Shown here: positions 1-64,000 of the stretch, piece by piece
Layout of the letters: each line of letters begins with the position of its first letter
How positions within the stretch are numbered: position 1 is the stretch's first letter
DNA from: Armillaria gallica
Taxonomy: Eukaryota; Basidiomycota; Agaricomycetes; Agaricales; Physalacriaceae
Assembly (NCBI GenBank): GCA_037576215.1
Contig: JBANDB010000001.1
Location: 5,952,001-6,016,000, forward strand
Length of the DNA stretch: 64,000 nucleotides
Direction: 5' to 3'
The notes under the pieces: model-generated
Told to the model about the DNA's origin: nothing
Database searches by the model: none
What the model saw: only the letters and a program-made list of their open reading frames with translations
Position numbers and translations under genes: made by a program

Positions 1-52
1 ATGGCGAAGTCATCTGCATAGGCCCAAAGGATGGTAGGATCGGTGAGTCTGG

Positions 53-1370
53 TCAGTCCACTATACCAGAGAAGGCTTCAGGCGAACTTGCGGTGAGCCC
101 CATAATGGTTGAGTCGAAACCCATGGAGGGATGGGGAGTTACCGTCGACGCAGCCAAAGACAAGGATAAGGGGGAAGAGTTTTGATGAGCAACCAGCTTC
201 TCCTCAATGATAGAGGCAAGACGCTGGAAAAACTCAGGGCTCACTAAGGGATCCTGCGCATTTGAGATGGCCATTAGGGTCGAATGGACAGTGAAAAGAG
301 AGAGTGCATACCGTGTTAGGCATGTTAATATTGCGGGCATTGTTGACTCCGGGCTCTGGGAGGTGGGTGTGTTGCAGATTCCATGCACATTCTTCTTCTT
401 TTGCTATCTTGGCCATCCTCCTTTCTGCCTGAAGATACAATCAACAAACCAAGCATGAACACGAACAAAAACGGACTTACCCAAGGAATGTAGGCGTCCA
501 CCTTGGCCTGACTGCGAGTATCCACAGATCTTGACATAGGGACAAGTGCCCCTTTAGGGTTGCTCACTGGTATACTCACATCATGGATGCGGTTTGCTCG
601 ATATGTCAGCTTCCTCTTTGTGATACCGCCATCCCTCACCACCCTCACTCCCTTGTGAGGAAGACGCGTCGGAGGGAGAAGCCTGTGAGAGGAGAGCGAG
701 ATGAGTATTCATCTGTGTATGGTATGAATAAACGTACTTTGCCTTCCAATGTTCCATCCTGGCTTGGCTGAACTTCACAAGCCGCTCACGTCGCGTCATT
801 TTGTTGCCAGAATGTGCGAGTCCAAAGTGCTCGCAAAGTTCTTCCAACCATTTATTCTTGCGCATCGGAGACCTGGGGAATGGCATTCAGTTAAAGCAAA
901 ATCAGCAGAAAGAAACAACAAACGTACAGGTCAAGTTCCTCAGTTTTAAAATTACCATTCTTGTCAAGCCAATTTTGATCATCTTGAAGGCAAGGAAAGA
1001 CATATAGCTCTGGTGCCGGCAGCAAATTCGGGGGCAGTGGGAAAGACATGATGAGTCCGAGTGTGTTGGTGGATGTGCGTCGCTGCTGTTGAACAAGTCG
1101 TCTCCTCCTGATGAAGAAGAAAGTAAGGATGAGGATGCCGACAAACGACCCTGTGAGACAGGCGGCAAGATGAAGGCCATGATCGGCGGTGCTGTCATGA
1201 TTCCTGGTGGCAAAATGTCTCGGTTTAGTCAGGGTGTGGGAGAGGAAAGGGCAAGAGACGCGATTGGGAGAGAGAGGAGAATGAGAGAAAGGAATGCAAT
1301 GCGAGATATTCCCCCAAACCAAAAACAAAACGAGCAAGCAAAAATCAAGCCCTCCCCTGGACCCCAACAC
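53..1370 (-). CDS. five-exon gene of unknown function: signal/TM region plus SAP-like segment
   Basis: I do not recognise the family by name. Proposed exons are 928-1370, 738-872, 481-682, 312-428 and 53-253. The four introns (52-58 bases) all have GT..AG ends, and the joined frame stays open for 365 codons to a TGA at 53-55, which supports the model. The N-terminus has a hydrophobic signal-like stretch (about residues 8-25) and a second hydrophobic segment (about 75-92) followed by RRRRL, so the product is probably membrane-anchored with a basic cytosolic tail. Exon 2 encodes a KNKWLEELCEHFGL...SGNK...RRERLVKFS segment that resembles a SAP-type DNA-binding helix pair. Later exons are basic, then Glu/Lys-rich (MAKIAKEEE). 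Genes with a SAP-like segment and a TM leader are common in repeat-rich agaricomycete DNA, so a transposon-accessory role is possible. Function is unknown. Confidence 0.6.
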
Positions 1371-4219
1371 GCCAGAGTCGCATCACAAACTGCAAACTCA
1401 ATCTGCCGACGAAGGACGTCAAATGGGCACAGCAACACATTCGTGTTAGCCATGACAATCCCTCCCCAATCCGTGCACGAACACAACAAAATCCTCTTCA
1501 TCGACGAAAGACGTCAAATGAGATGGGTGACACATTTGTGTCAACCCCCGTCAACCCCCGTCTGGCACGGCACCCGAGAGAAAGAAACGAAACAAAGAAT
1601 TCGCTGATCAGTTGCACGGACACAGAAAGGAAAAAGGGGGAGGACGGACGAGAGGGGAGAGAGGGGAGAGGGAGAGACAAGAGAGGCCCCGGAGGCAGTG
1701 GGGGAAGGAGCCAAACAGGCAGCGAAGATGGTCACAGGGACGAGAAACGTCTTCGCCAGCTGTGACGGCCATTGATCCCGGCAGTTGCCGCATGATGGAA
1801 ACGTCAATCTTCCGAGGGAAGTGTGCACGTGTGCATTTCATTGGAAATGTGTTCATTGTCAAAAGCACGTGAATCACAATATCTGGGCTCCAGATTCATG
1901 CTGCCCAGTGTCGAGTTAATGTCTGTTACACTTGAAAAGCCAAATACCGTTTTATTTTCTCCTGGACTTGGAACCCCGCCTCCGGCGTTGCTCACCGCCT
2001 GACTCTAGAGTTGTCGAATTCAAAGACTCGGCATTTATCGACGACAAGGTCGTGAACCTAACTTTTCCTCCCAACGCTCTCCGTTGGGTCTGAGACGGGT
2101 TTCGCCCGTTTGTCTTCACCACTGACGAGTATTTTGTTATATGAGAGCTGTTTTCAAGTTTTTTCTTCATTCTCCTTCTGTCCCCAACAAAACTGATCTG
2201 CGTCGTATCCCAGTACGTTTTCAAGTTCAATCTCTGTTTGTTGTCTGTACTGATGAATGCGACTAGTATATTTCAGGATACTTCTTCCAAACCGAGCTTT
2301 AGAAAGTCAAGTGCGTATCTAACATCCGATTGTCATTCCCTACTGAATACATTTTCCTATTTATAGTTACACGTTAGTTGCTCAGCAACAATGCTTCGTG
2401 TTGGGCACAGTGAATTTCGCGTTTGCGTGATGCATTCGTGCGTTCAGTGCGTTTGCGTTGTATCAACGTGCGTTTGCGTTAATGCGTTTGCGTGTGCGTT
2501 ATTGTGCATGCATTGGAAGAAATGTGTTGATGTGTTTGATGCATGTGCGTGCGTGACAGACATGCGTTTTCTTGGATTTTTGTGTGTTTTTTGTTGTTTT
2601 GGTTTCTGTGCGTGGCCATAGCCTACATGGCCAGCTGTGGCCTATCAGCAGTGTCGTTCAACTAACAAGGCATGACAGCATGCGGCCCTGATGGCGTGAG
2701 ATAATGACATGGATCAGATGTCTTCATGTCTTCCATCTTCTACTCACTCCTGGTGGCTGCGACTCTTTAGACACTTGCGCCTAATTTCATGCACTCATTC
2801 ACTAGTGTTTTGACGCCGTGGCAATGCTGTTTATCTCTCATCTCTCCTGTATTTATCCAGAAAGCGTAAGGCAATATTGGAGCCTGAAACCGCAGAGACC
2901 TTGGTACGGGGTGATAGTGCAAAACCGGGTGGACGACCAGCCAAGTGCTCTCGAGAAAAGGGAACTTAGGGCGCTGCTGTTAGAAAATATATGTATCATT
3001 AGTATTATTGTGCACTAAATTGAACCTCAAATTAACTCTGAATGTCCGAGTAGTTTCTTCACTGCTTAGCGGCCGACGATCCAAGTCCAAGTCGGATTGA
3101 TCTTGAAAGTTCTTGAACATTTTTAAGTATGAATACTTAAATTTGAGAACAGTGACGATGTTCCTGATTAATCAAATACTACCATAGGTATTATAATGAT
3201 ATGAGGCAGTATAAAATGCTGTTTGCTAAGAAAGAAGTGCTGAGGAACACGATGTGGGGTTGAACTTTGGTTGAACGCACTTATACTTTACGCACCTAAA
3301 ATGCACTTGTCACAAATGTGTCATAGTCACATGCATGGATGCGTTCTATTTTGAACACATGCGTGAAGACCTGCGAGATGTGCATTCAAATTTAGTTAAT
3401 ATGCGAGATGTGTTCTGACTTAATCATTGATTGGGTCTTACAGCACGACATACAGAGCATTCTCTAAGGTACGGATACATGCTACAAGCATCAATTATAC
3501 TTATAATGTGAGCTACGGTACAGATACATGATTGTGGATAGCCAGTGATGCCTTCATGGGAGGTTAACGGTGGTAATGGTCTAATCCAAAACGCACCAAA
3601 CGCAACAAAACGCAAAAACGCATCATGCAAACGCGAAATTCTCCGGGCCCCTTCGTGTTCCCCTTTCTTACGCTCGCCACTCAGCACCTCGATGTTCATG
3701 TCTTTGATCCTCCACCAGGATCGTTGTTGTCTACCGTATTATCGGAGGAGAATGTCTCTGGTGTGAACAATAGGCGGCTCACTGGTTCGTATTCATGATA
3801 ATATGATGATTTGTATTTTTCAGAATTTATCCTGCTGACTTCCATCGATTTGTGGCGTCTCGGTGTGGTTGGAATAGTGCTGCATGTTTTATTTAGGGGA
3901 TCAGACAATGATGTCCCAGGTCCTAGAAATATAGCGAAGCTCGTACTGGAATGATTGGATAACGCACACTTAACCCAGTCAATGGCAACAGGCTCACTGT
4001 CTCTCTTGCAAAAGACGGTACCAATTTAAACGAGTAGTATATCCTTCCTTGGGGCTGATTTCAGTTCATATAAATGGCACCCTCATGTACATATTTCGAA
4101 TTCATGTCCCTGTTTGATTCCTATGATTCGTCGGTCAGTACAGAAGGAACCGGATAAGTAAAAGGGGAAGAATCGGGGGCCGGCACGAAGCTGCCGCTAC
4201 TGGATCAAGCAGTGCTGTT
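1371..4219. other. non-coding stretch with short repeats
   Basis: No convincing gene. It contains a GA-rich purine tract (about 1625-1700), a short direct repeat CGACGAARGACGTCAAATG (near 1406 and 1501), a T/G-rich block with repeated GCGTTTGCGT (2405-2610) and an A/C-rich block with the reverse-complement motif AACGCAAACGC (3585-3640). Open frames here are short, lack family signal and mostly reflect repeat composition. Confidence 0.5.
2405..2610 (+). repeat. degenerate GCGTTTGCGT short tandem repeats
   Basis: The hexamer-like units TGCGTT/TGCGTG recur many times with variable spacing. The reverse-complement motif (AACGCAAACGC) is clustered about 1 kb away at 3585-3640, so the two may be the subterminal parts of one decayed element. 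No target duplication was found. Confidence 0.45.
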
Positions 4220-6231
4220 CAGTTGACGGCGAGTGACATTCTCATCTATATGCAAGTATCGGCTGCGCACAGCATTGAACATGTATGACCTTTGAGACGG
4301 AGTCGGGTCCTCAGGCTATCATCAAGGTTCTCCGTCTCTGTACAAGTTAAAGGAGAACTTCTCTCAGACCCAGGGCTCAGCTGGAGACTTTATTCACACC
4401 AGATCCTTCTCTTTTCCTCCTACCCACCTGCTATTATCTTTTAATTCAGTTCAGCACTTCCTTTGTTTCGTGTCTGCCTCCGTGTTCAAATTCCTCCAAC
4501 GAGCATCCTCGTCACCGTACTCTGGTGATGTATTGGCCATCAGCATAATGACCAACAGTGTCGGGCTCGATTCCCCACTGAAGATTCATAAAAGGGCGAA
4601 TTATTTTATTCTCATTCGAGCCGAGCCGTGAAGCTTAACTTCTTCCCTCTCAAGAGATGGTTGGCTCTCCCTTTTTGGCAGCCTATTCTTTGTTTGTAGC
4701 CACAGGGAACCTGAAACACGTCCACTCTGCCCTCCCTTTGGTGCTGCATCGTGATTTTCTACTGTGACATTCAAGCATGATCCCGTGGCAACTCAGTTGC
4801 TAACTTTTTATTCACCATTCCCACATGAGCATTTCCGCACTTTGATCTAGTACGACTGAACTTTCTTGCATCTACGCTACCTCCCCCGCCCGGTATTATC
4901 ATTCAGAAGGCCGGCGGTATCAAGCATTTCGGCGCTCCCTTTGTTTCGTGTCTTTCTCTCTCTGTTCGCCTTTCCTTAGACTTACCTCAGAGTGTAGTGG
5001 CCACAACACATAGAGCTCGAGTTCGATTCCCATCTGGAGATCCAAGAGATTGACGAGAATGTTTTGTTCTCCGCCATGGTACTTAGCTTCCTCCTTCTGC
5101 TGGCCGTGGCTCGTCCTTTCGCTCATACAGCCCTTACCGTGTCCACATCTCTGAGCAGTATTATGAAGCCGTATGCTCTTGGAGTTCTTCCTACGCATTT
5201 TGAATGAATTTGGACCCTAGAGCAGCCTTACCGGTTAGAACTTGGAACATATGAATGGGTTCGATCCTCACTACTACGATCATATGGCATTAATAGGGCA
5301 GCATTTTGAACCTTACATCTTTTTAAACAGATTTCATGCACGGCATTACTTCCTACAGAGATTCTACTTTTTCCGCCGTTATCTTTCCCGGGGACGTATA
5401 CTTCTGTGAGTAAAGACGATGAAAACGCACCGATTTCCTCTCGCAAATTAGCGTACACTTAACTCCCCTTCACCTCTCTCTTTGTTCGACTCCCACGCGA
5501 GAAGTGTAAGTATCCTTCGCACCCTTTTACCAGATTTTGGCTGAATAGCATTTTTCTCCAGACTGGCTCGCGGGGTTTAAGGATACCCAGACGCAATTGG
5601 TGATATCCGCTCGAATGTATATTGCGGCTTGAATACTGGGTGGAAGGTAAGGGACACCCGATTGTAGTGGTGTTTAGTTGCATTCTTGGGTTGGGGCATT
5701 CATTGCACCATCTGATTCTTGAATTGACAGCCTCCAGTGGTATACCGGTCAGAACACAATTGCGTGGGTTCGACTCCCGGCTACTACCATTATTGTGGTT
5801 TTGTAGTCGTTTTAAACCCTCATGGAGTTCCCTGGAATGCGCGCAACTTCGACAGTGATTCTATGGTACCGATTTCCTGCGCCACCTTTCCTGGGACATA
5901 AATAAAGCCTCACCTCACCGCAGTGACTCGCTCCTTCACCTGTCTCCTATAGCATATTTGTTACGAGCAGGGTGCTAGGGTTCGACTCCCATGCAAGAAA
6001 TCACAGCTATGTACAACGGCCTTTTTGCCTGCATGCAGACCAGGCACTGAGCTAACTAGGACTGGATTTCGGTTAAATAGCATCTTTCTCCATACTGCGG
6101 CACTACAATCCGGGAGTGAAACCCCCCATCATACCATTGAACGTGTCACGTTGGACGGTCCAGTTGTACACTATTACGCCCATATGCGTGGATGACAGTT
6201 ACTTCCTCGATATCCCAACCTATACGATAGA
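4220..6231. repeat. block A 3' flank: series of tRNA-like (SINE-like) modules, paralogous to 59378-61180
   Basis: This segment aligns along its length with 59378-61180 and partly with 17378-17997 / 43237-43299 / 48000-48540. It carries several B-box-like motifs (GGTTCGATTCC class), for example near 4566, 5020, 5257, 5759 and 5975. Some have an upstream A-box-like TGGYNNAGTGG. They read as tRNA-derived repeats rather than functional tRNAs, because no full cloverleaf with a paired acceptor stem could be built. It also preserves the unoccupied insertion sites for the gypsy element (5348-5352) and the 4.7-kb insertion (5406-5415). Confidence 0.55.
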
Positions 6232-9200
6232 TTACACTTGACCACCACTGCTCACTACTTCCTTGTTTGTTGTCTCTTTATCGCGATGCTGCCGAAACCG
6301 ACGCCAAAGTGACAACGGCGAACGCATGTTCATTGGTGGATTGTCCGGACGATCATCCTCATCCTGCTTGAACCCAACGCCATCCATCCCGTAGTCATCC
6401 ACGCACCCCCCTCGAATGAACACCTGGAAATCAACATTCCAAATAAAGAATTCAGGTACAGTATTGAGTTTCTCCAGACATTGGAGCCAGGACGGATGAT
6501 TGGGAGATAGGAGAGCAAGGTGTCGAAGAACAGGGTTCGATTTGGTTTCATTGTTGCGCCAAAGGAGAAGAACACAAGCGGTGAAGAGGGTTTGAGGCTC
6601 GAAGACGTAGTCTGTGGCCTGCTGGAATATCTGCGAGTCCAATCTGTCGGGTACCAACGCAAGAAAAAATTCACGAACGACGGCTACTGTGTCGTCTATT
6701 TTAATATCTCCCCAACGAGGCGGATCTCCCACCGAGTCAAAGAGCCGCCGGGTAACAAAATGTCCAACAGCTTGGTTTATGAAAAGGGGACACGAGAAAA
6801 AATGAAGGGCGAGTTCAGTCGCCGGTTTAAATCGTTGAATATCTTCCTCGAAAACCACTTTATGTTTATATACACATGATTTCCATTCATCATCTTCGAA
6901 AGCAATTTGAACGAACTTTGCAGCCAATTCTGGGGTACACCAGTCCTTGGGAAGGAAGCGAGGGTGATGTGATGTAGAATTGAGTACTCGGAGAAAGACG
7001 ATTAAGGCGATGCAACAATCTGTAACACATGCTTGACTATCGCCAAACTTGTCCGATGAGATCACCGTGTACAGCAGTTTTAAGACCGCATGACGATTCA
7101 CATCCAAACAAAAAGAAGGGATGTTTTTGTCGATGAGCGAAAACTTGTGAACATCCAGATGAACTCCTATGTTGAGCAAAATTCGGCCGATGAAAGTGTA
7201 GCTGTAACGGTGAGGGTCGCCGTCGGAAACTTTGTGTATGTCCCAAACGGAGGGCGAGCTGGCCATTTTGAGGAGAAAGCACAGCTTGGGATCCTGAGGC
7301 GGCTCAGGGAATTCACTGGTGGGACCGAGATAGTCAACGCTACCCTGGACGTTTCGGATGTCTACATGGCCTTGGATGATGGTCTCAAAAACGCATTGGT
7401 ACAGACATGTATGGATGGCCATACGAAGAGGGACCGGTTCATCCACTTGTGGAGAAGGCGAGGAGATCTGCAATGCTATCTCGCGGTGCATTAAGGCTCC
7501 CAAAGTGAAGACTAATGGAGGGGGAGGAAACATAGGATGCCAAAAGGATGTAGGGATCTCATTTAAGAGTAAGGAAACATTAATACTCGGACCCAATGAG
7601 TGGAGCCAGCGAAATATTGAGGCCCATACAATAGGCTGCAGACAAAGTTGTGACTCGCCCATCAAGGCGGAGATGACTATATCTGACAACGAGTTTTTGA
7701 TTGACTCGGAGTAAAGAGAAAATATGCCGCTGACAGATTGCAGAGCTGCGAAAGTGCTATGCGGCAACTTATCGTCTACAGATTCCCGAAGAAAGAATGA
7801 AACGGGTGTATCTGCGAAGCGAAAATATATGCGAATGTAACGGCTCAACTCCCTTGCAATGAAAGGGCTATTGTTGTCATTACGCAATGATTCTAGAAGC
7901 TCCTTAACGACGGGCTTTAGCGCAGATTGTTCCAATCGGGACATTAAAGAGTCCATTGACTGGTGCGTTGGAGATTCCACCTGCGATTTCAGAGAGGTGA
8001 CTGACCTCAGCGGTAACGCGCTGAGTGACTGTACAACAATATTGCGGACGCTAGGGTTGGACGAGATCTCAAACAGCCAAGAGAGAGCATATAAATCGAT
8101 GTCATCAGCACTGAGGCCTACAGCTGCGTGTTCAGCAGCTCGTAAAGAGCGAACAGGCTGTGCGAGCACCATTCCCGAGGCCTCCTTTGTGTGCCCAGTG
8201 GCCTTTTCGGTCTCTGCTTTCCCTGGGTGCCCACGATCGAAGAAGCGAGAGATAATCCAGCCACGGAGTTGATTGGCATAAGCGTATATCGGGAACATGT
8301 ACTGCACTAACGGGGTCCTGTAAGGGCACGATGGATATATGATAGGCAGGAAGTTGGTGATGAAGTATGCTGCAAATGATGTGAATGCGATCGATCCGAC
8401 AGCAGATGCAATTGGCACGCATAGAGGGATAAGGAAAAGAACCAATCCTGCAAGGAAGACACCAAGTGATAGACTCATAAGGACGGGTAGCATCCCAATA
8501 ATGAGATCGACACCCCATCGCTCTAGCCCCATGTATCGGAAATGACGCACACGACATCTATCTCGTGGTGTCCCAGATGGGACCGACATATACTGGTGGA
8601 TCCATTGCTTTGTCAAAACAGCGAACAGCGCAGTAGTGAGGCTGAGCGATAGGCTGACGAACCATAGGCCATTCACCCATGAATCGGATGTTGTGGGATG
8701 AAAATCCGAGAATGGAGTAAGGCCTGAACGGGGAACATCGTTCACAGAAGAACCATTGCCTGCCACCCGCTGAACGTTGATTAGCTCGAACAAAAGCGAG
8801 GCAGTGATCGCGCTATTGTCGACCTGGAGGCTCTGTGACGTCTGCGCAACAAATGTGGAGACCACTGCAGAGAAAAGACCCGCCTAATCATCAACATCTA
8901 TTAATGATGGCGGGAAATTTTTTGACGTGGCACTCACGAAAACTAGGAGAACATCTAATCCATCTCGCCATCCCTCCACCCTCTCGATATCATATGCGGC
9001 ACACTCCTCCAGATATGTTCTCCATACCCTGGCAAGGGGTCCTAACTCCTCGTGCTCCTTATCTTCCGGAAATTTCTCTTCGTAGTTGAATGGATCATTT
9101 CCTTCACTTGTAATGAGATGTATGGCAAGTCCCTGTGATGAATTTTCACACACCTTTCACTATATATTCACGACGCTGGATACCCATCATACCGCGGGTT

Positions 9201-9382
9201 GATTTTCGTCGTCGTCGTGAGAAATAGGCCGTCAAATTCTCGACTAGCTGCTGAATTTTATTCTCCAGCTGATAATCATCTTCTGAGTCATCAGGTGTCT
9301 CTGTATGGGTCTCATTTCGAGCACTGGAAGAGCTTTGTGAGTCTTCATCGTCGGCACGCCGCGCGGCATTGATTGAAGGCAT
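6232..9382 (-). CDS. DUF6535 domain membrane protein, block A copy (intact)
   Basis: Proposed exons are 9193-9382, 8938-9101 and 6232-8883, giving about 1001 residues. The acidic N-terminus leads to the family hallmark DPFNYEEKFPED, then ARVWRTYLEE, WRDGLDVLLVF and AGLFSAVVSTFVAQTSQSLQ (split by the second intron). Four hydrophobic segments follow, including LWFVSLSLSLTTALFAVLTK and LIIGMLPVLMSLSLGVFLAG, with KQWIHQY and RHFRYMG between them. The C-terminal 700 residues are a soluble, helix-rich region without a recognised domain. DUF6535 proteins are large expanded families in Agaricomycetes with unknown biochemical function. The first intron end (an AAG acceptor) is chosen because a 2-bp length difference from the block B copy falls inside it. 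This is the only one of the three copies without a visible break. Confidence 0.82.
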
Positions 9383-9865
9383 GGCTTTCGAGGGAGGAGA
9401 GGAAAGAGTCAGCTAGGCCCCGTGACGCCCAGTCACGACCATTTCTCCATCTGATCAGCTGATGATGTTGCAGCCCAAGTTGAGCCAAGTAGTTCAGTTT
9501 GTTGCCGAGAGGGTGGCGGCAGTCACTGCTCTCACGAGCTCAGGCAGTCGCTGACAGGCATAGAGGTTGATTGCGAAAACCCGAGCTAGACTATGTACGG
9601 TGTACTATCCGTTTATGTACTGCATGAATAACAAGTAAAAGGGAAAAGCCGGAGCAGTGAAGGGTAGGGGAAAGGAGTAAGGTAAAAGAATCGACATGTA
9701 ACATACTTCTAGAGTCGGAGAAGGAGTTCGAGGCTGCTTTCGCCTGGCCAACAAGGTTAGGCACTACAAGTAGGTAGGGTAGAATAGCGTGGGATGAATC
9801 TTTTTCAAAGAAACTGCAACGTAAGTAAGCGAAAGTTTTGATGGAAGAAAGTAGACATCACAAGA
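9383..9865. other. upstream region of the DUF6535 gene, no gene seen
   Basis: Intergenic DNA shared with block B (52200-52530). It includes the unoccupied TA site (9490-9491) into which a MITE inserted in block B. Confidence 0.5.
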
Positions 9866-11117
9866 CTAATTTTCCGCATTCTGTGTGGCAGCATCTTCCT
9901 TCTCGCCATTCACATCGATATCAGGACCACCCTCCGCATTGTCGTGTTCATTGCCGTTGTTAAACGAGCCCCGGATAAACAAACTGCAGCAGACGCTCTG
10001 AATCCGAGTCCGAGCTCGAAAGGAAATCAGACAGCTGATCGCAGTTGTCCTCCCAAAGTTCTTGGCCCTTTCCTGTCTGAGGAATAGGGTGCGACCGAGG
10101 AATTAGCTGTTGTCGTACTCGCGTTCTGGAACGATGACACAGCCGGCAATTTGAAAGTTTTTGGGAATGAAGAAGATGGGCATATCAACCTTGGGCTTGC
10201 AAGCGGTGGGAACGGGATTGTCAAGGTGAGTGAGGTGATAGTCGCCAGATGAGTTGTCCCACTCAGCGAACTTGTCCTCTGCAGGGCCCGCGTTGTACAA
10301 AGCTGCAATGATGGAGTCCCCAATGGGCTCGTGGCGAAGCTGGCGCCAGGCCTTCGGTTTTGTGGGTATTAGGTCGTTGTACTCGATGCATTGAAGCAAG
10401 ATTAAGGCATGATGTTGAACTGTCCGTCAGTACTCGTAGTGCGATTATTGAGTTCTTCGCCCCGAGTCTTTCTCATGAGCTTCAGCTACCTGGATGAACG
10501 TTGAGTGCGCTGTACTACGGCGTGAATATGAGACGCTCGAATAAGCAATAGCAAGACACTTACAGCAAACACCGAACACTGTTCCCCAAGTGATCTTATA
10601 CATAGACACTGAATTATGACATCTTGACGTCGCAGATGTGGTGCTCGGTGTTCATGCGTGTTTTGTGAGTTGATATCGCCCACAGAGGCCGTCTAATAGG
10701 GAACCAATAGGCTATGAAGGGGATTGATGAATTAATCTCGGAGCGGGAATCGTTCTTTCCAACCGATTGCATCGTCATCTTCTTTGAGTCTGGCAGCTGA
10801 CTTCATCTGATCAATTCCATAAATACAATGAGAAAATACGGACGTAACTCACTCAATCAATACAGAACAGATTCTCCGCCGGCCCGAGCAATTATGCCGA
10901 CTATTCAGGTAGTCTTGCGTTGTTACTTCAGTCCCGCTTCAGAGTTTCTACCAGATCCTGACTCTTGGAGTCGCCGGCAAGAATCACCTGAACCTAGGAG
11001 ATGCTCAGAACACATGTCATTTTACCAAACTAATCACTCTCACTTTGTCGATAATCGAGAGCTGATCAGCTTGTCGATGGTAATATCCTGTAGGCTTTTA
11101 AGGTAACTGTCAGTCAT
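9866..11117 (-). pseudogene. multi-exon gene of unknown function, block A copy, degraded
   Basis: Paralogous to 52532-53957. Recognisable exon pieces are MTDSYLKSLQDITIDKLISS (from 11117), a GDSKSQDLVETLKRD segment (near 10960), SLGEQCSVFA (near 10565), a segment with NAGPAEDKFAEWDNSSGDYH (10200-10330) and an acidic Ser/Asp-rich C-terminus ending QNAEN-stop at 9866. Compared with the block B copy it has a TGA in place of Arg after KRD, an 11-base deletion just after it, a 1-base insertion near 10720 and a shortened charged exon near 10060. It is therefore almost certainly non-functional. I do not recognise a domain. Confidence 0.5.
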
Positions 11118-11445
11118 GCCATCGGATCCTAGTGGACGAAAACACTGCATGTAGGCGCATTGATTAGTACCCCCTGCACAAGGTTCGACTCCCAGCTGGA
11201 TGATGCGCATAGACAAAAAAGCCTTTTTATCTGGGCTTTTCCTTTCATCAAGACAGCAGGAAATGCTTCTATAGAGACCCATTCATATATCTTCCTGGGA
11301 TTTGCACATACCCAGCGCTTGAGGAACGTTTATCAAAAACAAAGGGGTCAGTCATGGGACAAGAGCCTGACGTCTGCTTAGATCTTGGCATTGCGAAGAA
11401 GATACAAACTTCTAATACTCTTGGGCTGCGCGCGGCAAATTTGTT

Positions 11446-12220
11446 TCACACCCACTTGATCACATCCTCGGTCCCGAGCTCCAACAGAAATCGCCATATA
11501 GCACGCCCCTGCCTTTTCAAGAGCTGATGGCACAACTCTCTCGCCGATATCATTCGAGTTGGTACGCTAGCCGAATCCAATGGAACTCCGATGGGCCTGA
11601 CGACCGCTCGATTGTATACGGCTAAGAGAGGAGGTTCGCACAGTGAATATGAGGGTGCAAGGCGGGGAGTACAGCTTTGAGAGAGCGGGGATACTCGCCG
11701 AGTGTCAGTGTCAGCGTTGGGGACGGGGAGGTTATCTACGACCCATTGCATCGCATCCTGTACGTCCTGAGTTGCGCTGGGGTACTGGACAACCTGTGGT
11801 AGTTGGGGACGACGGTCATGAACCCGCGACTGGCAGAGAAGGAGCCGGGCCGGCGGCGGGGACCGCCAGCAGGCGTAGAACCCGGCGCTGTGTGAAAAGA
11901 CGAGCATCGGAGCATCGAGGCGCGAAATGGGAGGGTAGTACACGTCGAGCTTGTGATGGTAAGTTGGGATTCTCGCATGGCCTTCTCGACTGACATGCGC
12001 TAGGAGCATTTAGGGCTGTCCAAGTAGGTCAGCAATAGCAAAATATAAGAGACAAGACGTACTCGGCACCAAGATATTGCTGGTTTCTCTCCCTTGGATG
12101 TATTCCCTGGTTCGCTGGATCCTTGCTACCATCGCTAGTCCATCTTATACCAAACAAAAACTTGGTCTCATCCTGAAACGATGTCGTTGCAGAATTGGTG
12201 AGCCTTTGCTCCAATCCGGA
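11446..12220 (-). pseudogene. alpha/beta-hydrolase remnant H1
   Basis: Fragments in several frames match the alpha/beta-hydrolase (esterase/lipase-like) pattern: YYPPI...APMLVFSHSAGFYACW (oxyanion-loop region), FMTVVPNYHRL and VQDAMQWVVDNLP. An N-terminal exon ends near the splice donor at 12058. Reading frame changes and stops separate the pieces, so no single open gene exists. The exon-intron junction around 12026-12080 (a GTACGTCTTGTCTCTTA donor on the minus strand) recurs in the other hydrolase remnants of the window, showing common descent by duplication. Confidence 0.55.
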
Positions 12221-12241
12221 TGAGAGGCATCGAGTGCTCTG

Positions 12242-12775
12242 TTAGTGCAGTTGGCGTGCTGTCGTCTCAATTGGTGCGGGTTTGTCTTTGAGGCCTGACA
12301 ACTCATTGCATCGCATCGCGCACGTCCTGAGCTGTGCCAGGGAATTGGACACCCGAGTCGACGAGGTGGTAGGCAGGGACGACAGTGATGAATATGCGGG
12401 CGGTGAAGGGGCCGGGGTTGTGGTAGATGATGAAGCTAGGCGGGGGCGGACACCCATGTAGAACCTAGAGCCATATGAGAAGATGAGGATCGAGGCGTCG
12501 GGGCGCATATTGGAAGGGTAGTAGTCGAGCGTGTAACAGTCTGTTGGGCCATATTGGTGAGATTCTCGCCGCTGTTACACAAAGGACATTAGTTATCATA
12601 AATTGTGTGAGACAAAGACGTACCCGACACCAAGATATCATTGATTTCTCTCCCTTGAACCTGGGCGATTTGTTCCATAGTTCGCTGGATATTGGCTACC
12701 ATCGCCCGACCATCTTGTACGAAATGAGTCTAGCTTGATCCACAGACGAGGCACGGGATAGGATTGGTGCCGGTG
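12242..12775 (-). pseudogene. alpha/beta-hydrolase remnant H2
   Basis: A second decayed copy next to H1. The exon with FITVVPAYHLVDSGVQFPGT...DVRDAMQ lies at about 12290-12410 (minus strand) and is followed by a stop. An N-terminal exon (MVANIQRTMEQIAQVQGREI) lies at about 12640-12715. Frames are disrupted, so it is presumed non-functional. Confidence 0.5.
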
Positions 12776-13267
12776 AGCTATGGCCACGACTCGGATGAGG
12801 ATGAGTGAGAGGCGTACTTGCCGGCCAATATGATTGGGACGCAAACAGTGCAGAGCGTCGGGCTCGGGGGAGATAGCCAGCTTGACGCGAATCCGGTGTC
12901 CATTCGAAACGAGAGCGAGTCTATGAACGGTGGTCCCCTTGACATCGCCCTTCCGCGTATGCATCGTAGACGGTCCTTCCTTTCTCTCCCCGCGCATCAC
13001 AGCCCTCCCTCCCTCGGTGACATCCTCGAGCACGTGCCACCGGACGTGGCCTGGATTTGAATCAGCTTCATCAGGAAAACAACAATTGCAGCGACCCCGT
13101 CGTATATCATATATCAAGCTTCAAGCGACAAATCGAAATGAGCGCGAGTTTATGGCGACAGTCGCAGATGAACGTCAAAGTCACAAAGACATAACGGTCA
13201 CAACCTTTCCCTTTTCGATCGCCGCCGCATTCACTCCTTGCCACTACCGACGTTCTATGGCAATTTC

Positions 13268-14578
13268 ATGCGCTTCTGGCTCTGCCCCTCTGACTCGAAA
13301 ATTCGTTCAAGTATCCCTGACGACGACAGAATTGCGCCTGAAATGTTCTGGGTAAAACATCAGCCCTTCCTGGCCAGCGCGGGCTACATGTTACAACCTC
13401 AGTACCATCCAAATTGGACTCCTTCTTGGATCAGGAAAGATGGAACAACTCGATGGAGATTCCGTAAATCCTTTGAGGATGAACACTCTCTACTCGTAGG
13501 GAATAAATGAACAAGTCTTGCTTTTGGGCTGACCTCGCGGATCCAGACATCGCGTATCCTGGATGCTGTACGAACGAAAGACGGAGCTAAAGTCGTTATC
13601 CGTATCACACGCACAGACACAGATGAACTCTCCATGGCAAAGCGTCTTTGCAGCTCCGATGAACCACGAAATCACACTGTTCCCATCCTCGAAGTCATAC
13701 CTATCCCGGATGACGAAGACCACCACGTATTCATGGTGATGCCACTTCTGAAGCTATTCCACGAACCGGAATTCCATTGCCGGTCAGAGTTCGTGGATGC
13801 TTTTCGTCAGCTGTTAGAGGCAGGCTCTATCCGTTACCAGCACTCATCGACATCCGTCGTCTGATTGGTTTTTACTTGCAGGGTCTCAATTTCATGCATA
13901 GTCTCAACATCGCTCACGGGTCAATTCAACAAAGTTATTACTCGCTCCCTTTTTAACTTTGTCCTCCCATAGCGATGTGAGCCCGCTCAACTTCCTCATG
14001 GACTCCTCAAAAGTCTGTCCCAAAAGGTACCACTACGCCTGCGAAACAAGTTACGACGGCGTCCACTGGAACCTCCCCGCTCGTCCTCGATGTCGCATTG
14101 GCCCAGTCCAGTACTATATCATCGATTTCGAAAGCGCCCAAGAATACCCCGCAGGCAAGGAAAACGCTCTAACCACCAGAAATCTCCGCTGCGGTATACG
14201 CTCATCGCCAGAGTTTTCTCTCGGCGAGCCATGTAATCCATTCAAGTTGGACGTGTACAACGCAGGTGCTACAATCTTTGAGCTTTGTGAGGTAATTTCT
14301 CCTTTCTAATTGCTACTCGGCGCTGCTTACTCTGCCTTTCATAGGGATATCAAGGATTAGACGACTTCAAGCCTCTTTTGCTTGATATGATGTCCGAGGA
14401 TCCGCTTGCCAGGCCTGATATGGAATATGCTCTCCGGATGCTTGATGATCTCGTGTCTTCGAACGACAAACTTTGGCTACGCGGCAGGATCTGGAGGCTT
14501 TGTGCGTGGGTCAAGCCTCCGTCGTATTTAATCCAGTATCTGTGGCGAAAGTTTCCGGTCCTTCTTCCGTACTTTTGA
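13268..14578 (+). CDS. kinase-like protein with HGD catalytic loop
   Basis: Five exons (13268-13495, 13547-13819, 13882-13919, 13973-14291, 14345-14578) join in frame to 363 residues. The kinase-like core is clear: VVIRITR at the beta3 position (Arg where Lys is usual), GLNFMHSLNIAHGDVSPLNF as catalytic loop with Asp and Asn, YYIIDFESA in place of DFG, LDVYNAGATIFELCE (helix F region) and DPLARPDMEYALRML near the end. This matches the small divergent protein-kinase-like proteins common in Agaricomycetes. Whether it is catalytically active is unclear given the beta3 Arg and DFE. The intron 13820-13881 would need a GC donor (GC-AG). The start is uncertain: 13268 is the first in-frame ATG, but the similar reading frame extends a few codons upstream. 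It is the only plus-strand single-copy host gene in the window. Confidence 0.72.
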
Positions 14579-16180
14579 TGTAAACCACTCTTCCTCTCCG
14601 GGACATTACTTGCGATTAGGATTTTCAAATGTGATGTCAGATGGGATCCCTTTAGATCATTTTGTGGATGAGCCAAGTACGTGGTAGCGGCATAATTTAC
14701 AGAATGTAAGAGACAAGCAACAAGATTTTTCCTGTGCGACTTGGTCCATGCTTGCAGCTTGGTTTGGATAATATTCGCCAAGTGATAGGTTAGTGCTTGA
14801 GGGGTGCTCCGTCCTCACCATCCCGCAAGAAACGCGGGGTATCGGGGTCAGGCGAGATTGTCAGCGACGTAAGTGTGCTTACCAAGAAGAAACTGAAATT
14901 CTTCACGAGTCACCATTTCTAAGTATCTGTGCGCAGACAATATCAACGTCTCCGTTAGTTGTATCAAAGTTACCTGCACGGCAATATCACCTCTATTTCA
15001 TCTCGAGCCATTCGACGTTGTTCTCACTTCAAGATTAGGGTCTAATCCGTCAACTGACCAGGACTCCTAGGTGCACGCAAAGGTTCGACTCCCTGCAAAC
15101 TCCCCGTGAGACAATGATGATTTTCATTTCACAGAGTTTGGTTTCTTTTTGACCGTGTTCGTTATGCGTAAGAGCAAGGCTACGCACAATCTTGTCTTCC
15201 GTACCACAATACCTCAACAGTTCCAACATAGTATCTTCAGAGATGCCCATGAGGGTTCTCAAGAGTTTTCAAACATTTTTATGGTTTACTTCTATCCTAA
15301 CTGATTGAAGAATGTCATTTTTCCAAGAGCCGTCTCACTCACTGGTTGTAGTTCCCTATCTCCGAAAAAAAAAACTCTGATCCCTAAGTTTCGAACCTGT
15401 ATATATTCTACCATTCCAGCACTATAATGTTGTTCTCTGGTAGTCCATCGGTTAGCATGTATATCTCAATTCCTGTCGGGCGTAGGTGCTTGGTTCGACT
15501 CCAGCCTCGGACGTATTTCTAAACCAGTAAAGGATTTTTTTTTTTTTTTGCTGTCGAAGGGCAGTGCACAAGGATTTTAGTGCAGTATTTATGCAGAGAC
15601 ATGATGCAGCGGCTGTTGAAGACTCGAAGAGGGTATGGTGCGGGAGTAATTGTGACGGTTGGTACGCTCCATATTAGTATGTCGAAGTATAGAATTATAG
15701 TGCATATTTTCTTTTGTAGTGCTTCATACCGAGCGCTTATTTGATGTAGATTTATTTTGAAGCATCAAAAACCCTCAATGCAAAGAAAGGGTTGGTCATA
15801 AGAGTCCTCATTTTTGGTTGTGGGGATAAGGTATGGGTATCAGTAGCAGTTAACCTTTGCTCATCGAATATAGGACCATTGCGATGAACGACGTACATGT
15901 ATGGGACACAAAAATACAAGCCACTTAAGAAAATGACAAATTTGGCACAGACATTCACACTATGTGGATTCTACCAGTCCTCGCCCTGCCCAATACAGAT
16001 CTCCAACACCAAGCTAAGCCCCCTTTCAGCAAATTTATTGCAAAACATGCATCCTTCACCCAAAACCTTGCCGGATTTCTCTAGACAACTCTTCCGCCGA
16101 TACCCTTCGAGTCGGTAGGCTCACAGAATCCAACAGCACCAGTGGCCTAATCTTCTGCTTAGCCTCGGCATAAGAAAACT
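14579..16180. other. intergenic, no protein gene seen
   Basis: No open frame with family signal. It contains a tRNA-like sequence at 15433-15510 and a T15 tract at about 15535. Confidence 0.45.
15433..15510 (+). repeat. tRNA-like SINE head
   Basis: TGGTAGTCCATCGGTTAGC resembles an A box and GGTTCGACTCC a B box, about 50 bases apart, followed by a long T run (15535-15549) that could stop RNA polymerase III. The acceptor stem does not pair, so this is a tRNA-derived repeat or tRNA pseudogene. Confidence 0.4.
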
Positions 16181-17170
16181 TCATATCTGCTGGCCACATG
16201 TACCGCTCAGAGAGGAGGACCGCACATTTGATACCAGGGATGCAGGGCAGTGGAGTAAAACTCCAGAAGAGTGAGAATGGCGAACATGTTTATCACTTCT
16301 GCAGAATGACGGGATGTGACAGGCCCCAGGAAGCTCCCGCCAAGCTGTGTCTGGAATTTTGCATATTTGAGGCCCTAAAATGGCCAAATCCTTGTCCATA
16401 GTTTGCATATTTGACAGCCAAAATTTGCCCCCGTTGTCCGCAGTTTGCATAATTTAGGACTTTTTCGGATGATATCTGGCCAGAACCTTCCTCCACGGAC
16501 CTCTGGGAAATTTTTTGGCCTATTGGGACCTGCAGACCGTCAAAAGCATTGTCCGAGTTTGCATATTTTACCCCCGAATCTTTGCATATTTGAGGCCCAA
16601 AATCAGCAAATTTTCTGGACACAGCTTGGTGGGAGCTTCCCGGGGCCTGATGTGACCTGTTGCATAGCATCTTGAACATCCTGGAATTGGACACCCAAGT
16701 CAACGAGGTGGTAGTCAGGGACGATGGTGATGAACGTTGTGGGAGCGGGTAGCGTGTGTGCACCCATGAAGACCCAGCTGCAGCTGTATGAGAAGACAGA
16801 GATTAGGATGTCCATGTCATGGTGTGGGGAGGGCAGTAGACGACGAGTGTGGCACGTTCAGTTGGGTGGTATTGGTGGGATTCTCGCATTAGATTCACAA
16901 TTGATGGGCCCTCGGCTTCGGAACACTTTGATTCCTCTTCAAGTGGGTCAGCAATAGCAAAATGTAAGAGACAAGACGTACTTGGCACCAAGATATTGCT
17001 TATGCCTCTACCTTGGATCTGTGCGATTTGTTCCATGGTCCACTGGATGTTGACCACCATTGCCCATCCATCGTATATGGAAAGAAATTTTATCTCGTCG
17101 TCAAACAATGCACAGGACGTCATTGTAGGATTGGTGAGCTGGGGCCCTTGTGTTGCCCCGATGGATGAGG
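16181..17170 (-). pseudogene. alpha/beta-hydrolase remnant H3, interrupted by a MITE
   Basis: Exon pieces on the minus strand are MVVNIQWTMEQIAQIQGRGI (about 16985-17060), REsHQY...ATLVVYCPPHT (about 16815-16890) and FITIVPDYHLVDLGVQFQDV (about 16660-16735). An intron lies at about 16935-16980. A 328-bp MITE sits inside the coding region (16321-16648). The remnant was dead or was killed by this insertion. Confidence 0.5.
16321..16648. mobile_element. 328-bp hAT-like MITE with 8-bp target duplication
   Basis: The ends are inverted repeats starting AGGCCCC(A/G)GGAAGCTCCC, alike over 31 bases with two mismatches, both CpG-type transitions. The flanks carry the same 8 bases GATGTGAC (16313-16320 and 16649-16656). 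The paralogous hydrolase remnant at 58668-58675 shows the unoccupied site (GACGTGAC followed by CTGTTGC). The interior is a set of TTTGCATATTTGAGGCCC-like repeats. There is no coding capacity, so it is non-autonomous. Confidence 0.85.
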
Positions 17171-17377
17171 TTGAGTAAGAGGCCTCACAGACGAGAATCG
17201 AAGAGGCAGTAGTTGGGGACGATAATGATAAATCCATGGTCGGTGATGGATACGGGTGCATGGATGTGGGAGGGCAGAGGACATCAAGTGTGTGATGGTG
17301 GTAAATTGGGTCTTAGTTGATGCACGTTCGGTTTTGAAATTTGAGGATGGCCAAATGTGTCTAGTACTGTTAAGCGG

Positions 17378-17997
17378 CATCGTGGTTTTCTACTGTAACA
17401 TTCAAGCATGATCCAGCAGCAACTCAGTTGCTAACATTTTATTCACCATTCCCACATGAGCATTTCTGCACTTTGATCTAGTACGACTGGACTTTCTTGC
17501 ATCTATGCCACCTTGCCCGCCCGGTATTATCATTCAGAAGGCCAGTGGTATCAGGCATTTTGGCACTCCCTCTGTCTCATGTCTTTCTCTCTCTGTTCAC
17601 CTTTCCTTTAGACTTGCCTCCTCACAGTGTAGTGGCCACAACACATAGAGCTCGAGTTCGATTCCCATCTGGAGATCAAATAGGTTGATAAGACTCATGT
17701 TTTGTTCTCCGCCATGGTACTTAGCTTCCTCCTTCTGCTGACCATGGCTCATCCTTTTGTTCATACAGCCCTCATCGTGTCCACATCTCTGAGCAGTATT
17801 ATGAAGCTGCACACTCTTGGAGATTTCCTACGCATCTTGAATGAACTTGGACCTAGAGCAGCCTCCAGTAGTATACCAGTTAGAACTTGGAACACATGAA
17901 TAGGTTCAATCCACACTACTATGATCATATAGTGTTAATAGGGCAGCATGTTGAACGTTGCATCTTTTTAAACCGATTTCATGCACAGCATCACTTC
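17378..17997. repeat. block B copy of the tRNA-like 3' flank (left half)
   Basis: Aligns with 4748-5352 in block A and 59889-60529 in block C. It is cut at 17997 by the gypsy insertion, resumes at 43237-43299, is cut again by a 4.7-kb insertion, and resumes at 48000. tRNA-like B boxes lie near 17655 and 17908. Confidence 0.65.
17993..17997. repeat. target site duplication ACTTC (left)
   Basis: Matches ACTTC at 43232-43236. The flanking sequence joins directly in blocks A (5348-5352) and C (60525-60529). Confidence 0.9.
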
Positions 17998-18411
17998 TGT
18001 AAGACCCGAACTTCAATCAAGGGTAAATAGTCAGCTGTATCGTGTTTGTACAGTCACCGACTAGTCCCGAAGAGATTGACATACAAGACTAACTTGATAG
18101 CACTTAGCGAGAAGGAAGGTGTTTCAGTATGAATAAACGTTAGCTCAAAGCTAGGGAATATACAGCTTTGAGTACACTACTTATATACTAAAGTGAGGGT
18201 CTGCAATAAGTGCTAAGACAAGGGTACCGTGTTAGAAAGTGAATAAGCCAAATACACGGTAACTGAGAATAATATGTGTCAGTGGAGTTGTGACGATGTG
18301 AAGATTTATGAAGGCTCTGTGGAGTCGCGGATCTAAAGATAAGATAAGGTAAGCGCTGAAGATAAGATAAGATAAGAGGTGCTTAGGTAAAGAAATGAAT
18401 AAATCGTAACA
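17998..18411 (-). repeat. 3' LTR of the gypsy element
   Basis: 414 bp, identical in length to the 5' LTR at 42818-43231. It differs from it at 21 positions, all transitions. It contains the TATA motif (18180-18187 on the minus strand) and the GTTAGCTCAAAGCT motif (18139-18152). Confidence 0.93.
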
Positions 18412-18425
18412 TTACCCCCCTGTTA
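18412..18425 (-). promoter_or_regulatory. polypurine tract of the gypsy element
   Basis: In element sense the bases next to the 3' LTR read AACAGGGGGGTAA, the expected purine-rich plus-strand primer. Confidence 0.7.
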
Positions 18426-18622
18426 AGGCAGGTGTCCCAACTGCTGTTAGCTTCAATCCCATCGTTACTTTTTCACAATGCCAAGCCCAAAGTTAGGGTG
18501 TCTGCCTGGCCAGCTGGGACCTCTTTTCTTTGATCCCTATACGCAAGGGACCGAACGAAGAGGAGGAATATCGTCATCAGGTGGATGTGGAAGCGGTAAG
18601 TCTGGTAAACTTTTTCATGTCG

Positions 18623-21341
18623 TCATGGTATTTCTTGTGGTGCAAATGGTGATTTTGTGTCTGTCAAAGAGTCGTCATGGCCACCAAGCCAATCCCAGTC
18701 TAGCTGTTGGTCGTACCAAACTTTTTGTCCAGTGAATGGATCCATGTAGGATTGCCAATCTCCTGTTTCATGCTTGGTACGATTCACCCGTTCGGCGAGG
18801 TATTCATCAACAAGTTCGTCTGCGTCTATGTCTTCTTCCTTTACCCAGCTGTTTGACTCTGGTCCGTAGCCTTTCCATTTGACAAAGTAGTCTGTCACCC
18901 AGTGCGATGGTTCCCCTGCTTTTCCTCTGACCTTTTGGTCTCTACTGTCGAGTACTTGCTCGATTTCGTAGTGCTCTTCGCTGTCAATAAGATTGGGCGG
19001 TGGCAGAGGTGGCTGTTCTTGATTTGGGAATGCGGGTGGCATGTATGGTGTGAGGAGTACTTTGTTGAATACTGGATGGATATGCCAGTTCATTGGGAGT
19101 TTTAATTTATATGCTGAAGCCCCAATTTTTGCGATGATGGGGAATGGGCCTGTTCGTTTGTCTGTGAGTTTCTTCTTGGGACATGGGAGATTGAGGTTGA
19201 TTGTATTGAGCCAAACCTTATCTCCCACCTGGTATTCGACTGCAGGTCGTTTCTTTTTGTCATATTGGGCTTTCATCTGGTCGGCGGCTTTCTTGAGTGC
19301 TTGCTTTGCTTCAGCATGGATTTTCTGCATCTGTGAAATGAATGTGGTTGAGGCTGGTGTTCTGAAGGGTGCTCGGGGTTTTGCGCCTGGGAGGAGGTCA
19401 GCGTTATAGCCGTAGTTAACCTCGAAGGGACTTTTGCCCGTAGCGGAATGGGTGCGGTTGTTGTGAGCAAAGGCCGCAAGGGAGAGCCATTCAACCCAGT
19501 CATTCTGGAGGTGATTGACAAAGATCTGGAGGTATTTTTCAACCTCCTGATTAACTCATTCAGTCTGTCCATCAGTCTGTGGATGATAGGTGGTGGATAC
19601 GTTTGCCTTAATTTGAAGCAAGTCATAAAGGTCTTTCATGAACTTGGATACGAACACAGTGCCTCGGTCGGAGATGACGACCTGAGGCATCCCATGTTTG
19701 GCGTATACTTCGTTGCGTAGGATTTTGGCCCACCCTTCCGATGACAGCTCCATGGTACATGCTATCGGTATGATTTCCTTAGAGAATCGGTCAACGATCA
19801 TTAAGATTGCATCAAAACCATTGCACTTTGGTAAACCAGTGACCATGTCTACAGAGATGTGAGTCCATGGTCGGAAGGGTATGGCATTGGGATGAAGGGG
19901 TGCAGCTTTTGCTTGCGTGCTTGACTTGGTTCATTGACACGTTTCGCAGGTGCGGACATAGTTTTCAATGTCCTTCTTCATCCTTGGCCACCAATATTCT
20001 CGTAAGACGAGTTCTTTAGTCTTTTCAATGCCGGGGTGTCCTGCTGTGATGTGGTCGTAAAATTGTGTGATTATTTCTCCTCGTAACGCGTGGTCAGAAG
20101 GAACATAGATGTGGGAGTCGTAAAAGATCAGCCCGTCAACTAGTTTCATTCCTCAGTCGTGGTTAAGGGAAGTCGCGACATTCTTGTCCCATCGGTGGTG
20201 GTTGAGCATGGCTTGCTTTATCTTGGTGTGGGTTTCCTCGATAGTGGGCATGACTAATGCCTGGAAGTGCTCGGGTTTGAGGATGATAACCTCATTGTTG
20301 TCCTCCTTTCCTTGCTCGTGGTCTGCTCGTTGGCTTAGTAAGTCGGCCTTCTTGTTTGCCGGTCCCGGTTTGTGGTGTAGTGAGAAATGGTATTTGGCAA
20401 GCTCAGTTACCCAACATGCTTGACGTCAGTTGAGCTTTTGGGGCTTTCGGAAATACTGCAGATTTTGATGATCTGTCCATATCTCGAAGTCCTGAGCTGC
20501 ACCCATTAGGTAGTGCCTCCACTTGTCCAGGGCTAGCATGATTGCCAGCAGTTCCTTGTCGTAAATTTCATAATTTCGTTCTGTAACTGTGAGGGACTTG
20601 GACAGAAATGTGACTGGGCACCATTTTCCATCCTGCTCTTGCGACAATACAGTGCCAATCGCTCCCTCACTTGCATCCGCCTCTACACGGAACTTTCCTT
20701 CCTCTGTGGGTATTGCCAGTACCACTTCTTCAGCCAGCAGTCTTTTCAGCTCCTTGAACACATCCTGTTGCGCTTTTCCCCACTTCCACGGATCATTTCC
20801 TGTCAGCTGGGTCATCGGCTTGATGACCTTGCTGTATCCTTTGATGAAACGTCTGTAGAAGTTGGTAAAGCCTAAGAACGACTGCAGTTGTACTTTCTTG
20901 ACTGGCACAGGCCATTCCGCAATCCCTGCGATTTTGACTGGGTCCATCCGGATGCTTCCTTCACTGATGATGACTCCAAGGTATTTGGTTTCCAAGGTTT
21001 CGAACTCGCATTTCTCCGCTTTAAGGAATAGCTTGTTCTTTCGTAAGGTCCTTAGAACCTCACATGTGATGCGACGATGCTCTTCCTTGGTTTTGGACAT
21101 GATTAGGATATCGTTGAGGTAGACTGTGACGCAACCTGATGCAATGAGATTTTTAAAGATATCATTCATCATCCACTGGAAGGTGGCCGGCGAGTTGGTG
21201 AGCCCGAAGAACATAACTGTGGGTTCGAACAACCCTCAATTAGTTCTGAATGCTGCCTTCCATTCGTCGCCACTCTTGATGCATACGTTGTTGTATCCCC
21301 ATCAAACATCGAGCTTGGAAAAGTACTTGGCCCCTCGTAGT
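18623..21341 (-). pseudogene. pol: gypsy pol, 3' part: RT core, RNase H, integrase, chromodomain
   Basis: In one frame, interrupted by stops at 19556, 19931, 20153, 20426, 21236 and 21302. RT motifs are GLFEPTVMFFGLTNSPATFQ and a YLNDILI box (usual Y-x-DD, here N replaces the first Asp). RNase H follows (RVEADASEGAIGTVLSQ, YDKELLAIMLALDKWRHYL, IWTDHQNLQYF), then the integrase zinc finger (H-x-AGHPGIEKT...CETC) and core (DRFSKEIIPIAC, VISDRGTVFVSKF, TTYHPQTDGQTE), GPFPIIAKIGASAYKL...HPVFNKVLL, and a chromodomain (YEIEQVLDSR...YFVKWKGYG...SWVKEEDI). Each stop is TGA, mostly at positions that are Arg in related elements. Translation is truncated at the left KDZ junction. Confidence 0.92.
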
Positions 21342-21348
21342 TTATCCA
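21342..21348. repeat. KDZ target duplication TTATCCA (left)
   Basis: Same 7 bases at 35133-35139. Removing the DNA between restores the RT frame around ISELMDKLRGAKY. Confidence 0.8.
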
Positions 21349-21393
21349 CAGGCATATACATAGATATAGGCCTACAGCACCTGGTTATAACCA

Positions 21394-23645
21394 CAATGGC
21401 TTAGGTCTACAGCATGGTTATTTAACCACACTCTGGTGCAGGGGCAAATTTTGCATTTGGGGCCCTCCAGGGGCCCTTTTTTGGCCTGCTTTCTGGGTAA
21501 TTGGTTGCCATCTGGTCCCATTCAATAATCTACAGTATTATTTCCCATAAAATGTGGTACATGCCCTCAATTCCGTCCTTAATCCTGTAAATCCACCCAA
21601 ATGGGCCAATCTTTTACCACTGCCCTTTCTTCCGTAGCCACATCATCAGACACATGTGTGTGCCACAATCAAACTTGGTCCTGTTACGCTTTCTTGTTAT
21701 TCTGTTATTTCCGAATTGTGTCACCAATGTGACATGACCATTCAATCCCAACCTGCTAACTTCTAAGCTACAATCGCCCCACTTTCCACACTACCATCCC
21801 TTACTAGCAAATTCCTGAGGACGAGGGCAAATAAAGTCTTTTCTTCCATGGCCATGTCATCAGACACGCTGATGAGCCTCCAGGCTCTGTACGCTCAGAA
21901 TTCATGGATTTAGCCATCCATCACCCAATACCTTTAAAACGACACCATTATAATCCTTACACACTCCATAACACTGCCAACTCTCAACAATACCACGGAT
22001 TTTCGCAGTATAAGCTGCAAACACCCAGATACAATCCTAAAACCGTGACATCTACTCCTCACACACTCCGTTATCCTTCCCAGCTCGCCTCGCATCACAA
22101 TTACCGTATCCCATCACAGCAAGACATCTTTGATCGACAATCATCCTAAAACGGGGTTGCTACATCACTCAGAAGCATCTGGTTGATGTGCCCATCAATC
22201 ATTTAATGAAATGACGTGATTGACACGAGTACCCTCCCAGCTACGACAATTACAGCTACGGCAACTATAGACCACATTTACTAAGGCTGTTACAGTGCCA
22301 AGACTTTGAATTATCATTGCCCCATGCATACACCTCAGCACGGCAACTGCAGCTCAATAATCCGCAGCTAAACAGCACCTTATGATCCGCTCATCACTCA
22401 ATAAAACCACACGGTTCGCATCCATACATGGCAACATCAAGGACTTGCTGTTACTTTAGAACCATGGACACCATATGTTTACTACGGCTATTACAAAAGC
22501 CAAGGACTTACAGCCTTACTAAGGCTCCGAAGAATATTCTATTTATAAAATCGTACTTGTAGTATAAAAACTAGGTAGATACTGCATTTTTAGAGCTAGT
22601 TCTTACCCAGTTGACGAGGCTACAGCATTACCAGTCAGCTACAGTTACTCCAAGTTATTCCCCACTGCTTGCTTTACTCTTTAAACGTTGTTGGTTGCAC
22701 CAATACATGAAATCTTGCATCAATAACTTGCTTTTGTCTTTTAATGCCATAACATCGCTTCACTTTCACCACATAGGATTGTTTCATTGCCTTCACCTTC
22801 TACATCGCCATTGTTTTCATCGCCCAGTTCAGTATTGCCTCCGTGTAGGCCCAGTTCAGCTCCATAGGATCACCCTCGTCTTTATCATTGTTCGGAGTTG
22901 CCGTGCATCTATTGCTGCAGCACCCCACTCAGCACCTCAGTTGCTACGATTTCTACCAGTTTCTTGCAGTCTCTGTATGTTTATTGCTATTGTTTCGACT
23001 CACAATATTAGGTACACCCCAAGCCACGTTTACTAGGCTATTTCAACATCTTCTAGTCCATTGCCACGATTTCTAGAGCATTGCAACAATTTCTAGCGTG
23101 TTGCTACGATTTCTAGAGCATTGCTACGATTACCAGTCCTTCCACATGATTACTCGCCCTCCCCCACGATTACTAGAGCATCACAATGATTTCTAGTCCC
23201 TCCCCACAATTTCTCGACCATTGCTATGATTTCTAGACCCATTTTCATGGTCTCTAGACCATTTTCGCAATTCCTATCACGGTTTCTTGGTATTCAAGTC
23301 ATACCAGATTCTGTCTCATCTCGTTTATCGAGATCCTTCCTGGCTTACAGCCAACGTCTATTAGTACTCCTTGACCAAGAGTACTACTTCGCTGACTGAA
23401 AAGTCGCAGTGTATCTTGCATTATTGAGGAATTGACTGCACGGAGGTGCACCGAACCACTCACAAACACATTGCCTTGATTGCTGTGTTGCTACGTTAAT
23501 TGCCTAAGCTCTCACCGAGTTTTGGGTGTTGCCATTGCCACGGAAGTCTAGGCTCATCAACGCATGTTGCACTTTCTTGTTATCTCCGTTATTTCCGAAT
23601 TGCGTCACCAATATGACATTATCATTCACTACCAAATTATTCACG
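21394..23645. other. left non-coding arm of the KDZ element
   Basis: No gene recognised. It holds a roughly 60-bp direct repeat (21683-21740 and 23568-23625, CTTTCTTGTTAT...TTTCCGAATTG) and the 20-bp minisatellite at 23041-23280. The middle is C/A/T-rich unique sequence. Confidence 0.5.
23041..23280. repeat. 20-bp minisatellite, about 12 units
   Basis: Twelve consecutive units in exact 20-base register, consensus TTGCYACGATTTCTAGAGCA, with considerable divergence between units. No spacers. Confidence 0.85.
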
Positions 23646-26600
23646 CTATGCTACACTCACCTCCGTTGCCAGCAAATTAATGAGAACATGATGAACGTCC
23701 TCCAATGCATCATCCCATCTGCCTCTCAATACTGCATCATTCCTAACCGCTTTCCCCCACCATGCCAGACAAGCCAGTGGAGAAACAAAGCCGTTTTGGC
23801 CACTCTTCCGCAGGCACTCCCAATCGCTGCCAATACCGCCTCTGTACACCTCCCCTAATGTGCCGTCAATGTCCCTAACATTGCGCCAGTCTGGTTGCAT
23901 CCCCTTCCACCAAATCCACCACTCATCGGTGAACTTAGGCAAACTGATCTTCGGATGTTTGCGTTGATAATTCTTGATCCACACGCCCACCTCCGCTGGA
24001 CGCCCCACCGACAGAAGCCTGAATTTAGCCCCCTTCAACTCCTCGAATCCTGCTCTCCCTTCCAACACTATCAAACAGCCCAGCACATCACCCTAACGAG
24101 GTCCAAGGTCATACGATTCCAGATATGCCACCAAATCTGCAAACCAGTCATGCCACATTGAGCGGTCCAGCAATGCCAAATCTGCAGGCTTCAAAGGAAA
24201 CAGAGGCACGATCAAGCCAGCCTCCCCATCTTTCATTCTGATCTCTCCCTCAATCACGTCCACCTCCGGCTCCACATCCTCAGGTGTTCCGTTGTTTGCA
24301 CCCCCCACTGTTGTACCATCATCAGGATCGCGAGGTAATATGGCCTTTGGATCTTTCGATTGTGGCAGAAACTCTCCTAGATCCTGCTGAAGACGAGGAT
24401 CAATGTTGGGCATCATAGTCGGCTGCAATGGACCACTTGGATTATCGGCCGGGGAGCGATCGTCTTCCACAATCTCCCTGGATGAAGACTGCTCCTGCTC
24501 CTGCTCCTGAGCCATCTTTTCCTTGCTAGACCTCTTTGCTGACTTTTTCGCTGATTTTTTGCCTTTGGTAGGACCAGCCTCCTCTCCAACCTCCTTGTCA
24601 GCGGTGTCTTTTTTCTTTGAACCTCTCTTACGCTTCGTACCCTTCTTCGACGTCTCCTTGACAAGTTCAGGCTGAACTCCATCGATTTCAGAGATCTCTG
24701 TGGCTTCACCCCTATACAGCCCCATTATCTCCTCAGCGCCATCCACAACCTTCAAAGCATGGGCTTTCATATCCTCTGGCGCTAGTATGAACGTCAGTCA
24801 GCATTCCATGCTCTCAAGACTCTCACTCACTGAAACACGTTTTAGCGAAGCCAATGAATAAATCCATTGCCTGTTGGTGTGCTTTTCCACCACTGGCATG
24901 TGCCCAATCCTTCGGCTGAGCATCCCGATTGTACCCACAATGCAGCCTTTCAACGTGTCAGCATCAAAACAAACATAACGGCGCCGAATTTAACTTATGA
25001 AACACCATTGATTTGCCCCCCTTGTCCAGGATGCGGACCTGCAATCAACAAAGACACATTGTGGCCCAACTTCCTTGACAGCGTCTCGACCCATGGGTAA
25101 GTGACACTCTCAATAGACTCCAGCACCCTAAATTAATACGTCAGGACTGTCATAAATATACTGGCTAGCAGTGCACCCACCGTAATACCTCCTCAGGTGA
25201 CATTTGAGGACCCTCTGATATCTCAGCCTGGTTTTCCCCCTTCCCAACGACGTCTTTCTCCTCGCAACCACCATTCGTGCACTCGGCTCCTCCTAACTCG
25301 ATTGCCGCCTCCTCCACACTCTTTGACGTCCCCTCGCCTTTCGATCGTTCCTTCTCTGCCTCTGCTGCAGCCTCAAAAGGCGCTCGGACATCGGCGGGAA
25401 GATCCCAGAAATAATCCCTCGTCCACCTGATTCAACAACCCACTCGCTCGTTGTTCAGCTTATCTAGTCTCCTGAAGTACTGCTCAAACTCGTCAACAAT
25501 GTTGCCCTTGAAGTATTCCTTTGACCACAGCTGGTAGGCCGTCCTTGCTCACGTCCGGACGGTATGACTCCCCTTTCCTCCCACACTGGAAACCTCATCC
25601 AGGAGCTCACACAACGGCATGTCCAGTCTTTTGTTCATGTCATCAAGCTTCCCGATGTGCCAGTCCCACCAACAGAACAGCATCTGTAAACATGTCAGCC
25701 TTCAAAGCCCAACGATCTGATGAGTAAAGCATACCCCTCGCATCTGCTCAACATGCTGACCCTTAGCTTCCTCTCTTTCCGGGCTCAACACCTCATTCGG
25801 ATTCGGACACGGCAATTGAGGCTCATCAGACAGGTCAAGCTCCCAATGGTAGATGACATAGTACTCTTCAAGTTGCTCGTCCACATAATCCTTGGCAGCA
25901 GTGACATTGATACGTTTGGCAGCGTGAAAAGAGGTTATTCGCTCCTCGAGCCAGGTCAATCATGACCCTTTTGCCCAGAAACGGTGAACCTCGAAAGCCC
26001 TGAACACAATGACATCACCGAACAATTATGGAAAACACAGCCAAAGGTGATTAGTGAGACCCTGACATAACACTTTCACACTCACTTCTTTGATGTGCTC
26101 GAGGACATTGCGTGCTGCGATGAATTCGTGGTAATCCCAAATTGCTCCTGGTCGAACTCGAGTCAGGTTTCTCCCCCGCCCTTGCCCTTGCGAATCTCTT
26201 CCCTCCCAAATTAGCTACATTGAACTTTAAATCCTGCAACTGTACAGTTCACCTCGCCTGGCCGCACTGCAAGTCATCAGACCACACCTAATTCACTTAG
26301 TTGGATACACTGCGTGTTCTCTCAATCTTATGTTCAAAATATTTTAACTATTGTCATTCTGTGAAACGCAAATGCACCCGACTAAGCACTTCAAGATCGT
26401 TAAGCTCGATTTTTCCACCACAAAAATAGAACCTAGAAGCTATGGTCAGTCTTGCTACACTCTGCACTCCCTCCACAGTGCTAGAGACAATGCGATACAC
26501 CTTTCACATATGACGTAAATGTTCATGATGAGCAACCGATGTTGATGGGCTCAGCACCTCATTGGGATTGCATATCGGCCGTTCTGGTTCCTGCATTAAC

Positions 26601-26782
26601 GGTAATTGCCAAGTCTCATGGTATTCTGTCAGTTGCACGTCGACGTAGTCCTTGACAGCCCCGCTGCCCCTTCTCTGTGCGTCACAAAAGCCTCCCAGGC
26701 GATCTTTAAGCCAATGCGCTCGTGATCCTGTCAGCCAGTTTCTATAAGAAGACACAATCGTCAGCCATGCTCGCAGATGCAA
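23646..26782 (-). pseudogene. large accessory gene of the KDZ element, unknown function, degraded
   Basis: A multi-exon gene on the minus strand. The last exon (23646-24781) encodes TPEDMKAHALKVVDG, a Lys/Glu/Gln-rich low-complexity tract, and a conserved C-terminus with DEWWIWWKGMQPDWR and CLAWWGKAVRN. It has a TAG near 24090. Upstream exons include KLGHNVSLLIAGPHPGQGG (about 25020-25090), RDYFWDLPADVRAPFEAAAE (about 25350-25420) and HIGKLDDMNKRLDMPL (about 25620-25670) with TGA codons at expected Arg. Two paralogous N-terminal exons, each with AxKDYVDxQLxEY and CPNPNEVLSP-like motifs, lie at 25702-25959 and 26504-26782. The combination recurs in hypothetical agaricomycete proteins. I do not know its function. 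Exon limits other than the last are approximate. Confidence 0.55.
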
Positions 26783-26907
26783 GGTAGCTACCTACCTGCC
26801 GGTCATCCTGTTCAAGTGTACAGGCTGAAAGTGTCTGCACAGTGTTTATAAGTCATTACTCTCTGTCAGGCGGCATTCCATCCTTGGCATGTATCCCCAC
26901 TATAAGT

Positions 26908-26990
26908 GTCTGTAGTCTAATTGGAGTTGATTCTGTCTGTTTCCATAATTCAAGTCGTGCATCAATTGATTGTTCGAATCCTGCCTGTCG
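26908..26990 (+). repeat. tRNA-like sequence with poly(T) tail
   Basis: TAGTCTAATTGG resembles an A box, TTGTTCGAATCCTGCC a B box, with T9-10 at 26994-27003. The acceptor ends do not pair well. It is probably a SINE or tRNA pseudogene inside the KDZ element. Confidence 0.4.
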
Positions 26991-27004
26991 CCCTTTTTTT
27001 TTTG

Positions 27005-27562
27005 TTTTAACCGGTCCTGGCTTACGAGTTACCGAGTAGCTGAAATTTGAAATAAGGGCAACCGGTTAGACCGGTTACCTTAGAATGATCACCTCCTATG
27101 GACCGGTCAGTCCAAATACCCTCAACCGCCAGACACATACGAGCTTCCCTAACATTTTTCTCTCCCTCCTCAGGGCCAAAACTATCCGGTAAGGTATTTG
27201 TCATGTATTTACTGACTTTCTGTGGCAGGTCGAACCCCCATGGACATGAGGAAGCCAGATAATCGCTCCGCGAATTAAAATCACATTAAAGTCATTAGCC
27301 GAGCTTAATACTGATCTCGTATTGGATTATTCTTTATAGGCTCGCACACCATTGACCCTCTCCCTCCCGTCAGGCATTCCCTCCGTCTGGCTGCTTTATC
27401 TGTTTGGCGACATGCTGCATATCTTCATCAATACTCACACACTTCAAATCTCTCATGAATACCTCTCCTTCAAGTGCAATGGAATATTCAACAGTAGATG
27501 TGCATGGACCATGTGCTGCCTGTTTCAGGCAGATCCTTAATTAGCCCTTTACTCTCGACCAC
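27005..27562. other. intergenic between divergent KDZ accessory genes
   Basis: No gene seen. It likely holds the shared promoter region of the minus-strand gene (ending upstream at about 26782) and the plus-strand gene starting at 27563. Confidence 0.35.
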
Positions 27563-29226
27563 ATGGACCCATCCGCCTCCTCTAGCACTGCACACTCTGC
27601 CTCTGCCTCTGCCTTGCCTGCCCCGCGCAAATGTGGCTGACCTCGCAAGTATCACACTCCTACTGAACAAGCGGAGGCCCATGCTGCGACTCAACAGGCA
27701 TATTACGACCGGTATGTCTCTCATCCCCCCACTGCTTTTCACGCTCACATTAATCTTTTGCAGAAATTGTGACATTATTTGCTGACAGGTTCATCGCCGG
27801 TATCGCGAGACCCACAGCGAGGCCCAGTCCTACCACCAATGCCACCAGGTATGCACAAAGCCCAAGGTCAAGTGAGTTCGCTGCACCATCAATGACGGGC
27901 CACCCATCAAAGCTGGATAGTCTGTCATATCTTCCAAATTTCCATGGCTTCATACTCACACTGTCTTACTCCAGTTCCATGCATGCAGACAACCAACCGA
28001 GTCTCGACGAGGACGCGACTGCAAGAGTCATTTGCGACAAGCTCGACATGCTCCTGATGGGCCAGCCGCCAAACGTCTTCGCTGCCGGCGTGTATGCACA
28101 GGCATCTGCAGATGACAATCTGGCAGAGGTCATCAGTGCCATTCTCAACGGATTCACCATGCTGGATCACAAGAGCAGTCTCAAGGCTAATCGCGCATAT
28201 GAGAGGGAAGGGTGTACTCGTCGTTGGAAGCTCTTGAACGTTGAGGTAGAGCACTTGAGGGGGGTTGTCTTATTATTGGAGGATCTCTTGTGCTCTGCAA
28301 TGTGTGGACTCGATGAACTTAGGCATGCTTGGTCTACAGGCTCCCTCGCGTATTTGCAAGTTTAATAAAGAAAATATGTATGCTGCATTATATTATTTTA
28401 ATCATTTTCTGTTACTGAAGGGCTGCCGGCAAGTGTGACAGTAACAACTGTACAGTTGTTACTTCATCACACAGACCAGCATTTTACCTGGTCACCTAAA
28501 CTATCTTGGCACACCTAAAACATAAAAGTTCCAAATATCGCATCAAATGTATTTGAAGAAGGTATGACCCTGCACACTGTTCCTTGATACAATCATCCCT
28601 GAGCGTCGCCGGCAGTTTCTCCAATCCCCCCTACTGCCCTGGTTCGAGGAGCGGTATGAGCAATACCGCCTTCAGACCAAGGAACCGCTTTCAATTTGGG
28701 CGCGGCACATGGCAATGGATTTCAAGGTGGCCCACCCCGACTTCAACTCTGCCGAGTTTGGGGAAAGGACTCTTCGAGCAGTAAGTAGTATGTCACCTCA
28801 GCATCCCAGATCTGTCTGATGAATTAATCACAGTTTGTCCACGTAGCATTCGAAGGCGTGGAAGATCAGGCGAGGTTACAAGTAGCAATGTGTACCGCCT
28901 ATGTGCCTAAGCAGGCCTCTCATGTCCATTCTCCCTCTCCTGACACCGAAGCACAGGATCAACACACAACACCTGATAACAGGACGGCACAAGGAAGCAC
29001 CGGTGCCTGGGGCGTGCAGAGCTGGGCACCAGAGCCGCGGGACTGGGACGACAGTGAAGGTTATCGATGGGGCAATTGTAGTGCGGGTGACAGGGAGACT
29101 ACTACGTGGATACCAGGTGAATGGGGAGATAGTTCTTGGGGTGGCAAACCGAGCATGGACGGCGCTGAGGGAGCGACAGACGCATTTGATACACTCGCCC
29201 AAGATTTCCATACAGCACTTCAGTAG
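27563..29226 (+). pseudogene. KDZ accessory gene with AT-hook-like N-terminus
   Basis: The first exon (27563-27711) starts MDPSASSSTAHSAS and encodes APRKCG-stop-PRKYHTPTEQ. The in-frame TGA at 27638-27640 falls where an AT-hook (RGRPRK) would have Arg. A GTATGT donor follows at 27712. Later exons give an acidic segment with LLPWFEERYEQYRLQT and WARHMAMDFKVAHPDFN (about 28600-28780), then a Trp/Gly/Asp-rich C-terminus ending HTALQ at 29226. It lies just upstream of the transposase, on the same strand. Proteins of this kind (AT-hook, Ser-rich start, Tyr-Arg repeats) occur beside KDZ transposases. Its role, perhaps DNA binding during transposition, is inferred. Exon borders are approximate. Confidence 0.5.
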
Positions 29227-29879
29227 ACTTCGCAATGGCGACACATGTTTTCATATAACTTTGTTACACATAAAACTTTCACATTACAGAACAACCATAG
29301 GACTACAAGAGTGACTAAAGACGTGCTTTCAACTGTTTGGGTTCAACCGGGAGCCGATACTGAGACCAGATCCTCTCTACTCTTTCCCCATCGGCACACT
29401 TGCCGGCACTGTGGTATGTTCGAAGGTGGAATTGCGGATCATCATGCGTGAGTGGAAAATAATGGGAGTGGCAAAACATTGGCAAGCTGATGTCAAAGAT
29501 ATCGATCAGTGATAATCAGGGCTGGAGTCATGTTGAAATACTCACCGCACGCGAATGCGATCGAAAGACAGCCACCACTGAAGGCGCACCAGAGCCATTG
29601 CCGTGGCTTGCATCCTGTGAGAGCTGTTTAGCCGATAGATTGTCTGGATCGATGGGGAGCTCACTCTGGGTCCACTACAGTGGTAATAGTCACTTGAGGC
29701 TTGGTCATCGTGCGATATGTTCACAGTGGTTGCTCAGTCAACGCCATCTCAGACCCCAAGCAAAGAGAATTTTGGCCGATGCTGCAGCCACCACTGGAAA
29801 CTGTACAGTTGTTTGTCAGCACACATCAGATCAAACCTCGATCTATCATTAGAACGAAAGCCTCCAAAATTCTTTTCAA

Positions 29880-30523
29880 ATGCCCAAGGTAGAGTGATCT
29901 TATCAGTGTCACATCATTCAAATTTGCTAATGACCCAATCAAGCTCAAAGGACCTGACCCCCTCTACATGAGCGACCAGCATGCCCACATTCAAAAAAAG
30001 GTGGCTGAGTACAAGACAGTCAAGCAGGTGGGAGGCGTAGAGGAGCTGGAGTTCCTGCAGGCCTTTTTTGAGGAGTGGTTCCACCTGTACCAAGAGGATC
30101 CCAGTCTCACTGGCTTGGACCTCGAAGCCGCTCAGTGGGCCTGCAAAAAGGTGTGTCATATTTTTCGCGTACGAGAATGTCACCTTGATCATGTGACAGG
30201 ACCTGAGCCGAATGCTCGTGTGGTCGACGTGGACGCTCAATCCTGATGCGGCTAGCGACGCCAGCAAGCGTCAGCAAGAGGCCCGACGCAAACACAGGGA
30301 AGGGGAGGTGGCTTCAAGCCAGAATGCCGTGGCAAGCATGGCAACCACTCGTCGCGCAGCCTCAGGGCGCATCCGTCCCACCAGGCTTGCCCCCGTCGCA
30401 AAAGAGTACTGGGAGAAGTTCGACAACCCAAACTATGATGCAGAACGGTATGTGGTGGAGACGCCAGAGGGATGGAAGATTGACTTCCTCACCGACTTCA
30501 AGAGGGAAGAGCCGCCAGTCTAG
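29880..30523 (+). CDS. KDZ accessory gene, small acidic protein family, plus-strand paralogue
   Basis: The main exon (about 29944-30150) encodes LKGPDPLYMSDQHAHIQKKV and LQAFFEEWFHLYQEDP...WACKK. An intron at 30151-30199 (GT..AG) joins it to DLSRMLVWSTWTLNPDA and a basic, Arg/Lys-rich tail ending EEPPV at 30523. The proposed nine-base first exon (29880-29888, intron to 29943 with an AAG acceptor) is uncertain. It is a diverged paralogue of the convergent gene at 30626-31251, with the intron at the same place after the KK motif. Function unknown. Confidence 0.5.
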
Positions 30524-30625
30524 TATTGTTGTAGTTACCGTACCATCAATAGAAGCTTTCCACTCGCCGCAAACATACGAAAAAAACAGGAGGGAACAAT
30601 ATCATTGAAGCGAGGTAGGGAATGT

Positions 30626-31251
30626 CTAATTAAAATCATGATCCAAGAATTCGTGCAGGTAGTCTAGTATCCCCAGTCTGATCTGGACTGTCTGGGGGTC
30701 CTCCTCGGGATCGTTCAGCAGCCGAGTCCATCGTGCCTCGATGCGCATTGTCAAGATACGCAAGATATTCTGATAGGCACATATAACAGAGTGACATTCG
30801 AACAGATACAATGAAGAGGTAAAATGACTAACCTTTTTTTGGTCAACAATGTCGTCAGCCTCCTCTGCAGGACAGTACATCCCATCTTCATTTTCTGGCC
30901 AGCATTTGAACCAAGCCTCAAAAAATGGCTCTAACCACAGAAAGTGGTGTCCGGCAATAACCGCTTCTTCAAAGTGGCCAACATTGGCGTCGATCCACTC
31001 AACCTGCTCATTGTGGAAGTGCTGGTTGATCTGGTAGCGGGTGGAGACATAGAATCTGTGCAAGATAAGATATTGGAGCTTCAGGGTCAGAGGGACCTAC
31101 CCTGCAACCTGGCCCTGAGCTGAGGCTTCAGCAGTGATCTTCCTATGATGCAATCAGCCATTGACAGTCACAGCAATTGACTTGTGACATACCCGGGATC
31201 CCCTTCTTGCTTGACACTCACACTGGCGCTGTTTTCTTTGTGCTCAGCCAT
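30626..31251 (-). CDS. KDZ accessory gene, small protein of unknown function, intact
   Basis: Four exons (31193-31251, 31101-31142, 30833-31055, 30626-30769) with GT..AG introns join in frame to 155 residues: MAEHKENSASVSVKQEGDPG, then YQINQHFHNEQVEWIDANVG, FLWLEPFFEAWFKCWPENED and an end HEFLDHDFN. All phases agree and no stop interrupts, so it may be expressible. The E/D-rich FFEAWF core and the intron after QKK match the neighbouring plus-strand gene. The ATG lies only about 200 bases from the first recognisable transposase exon on the other strand, so the two may share a promoter. Confidence 0.65.
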
Positions 31252-31440
31252 GGTGGATGGTAGTTCAATCAATGGCGCAGAAGGTGTGGCAACCTGTTAT
31301 TATGTGCTAGCTTTTAGCTTTCTCAAACATGGCCAAACAGTCCTGCAGTATGATGCACCGAACCAATGTCCTGCCGACCTGCTACAAAGCGACCATCAGT
31401 CTATTGATACAACCAGACCCAGGCTCAGCGGCAGTTCACA

Positions 31441-34400
31441 GTGCCCACCTCAAGATCGATTTCTGTCTCGCTGCATTCCCGACGCCTGCAAGAGACTAAT
31501 GGCACGCCTCTCCTCCAATATCTAGATGACAAAGGCGCCTTCCCATCCTGGAAAACCCTCACGGACAACCTCTATGCAGATCAGGACGTGTGGCTGGATG
31601 TGCAGGACATTGACGAGAGCCCCAGCGCTGCAGAAAACCCGGCCAAGCCAGCCTCGAAGAGATACGCGAATTTGGATGCACCCATGTTGGAATGGATGGG
31701 TACTGCGGAGCGACCTGGCCATCGAGAAGAGTATTTGAGGGAGTTCCTACGGGCTGAAGGACGGGGATCAGCACCCACAGAGTGCTGCCCTTCCTGCGCC
31801 AATATTGCTGACGAGTCACAGGATTGGGATAGCACGCCTGTGATACGATGCGATGAGTGTGGGGCAGGACTTTTGGAGTGTGTGAAATGCTGCCTACATC
31901 GCCATGCAAGGATGGTCCTTCATAGAATCAAGGTGGATTTCCTGACGACTCCAATGTGGTTTTATTTCTCATCGCCTGACAGCGGTGGAACAGGTCATTT
32001 TTTGAGGAGGACTCGCTGAAACGTTTGGGACTACGGGTTCAGCTGGGACACTGGGACATGCACTGCATTAACCCATGTCCTGGTCTGTCGGATTTTACTG
32101 TCCTCCATATCAACAGAATACATAAAGTTGCCATCGATTTTTGTGTGTGTGAGCACCAAAGACCAGATTGCATGCAGTGCCTGCACTTTGGGTGGTATCC
32201 AGCAATGACACATGCACCCAGGACCTGCGCTACGATTGAAATGCTGAAACATTTCCATGTTCAAACACTTTGTGGGAAGGTATCAGCCTATGAATATTAT
32301 CGTGGTCTCAACAACACCACGGACAACACAGACATCGATCTTCCCAAGGTATGCGAGCGGTCGCATGGTACCTGTGTGCGGTTTGTTAATGATTGATTAC
32401 AGACAAGATATCAGTTGTTTTTCCGCATGAGCCGTCAGTTCAGGCATCTGAAAATGATGAAACGCGCAGGGCATGGTCTCATTTATAATGGAATTGCGAC
32501 CTCAGCAGCAGGAGCATTGGTGATACGATGCATCTCTTGCCCTCACCCTGATGAGAACCTGCCTGAGGGGTGGCAATTGGTACTGAAGGAGGAGAAGTAC
32601 ATATTTCTAAATGTAAGAGAACATTGGCTCACCCTGATTCAGATACGTCTACAGGCCCATCGTCGGCGGTGACGCTTGTTTTCACCTGAAAAGCGTCAAG
32701 AAGTCTACCCACAAAAGAGATCCGGGTCTGCATACAGGCTTGGCATACTATGTGGATCACAAGGCATATATTGCACATGTGAAGAAGTACGCAACACAGA
32801 AAAGTGCGTCTTCAGGGTTTGGGTGCTCATATCCATCAGGTATTGCAACATGGACTATCTGGCAGGTTCAGCTATCAAGCATTCATACCCCGACAACCAG
32901 GAAGTATTCTTCTCCTACGACATTGCCTGTCAATGGAGAAAGAAGCTGAGCGACCATATGCAAAAGCTCCCAGAGCAATCTAGGATTCGACTGGATGCTA
33001 TTTTGGACTTTGGCGTGCCAAAGCTTCACTGTAAGGCCCACAAGTATGCCTGCCAGTGCCAGTACTCAATGAACCTGAAGCCGGAGGTCGCATGAACGGA
33101 TGGAGAAGGCGTAGAATGAACGTGGGATGATCTGCACACATGCACGCTGTCCATGAAGGAGATGGGACCAAGAGCTAGGTTTGATATTATTGATGATCAG
33201 ATGGGGGGCCACAATTGGAGAAAGGTTACAGGTACAGGTATGTGTGGATCGTTTTCGATTGTAATGGTGACTGAGCAGGGATAACAGGCCATTTGATGCA
33301 TCAGAGATATGATCTTGCGGTGAAACAGCATGTGCATCAGGCGGCGGTGCATATAATATTCACGGAGTGCTTGCCCGCTGGGAAGAATTGGGCTCAGCAA
33401 TGGATGGTGCAGGTCAAGGCCTGGGAGGCTGACAATAATGCACCAAATCCCTATTTTAGAGAGGTTAAACATAGGTGTCTACGATTAGCATCGTCTGCGA
33501 GTGACTGACAAAGTTATAGATGCTTCGGAGGCGGTGGTAAAGCACCAATTGAAGGAGCAGGAGAGGCGCGCAGAGGAGAAGGGAGTGACTCACCTACATT
33601 TGGTGGGACCGGCAGCAACGGTAGCAATGGGACTGCTACTGGAAGATAAACAGTAAGCTGCCAGTTAACGAGCTTGGAACAGATGCTTACCATTTCATAG
33701 ACGACGCTTGATTCAAGATTACAAAGAGACAGAAGAAGATCCTCTGACAATCTCAGATCTTAACAACCAACAGAAGCATCGCATGGCGTTGCAGCGTGAG
33801 GTCAAGCAGTTCCGTGGGATGCAGGCCGTATACATGCCTTGTGTCGCTCTGCTCTTGTTGGAATCACCAGCACAAATTGACGGCACTGTCGACATCGAGC
33901 ATGAACGCCTCTTGCTTCCTTCAGCCTTGACACCAGCACAGAGAACTGAGGGCTGTCGGAGTGAATTGTCGCAAATTGAGGAGAAATTGAGGGAAGCGCA
34001 GTGCATGGATGCATTGGAGACTCTGCACGGTCTGATTTGTACGAAAAGGGACACATATAGATACCGGGACGGTAACATGAGGGGCCAGTTACACATGACC
34101 CGTGCTGCGGGTTTTGTGGATCATCTGCAGCATCGGTTGGATTTGACGGTCATGAAATACCGGGCATCGCACGAGGTGCTACTTTCACTTTGAGGATTCG
34201 GTCCCTGGGAGAAGAAGCTTCAAGTTCTAAAAGACTCAGACATAGATTGCAGGGATGGGGTGGTCATTTCTATTGATGTGGAAGATCGCATGGAAGATGA
34301 CTCCACTCGTTCAAGGAAGAAGAGGAGGACACTGCCAGAACAAGTAACAACAGCAGGAGAGGGTCATAGGACTGTAGGTTGGATCTGGACGCTGGAAGGA

Positions 34401-34884
34401 GCATTTGGGGGTGATGACAAGGAATTGGGTGATGGTATGTCTGCTCTGTAGAGGCGTGTATTTGTTCTGAAGGTCCTCTGTGACAGCGGCGCATCTCAAG
34501 TGGTTAAAGAGCTGAGCATGTCTCCACTGGTGGTGTGAGCAGGTAAATCTCCTGAAGGCCAAGATGTTGAGGACGTTGATTTCTCTCGAAAAACATGCGG
34601 CGCATTGGGATGATTGGCGACTTGGGTGTGAGAGCCTGGTTGGGGATGCACCTCTATTGGAGGGGAGACAAGCTTATGTGAGCAGCCAGGCAGTTGTATA
34701 CAGAAAGCTTGCAGCGTCGTTTGGTGCATTGTGGAAACTGCCAGCAAGTAGCATGATTAGACCGGCTAGAAACAAGGAGGAGGCATTGGAGATGGAGGCA
34801 CATGAGGAGACATTAGCAGGTGAGAATGAGGCCGTGACAGCCGAGGAGGAGACAGCTGAGGTCAATGACATCGCAGTCGCTTAG
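31441..34884 (+). pseudogene. KDZ transposase with CxC2-like cysteine cluster, degraded
   Basis: An N-terminal part with APMLEWMG and REEYLREFL leads to CCPSCA...IRCDECGAGLLECVKCCLHRH (zinc-binding cluster). After an intron (31933-31982) comes LGLRVQLGHWDMHC...CVCEHQRPDC...WYPAMTHAPRTCATIEML, then, after another intron (32349-32402), RYQLFFRMSRQFRHLKMMKR. The KDZ core follows: YCNMDYLAGS, VFFSYDIACQWRKKL, FGVPKLHCKAHKYACQC, TDGEGVE-stop-TWDDLHTC, GPRARFDIIDDQMGGHNW. The C-terminus ends at 34884. Lesions are a frame change with loss of the usually conserved GDLQKGER block near 32815-32850 and TGA codons at 33093, 33117 and 34513 at expected Arg. These match the CxC2 / KDZ transposase families. 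The start is not determined. Confidence 0.82.
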
Positions 34885-35132
34885 GTATTCAATGTATTTA
34901 TGTACTGCCTAATTGAGACGATTTTTTTTAATGATATGGGAGCCGTGCGTCTGAGTCTGTAGAATAACCAGGCAGATGTGGTTATTTGCTGATGAGTGCC
35001 AGATATGGCAGGACTTTGGGCCAGGAGTGTACTGATTGTGTACTATTGTAGGGCATGGTTAATAACCACAGTGTAGGCTACAGCTCCCCTGGTTATAACC
35101 AGGCTGTTGGGCTAGAGCTGCAACCATGGGTG
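34885..35132. repeat. right terminal region of the KDZ element
   Basis: Contains CATGGTTAATAACCACA (about 35054-35070) and the perfect palindrome CCTGGTTATAACCAGG (35088-35103), mirrored at the left end. These are probable transposase-binding subterminal repeats. Confidence 0.7.
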
Positions 35133-35139
35133 TTATCCA
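35133..35139. repeat. KDZ target duplication TTATCCA (right)
   Basis: Same 7 bases as 21342-21348. Confidence 0.8.
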
Positions 35140-37003
35140 TTAGCTCCGAGATGAGTGGAAGCGGGTATCGATTCTTGATCATCATCTTGTTAAGCTTACG
35201 ATAATCTTGTACTGGTTGTAGCTTGCCATCCTTTTTCTTGACAAAGAAGAAAGGTAAAGCCATAGGCGACTTGGAGGGCCGTATTCGTCCACTCGAGAGG
35301 TTCTCGTCCAAGAACTTGTCAAGTTCTGCCTGCTCGTTCCGGTTAAGAGGGTAGACCTTGCAGTCTAGATTGGCACTTGCATTTGGAATGAGTTCAATTG
35401 TGTGGTCCCATGTTTTTGGCTCAGGAAGTTCATTAAAACTATCTTTGTCGAATAGATCGCTGAAATCCCAACATCATTCTGGGACCATTTCTTCGAACGT
35501 CTTGGTCTTCTTGTCTGCGTTGGCTGTGGCAGCTAAGTCATTGGTGTGATGAGCACATATGAGAATAGCCTGCATAAAATCTACTGCGAGAATGGTATCT
35601 CCCTCCTCCAGCTCTTTGTCTCACTTGTCGTCGGGGTCTGCATCGGGTAGCATGAATGGGTTCTTGCAGCATTCGCACCGTGCAAACGTTAATCCTCCTG
35701 TCTTCCAATTGATGATCGGATTATGCCAGGCTAACCAATCATGACCGAGGAAGATCTGTTTATCACCGAGATCTGTTACAGCTAGATCTATTTGTTCTGA
35801 ATGATCTCCGATTTTGAGATTGATCTCGGCATATTTGGTAATTGATCCTCCTTGGTTCTTGGTTCCATCAGCATTATAGACCAGGATTGGTGCGGCAGTC
35901 ACTCAAGTCAGGATGTTGTACTGTTCGACGAACTTTTGGTTGATGGCGCTACTGGTACATCCGCTATCTACCAATGCAGCTGTGGGGATTAAGGCAAGGG
36001 TCCCTGGTGTTCTGATTTTGACAGGGATAACCAGGTCCTTCCCTTTCTTGCTTAGTGCGCTGATATATTGCTTTGGCTGTTGCAGCTCTTCAAGCCACTA
36101 CAGCACATTGATTCGCTTCATCCCCCTCATTGCTTCGATCATTGAGTCGACCACTTCCTCCATGCGTGCCTTGTGAATCCAATTTTTTAGGATTGCCTTC
36201 GCCTCCGACTCTGTCTTGGCTTCTACTATGCCGCGCAGAGTCCACTCAGCTCCAAATGGTTTAAGCCACTCATTATAAGTCTCGCCGCTAGTATAAGTGC
36301 GTGAGAGTTGTGGGGCCTCTCTAACCTTCGTGTCGACCCATATGGGCTCGACTACCGTTGGTGAGGTCACCGCAGTTTCTAAAGGGGGAATTAATTTAGT
36401 GTTTTTGTTCATCATGAAGCTCATAATGTCCTTGTCATCAGGTACTTCTTCAATAAAAGCTACCTGATGCCCCCTTTGTACTGCCTGGGCACTAGCAGCT
36501 TCCTGTCCTGCGGCTTTCTGGTCGGTTGTGGAACGGGAGGTGCTTTCTGTGAAGGTGTCACCCTATAAAGGGGCAACAGGTTGGGCTGACACTGCTGGAC
36601 AATGATTGCCTTCGCTTCTCACTGTTGCATAGCAGTCGCCTTCACCTGGTTCCTCCGAGCCTGTCACTGTGGTGGATAGGTCCCTCGTTTCATTCAGCAT
36701 TCCCCCTTCGTCGAGTTGCCCTTTGCCACGATAGGCATTGGCAACTAATCGGGGGCCCTTACTTGACTCCGGTTCATCCTCAATTCTTCTGGTGTCCTTG
36801 GCCATTGCCAAAGCCCCTTGGTGTATAAGGGATTTAGACTTTGGTAGCCGTACGGTGTTCTCTTTTACCAGAGGAGGTTTCGCTGAAGCTATTCCCTCAA
36901 AACTCCCAGCGAGGCTGGGACTCCATAGAGCCGCTATGTCAGGGGAGGCGCTATGCACTTGTTCCCCTGCCCCATCTGGTCTAACCGTTATGATGGGTGT
37001 CAC
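35140..37003 (-). pseudogene. pol: gypsy pol, 5' part: protease and RT fingers
   Basis: A linker region (36563-37003, then about 36100-36500 with GAEWTLRGIVEAKTESEAKA) leads to an aspartic protease (ALVDSGCTSSAINQ active site, later IFLGHDWLAWHNPIINW) and the RT N-terminus (YPLNRNEQAELDKFLDENL, SPMALPFFFVKKKDGKLQPV, DYRKLNKMMIKNRYPLPLIS). Stops lie at 35474, 35621 and 35903 (TGA) and at 36098 and 36563 (TAG). The frame runs into the KDZ insertion at ISELMD and continues at 21341. Confidence 0.9.
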
Positions 37004-40000
37004 TATGGTAGGTTACTTGTTGAACGTCGAGCCAGTAGTTTGACAACCATACCGCTCATTCTAGGATCTGTAATTTGATTCTTGCTTAGTTTCTGGTCTG
37101 ATTGCGAAGTCGTGGGTATATTCGAATGCGCGGTGGATACTACAGGTGATATATAAGTACATTTATGACAAGCCATGCTGTAGAATTTGGGCAAATATCC
37201 ATGCTGATTAGCAAAGGACTGGATTGCAAAATCAATGCTAATAGCCAATGCAGCCATTTTGGGCAATAGGGCAGCACATTAGCTAATCTACAGAATGGTT
37301 GGTTTGGGCACTGGCTCATGCAGCATTGGAATTCCCGCCCTCCCGCTCATTGCCTGGATCCCAAAAAAAAATTCCGGGTTCTAAAAAATATATTTCATAT
37401 TCTGGCATCACTTCCGTGGCCACCCACAGCCTACATTAGCTGGATGTGCTCGTGCACGCTTGGATGTACATACCATGGGAATATCTCCTTCCCAATCTGG
37501 TAGCCACTCAATTTTTAAAACGGGCAGAAATTTGAGGATAGCAGCCGGTATATTGCCCTTAATTTTAATGCAGTATGTATATGAAACTTAGATATGCTCA
37601 ATACACCTTATTGTAGCTCTGTAATGTGCATCTATTCAGTGAAAATGTCATATTTCGATGACTCTGGAGTTTGCCGGACCACTGTTAATATGGGTGCATT
37701 GCACAATGGCTCATAGATTGTACCATCACGAAGCTCTTCACGCCTCCAAAATCAGAACGGATGATGTCTATTGATTCATTTTCAGGTTATACATAGCTTT
37801 TCCAGCCATAATTTACTTCCTATGGATCATAACAATGGAATAATGATGAAAAATTCAGTTTTACTACCCTTTGAAGGCAATATACCACGGTACACATTCA
37901 AGATAGAGTGAATTTCTTAATAAACTGTGCCCTACACTCATTTAGACTATCCCTTGCTTCAAATTGTACTTATCCCGGCACTAATGAGTTTTGGTCAGAT
38001 GAACGTACACAAAAAGGGAACAAGGCATAATAGTACTTTGCTTCACTCAAGCAACAATGTGGATAACAAGGTCTACCCTACTAGATCGCCATGGATCGGA
38101 CATTTTAATTGGGTAGTACAATGCATCTTCTTGCTTATGGAACACATCCGGCTCTGTTTGACAGTGGAGGGAACTACGAATAAATGGTATATGCTAGCAA
38201 AATGACCAAAACTGGGGCTTTTGAATAATAAAATGGATATCCGTCACTATTTATCACATTTAATATCCTCAAAACTACATACATATCCTTTGAAACGGTA
38301 TTAGAGGATATTCTGATGATTTCCGGGGCGTCGGAATACAAGAGTCGAGCAGGGGATGCAACCCAAGCGTCAATTCCACTCCCTTGATCATGCCGGACCG
38401 TAAATCCATACAGTGATCGAGTGGCTGTGTGTCTTCTTTTTCTGCCAGACACCACCACCTTGCCGTCTCACCAGGCCCGTCCTCAATGCAAACCAAGTCT
38501 ATTGGACATTGAAATGGTGTGTTTTATCATTGATAGTACTTATTATTTTCTTTTAGGTCTTTTTGATGCTTCCGGCACCCCCAAGAGTGCCGGATTGCGT
38601 GTATCCTATCCCCCACCACCTGCGTAAGCCCTCAAATGAGGCAGCAGGGTATGACATTGTCCCAAATGACAGTCGTCGACACCACTACACTCGACGAGGA
38701 TGATGCTACCCAACCGCACCCCGCCACGACCCAAATGCGACCCCCATCCCCAATGCAACCGACCCAGCACCTCCCGCATCGACATCGGTGCTAATCGCCA
38801 CCGCACATGCTGTCTGCATACTACAATAGTGTGTAGTATGTCCAGGATATGCTATCGGACCCCATCTCGATGCGGGAAGTCCCAGGAAACGCACCACGGA
38901 CGACAAGGACGACGACGCTGGCGACGACGCTGATGATGACTACAAGGGTCAGTGGACTTCTACTGTGAATTGGCGCCCTGGCATTGCTCTTGGGAGGGCT
39001 CACTCGGAAGGAGAAGGGAGACGGATGATGCAGAAGGGCGGGAGACGTCGAGCGGGATCGCGGGATGATGATTGGGACGCTGACACTGAACGACAGCGAT
39101 GATGAGTATGCCTTTTTCAGCATTAAAGGAAGACCCGAGGGCTCAATGAGTGCGCTAGGAATCAAGGCCATACGATGTTTCACCCGCCCACTGCTGCCCG
39201 CCCCGCTGAACACCAACATCGGCGTCCCCCGCTCCAGCCACTCGCCCCAGCCACTCCAGAGTCACAGATACCCCCTTTTTTATGTGGGGGAACACCATCC
39301 TACTGTGCACCACTGTCCCCGACACCCTCGTCACCCGGCGTCACTACCCCATCCCGATCCCCGATCCTTCCGCCCTATAACCAGTCCTACAGCCTAGTCG
39401 CCACCACCCAGACCTCCCTACTCCCATTTTCAATACCGGGCAATCTAACGATGAGATTCTTGACAATCTAGGACCATGCTACCGCCATCAAATGGGCACC
39501 GAAGTCTCCCCACCCCACTTTCCCATACTACTGACGTCTGGAACTCTCTGACCCCTCGGAAACCATTCGCTTCGATGCACAGGGGTAGTATCCTGCCGTC
39601 GACACTACCCGTGACCCCCACCCTCGATGCCCGTGCCCACTGTGCCCAGTTTATGGTGGCAATTTTTTTTATTTCTAAAATATTATATATTGGACCCTAG
39701 GTATACTACTGTACCAGCATAATATGTATGGCATCTTGGCATAATGGTTAGAGCTCTTGTCTTTTCTGTTAGCTCTGTTGATGATGTGCTGTGGGTTCAA
39801 TCCTTATGAAGTATCAATTTTTGCCGCACATATAGCTCAATCGGTGGCCACAAAAAAAAGGTAATCCAAACATTTAATGTTGAATCCATCTAATGTTGGC
39901 TGCACGACATCGGGCTACCACCTAATATGGGTTTGAATATGTTTTTCATGTCTAGTTTCCTTTTTTCCTGACACAACCAGTGAGCACAGGTCCAGTAAAT

Positions 40001-40241
40001 TGAGCTGGACCTACAACTGGCACTCAAAATGAACCAGTTGGCCAAAATGGGATGTGGCAATATATGACCTAGCAGTCATATATGGCCCAATAATTGCCCA
40101 TACCAATTAGCATTGAATATGCAATTTGGTCTCAATGCTGATTAGCATGGCCAAAGGGCATTCTGTACAGCATGGGGTGTTTATGAGGTGTGATAGGCAT
40201 ACCAGCCAAAACTAAGTCCTTGGCCGAGTAAGTTGAATCAT
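37004..40241. repeat. insert between gag and pol: degenerate repeat DNA with inverted flanks
   Basis: Gag and pol are normally adjacent. Here about 3.2 kb intervenes. The left part (37173-37250) and right part (40095-40176) are imperfect inverted copies over about 70 bases (both contain CCATGCTGTA, CATGCTRATYAGCA and CAATGCTAAT), suggesting the terminal repeats of an inserted DNA transposon. The interior (38400-39700) is related to 43900-44700 and 45400-46700. No intact gene and no certain target duplication were found. Confidence 0.55.
39722..39808 (+). repeat. tRNA-like sequence
   Basis: TTGGCATAATGGTTAGAGC is a good A box and GGGTTCAATCC a B box. The acceptor stem pairs only partly (GGCATCT with AGTATC). 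It is a decayed tRNA or SINE head, not a working gene. Confidence 0.45.
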
Positions 40242-41771
40242 TTACTCCTCGGCGCCCTCTTTTACTTTCGTAATGGTCGAGATTTTCTCTTCCATTGGGT
40301 GGTGGTCCCAATAAGTGTTGAAGTGTTGTAATGCTTCTTCCCGGGTTTTTGGCGTGTTAGGGCAGTCGCGCTTGTAGTGGCCCTTTTTGCCACATCGGAA
40401 GCATACTGATGCTGCCCTAGCTTCGTCAATATTCATCGGCTGCCCGTGTCCTCCGTAAGTTGTCCCGCTAGCCGTTGTCGTTGTGGCTACGGGCGCTGCT
40501 GGTGTACTACCCTTGTTAGACATAGTGGTCTTCTGTGATTGCGGTCGAGATGGTACCGCTGTTGTTCCTTCTGCCTGCTTGAGGTGCCAGTTGTAGTTGA
40601 TCCGGAGGAGGCGGGCCTTCCAGCCTTCATAATCAGTCGGCACTTCTCTGTCAGCCAAGTATATAGTATTTTTACTCATCTGGCGGGTGGCCTTCTTGAT
40701 CTGATGGAGCATCACTTGGTCGTTAGTGCGTACTCCGGCGTGGTAGGCTAGTTCTTCAAATAGCTGGAAGAACTTGTTGCCATCCTTGTTGTCTGCTTGC
40801 CTAAGCTTCTCCCACTGCGTGTACTTTAGCTGCGCATCGGCATCCTTCCAGAATCTCTTGCCAAGTTTCGTTTTGAACAATTCGTAACTTGGGTAGAGCT
40901 GGGCTCCCGTCGCTTGATCCTTTCCTAGGATTTGCGCGCTCAACTCCCACCATTTCCCAGTGTTGCCTCCAAGTCGTGAGACACAAAAGACGACTTTATG
41001 AGGGTGGTGTTGGAAGTGTCGGTTGAACACGTCGAAGTGCAGTTCGCACTTTAGGAAGAATCTGGTGATGTCGCTAGAATCACCAAGGAAGTCATCTACC
41101 TCTTTGACAATCTTTGGTTTGAAATCGTCATAGGGGGCGACGGCTCTGTCGACTAATTGCCAGAGTACCGGGGGGTCTGGCAGTGGTGGTGGAGTGGGGA
41201 ATTGTGGGAGCACATACCTTGGGTCAGGAGGTTGCGGTGGTTGTGTGGGTTGTCCGCCACCTCCGCCACCTTCACCGCCTGCTCCATGACTGCCACTGGC
41301 AAATGGTAGGTACCTGGGTTTGTATGTTCCTGGTGGTGCCTGTCCCCTGACGTACGAGAAGGCCGGTACTGGTGCCCGAGCGGGTGCTACTGGTGGTTTG
41401 TCTGGCATTGGTTCCAGTTCCTGTATCTCGATCTCCTGTGCGGCTTCTTCGTAAGAGGCAAATTCCTCCATTATGGCATCCGGGTGTATTTCGTTCCATA
41501 AGAGGCGAGTGTTCCGCTCTGCCTCATACTGTAAGATCTCATCTGATGGGATCCCTCTCTGTTTCTTCATAAAATAATCGTTTCCAGCTTGGGAGTTTCC
41601 CCAAACTGGAGCGAAGGGTAATTCGTAGGCAAAATAATTATACATATCTTGGTAATCTGCTTGCCTTAATAGAGCAGGAATGGGGACATTGGGGTCGTCG
41701 TCTGTTTCTTGGTAAAAATTGATGGCATCAGTTAGTGTCATCAGGACCAGAGTTGTGGCGTGTGTGGTCAC
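40242..41771 (-). CDS. gag: gypsy Gag polyprotein with CCHC zinc knuckle
   Basis: The 509-residue open frame is uninterrupted. It contains the retrotransposon gag capsid-like region (FFLKCELHFDVF, KVVFCVSRLGGNTGKWWELS, KTKLGKRFWKDADAQLKYTQ, LRQADNKDGNKFFQLFEELA) and a C-terminal CCHC knuckle CFRCGKKGHYKRDC near residues 458-471. A Pro/Gly-rich linker (residues about 135-200) precedes the capsid. The product would package element RNA. Pol is now separated by inserted DNA, so no fusion product can form. The ORF begins at the track ATG, but the element's upstream Pro-rich frame may once have been fused to it. Confidence 0.9.
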   Translation of the reverse strand: MTTHATTLVLMTLTDAINFYQETDDDPNVPIPALLRQADYQDMYNYFAYELPFAPVWGNSQAGNDYFMKKQRGIPSDEILQYEAERNTRLLWNEIHPDAIMEEFASYEEAAQEIEIQELEPMPDKPPVAPARAPVPAFSYVRGQAPPGTYKPRYLPFASGSHGAGGEGGGGGGQPTQPPQPPDPRYVLPQFPTPPPLPDPPVLWQLVDRAVAPYDDFKPKIVKEVDDFLGDSSDITRFFLKCELHFDVFNRHFQHHPHKVVFCVSRLGGNTGKWWELSAQILGKDQATGAQLYPSYELFKTKLGKRFWKDADAQLKYTQWEKLRQADNKDGNKFFQLFEELAYHAGVRTNDQVMLHQIKKATRQMSKNTIYLADREVPTDYEGWKARLLRINYNWHLKQAEGTTAVPSRPQSQKTTMSNKGSTPAAPVATTTTASGTTYGGHGQPMNIDEARAASVCFRCGKKGHYKRDCPNTPKTREEALQHFNTYWDHHPMEEKISTITKVKEGAEE

Positions 41772-42480
41772 GCGACGACTCAGTGGGTGACTGGGGAATT
41801 CCGTCGGGTGTGGTGTCGGGGAAGGGAGTTGGGGGGCATGGTGGCTCGACTGCGATCATGATGTCGCTCGACTCAGCCAGCTCTTCAGGCTGTGGCTGTT
41901 CTCAGAGTCGCTGGGTGAGTTGCTCCCAAGCACTTGCTTGAGGGGGACAGTATGGGGATCTGCACAGGGACCTGACATTTCGCCAACCGCTGTGCCTTGG
42001 GGGCCTATGGTGGGTTGAGGGGCCGGCGATGGGTTCCTCGATTTCTCGTACAGGCTCAGGTGTGAGCTCTTGGTTTTGTACAGGCTGGTCCCATGCTGTG
42101 TGGGAGTATCCTGCCGGGGGAGGTGTGCGGTGGTCAGGTGAGTCACGGGAGGGGGCAGGGAAGTAGGTGCTGTAGGGGATGTCAATGTTATCCCAGAACT
42201 CCTCGGAAGCAATACCAGCTGCAGGTGGTGGAGTAGGGTTCCTGTCAGCCCAAGTGTCGTAATTGGTGACTGGGGTGATGGGTCAAATGTCATGGCCCAC
42301 GTTGAATCCCCCGACACGGGTGGTGAATCGGGCATACATGCCAGGTGAGAGAGTTCGAGGGACGTATGCGACATACTCGGGAGAGGGAGGTGCAGGGGAG
42401 ACGGTGATGATAGGTGTGCGGCTTCTGGGAGAGGTAGAAGAACTTTTCTCCGGGATGACAGGAGAAGTTGACTCATAAGT
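41772..42480 (-). pseudogene. Pro/Ser-rich leader ORF of the gypsy element, frame-broken
   Basis: One frame reads YESTSPVIPEKSSSTSPRSR, then YVAYVPRTLSPGMYARFTTR and AWDQPVQNQELTPEP, with two TGA codons where CGA is likely (near 42277 and 41899). It is the most protein-like frame of this stretch and lies between the leader TM ORF and gag. It is probably an N-terminal extension of Gag or a separate accessory protein. Confidence 0.4.
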
Positions 42481-42775
42481 CCTCCTCTTCTTTGTCGACT
42501 CTTGGCCTAGCGAACTTGTTGATTGGGATCAGGCGCCATGGTATGGGTGCGAAGATTCGGGGTGGCTGCTGCTCGAGCAGGATGCCATCGTTATCATTGG
42601 TGGGGGTTGTAGCAATTGTGGGTGTTGTAAGAACTGGGGGGGCAGTGTGGGGTCTCTCTATTTGTTGTAGCGGTCTGTAACAAAACCTGATTGCAAGAAT
42701 GAGAGCAATGGAGAGGAGAGTGGCGCTGGGTATTCCTAGGGAGATGGCTATAATACGAGCATCGTCGTTCTCCAT
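42473..42775 (-). CDS. leader ORF of the gypsy element with a predicted TM helix
   Basis: The 100-codon frame is the first after the 5' LTR: MENDDARIIAISLGIPSATL then LSIALILAIRFCYRPL, a clear single membrane helix, followed by a Pro/Thr-rich tail ending KEEEDL before TGA. An acidic N-terminus, a hydrophobic helix and then Arg suggest a membrane anchor. Such a segment before gag is unusual for gypsy elements. A one-base frame change could join it to the Pro-rich frame downstream. Confidence 0.4.
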   Translation of the reverse strand: MENDDARIIAISLGIPSATLLSIALILAIRFCYRPLQQIERPHTAPPVLTTPTIATTPTNDNDGILLEQQPPRIFAPIPWRLIPINKFARPRVDKEEEDL

Positions 42776-42803
42776 AGGTATGTCTGGGTAGGGGCTAAGA
42801 AAA

Positions 42804-42817
42804 AGCTTTGAGCTAAT
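42804..42817 (-). promoter_or_regulatory. primer binding site, apparently self-priming
   Basis: In element sense ATTAGCTCAAAGCT abuts the 5' LTR with no gap. Its exact complement lies inside the same LTR (42959-42972), which fits Tf1/sushi-type self-priming. I did not recognise a tRNA 3'-end match. Confidence 0.7.
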
Positions 42818-43231
42818 TGTAAGACCTGAACCTCAATCAAGGGTAAATAGTCGGCTGTATCGTGTTCGTACAGTCACCGACTAGTCCCGAAGAGATTGAC
42901 ATACAAGACTAACTTGATAGCGCTTAGCGAGAAGGAAGGTGTTTCGGTATGAATAAACATTAGCTCAAAGCTAGGGAATATACAGCTTTGAGTACACTAC
43001 TTATATACTAAAGTGAGGGTCTGCAATAAGTGCTAAGACGAGGGTACCATGTTAGAAAGTGAATAAGCCAAATACACGGTAACCGAGAATAATACATGTC
43101 AGTGGAGTTGTGACGATGTGAAGATTTATGAAGGCTCCATGGAGTCACGGATCTAAAGATAAGATAAGGTAAGCACCAAAGATAAGATAAGATAAGAGGC
43201 ACTTAGGTAAAGAAATGAATAAATTGTAACA
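42818..43231 (-). repeat. 5' LTR of the gypsy element
   Basis: 414 bp, the partner of 17998-18411. In element sense a TATATAAG box (plus-strand 43000-43007) lies 35 bases before AGCTTTGAGCTAAT, the likely transcript start and primer sequence. A 9-bp stem (CTCAAAGCT/AGCTTTGAG) overlaps it. Confidence 0.93.
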
Positions 43232-43236
43232 ACTTC
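43232..43236. repeat. target site duplication ACTTC (right)
   Basis: Pairs with 17993-17997. Confidence 0.9.
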
Positions 43237-43289
43237 CTATAGAGATTCTATTTTTTCTGCCGTCACCTTTTCTGGGGACATATATTTCT

Positions 43290-43299
43290 GTGAGTAAAG
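43290..43299. repeat. target duplication GTGAGTAAAG (left) of the 4.7-kb insertion
   Basis: Repeated at 47999-48008. The uninterrupted site is present at 5406-5415 and, with one C/T difference, at 60594-60603. Confidence 0.75.
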
Positions 43300-45904
43300 C
43301 AGGCCTTATATCCCTTACAATTAATTAATAGACTGTAGTAGTAGTTCATCTGTAATGTATTAATGACTGTACATGCAATCAACACCTAATTAATTAATCC
43401 CACTGCAGTGACTGGCAGCTGCCGCCGGGCTCAGCATCGGGGGGGCACTCACTGGTATAGGTTCTGCGCCCCTCTGCCCATTACACGTACCAAAATAGAT
43501 CCCTGATAGATTTCTTACATTGCAATCATGCCCGATATGTTATTCTAGATCCTAGTGTGATAAATATAGCTCTTGCTCCCTGATCATGTATTTTTAGATC
43601 CTTCATTTGCTTCTTTCAGGACCCCCCTGTTCAGTTTCGGCTTGTCGCATTGTACCGTTGATGTGAGTCCTATTTTCGGTTCAGTCTGATCATGTTTCAC
43701 CTCTGTCAACATTTCCTCCTCCGGTTTTATATGTCAGGATGTTTTCCTGGTATTCTGTGAAAATTTTCAGCCTGAATTTCAGGCATGAATTTAGGAATTG
43801 TATATTTGGCCTAGTCAGTAGACCTGTGATATTGGTGCTTGCTCTTTTTTTTTTTTGGCGTGCGAGCTTATGTAATATTGCCCAGGACACTGCCATGGTT
43901 GAGCGCCTGCACCCACATCTGTCATCCACTACCCATACATTCTCACGAGCACCATGCACAGTTCAATACCCTGGAATACAGCCAACGCTATGGACGATAA
44001 CAATCCAACAATACCTCACTGCTGCAAATACGGCCCCCCAATGCCCATCCCGGGTGACGACGACGACAAACTGGACAATGGCAGTGATAACAGGAGGGAC
44101 TAGGAGGATTCTATAATGGTGCAGGACTCTACTGTAGAGTATGACAGGACTGTGGGGGATGGTCAAGGCAACAGGGGTCTGGGAAAGGGTAGGAGAGGTC
44201 AAGCAGGTAATCGGGAGCAACATTGGAACCCTGGTGGCCAACAATGAAGACGGTTCATGTACCCTTTTGGGAATTGAGACAAGAATTAAGGATACACAGA
44301 ATGCACCGACAACTATGGCTGTGCGACCATCATAATGCCCACTGCTGCCTACCCCATCCCCTTCCAACATCGGATTCTCCCGCATCATCCAGCCCATACC
44401 CTAAACTCATGCAACTCTCATTACTTCAGTGGAGGATCAAGAATCTGAGGGTTATTTGATCTCCTGATGCTGCCGTCGTTGTGCTCTGCTCTCCATTCCA
44501 TTCTTACTCTGTATCACCTCCTACAGCTACCTCACCATCCCTGTTTTCGACACAGGCATGGCAGCGGTTAGGTCCATTTTACGATTCTCAAACTCTTGCC
44601 TCTGATGACCTCTCAATCTCACACTTTGATAGCAGCAAGACAATCCAACATGCCACGGCCATCCTCAACACCTACACCCCGCTCTGCCCAGCCCATCCAC
44701 AGGTTTCTTTTCAAAAAATTTATCATATTGATTACACTAGTTTCATGTATATAATATGGTGTAGCAAACATGTTTTCAAGCAACGAAACCGGTGAATTCA
44801 ATGTATTTCGGACTTTGCCAGGAAAACTACCTGAGAACAAATGCCTAACGATATGGGTCATCAACATTTTATGAAGCAGGGAAAAGTATCTAGAAGAATT
44901 AAAGTACATTAGACTGAGATACAGTTCGGCTTTGGTGGCCTACAGAGGAATGTATCAGCAGAAATATCCATATTGAATTAATATCATATTAAAATCACTA
45001 GGCAATGAGATTGAGTGACTCATAGTGAAACGCACAAAAGATGGCTTCAAAAACTCGGACATTCCATATGCGCATTTATTAGTACATCGGGATGGATTGG
45101 ATGGGTCTTATCGACAGTACTATATATAAATTTGAATATGTGACAATTCTTCTGTAGCTAGAGAAAATACAGAGAAGCATGGAGGGGGTATCTTATTGAA
45201 AAGGCCTTAAAATGTCAGTGAAGTACCATTAAATATCAAATATCTGCTTCCCATTGCATCCTGGTCTACCCAGTTGTACATATATATATGATAAACATTT
45301 ACAATTGAACATCCTGAAAGCTCATGGGACATCGGAATGAGTGGTTCAAGCAGCAGACGAATTCTGAGCTCTTGTTCCACACACTCGATCACCACGGTCC
45401 GACCAACCGAGCAGAGATCGAGTGGCTGTGCCTCTTCTTTTGTGGTCTTACCACCATCTCGAACATGACGATGCCCCATCCGTTCACCTGACAGCCCTCT
45501 CACGGGCACAAAATAGTATGTAATTATTTTTCTTCATACTGACTATTATTTTAGATACTTTTTATGCATCCAGCAGCCCCAAGAGCCCTGGATAACGACT
45601 GTTTCACCCCACTCCAGCACGTAAGCCCTCAGACAAGGCAATGCTTTCTGTAGCCCTAGGACACCCAACTTAGCCTTCAGCATCCAAAGATGATGACACC
45701 ATCCTTCAATGACCCCCACCAATCTGGAAAATACGCCCCTCCCATCCCCATTCTGACCGACTCAGTCTACCCAGTATCAACACCCAGTATCAACATCGAG
45801 GGAAATCGCCATCAAGCATGAGCTTCCTATGCCTGAACAACCTAGAATACTCTCGGAGATGCCATATCGGCCACCATCTGAGAGTAGGAGCGTAATTCCC
45901 GCAG

Positions 45905-45930
45905 ACAAACAACAACAACAACAACAACAA
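45905..45930 (+). repeat. (CAA)n microsatellite
   Basis: About eight CAA units in a row. Confidence 0.85.
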
Positions 45931-47102
45931 ATGCATCAATGACAGCAATGACGGCAAAGGACAGGGCTCATCGTTCTCTGTTGCTGTGCCATGGGAAGAC
46001 CTAGGACAAGGCTCGCAGGGGCAGTAGGAGATGCTGGAAGGCTGCAGGAGGGTGGGAGGGTCCGGGCAGGAGGGCAGGAGGAAGATCAGGACACTGACAG
46101 CTAAGGATGGTGTCGACAACAACACGCTTGCGGACATGAATGGGCGACTTGAGGGCACATCGAATGCACCCAGAAATATGGCCATGTGACCACCACAACC
46201 CCCACAGCTTCCCACCCCATCCCTGGCCAACATTGGGCTGCCCTGCACCAATGAGGTCACCTATGGACCCCATACTGGTGCATCTCCCTTTGTGTGAGTG
46301 GGGGATTATGATTCTGTGGTCATTTTTCTTTCTGGACATCGTCATCACTGTACATCTGCCCACCATCCCAATGTCCACCTTTTAGACTTTGTATCACCCC
46401 TTACAGCCCCGCCGCTCTTGTAACGACCTTACTTTCAGCAATGTGGAATGCAATGGTGAAGTCCATTTTGCTGGATTGGCCCCTCATTGATGTCGAACAG
46501 CCACCAATATCGCCCGGCCAGCTTTTTGGCACTCCACCTGCAGGCTATCACCCCCAATTCTCAAGCAGCCTCGTCTTTCAATAGCAAGGGTATCAATGAC
46601 ACCGACAATACCGTGCATGACCCTGTCCCCAGCACCTATGCCCCGCATGCACAGCACAACAACGGGCATTTTTTTGGGGCATTTTTTCAGCCCAATAACT
46701 AGATATATTGTATTCATTACGATATATTACAATGGTTCTTTGGCCTAGGTGCTAGAATTGTTCGTTTCATATCGTGAGTGTGCGTTTATTAGTTCGAACC
46801 CCGGTGGTGTAAAATTTTTCTTCTAATCTAGTATATTTATGGGTTAAAAAAGGGTAATTCTGTCGCATGTAGATGTTGTACATTAGATCCGAATACATTT
46901 GTTTTGCAGTGAAAATGATATTTTAAAGAAATGTCAGAGCGGTGGAAAACATCATGAAAAAAAAAAACATACAGAGGGGCTGACACCGGAAAAGGGATGA
47001 CATATCGAGGAAAACATGCGAACCTGATCATCTCCAGAGGAGCTGGGAGGACGGGTGACAGCACCATCAAAGGTAGACAAAAATAAATTCTGCACATCAA
47101 AC

Positions 47103-47635
47103 CAAGGGGGCCCGAAAATTTTATTTTATTACACAGGGTCGAAATATTTTTTAAGGTGGCCGGAAGGGGAACCTACCTACCTCTATGATGTCATTATGAT
47201 GTAATATACCCATATAAGGTATGTATTTGTCATTTGGCTTACTTTGGCTTCTCATAGCCCTGTGCTTTGACGCAGTATTGTATGCTTGCATGCACTGTCA
47301 TGTTGTCAACAGATACCTGCACCATTCAATTACTTCCAGTACTTATCCCTGAATATTTCCATTGCTTGCCAATAGTGTCTAGCAGAGCCATAAGCTGCAT
47401 CACATGCATAGAAAACCTGAAAACACAATGTCTGGGACATTACCTATGGTTTACCGGGACAAATTCATGGTAGAAGCATAGCATTGAAGTATATTCAAGT
47501 TCTACAGTCATCATACCATCCAAAATGCAAAGATCTTCATAAAAAATCTGACCCTTCAAATATTTTTTAATGGTGTTCAACCGGAAACCTACCTACCACC
47601 GGCATGTACCGGGCCGCAATTTCTGGGCCCCCTTG
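47103..47635. mobile_element. 533-bp hAT-like MITE
   Basis: The ends are CAAGGGGGCCC inverted repeats extending with one gap to GAAAATT/AGAAATT. Perfect 8-bp flanking duplications CATCAAAC lie at 47095-47102 and 47636-47643. The subterminal stretches also match each other (CAAATATTTTTTAA, CCGGAA..CCTACCTACC). It has no coding capacity. Confidence 0.88.
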
Positions 47636-48008
47636 CATCAAACCTGTCAAAAATCACTGAGCTCGTACGACGCATTGGTAACAAATCAAAAGAAGCTCAG
47701 CACATTAATCAGAGAAATCAGCTGAGAATTTGGGCCTAATTTGACAGCAAGGTGCTTGAAGGCAGGAGCACACAGGCTCACGGCGTTGAGCACATCAAGC
47801 ACATTGAGGAGGCAACTACGCCCATGATGACGATGTGTTATGTGTCACCTTCCCCTATACCTGGTGTGGATTCCTCTGCCAAAAATCCATTGCAATTGCA
47901 AGCAGTAATGAATTGCGCCCAATTGCAAGTACAAGGGATTAATACATTACGGCTGTCTTACAGCTACAATGAATAATATATTGTTAGGCTTTTAACAGGT
48001 GAGTAAAG

Positions 48009-48538
48009 ACGATGAAAAGGTGCCGATTTCCTCTTGCAAATTAGTGGACACTTAACTCCCCTTCACCTGTCTCCTATAGTGTATTGGTCACGAGCAGAGT
48101 GCTGGGTTTGATGCCTATATGAGAAATAAAGTATTGTGCATCTGCTTTTTGTCACGCATGCGGATCACTAATGAAGACTAGATTTTGGCTAAATACTGCA
48201 CCATTTTCCCCCATACTAGGATTCGAGAGTGAAACAATGGCCAAGGATGATGAAGTGCATTGCTGTCACTATGAGATAGAGCTTTCGACTCCCTGCACTG
48301 AAGTGTATAGCGGTGGGGTGGTGTTGGTATTGGCACAAGGTCCCAATCGAATGGGTCCATGACCCTGACAGGTACATGGGTGAAAGGAGCTTCAGAGAAC
48401 TCGGCTCGGACTATGAGAGCGGTAATATGATGATAAACCACCAACAGTACAAAAGATGGGGGTTCCAATTCAAGAAAAATATATGCATGTCTGGGTGACA
48501 ATTGCTCGATTTCACAACCTATACGATAGGTAAGGTAT
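48009..48538. repeat. block B 3' flank, right portion
   Basis: Matches 5416-6231 and 60604-61180 with deletions. It ends just before the stop codon of the DUF6535 copy. It contains one tRNA-like B box (near 48105). Confidence 0.55.
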
Positions 48539-51500
48539 CTACACTTCACCACCACTGCTCACCACTTCCTTGTTTTTCAACTCTCTATCACGCTGCCACC
48601 GGAACCGATGCCAAAGTGACAACGGCAAACGCATGTTCATTGGTGGACTGTCCGGACGATCATCCTTGTCCTGCTCGAACGCAGTGACATCCATCCCGTA
48701 TTCATCCACACACCCCCCTTGAACAAACACCTGGAAAGCTCCCATGCGACGAGAATAATCTTCATGGGGATACTCCCAACCAAAGTATTCAGGTACAGTG
48801 TTGAGTTTCTCCAGACATTGGAGCCAGGACGGATGATTGGGAGATAGGAGAGCAAGGTGTCGAAGAACAGGGTTCGATTTGATTTCATCCTCATGCACAA
48901 GGAGAAGAGCACAAGCAGTGAAGAGGATTTGAGGCTCAAAGACGTAGTCTCTGGCCTGCTGGAATATCTGGGAGTCCAATCTATCGGGTACCAATGCAAG
49001 AACAAATTCACGAACGACGGCTACTGCATCCCATACGTCTATACTGCTCGAACAGGGCAGATCTGCCAATGAGTCAGATAGGTGCTGGGTAACAAAATGT
49101 TTAACAGCTTGCTTTATGAAAAGGGACGAGAAGAAGTGAAGGGCGAGTTCAGTCGCCAGTGTAAATCGTTGAATATCTTCCTCGAAAACCACTAGAGGTT
49201 TATATACACATGATTTCCATTCATCATCTTCGAAAGCAATTTGAACAAACTTTGCACCCAATTCTGGGGTACACCAGTCCTTGGGAAGGAAGTGAGGGTG
49301 ATGTGATGTGGAATTGAGTACTCGGAGAAAGACGATTAAGGCAATGCAACAATCTTCAACAGACACTGGACTATCGCCAAACTTGTCCAATGAGATCACC
49401 GTGTACAGCAGTTTTAGGGCCGCATGACGATTCACATCCAAACGAAAAGAAGGGATGTTTTTATCAATGAGCGAAAACTTGTGAACATCCAGATGAACTC
49501 CAATGTTGAGCAAAACTTGGCCGATGAAAGTGTAGCTGTAACGGTCAGAGTCGCCGTAGAAAACTTTGGGTATGTCCCAAACGGAGGGTGAGCTAGCCAT
49601 TTTGAGGAGAAAACACAGCTTGGGATCCTGAGGTGGCTCAGGGAATTCACTGGTGGGACCGAGATAGTCAATGCCACCCTGGATGTTTTGGATGTCTACA
49701 TGGCCTTGGATGATGGTCTCAAAAACGCATTGGTACAGACATGTATGGATGGCCATACGAAGAGGGACCGGTTCATCCATTTGTGGAGAAGGCGAGGAGA
49801 TCTTCAATGTCATCGGAATGGACGCTATGTCAGAGTCGATGGGTGTCTCTAGACGCCTTGAGGCTCCCAAAGTGAAGACTAATGGAGGGGGAGGAAACAT
49901 AGGATGCCAAAAGGATGTAGGGATCTCATTTAAGAGCAAGGAAACATTAATACTCGGATCCAATGGGTGGAGCCTGCGAAATATTGAGGCCCATACAATA
50001 GGCTGCAGACAAAGTTGTGAGTTGCCCATTGAATCCATCAAGGCGGAGATGACTATATCTGACAACGAGTTTTGGATTGACTTGGAGGAATCAATAAATA
50101 TGCTGACAGATTGCAGAGCTGCGAAAGTGCCACGTGGCAACTTATCGTCTACAGATTCCAGAAGAAAGAATAGAAAGGGTGTATCTGCAAAGCGAAGATA
50201 TATGCGAATGTAACAGCTCAACTCCCTTGCAATGAAAGGGCTATTGTTGTCATTACGCAATGATGTTAGAAGCTCGTTAATGATGGGCCTTAGCGCAAAT
50301 TGTTCCAATCGGGACATTAAAGAGTCCATTGAATGTTGCGTTGGAGATTCCACCTGCGATTTCAGAGGTGACTGACCTCAGCAGCAATGCGCTGAGTGAT
50401 TGTACGACAACATTGCGGACGCTAAGATTGGACAAGATCTCAAATAGCCAAGAGAGAGCGTATAAATCGATGACATCAGCACTGAGGCCTACAGCTGCGT
50501 GTTCAGCAGCTCGTAAAGAGTGAACAGGCTGTGCGAGCACCATTCCCGAGGCCTCCTTTGTGTGCCCAGTGGCCTCTTTGGTCTCCGCTTTCCCTGGGTG
50601 CCCATGATTGAAGAAGCGAGAGATAATCCAGCCGTGGAGTCGATTGGCATAAGCGTATATCGGGAACATGTACTGCACCAATGGGGTCCTGTAAGGGCAC
50701 GATGGATATATGATAGGCAGGAAGTTCGTGATGAAGTATGCGGAAAATGATGTGAATGTGATCGATCCGACAGCAGATGCGATTGATACGTGTAGAGGGA
50801 TAAGGAAAAGAACCAAACCTGCGAGGAAGACACCAAGTGATAGACTCATAAGGACGGGTAGCATCCCGATAATGAGATCGACACCCCATCGCTCTAGCCC
50901 CATGTATCGGAAATGACGCACACGACATCTATCCCGTGGTGTCCCAGATGGGACCGACATATATTGGTGGATCCATTGCTTCGTCAAAACAGCGAACAGC
51001 GCAGTAGTGAGACTGAGCGAAAGGCTGACGAACCAAAGGCCATTCACCCATGAATCAGATGCAGTAGGATGAAAATCCGAGAACGGAGTAAGGCCTGAAC
51101 AGGGAACGTCGTTCACAGAGGAACCATTGCCTGCCGCACACTGAACATTGATCAGCTCGAACAAAAGTGAGGCAGCGACCGCACTGTTGTCAACCTGGAG
51201 GCTCTGTGAGGTCTGCGCGACAAACGTGGTGACCACTGCAGAAAAAAGACCCGCCTAATCATCGACGTCTATTAATGATGGCAGGATAATTTTCGATGTG
51301 GCACTCACAAAAACTAGTAGAACATCTAATCCATCCCTCCATCCCTCCACCCTCTCGATATCATATGCGGCACACTCCTCCAGGTATGTTCTCCATACCC
51401 TGGCAGTGGGTCCTAACTCCACATGCTCCTTATCTTCCGGAAATTTCTCTTCGTAGTTGAATGGATCATTTCCTTCACTTGTAATGAGATGTATGGCAAG

Positions 51501-51751
51501 TCCCTGCGATGAATTCACACACCTTTCACTATATATTCACGACGCTGGATTCCCATCATACCGCGGGTTGATTTTCGTTGTCGTCGGGAGGAATAGGCTG
51601 TCAAATTCTCGACTAGCTCCTGAATTTTATTCTCCAGCTGGGAATCCTCGTCTGAGTTATCAGGCGTCTCCATATGAGTCTTGTTTCGAGCACTGGGAGA
51701 GTTTTGTAAGTCTTCATCGTCAGCGGTGTGCGCGGAATTGATTGAAGGCAT
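48539..51751 (-). pseudogene. DUF6535 domain protein, block B copy, frameshifted
   Basis: Exons correspond to 51562-51751, 51309-51472 and 48539-51254, with the same introns as block A. Sequence is highly similar to the block A protein: DVLLVF at the exon 2 end, VAQTSQSLQVDNSAVAAS, then the same four membrane segments. A 2-bp deletion near 50362-50366 (GAGAG shortened to GAG) shifts the frame within the RSVTSLKSQ region, so the ORF stops at 50277, and the downstream part (from 50353 back to 48539, about 600 codons) continues in another frame. Both halves are otherwise open, so the break looks recent. Confidence 0.8.
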
Positions 51752-51955
51752 GGCTTTCGAGGGAGGAGAGGAAAGAGTCAGCTAGACGCTGTGACACCCG
51801 GTCACGACCGTTTCTGTACCCGAGCTGATGATGCTGCCGTCCTGCTGATGCGACCAACAGTGTCACCAACAGCCTCAGATAGTGCTATATAGGACTATCT
51901 GAAGCTTTTTATGCTGAGCTTTGACTGGACGAACATCAAAGAGGCAGCCCAAGTA

Positions 51956-52199
51956 CTGTACTATTTTGACCGTATCTTCACGGGGTGTTACGCGTTATGC
52001 AACATCTTCATAAACTACATCTTCATTATGATGTCATATACCTTAATGGGCAGTCCGGCGTATGCCGGACCGAAATTTTATTGCTTTATTGAGTAATTTA
52101 AGGCACTAAAGGGGCCTGTTACGCGTTACGAAGTTCGCCTATCTTCACATAATGGACCCCCGTTACGCGTTATGTGAAGATACGGTCGAAATAGTACAG
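51956..52199. mobile_element. 244-bp mariner-like MITE
   Basis: 26-bp terminal inverted repeats (CTGTACTATTT(T/C)GACCG...) with one mismatch, flanked by TA on each side (51954-51955, 52200-52201). Block A has the empty site CAAG-TA-GTTCAG at 9490. The interior has three copies of GTTACGCGTTA. Confidence 0.88.
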
Positions 52200-52531
52200 T
52201 AGTTCAGTTCATTGCTGAGAGGGTGGCGAAAGTCACTGCTCTCACAAGCTCAAGCAGTCGCTGACAGGCGCAGAGGTTGATTGCGAAAACCCGAGCTAGA
52301 CTATGTACGTGTTTATATACTGCATGAATAAAGAATAAAAGGGAAAAGCCGGGGGAGTGAAGGATAGGGGAAAGGAATAAGGTAAAAGAATCGGGCCATA
52401 GGCCGACGCGTAACATATGCCCTCCTAGCCAACAACGTTGGGCACTACAAGTAGGTAGGATCGAATAGCGTAGGATGAATCTTTAAGGTAAGTAAGCGAA
52501 AGTTTGATGGAAGAAAGTAAACGTCACGAGA

Positions 52532-53957
52532 CTAATTTTCCGCATTCTGCATGGCAGCATCTTCCTTCTCGCCGTTCACATCGATATCAGGATCACCCTC
52601 CGCATTGTCGTCTCCATTGCCGTTGTTAAACGAGCCCAGGATAAACTGCAGCGGACGCTCTGAGCCCGAGTCCGAGCTCGAAAGGAAATCAGACAGTTGT
52701 CACGGTCGTCCTCCCGAAGTAATCCAGCTCGCTTGTCCTTGCGTTGCTGGATGGCACGATTATTGGCCCTTTCCCACCTGAGGAATTGGGCTATCTTCGT
52801 ACTCACGTTCTGGAACGATGACATAACCAGGGATTGGGAATGAAGAGGATGGGCATATCAACCTTGAGCTTGCAAGCGGTGGGAGTGGGATCGTCAAGGT
52901 GAGTGAGGTGATAGTCGCCAGATGAGTTGTCCCACTCAGCGAATTTGTCCTCTGCAGGGCCTGCGTTGTACGAAGCCGCAATGATGGAGTACCCGTGGCG
53001 AAGCTGGCGGCAGGTACCGTCAAGGTGAGTGAGGTGATAGTCGCCAGATGAGTTGTCCCACTCAGCGAATTTGTCCTCTGCAGGGCCTGCGTTGTACGAA
53101 GCCGCAATGATGGAGTACCCGTGGCGAAGCTGGCGGCAGGTACCAAGGCCTTCGGTTTTGTGTGTGTGGCGGACGAGGGCGTTGTGCTCGATGCATTGAT
53201 GCATGATACATTGTATCGTTGTGAACTGATGGCAGATTATGGCATGATGTTGAACTGTCCGTCAATTCAGCGTAACTCGTAGTGCGTTTATTATGTTCTT
53301 CGCCCCGAGTCTTTCTCGTGAGCTTCAGCTACCTGGATGAACGTTGAGTGCACTGTACTACAGCGTGAATATGAGACGCTCGAATAAGAAATAGCAAGAC
53401 ACTTACAGCAAACACCGAACACTGTTCCCCAAGTGATTTCATAAATATACAGTGAATTATAACATCTTCACATCGCAGATGTGGTGCTCGGTGCTCACGG
53501 GTGTTTTGTGAGTTGATATCGCCCACAGAACCCGCCTAATAGGGAGCCAATAGGCTATGAAGGGGTTGATGAATTGATCTCGGAGCGGGAATCGCTCTTT
53601 CCAATCAATTGCATCGTCATCGTCTTCGATTCTAGCAGCTGATCAATTCCATAAATACGATGAAAAAATGCGGACCTAACTCACCCAATCAATACGGCAC
53701 AGATTCTCGGTCGGCCCATGTAATTATGCAGACTATTCAGGTAGTCTTGCGTTGTTGGTGAACAAATACTTCGGTCCCGCTTCAGAGTTTCTATCAGTTC
53801 CTGACTCTTGGAGTCGCCAGCAAGGATCACCTGAATCTGAGGTGCTCAGAATACATGTCATTTTACCAAAACTATCACTCTCGCTTCGTCGATAATCGAG
53901 AGCTGATCAGCTTGTCGATGGTAAGATCTTGTAGGCTTCTAAGGTAACTGTCAGTCA
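52532..53957 (-). pseudogene. multi-exon gene of unknown function, block B copy
   Basis: Paralogue of 9866-11117 and less damaged. The exon with MTDSYLRSLQDLTIDKLISS (from 53957) has lost the splice donor seen in block A. Next come IQVILAGDSKSQELIETLKR...TTQDYLNSLHNYMG (about 53700-53835), DDDDAIDWKERFPLRDQFIN...IAYWLPIRR (about 53520-53640), SLGEQCSVFA (about 53405-53440) and an exon of NAGPAEDKFAEWDNSSGDYH present twice because of a perfect 126-bp tandem duplication. An acidic Ser/Asp C-terminus ends at 52532. Whether any copy makes protein is unclear. No domain is recognised. Confidence 0.5.
52893..53144. repeat. perfect 126-bp tandem duplication within an exon
   Basis: Units 52893-53018 and 53019-53144 appear identical. 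Block A has a single copy. The duplication keeps frame (42 codons). Confidence 0.9.
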
Positions 53958-54257
53958 TGCTATTGGATCCTAGTAGACGGAAACACTACATGTAGGCGCA
54001 TTGCCCCGCAGTAGGTTTGACTCCCAGCTAGATGATGCCCATTGACAAACACGGCCTTTTATTTGAGCTTTTCCTTTCTCACGAATATCAGATGGAGACT
54101 ATTTTATGTCTCTTCCTGGGATTTGCGCGTGCCCAGAACGTTTGTCAAAAACAAAGGAGTCGGAAGAACCTGACGTCTGCTTTGGGTCACAAAGATCTTG
54201 GCATTGCGAAGAAGATACGAACTCCTAATACTCTCGGGCTGCGTGTGGCAGATTCGT

Positions 54258-55050
54258 TTATCGTACATCCACGGTCCTGAGCGCCAACACTTTTTCGATG
54301 AAATCGCCATAAAGCACGCCCCTGTCTTTTCGAGAGCTGATAACATGACCCCCTCGCCTAGTCGGTATGCTCGCCGAATCCAACAGAACTCTCTGCCTGA
54401 CTGAATCCTTCATATTCGAATGTATGTGGCCCAGCGAGGATGTTTGCCCCCTTGATAAGAGCAAGGCAGGGGAGTACAACTTCGGAAGAGCGAGGATGTT
54501 CATCGTCCTTGCTGAGTGGCTGAGGACGTAGATGTTAGAGTACGGGAAGGTTATCTGCGACCCATTTCCCGCACGTCCTAAGTCGCAATAAGGAACTGGG
54601 CAACCTAGTCGACGAGGTGATAGTCAGGGACAACGGTGATGAACCCGCGAGCGGCAGAGTAGGAGCCGAAGTTGTAGCCGAGGGCAGGAAGACCAAGTAT
54701 AACCAGTAACCTGCTGTCGTGTGAGAAGACAAGGAGCGTCAGGGCGTGGAATGGGAGGGCAGTACACGTCGAGTTTGTGGCGACTAGTCAGGATTCCCGT
54801 ATGGCCTTCTCGATTGACACGCGCTTAGATTTCGGGATGGGAATGAAGGCAATTAGTGCTATTCAAGTAGGTCAGCAATAGCATAATGTAAGAGACATGA
54901 CGTACTCGGCACTAAGATATCACTGATTTCTCTTCCTTGGATGTGTTACATGGCTCGCTGGATACCTGCTACCATCGCCCATCGCCTTGTACCCAAAAAA
55001 CCTGGTCTCATCCTCAAACGATGCACGAGATGTCGTTGCAAGATGTTGCT
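54258..55050 (-). pseudogene. alpha/beta-hydrolase remnant H4
   Basis: Paralogue of H1. YYPPI/HSAGFY-like and VPDYHLVD...VQFP-like pieces are seen in broken frames at about 54550-54760. The conserved splice-junction sequence lies at 54871-54925. No open gene. Confidence 0.45.
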
Positions 55051-55103
55051 CCAATTCGGATGAGAGGCATCGAGTGCTCTGACTAATGCAGTTGGCGCGC
55101 GCA

Positions 55104-55350
55104 CTAATCGATCAGGGTTTGCCTTTGAGGATGGGGTTGACGTTGAATATTAATAATCATGTTATGCAAGGGCTGTTCAAGCCGGTCAGCGATAGCAAAA
55201 TATAAGAGAGAAGAAACGTACTCGGCAGCAAGATATCGTTCATCTCTCCCCTTGATTTTCTCCGTGGCTTGTTCGAGGTTTACTGCCATGGCCCATGCAT
55301 CTTATACCCCAAGAGAGTCGCCTGACGCCCTCATCGACGATGACAGGTTG
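55104..55350 (-). pseudogene. alpha/beta-hydrolase remnant H5 (N-terminal exon only)
   Basis: MAVNLEQATEKIKGRDERYL followed by the shared donor/intron sequence (55184-55235). The rest of the gene is missing. Confidence 0.4.
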
Positions 55351-56795
55351 TGAAATTAGTGACCGACTCAGATGGGCGATGTTAATGAGATGAGAGGTGG
55401 TACGCCGGTCCGCGAGGAACACGGGGTAGGTTCGGGTGCTCGCAGTGTACACTGAAAATGAGCCCGGGGGCATGGAGAACGGAAGAAATTCAAATTGGAA
55501 AGTGAAAGTCACAGAACGGTCACAACCATTCCCTTTTTCGACTCCGTCTCGCTCAATTATTCGATACAAGGATCTCCAAAGGATCTCAGTCCATGTCTTT
55601 AGTAGTACATCGGAAACGTACATGGTTGTGATCCATTTCGATGTGTGCGAGGGTTCGACTCCCAGTAAGACAATGTGAGGCTTGCAATGATTAGGTTGTA
55701 ATCGGCATTTTTTTCGACAAAGTTGCATTCAAATTTCACTGGCAATTACTCTCCGCGCGGAGCGGTTCCATATACACACAACAATACCTCAACATCTCAC
55801 CCAAGGTAGCTTTCAAATTTTTTTTGCTGTCCTCTGCTAGGCGGAAACTTCTGGTTCAGATTTTAGAAGGCGAATATGCAGATGGGTGGGCGACGACTAT
55901 CAACCAGTTCAGGCGCCAAGTCATTGTGTATATCAGCTCCGTAAGTATCATCTCCTAGACAAAACTCAGTGCCGATCTCTCTCACAATGGAATGTCTTGT
56001 TTCCCATCTTTTCTCTAATGCTGCGGGGCAGATCCAAACTCGCTCTCTGGTAGTGTATTAGTCATTACGCGTGTCTATTATATCTTCGTCGGGTTTGCCA
56101 CGGAGGCTCGGTTCGATACCCTGTCAGAGAGTCGCCAAAACTGCTGGAGGGGTAATTTTTATCCACCGTCTATGCCAAGCCGAATGGATTCAAGAACCCG
56201 TACGGGTAACGGCGTACTCTAATTCTTATTCCACCGCTGGAGAATGAGAAAATCTGTGCCCGACGTTGGTTGGATGACGGGGCCAGGAACGTAGATCTAA
56301 GATGTCAAAGTGAGACTGTGGTATTATTTATCGGAAATGACAGCGAAGAAGCCGGGGTTGTGGCGAAGACCGCCTGTGTTGGTCATCATGTAGAAGCCGT
56401 CGAAGAGTATGCTTGATGCACCCATATTGGTATGTTCCCCGGTCAAAGGGCAAATGTTCCCGGGCCCGTTTGTTTCTCTTCCTTGGAATTGCCAGTGCAC
56501 TACTATATCAAAGACTCCTCGCCTTTCACAAGCCCCACTCTGGGTACCGGTACCGCGACAGATACCCATCATTCTCCCTCAAAAGCCGACTTGTGTTGTT
56601 TCCAATGTTCATATCAGCATTCTCTGTCCCTAGATCCTGCTTTCTTTCCATTTATCCAACTTGCTGTGATGAAGAGATAAGTTTTTCTTATTGTTCTGTT
56701 ACATTAGCACTGACATATATGTACATACAATTAAGGCATCGCTCATTGAATACAGGACCACTGAGATGGACGGTGGACACGTACACGGCAAACCC
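55351..56795. other. intergenic with tRNA-like sequences
   Basis: No gene recognised. tRNA-like B boxes lie at about 55650 and 56110. Open frames here lack family features. Confidence 0.4.
56043..56131 (+). repeat. tRNA-like cloverleaf remnant
   Basis: The 89-base segment begins CTCTCTGG and ends CAGAGAG, which pair as a 7-bp acceptor stem, and contains GGTTCGATACC as a B box. The T-stem pairs poorly and the D-arm is weak, so this is probably a tRNA pseudogene or SINE. Confidence 0.4.
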
Positions 56796-57370
56796 TCAAT
56801 AGCGAGCATGCAAACATGGTAAATTTGACACCACGTCCTGTCCTGAGCGCCAACACCAAGCTGCGACCATCTGAGACAAACCCACCGCTCTCATCTTCAA
56901 AGCCTCGTTCAACTTTTCGGGAGCGAAGGGAACAGCCCTCTCGCCAAAGAGCCTGGGAGTTGGTACACTCGCCAAATCCAACAACGCTTGTATAATCTTC
57001 TGCTTGGTCTTAGTGTCGACACCTGACAGCATCCTTCATGTGTACGGTCCAGAGAGGAGGACCGGCGCTTTGATACAGGGGGAGGGCAAGGACGGTGAAC
57101 GTGTTGTGTTTATCACTTCCGCAGAATGGCCGGATGTAGATGTCAGAACCAGGGAAGGGGAGGTTATCCACAACCCATTGGGGCACGTCGTATGCCAAAA
57201 AGTCAGGCAGTGAAGTCAATGTTATAGTAGATGATGGACGCGGTACTGGGCTGCTTTGTTCACCCCACTTGCTCACATCCTCCGCCCTGCCAGCACGCGT
57301 ACAACACGCTACTGTCTCTCTGAGCAGGATGTAAGCAGGGAATGTCCCTCTCGCTAAATCCAACAACGCC
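56796..57370 (-). pseudogene. alpha/beta-hydrolase remnant H6
   Basis: C-terminal and central pieces (VPQWVVDNLPFPGSDIYIRP, LALPLYQSAGPP) with LLDLASVPTPRLFGERAVPF downstream, spread over frames separated by stops. Confidence 0.45.
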
Positions 57371-57453
57371 AGCGGAACGCTTTACTTGGTACAGCCTGGA
57401 AAACCAGCTCGAAAGTATAGCCCTGGGAGGGCGAGAATGTTCACGTCTCAGAG

Positions 57454-57880
57454 TCAAGGAGGGGTAGATTCTTTGCACACGTCCTGACCTGCACTAGGGA
57501 GCGCGGCGGTAGTCGAGGATGGGAAACGTTCATGTGCCCATGTAAAAGCTGCCGCGGTATGAGAAAACGAGAATCGGAGACGCCAGGTGTGGCGTTCAGG
57601 TGGACCATATTGGTGGGATTCTCGCGTGATGTCCTCGATCAACATGCATTTGGCTTCGAGGATTGGAAGGAAAGCATTTATTACTCTTCAGGATTGGTCG
57701 ACCGGTCAACGATAGCAAAATGTAAGAGACAAGACGTACTCGGCACCAAGATATCGCTGATTTCTCTGCCTCGAATCTGTGTGATTTGTTACTACATGTC
57801 AACCACCATTGCCCGCCCATCTTATACGGACAGAAACCTTGTCTCGTCCTCAAACGATGCACGGGATGTCATTGTAGGAT
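57454..57880 (-). pseudogene. alpha/beta-hydrolase remnant H7 (N-terminal exons)
   Basis: An exon with FEDETRFLSV...GRAMVVDM interrupted by stops, then QIRGREISDILVPS before the conserved donor at about 57735, then RESHQYGPPERHTW at about 57600. Confidence 0.45.
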
Positions 57881-58309
57881 TCGTGAGCTGTGGCCCCGAC
57901 TCGGATGAAGATGCCTTGCAGATTAGAATCGAAGAAGCGGAAATCGGGGACGATGGTGAAAAATCTGCGGTCAACGATGAACGAGGACGTCTAGGTTCTT
58001 GCGTGGTCTTCTCAGTTGACGTATGTGGAATGGATGCGTCTAGTCCTGTTGAGCGATGTCGATAGTTAGGAGAAGTGCAAACGGAAGAAAAAGGACGTAC
58101 TCGACAGCAAGAGTCTCCCTTCTGGTTGTGTGATTGGCGCTGTTGCGACTCGGATGAGAGGCATTGAGTGCTCCATCCTAGTTGACGTTGAGGCGCGATG
58201 GGCACGGAGAGTTGAACTCGAGCAAGATTGACGTGAGCTTCGAAATGAGGGCGAGTTTATGAAGAGTTTGTATGCGGCAGAAAAATGCAAACCGCGTAAG
58301 GAAATGGCG

Positions 58310-59110
58310 GATGTAGCACCGACATTCACGCTGGGCTGATTCTGCCAGTCCTCGCCCTGCCCAGTACCGAGCACCAACACCAAGCTAAACCCCTTTTCGG
58401 TAAATTCACCGCACGACACGCCTCCGACACCCAAATCTCACCAAATTCCTCCAGACAGCCCTCCCACCGATATCCTTCGAGTCGGTAGGCCCGCCGAATC
58501 CAACAATGTCAGCAGAATTCTCCGCTTGGCCTTGGCATAGTACAGCCTCGTATCCGCTGGCCACATGTACCTCCCAGAGAGGAGGATCGAACTTTTGATA
58601 TCAGGGTGCACGGCGGGAGAGTAAAACTCTGGAAGAGCGAATTTATCGCTTCTGCAGAATGACCGAGGACGTGACCTGTTGCAAGGTATCCCGAACGTCC
58701 TGGGCTGTGGCAGGGAATTGGACACCCGAGTCGACGAGGCGGTGGTCGGGAACGACGGTGATGAACCCTCAAAGAACCGGGGTTGTGGTAGAAGATGTCG
58801 GTGGGGGGCGGGTAGTATGTGTGCACCCATGTAGAACCTGCCACGCTATGAGAAGACGAAGACCGGGATGTCAGGACGCGGGGAGGGCAGTAGACGTCGA
58901 GTGGGTGGTGGTTAGTTGGGTCTTCTCAGTTGACGCACGTGTGGTTTTGAAATTTGAGGATAGGTGAATGCGTCTAGTACTGTTGAGCGAGGTCAATGCT
59001 AGTGGAAAGGAAAACGGAAGGAAAAGGACGTACTCGAAGGCAAGAGTCTCTCCCTTCGACCCGTAAGATTTTCTCTACGGCTTGTTGGATGCTTGGCGCC
59101 ATTCTATACT
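58310..59110 (-). pseudogene. alpha/beta-hydrolase remnant H8
   Basis: FITVVPDHRLVDSGVQFPAT-like and DVRDTLQQVTSSV-like frames at about 58660-58770, with LPEFYSPAVHPDIKSSILLS at about 58570-58630. An N-terminal exon remnant (MAPSIQQAVEKIL) lies at about 59050-59100. It includes the unoccupied site of the MITE found in H3. Confidence 0.45.
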
Positions 59111-59377
59111 GTGAGAGAGCTGGCCTCGTCTACGACGACAGGTTGTGCTCCCATAAAGATAAGCGGAGCGTCAGGTTCGAGAAGATTGACGTGAACTGTG
59201 AGGCCATTCGAAGTGAGAACGAGTTTATGAGGACACGATAGTCGTGTTCAAGCTAAGGTCACACTGTCACCGTCACAATGTTTCCTCTTTTGATCTCGGA
59301 CGCCGACCGCCACTCGTTTTGCCTTCTTGACGAATAGCTCAAACCATGCTACTAATCCTGGCATCAAGCAGCGCTGT

Positions 59378-61180
59378 TCAATTGACGAATGACGTTCTCA
59401 TCTATGTGGGGATGCAAGTATCGGCTGCGCACGGCATTGGACCATGACCTTCAAGACACTCGTCAAGGTTCTCCATCTCTGTACAAGTTAAAGGAGAACT
59501 TCGCCCAGACCCAGGGCTCAGCTGGAAATTTTATTTACATCATATCCTCTCCTTTCTTCCTACCTGCCTGGTATTATCGTTCAATTCAGTTCAGCGCCCC
59601 CTTTGTTTTGTGTCTGTCTCTCTATGTGTTTACCTTTCCTCAAAAGAGCGTCTTCGTCACTGTACTCTGGCGATGTATTGGCCGCTTGTATAATGACCAA
59701 CAGTGTCGGGTTCGATTCCCCACCGAAGATTCTAATGATTTTGTTCTCATTCGAGCCGGGCCGTGAAGCTTAACTTCTTACCGGTTACCTCTCAAGAGAC
59801 GGTTAGCTCTCCCTTTTTGGCAGCCTATCCTTCGTTTATACCTACAAGGGAACCTTAAACACGTCTACTCTTCCCCCCCTTTGGTGATCCATCGTGGTTT
59901 TCTACTGTAACATTCAAGCATGATCTCGCGGCAACTCAGATGTTAACTTTTTATTCATCATTCCTACATGAGCATTTCCACACTTCGATCTCGTACGACT
60001 GAACTTTCTTGCATTTACGCTACCTCGCCCGGTATTACTGTATCATTCAGAAGGCCAGCAGTATCAAGTATTTCGGCACTCCCTTTGTTTCATGTCTTTC
60101 TCTGTGTTCGCCTTTCCTTTGGACTCATTGACGCCTCCTCACAGCGCAGTGGCTACGACACATAGAGTTTGGGTTCGATTCCCAGCTGGAGATTGTGCAG
60201 CGATCATTGATCAACGGAGATGTTTTGTTCTCTGCCATGCTACTTAGCTTCCTCCTTCTGATGGCCGTCAGGTCATTGGCTCGTCTTCGTTCATACAGCC
60301 CTTACCGTGTTCACATCTCTGAGCAGTATTATGAAGCTGTAACGCTCTTGGAGCTTTTCCTGCGCGTCTTGAATGAATTCGGACCTAGAGCAGCCTCCAG
60401 TGGTATACCGGTTAGAACTTGGAACACATGAATGGGTTCGATCCCCACTACAACGATCATATCACGTTAATGGGGCAGCATTTTGAACCTTGCATCTTTT
60501 CAAACCGATTTCATGCCCGGCATTACTTCCTACGGAGATTCTATTTTTTCAGCCATCACCTTTCCCAGGGACGTATATTGGATGTATACTTCTGCGAGTA
60601 AAGACGATGAAAACGCGCCGATTTCCTCTCGCGAATTAGCATACACTTAACTCTCCTTCACCTGTCTCCTTGTTACGAGCAGGGCGCTGGGTTCGACTCG
60701 CATGCGAGAAATAAATATTGTGTAATTGCTTTTTTTCACACATGCGGACTCTCACTAACGAGGACTAGATTTTGGCAAAATACTTCACCATTATCTTCCG
60801 TATTAGAGTCCAGGAGTGAAGCACCATATACCATTGTTGGAAGGTGCAGTCGACACTGGAATACATGCGCAAGACCGAAGTCCACGATGGCCCAGGATTA
60901 TGAAGTGCGTTCCGTTGTTATGAGATATAGAGCTAGGTCCGACTCCACGGCCTGTACTTAAAGGTAAACCTGTGGGGTGGTGTTGGTATTGGCACAAGGT
61001 CGCAATCGAATGGGTACATAGGTGAAAGGTGCTTCAGAGAGCTCGGCTCGGACTACGAGAGCGGCAATATGATGATAAACCACCGACAGTACAAAAGACG
61101 GGGATTCCAATTCGAGAAAAATATATTCATGTCTGGACGACAATTACTCGAGTTCACAGCCTATACAATAGGTAAGGTAT
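59378..61180. repeat. block C 3' flank: tRNA-like modules
   Basis: Best-preserved copy. Four modules with A-box/B-box pairs lie at about 59655-59730 (TGGCGATGTATTGGCC / GGGTTCGATTCC), 60140-60195 (GCGCAGTGGCTACGAC / GGGTTCGATTCCC), 60393-60460 (CCAGTGGTATACCGGTTAG / GGGTTCGATCCCC) and 60665-60712. None forms a full tRNA. Confidence 0.55.
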
Positions 61181-64000
61181 CTACACTTCACCACCACTGC
61201 CCACCACTTCCTTGTTTTTCAACTCTCTATCGCGCCGACACCGGAACCGATGCCAAAGTGACGAAGGTAAATGCGGGTTCCTTGGTGGATGGTTCGGACG
61301 ATCATCCTCATCCATAGATGGTTGCTCAAACCCAACGCCATCTATCCCGTATTCACCCACACACACCCCTTGAACGAATGCCTGGAAAGCCGACATGCGA
61401 CGAGAATAATGTTCCTGAGGACGCTCCCAACGAAAGTATTCAGGTACAGTGTTGAGTTTCTCCAGACACTGGAGCCAGGACAGATGATTGGGAGATAGGA
61501 GAGCAAGGTGTCGAAGAACAGGGTTTCATTTGGTTTCATTGTCATGCACAAGGAGAAGAGCACACACGGTGAAGAGGGTTTGAGGCTCGAAGACGTAGTC
61601 TATGGCCTGCTGGAATATCTGCGAGTCCAATCTATCGAGTACCAACGCAAGAAGAAATTCACGAACGACGGCTACTGCATCACATTCGTTGATATCATAT
61701 GACCGAGGCAGATCTGCCACTGAGTCAAAGAGGCGCCGGGTAACAAAATGTCCAACAGCTTGGTTTATGAAAAGGGGAGACGAGAAAAAATGAAGGGCGA
61801 GTTCAGTCGCCGGTGTAAATCGTTGAATATCTTCCTCAAAAACCACTTTATGTGGAAATACACATAAATTCCATTCATCATCTTCGAAAGCAATTCGAAC
61901 GGACTTTGCAGCTAATTCTGGAGTACACCAGTCCTTAGGAAGGAAGCGAGGACGATGTGATGTGAAATTGAGTACTCGGAGAAAGACGATTAAGGCGATG
62001 CAATAACCTTCAACAGACACTGGACTATCACCAAACGTGTCCGATAAGATCACCGTGTACAGCAGTTTTAAGACAGCATGACGATTCACATCCAAACCAA
62101 AAGAAGGGATGTTTTTGTCGATGAGCGAAAACTTATGAACATCCAGATGAACTCTAATGTTGAGCAAAACTCGGCTGATGAAAGTGTAGCTGTAATGGGG
62201 TTCATAATCATCAGGGTCGCCATAGGAAACTTTGGGTATGTCCCAAACGGAGGGCGAGCTGGCCATTTTGAGGAGAAAACATAACTTGGGATCCTGAGGT
62301 GGCTCAGGGAATTCATTGGTGGGACCGAGATAGTCAACACTACCCTGGACATTTCGGATGTCTACATGGCCTTGGATGATGGTCTCAAAAACGCATTGGT
62401 ACAGACATGTACGGATGGCCATACAAAGAGGGACCGGTTCATCCACTTGTGGAGAAGGCGAGGAGATCTTCAATGTCATCGGAATGGACGCTATGTCGGG
62501 GTTGATGGGTGTCTCGAATTGACGCCATAAGGCTTCCAAAGTGAAGACTAATGGAGGGGAAGGAAACATAGGACGCCAAAAGGATGTAGGGATCTCATTT
62601 AAGAGCAAAGAAACATTGATACTCGAACCTAATGGGTGGAGCCTGCGAAGTATTGAGGCCCATACAATAGGCCGCAGACAAAGTTGTGGCTCGGGCCCCG
62701 AATTCATCAAGGCGGTGATAACTATATCCGACAACAGGTTTTGGATTTCGTCACAATAAAGGATTTCGACAGATTGCAGAGCTGCGAAAGTGGCCGGGGG
62801 CAACATATCCTCTACAAATTGCAGAGGAAAGATTAATCTGGGCGTATCTGCGAAGCGAAGATATATGCGAATGTAACGGCTCAACTCCCTTTCGTTGAAA
62901 GGGTCGTCACGCTTGCCATCACGCAATGTATCTAGAAGCTCGACGATAACGGGCTCTAGCGCAGATTGTTCCAATCGGAGCATTAAAGAGTCCATTGACT
63001 GGTGCGTTGGAGATTCCACCTGCGACTTCAGAGAGGTGACTGACCTCAGCGGTAATGCGCTGAGTGACTGTACAACAATATTGCGGACACTAGGGTTGGA
63101 CGAGATCTCAGACAGCCAAGAGAGAGCGTATAAATCGATGTCATCAGCACTGAGGCCTACAGCTGCGAGTTCAGCAGCTCGTAAAGAGCGAACAGGCTGT
63201 TCGAGCACCATTGCCGAAGCCTCCTTTGTGTGCCCAGTGGCCTTTTCGGTCTCCGCTTTCCCTGGGTGACCACGATCGAGGAAATGAGAGGTAACCCAGT
63301 CATGGAGTTGATTGGCATAAGCGTATATCGGGAACATGTACTCCACTAACGGGGTCCTGTAAGGGCAGGATGGATATATGATAGGCAGGAAGTTCGTGAT
63401 GAAGTACGCGACAAATGATGTGGATGCGATGGATCCAACAGCAGATGCAATTGGTACGCGTAGAGGGATAAGGAAAAGAACCAAACCTGCGAGGAAGACA
63501 CCGAGTGATAGGCTCATAAGGACAGGTAGCATCCCGATAATGAGATTGACACGCCATCGCTCTAGCCCCATGTATCGGAAATGACGCACACGACATCTAT
63601 CCCGTGGTGTCCCAGATGGAACCGACATATACTGATGGATCCATTGCTTCGTCAAAACAGCGAACAGCGCTGTGGCGAGGCTGAGCGAGAGGCTGATGAA
63701 CCAAAGGCCATTCACCCATGAATCGGATGCTGTGGGATGAAAATCCGAGAACGGAGTAAGGCCTGAACGGGGAACGTCATTCACAGAGGAACCGTTGCCT
63801 GCCGCACGTTGGACGTTGATCAGCTCGAACAAAAGTGAGGCAGTGACCGCACTATTGTCGACCTGGAGGCTCTGTGAGGTCTGCGCGACAAATGTGGTGA
63901 CCACTGCAGAAAAAAGACCGGCCTAATCATCGGCATCTATTAATGATGGCGGGATAATTTTCGACGTGGCACTCACAAAAACTAGGAGAACATCTAATCC
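61181..64000 (-). pseudogene. DUF6535 domain protein, block C copy, partial and with premature stop
   Basis: The third paralogue. Exon 3 runs from 63922 down to 61181 and exon 2 starts at 63977, continuing past the window edge. It encodes VAQTSQSLQVDNSAVTASLL, WVNGLWFISLSLSLATALFA and the same membrane block. A TGA at 61526-61528 (NETK-stop-NPVLRHL, where block A has Ser) would remove the last 115 residues. The same frame continues to the homologous stop at 61181, so this is a single nonsense change. A truncated product cannot be excluded. Confidence 0.78.

Follow-up and report, generated by a model that had tools for sequence, protein, structure and literature searches.

The window analysed here, a 64,000-nucleotide stretch of Armillaria gallica DNA whose positions are counted from its first letter, contains three tandem DUF6535 gene units, one of which (U2) houses the long terminal repeat (LTR) retrotransposon that is the focus of this study. 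The basidiomycete host proposed in the first-pass annotation agrees with the neighbouring gene, whose five best named matches are all from Armillaria. Unit U1 (4200–12800), which is free of the focal transposon, and unit U3 (57500–64000, running past the end of the window) serve as controls. U2 is interrupted: host tandem-unit sequence lies to the left of the element (15751–17997; CpG observed/expected 0.50), and a DUF6535 gene copy on the minus strand, its open frame split in two, lies to the right (48002–51950).

The 3' LTR (17998–18411) and the 5' LTR (42818–43231) share TG...CA ends and are bordered by a perfect 5-bp target site duplication (TSD), ACTTC, at 17993–17997 and 43232–43236, and are therefore the two ends of one insertion. 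Without its inserts the retroelement measures 8.4 kb; two nested transposons have enlarged it to 25.2 kb. Its coding strand is the minus strand, along which the 5' LTR is followed by a primer-binding site, ATTAGCTCAAAGCT (42804–42817), whose 14-nt complement lies inside the 5' LTR itself (42959–42972; self-priming), and then by gag with a CCHC zinc knuckle (40242–41855; Pfam PF00098). The next part of the retroelement (35133–37168) was delimited by alignment to the sister copy L043, with the reverse transcriptase (RT) N-terminus recognised by eye (open reading frame 35093–35473); a Pfam scan of 36098–36562 gave no match. Beyond the first insert come the C-terminal part of RT with RNase H (20426–21235; PF00078, PF17917, PF17919), the integrase core (19556–19930; PF00665), the integrase C-terminus with a Tf2-1-like SH3 domain and a chromodomain (18623–19555; PF24626, PF00385), and, adjoining the 3' LTR, the sequence ACAGGGGGGTAA (18412–18423, minus strand), which we take, from knowledge of the element family, to be the polypurine tract. 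No protease domain was detected in a Pfam scan of the element's open reading frames. Tf1/sushi chromoviruses are characterized by a chromodomain integrase, a self-complementary primer-binding site and a 5-bp TSD. All three features recur here, as does the gene order gag, RT, RNase H, integrase, chromodomain, and we assign the element to the Tf1/sushi type of Ty3/Gypsy retrotransposons, as a self-primed member with a chromodomain; set against these general group features, it shows no essential difference, except that this copy is broken and swollen by its inserts.

The boundaries of both inserts were drawn by comparison with L043 and from their TSDs. Insert 1 (21349–35132, plus strand; 13,784 bp; 7-bp TSD TTATCCA) splits the RT gene and carries the KDZ transposase (32673–33095; PF18758) and CxC2 (31980–32396; PF18803) domains of the KDZ (Kyakuja-Dileera-Zisupton) DNA transposons; it differs from them in its 7-bp duplications and in having no TET/JBP domain in the seven open reading frames scanned (genome-wide, three weak TET/JBP places were found, all below the Pfam cut-off and none inside the window). 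Its terminal ends are alike at just 10 of 20 positions. Within it sits a high-copy 1.69-kb element (21870–23559) with 10-bp inverted ends, TGATGAGCCT, seen by eye; a repeat search with a minimum of 14 nt gave no inverted pair for it. The KDZ transposase stretch has no close copy. The insert was considered as a test of repeat dependence and set aside, as such a test would need its ancestral CpG content and as another part of it is high-copy. Insert 2 (37169–40179; 3,011 bp) is multi-copy, with TSD TTTATGA and imperfect terminal inverted repeats (14 of 20). A further multi-copy transposon of about 4.7 kb (43300–48001) stands beside the element; the 10-bp direct repeat on its two sides, GTGAGTAAAG, is read as a 7-bp TSD, AGTAAAG.

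CpG decay between paired LTRs

Self-BLAST aligns the two LTRs over 414 bp with 21 mismatches and no gaps. A base-by-base listing reproduces the account given in the first-pass annotation: all 21 differences are transitions, 20 of them at CpG or at TG/CA derived from CpG, the sole exception being T/C at 18012/42832; and at four dinucleotides the left LTR has TG where the right has CA. Change has touched 20 of 92 CpG C/G positions versus 1 of 254 other C/G positions (Fisher p ~1e-11), and each LTR retains 13 CpG. At all 16 differing CpG-type dinucleotides, CG is found in at least one of 31 other LTR copies (the rarest columns having it in 1 of 31 and 3 of 31). The comparison thus supports the proposal that CpG transitions occurred after insertion, on either strand.

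The family sample comprises 20 LTR pairs with matching TSDs from the same genome, out of 22 pairs in total (one of the others has a mismatched TSD and one has none visible). Similarity searches with two LTR queries and one CpG-free 79-base block supplied the LTR copies; those scored were each time the best 40 of 456–533 first-look candidates, so that the pairs form a young, similar subset. Pairs whose partner LTR aligned partly were left out (L076/L077, L083/L021, L084/L055 and L085/L005), and misaligned indel regions were masked, removing 31 differences in 11 of the 22 pairs (30 within the 20 TSD-matched pairs). Before masking, non-CpG dispersion stood at 4.8 (18 pairs) and CpG loss seemed decoupled from age; misaligned indels proved responsible, and the dispersion was about 0.9 once they were masked. 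Across the 20 pairs, 305 of the 358 counted differences are of CpG type: 305 of 1472 CpG C/G positions have changed versus 40 of 5062 other C/G positions, the remaining 13 differences being transversions, and the CpG transition rate is 26.2 times that of other C/G sites (18.8–37.4). Non-CpG differences at an equal rate were looked for in these other copies, and the CpG rate proved far higher.

The first-pass annotation had called the process methylation- or RIP-like. Runs of change on one strand are a hallmark of RIP. Such runs were sought in the 22 pairs and not found: 146 of 286 neighbours matched, against a mean of 150 under permutation. TG and CA states are nearly balanced (171 versus 159). 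Sites in the 20 pairs also behave independently: CpG kept in both LTRs, lost in one, or present as TG versus CA number 117, 197 and 54, where independence predicts 111, 208 and 49 (p 0.22). A TCG preference is not seen, TCG having the lowest mutated fraction of the four contexts in the 22 pairs (TCG 0.26, CCG 0.39, ACG 0.30, GCG 0.33; p 0.09 over the four), nor is a CpA preference, CpA making up 15 of 52 non-CpG transitions, a count unscaled by site numbers. Independence, strand symmetry and the missing TCG and CpA preferences make slow methyl-CpG deamination a better fit than RIP.

An active process of the RIP kind, aimed at repeats, would deliver an early burst of CpG mutation with some leak to neighbours, and several observations would suit it. 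Per-pair counts are Poisson-like (dispersion 0.97 for CpG and 0.92 for non-CpG, 20 pairs), so that CpG loss is alike in all pairs, and it does not track non-CpG change (rho 0.11, p 0.64), albeit across 20 pairs of similar age and hence a narrow age range. In addition, passages of one study (PMC4457147) apply the term RIP to C:G to T:A changes that hit the CpG sites of Ganoderma transposons, and leak into flanks is among the RIP properties described in part of another (PMC4014442). The missing strand runs and context preferences argue against such a process, and the gene content may do so too: PF00145 matches occur at five places in the genome, corresponding to DNMT5 (two identical loci; the gene matches PDB 7r76), DNMT1-like (two) and DNMT2 (one), and no RID was recognised among them on the strength of these matches. 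Moreover, U1 and U3 are as repeated as U2, yet show no excess of CpG loss. RIP as the main process is thus disfavoured by strand runs, context and repeat-specificity, and we regard it as unlikely; of the earlier description, the CpG transitions on both strands and the overstated age stand, and the RIP-like half is not supported.

Uniform loss across pairs would also suit an error process, in which the sequencer miscalled methylated CpG as TG/CA and left an artefact in the assembly. The LTRs of a pair share their local context, however, so systematic miscalls should agree, yet 197 of 368 sites are lost in one LTR and 54 of 368 are discordant; furthermore, some LTR columns hold one majority state across copies (for example TG in 27 of 31), as inherited changes would give. 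We consider this explanation very improbable indeed.

That the element and its surroundings underwent slow methyl-CpG decay is, by contrast with RIP, highly probable in our judgement, a confidence that leaves aside which transposon began the decay of the flanks and so overlaps with the alternative of prior flank decay weighed below. The anatomy indicates that the 8.4-kb element inserted into one tandem DUF6535 unit and later received two transposons. Host enzymes of the DNMT1 and DNMT5 types would have placed CG methylation on this transposon block, and methyl-C would then have turned to T slowly, site by site and on either strand, as the mutation pattern suggests. Such deamination would have cost each LTR an estimated half of its CpGs, with almost nothing else altered.

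The consequence for dating is considerable. Because the focal LTRs have drifted almost exclusively at CpG, ordinary divergence dating would put the insertion far too old, as had been anticipated from the sequence: the ratio of raw to non-CpG divergence is 18.7 for the focal pair, with an interval (3.4–737) that is wide because the ratio rests on one non-CpG change, and 6.1-fold over the 20 pairs. If methyl-CpG loss has removed about half of the LTR CpGs with hardly any other change, LTR divergence would be mostly a CpG-methylation clock and not a neutral one. One LTR pair would then hold two clocks, one of CpG and one of non-CpG changes, and the widely used LTR-divergence dating would give ages about six-fold too old in the 20 pairs unless CpG sites are dropped.

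CpG loss in the transposon-bearing gene unit

The excess of CpG loss continues past the element into U2; neither this extension nor the nesting of transposons featured in the first-pass annotation. In the right-hand gene copy, TG/CA has replaced 41 of the 122 CpG that both U1 and U3 retain, versus 18 of 104 for U1 and 20 of 106 for U3 (pooled controls 38 of 210), and U2 accounts for 41 of 79 private CpG losses (p 0.0007 versus one third). Non-CpG C/G transitions do not differ (U2 29/939, U1 30/973, U3 39/1000; U2 share 29 of 98, p 0.46 versus one third), and transversions at those C/G sites number 12/939, 24/973 and 16/1000, respectively. In the left flank, U2 has lost 12 of 18 CpG versus 0 of 6 and 2 of 8 in the other units (pooled 2 of 14), that is, 12 of 14 private losses (p 8e-5). 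The three unit tests share 79 sites (right) and 5 sites (left) kept in all copies and are not independent; the Fisher tests reuse these sites, and the share tests, which avoid the reuse, agree with them. In larger alignments, directional CpG losses are balanced between U1 and U3 (35:37) and skewed towards U2 against U3 (73:31) and U1 (61:27), reaching 16:0 and 18:2 in the left flank. Beyond 52 kb no asymmetry was seen (U1:U2 11:6 and 30:26), and between 48 and 52 kb loss is no lower with distance (near half 18/51, far half 23/71). An excess at CpG only, with non-CpG sites unchanged, indicates that the shadow of decay extends past the transposon.

Part of this shadow might reflect relaxed selection on a broken U2 gene copy, with no methylation involved. 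The U2 frame is split; aligned with U1, it contains two indels whose lengths are not multiples of 3, and U3 contains one. Of 34 coding CpG losses in U2, 21 are missense, the corresponding counts being 2 of 10 for U1 and 9 of 16 for U3 (U2 versus both, p 0.19). Relaxed selection should nevertheless have raised non-CpG C/G transitions and transversions as well, and neither is elevated in U2; it seems distinctly unlikely, even for the genic part that it addresses.

A more serious alternative concerns the spreading step only: other transposons, such as that at 43300–48001, may already have brought methylation and decay to the U2 flank when the LTR element landed there. A gap of 68 bp separates the LTR from this second transposon, which adjoins the U2 gene and may itself be a cause of the shadow. 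The focal element bears a chromodomain, and a chromodomain integrase would favour methylated, decaying sites. Fifty outer flanks at 44 family loci are already CpG-poor (observed/expected 0.34 to 0.46 over 1.5 kb; the two flanks taken from L018 and L054 probably belong to the inner side), which means that decay may have preceded many of the insertions. Over these 50 flanks the gradient amounts to a slight CpG rise; three CpG-rich flanks do dip near the LTR, a circular comparison as they were chosen for CpG richness farther out. On the other hand, the strongest excess in U2 (12/18, 16:0) lies on the left, away from the second transposon, and LTR-like decay over the time since insertion, added to the baseline, would by simple arithmetic produce a left-flank loss of roughly the observed size. 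We give prior decay an appreciable, though less than even, chance. Our own reading, held at slightly better than even and drawn from one locus, is that the transposon block leaves a lasting CpG-only shadow: methylation and decay, with the element as their cause, would have spread a few kilobases into the host flanks and permanently rewritten the adjacent gene copy, its tandem sister copies staying at baseline.

Relation to known systems

Earlier work has already described CpG decay in the methylated transposons of mushrooms. In Ganoderma sinense, passages of one study (PMC4457147) report that C:G to T:A changes make up >87% of point mutations in repeats, with CpG preferred, that 98.7% of methylated C is at CpG, and that nearly all affected transposons are methylated. 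The CpG-biased C-to-T decay of transposons is common to both fungi; CpA, second-preferred in G. sinense, is not preferred here, and the present analysis differs from what those passages describe in using LTR pairs, whose members start out identical, in testing strand bias and site independence, neither of which points to RIP, and in having tandem paralogues as an outside control. Sections of a second study (PMC4352252) link the CpG signature of basidiomycete transposons to a Masc2-like DNMT1, read it as methylation followed by deamination, and report no RID in its basidiomycetes (two rusts and Microbotryum); the focal family shares this CpG-only signature and lacks the TpCpG preference of Microbotryum. 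In Agaricus bisporus, CpG methylation is almost confined to transposons, and the flanks of large repeat clusters are described in part of that report as unmethylated, with a clear border (PMC7473861), whereas here the mutation record would imply past methylation kilobases into host DNA.

What is new here is the excess of CpG loss that, among three tandem DUF6535 units, is confined to the one bearing the element. Should such shadows be general, mushroom transposon insertions would mutate nearby genes besides silencing them; and, if our reading is true, tandem gene arrays would provide a built-in control that records past methylation spread from sequence alone.

Divergence within the LTR pair and its family

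In self-alignment the left, 3' LTR (17998–18411) and the right, 5' LTR (42818–43231), 414 bp each, differ by 21 mismatches and no gaps, as the first-pass annotation had read them, and the transition-only, CpG-dominated divergence that it described is likewise found: all 21 differences are transitions, 20 are of CpG type, and one is not (18012/42832). Changed C/G positions amount to 20 of 92 in CpG dinucleotides versus 1 of 254 elsewhere (p ~1e-11). At four dinucleotides the left LTR does have TG where the right has CA, and each of the 16 differing dinucleotides is CG in one or more of 31 further copies, this support being thin at two columns (1 and 3 copies only). The element ends in TG...CA, with ACTTC on each side. 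Within the focal pair, and also within the pair L048/L049, the four TG/CA double sites all share one orientation; across 22 pairs, strand heterogeneity does not reach significance (p 0.06).

These 22 LTR pairs are the family sample from a search of the genome (86 Mb, 28 contigs), and 20 of them have matching 5-bp duplications (those of L040/L041 are mismatched, and that of L074/L075 is not visible). With gap edges and complex clusters masked, which dropped 30 differences across the 20 pairs, CpG-type changes affect 305 of 1472 CpG C/G positions and 40 of 5062 other C/G positions; transversions number 13. Non-CpG differences in other copies had been proposed as a check, and the family proves CpG-dominated too, with a ratio of 26.2 (18.8–37.4), so that the focal pair, at 55 (8.8–2289), is no outlier. 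An excess of about 26-fold is near that of vertebrate methyl-CpG; in the tandem gene units U1 and U3, the same ratio calculated from unit counts is ~2.6. Raw LTR divergence over the 20 pairs is 4.46% versus 0.73% outside CpG, and the suggestion that it would overstate age therefore holds: the inflation is 6.1-fold, and 18.7-fold in the focal pair, where the interval is wide (3.4–737) because the estimate is based on one non-CpG change.

The element and its nested transposons

The coding strand of the element is the minus strand, on which domain matches place gag with a zinc knuckle (40242–41855), the C-terminal part of RT with RNase H (20426–21235), the integrase core (19556–19930), and a Tf2-1-like SH3 domain plus chromodomain (18623–19555). 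Its 14-nt primer-binding site adjoins the 5' LTR and is complementary to sequence within that LTR. The element is in this respect like the self-primed Tf1/sushi elements, whose primer-binding site is likewise complementary to their own LTR.

Relative to a sister copy (L043), homology is interrupted at 21349–35132 and 37169–40179, both gaps having 7-bp duplications; subtracting the two inserts, along with one copy per duplication, leaves a calculated element length of ~8.4 kb, the size of a sister copy on contig C6. The first insert encodes a KDZ transposase and a CxC2 cluster, and contains a nested 1.69-kb element (21870–23559; inverted ends TGATGAGCCT, read by eye). At least 39 further places in the genome match the scanned part of this nested element at 94–95% (740 first-look candidates), and the nested element includes a tract of 20-bp repeats (~23024–23259). 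The second insert is multi-copy. Together with the transposon at 43300–48001, three transposons with CA-type ends thus lie in or beside one retroelement, flanked by 7-bp duplications (7- to 10-bp for the third). Their like duplications and ends may reflect repeated insertion into this block by a single superfamily (KDZ), the KDZ domain being shown by the first of the three only. Elsewhere, an LTR pair 46.8 kb apart with a matching duplication (L006/L007, C12:2550879–2598126) is probably another family copy swollen by nested inserts.

CpG loss in the flanking gene units

The element lies in the middle unit, U2, of three tandem units carrying DUF6535 genes. The DUF6535 protein next to the element has its five best named matches all in Armillaria (72–85% identity over 47–100% of the protein), which makes an Armillaria-like mushroom the likely host. 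Between 48.0 and 51.95 kb, U2 has TG/CA at 41 of 122 sites where U1 and U3 are both CG; private loss scored likewise is 18/104 in U1 and 20/106 in U3, while non-CpG C/G transitions are similar among units (29/939 in U2, 30/973 in U1, 39/1000 in U3). Because these counts have in common 79 sites kept in all three units, the share of private changes was also tested: U2 holds 41 of 79 at CpG (p 0.0007 versus one third) and 29 of 98 elsewhere (p 0.46). In the 658 bp immediately to the left of the LTR, U2 has lost 12 of 18 CpGs versus 0 of 6 and 2 of 8 in the other units, its share of private changes being 12/14 at CpG (p 8e-5) and 5/22 elsewhere (p 0.37).

Pairwise loss directions in the larger alignments are in agreement, at 35:37 (U1:U3), 73:31 (U2:U3), and 61:27 (U2:U1); they are 16:0 and 18:2 in the left flank, 13:3, 13:4, and 11:1 farther left, and 11:6 and 30:26 beyond 52 kb (U1 versus U2), the smaller alignments mostly having too few sites for testing. 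CpG observed/expected, at 0.92 and 0.96 in the outer parts, drops to 0.50 in the left flank and to 0.73 in the U2 gene; the transposons outside the LTRs give 0.50–0.67 and the LTRs themselves 0.85–0.89. The decay is regional and CpG-only.

The U2 gene copy (48539–51254) has two overlapping open frames (612 and 325 codons), and that of U1 a single 883-codon frame; missense changes among coding CpG losses (21/34 in U2, 2/10 in U1, 9/16 in U3) do not differ significantly (p 0.19). A perfect 127-bp direct tandem duplication occupies 52892–53144, and a CpG dip at the left edge of the window (1–1000; observed/expected 0.60) is possibly another transposon.

Since the transposon at 43300–48001 separates LTR and gene, either that transposon or the LTR element may be the source of spread; loss within 48–52 kb is flat, at 18/51 in the near half and 23/71 in the far half. 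Most family copies are surrounded by CpG-poor DNA (50 flanks), and pre-existing decay is therefore common; the paralogue-controlled comparison covers one locus. Among the papers listed on fungal LTR dating with CpG, CpG depletion in Agaricomycetes, and flank spread, titles and abstract openings showed no such result, and earlier reports may exist.

Burst or slow decay, and comparison with other fungi

The divergence had been called methylation- or RIP-like, and it is the RIP half of that description that is not supported. Under an independence model in which each CpG is lost with a chance of ~0.485 per LTR, sites kept in both, lost in one, and discordant number 117/197/54 against 111/208/49 expected (20 pairs, p 0.22). 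Over 22 pairs the changes split 171 to 159 between strands, adjacent changes are alike in 146 of 286 cases (permutation mean 150), so that neighbours form no runs, and TCG is the context with the lowest mutated fraction. Non-CpG transitions do not favour CpA (CpT 20, CpA 15, CpC 15, CpG 2; 18 pairs before masking, unscaled by site numbers). The independence, strand, and context data speak against RIP; they fall short of proving slow decay, because the pairs differ little in age and the extent of CpG loss is uncorrelated with non-CpG change (rho 0.11).

A profile search with PF00145 matched five places in the genome. Two of them (L031, C9:3880866; L032, C18:67597) are identical across 3,507 bp, and their match among solved structures is 7r76, an enzyme that bears the name Rad8 in its deposition and that we take to be Cryptococcus DNMT5; the doubled locus is either a recent duplication or an assembly overlap. 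Two others match DNMT1 and one DNMT2, and another ORF of the L034 locus had no match in PDB.

Among Agaricomycetes, CpG-biased decay of methylated transposons is described in Ganoderma (PMC4457147), and in Marasmius oreades repeats are methylated at ~75% per CpG site (PMC9674265). CpG-biased change has been linked to DNMT1 (PMC4352252), and in Zymoseptoria the mitotic Dim2-linked mutation occurs at CpA (PMC8016269). Methylation borders are sharp in Agaricus bisporus (PMC7473861). In Rhizoctonia, CpG-biased change and leakage from repeats are both discussed, the authors holding that plain deamination, unlike RIP, would neither target repeats nor leak (PMC4014442).
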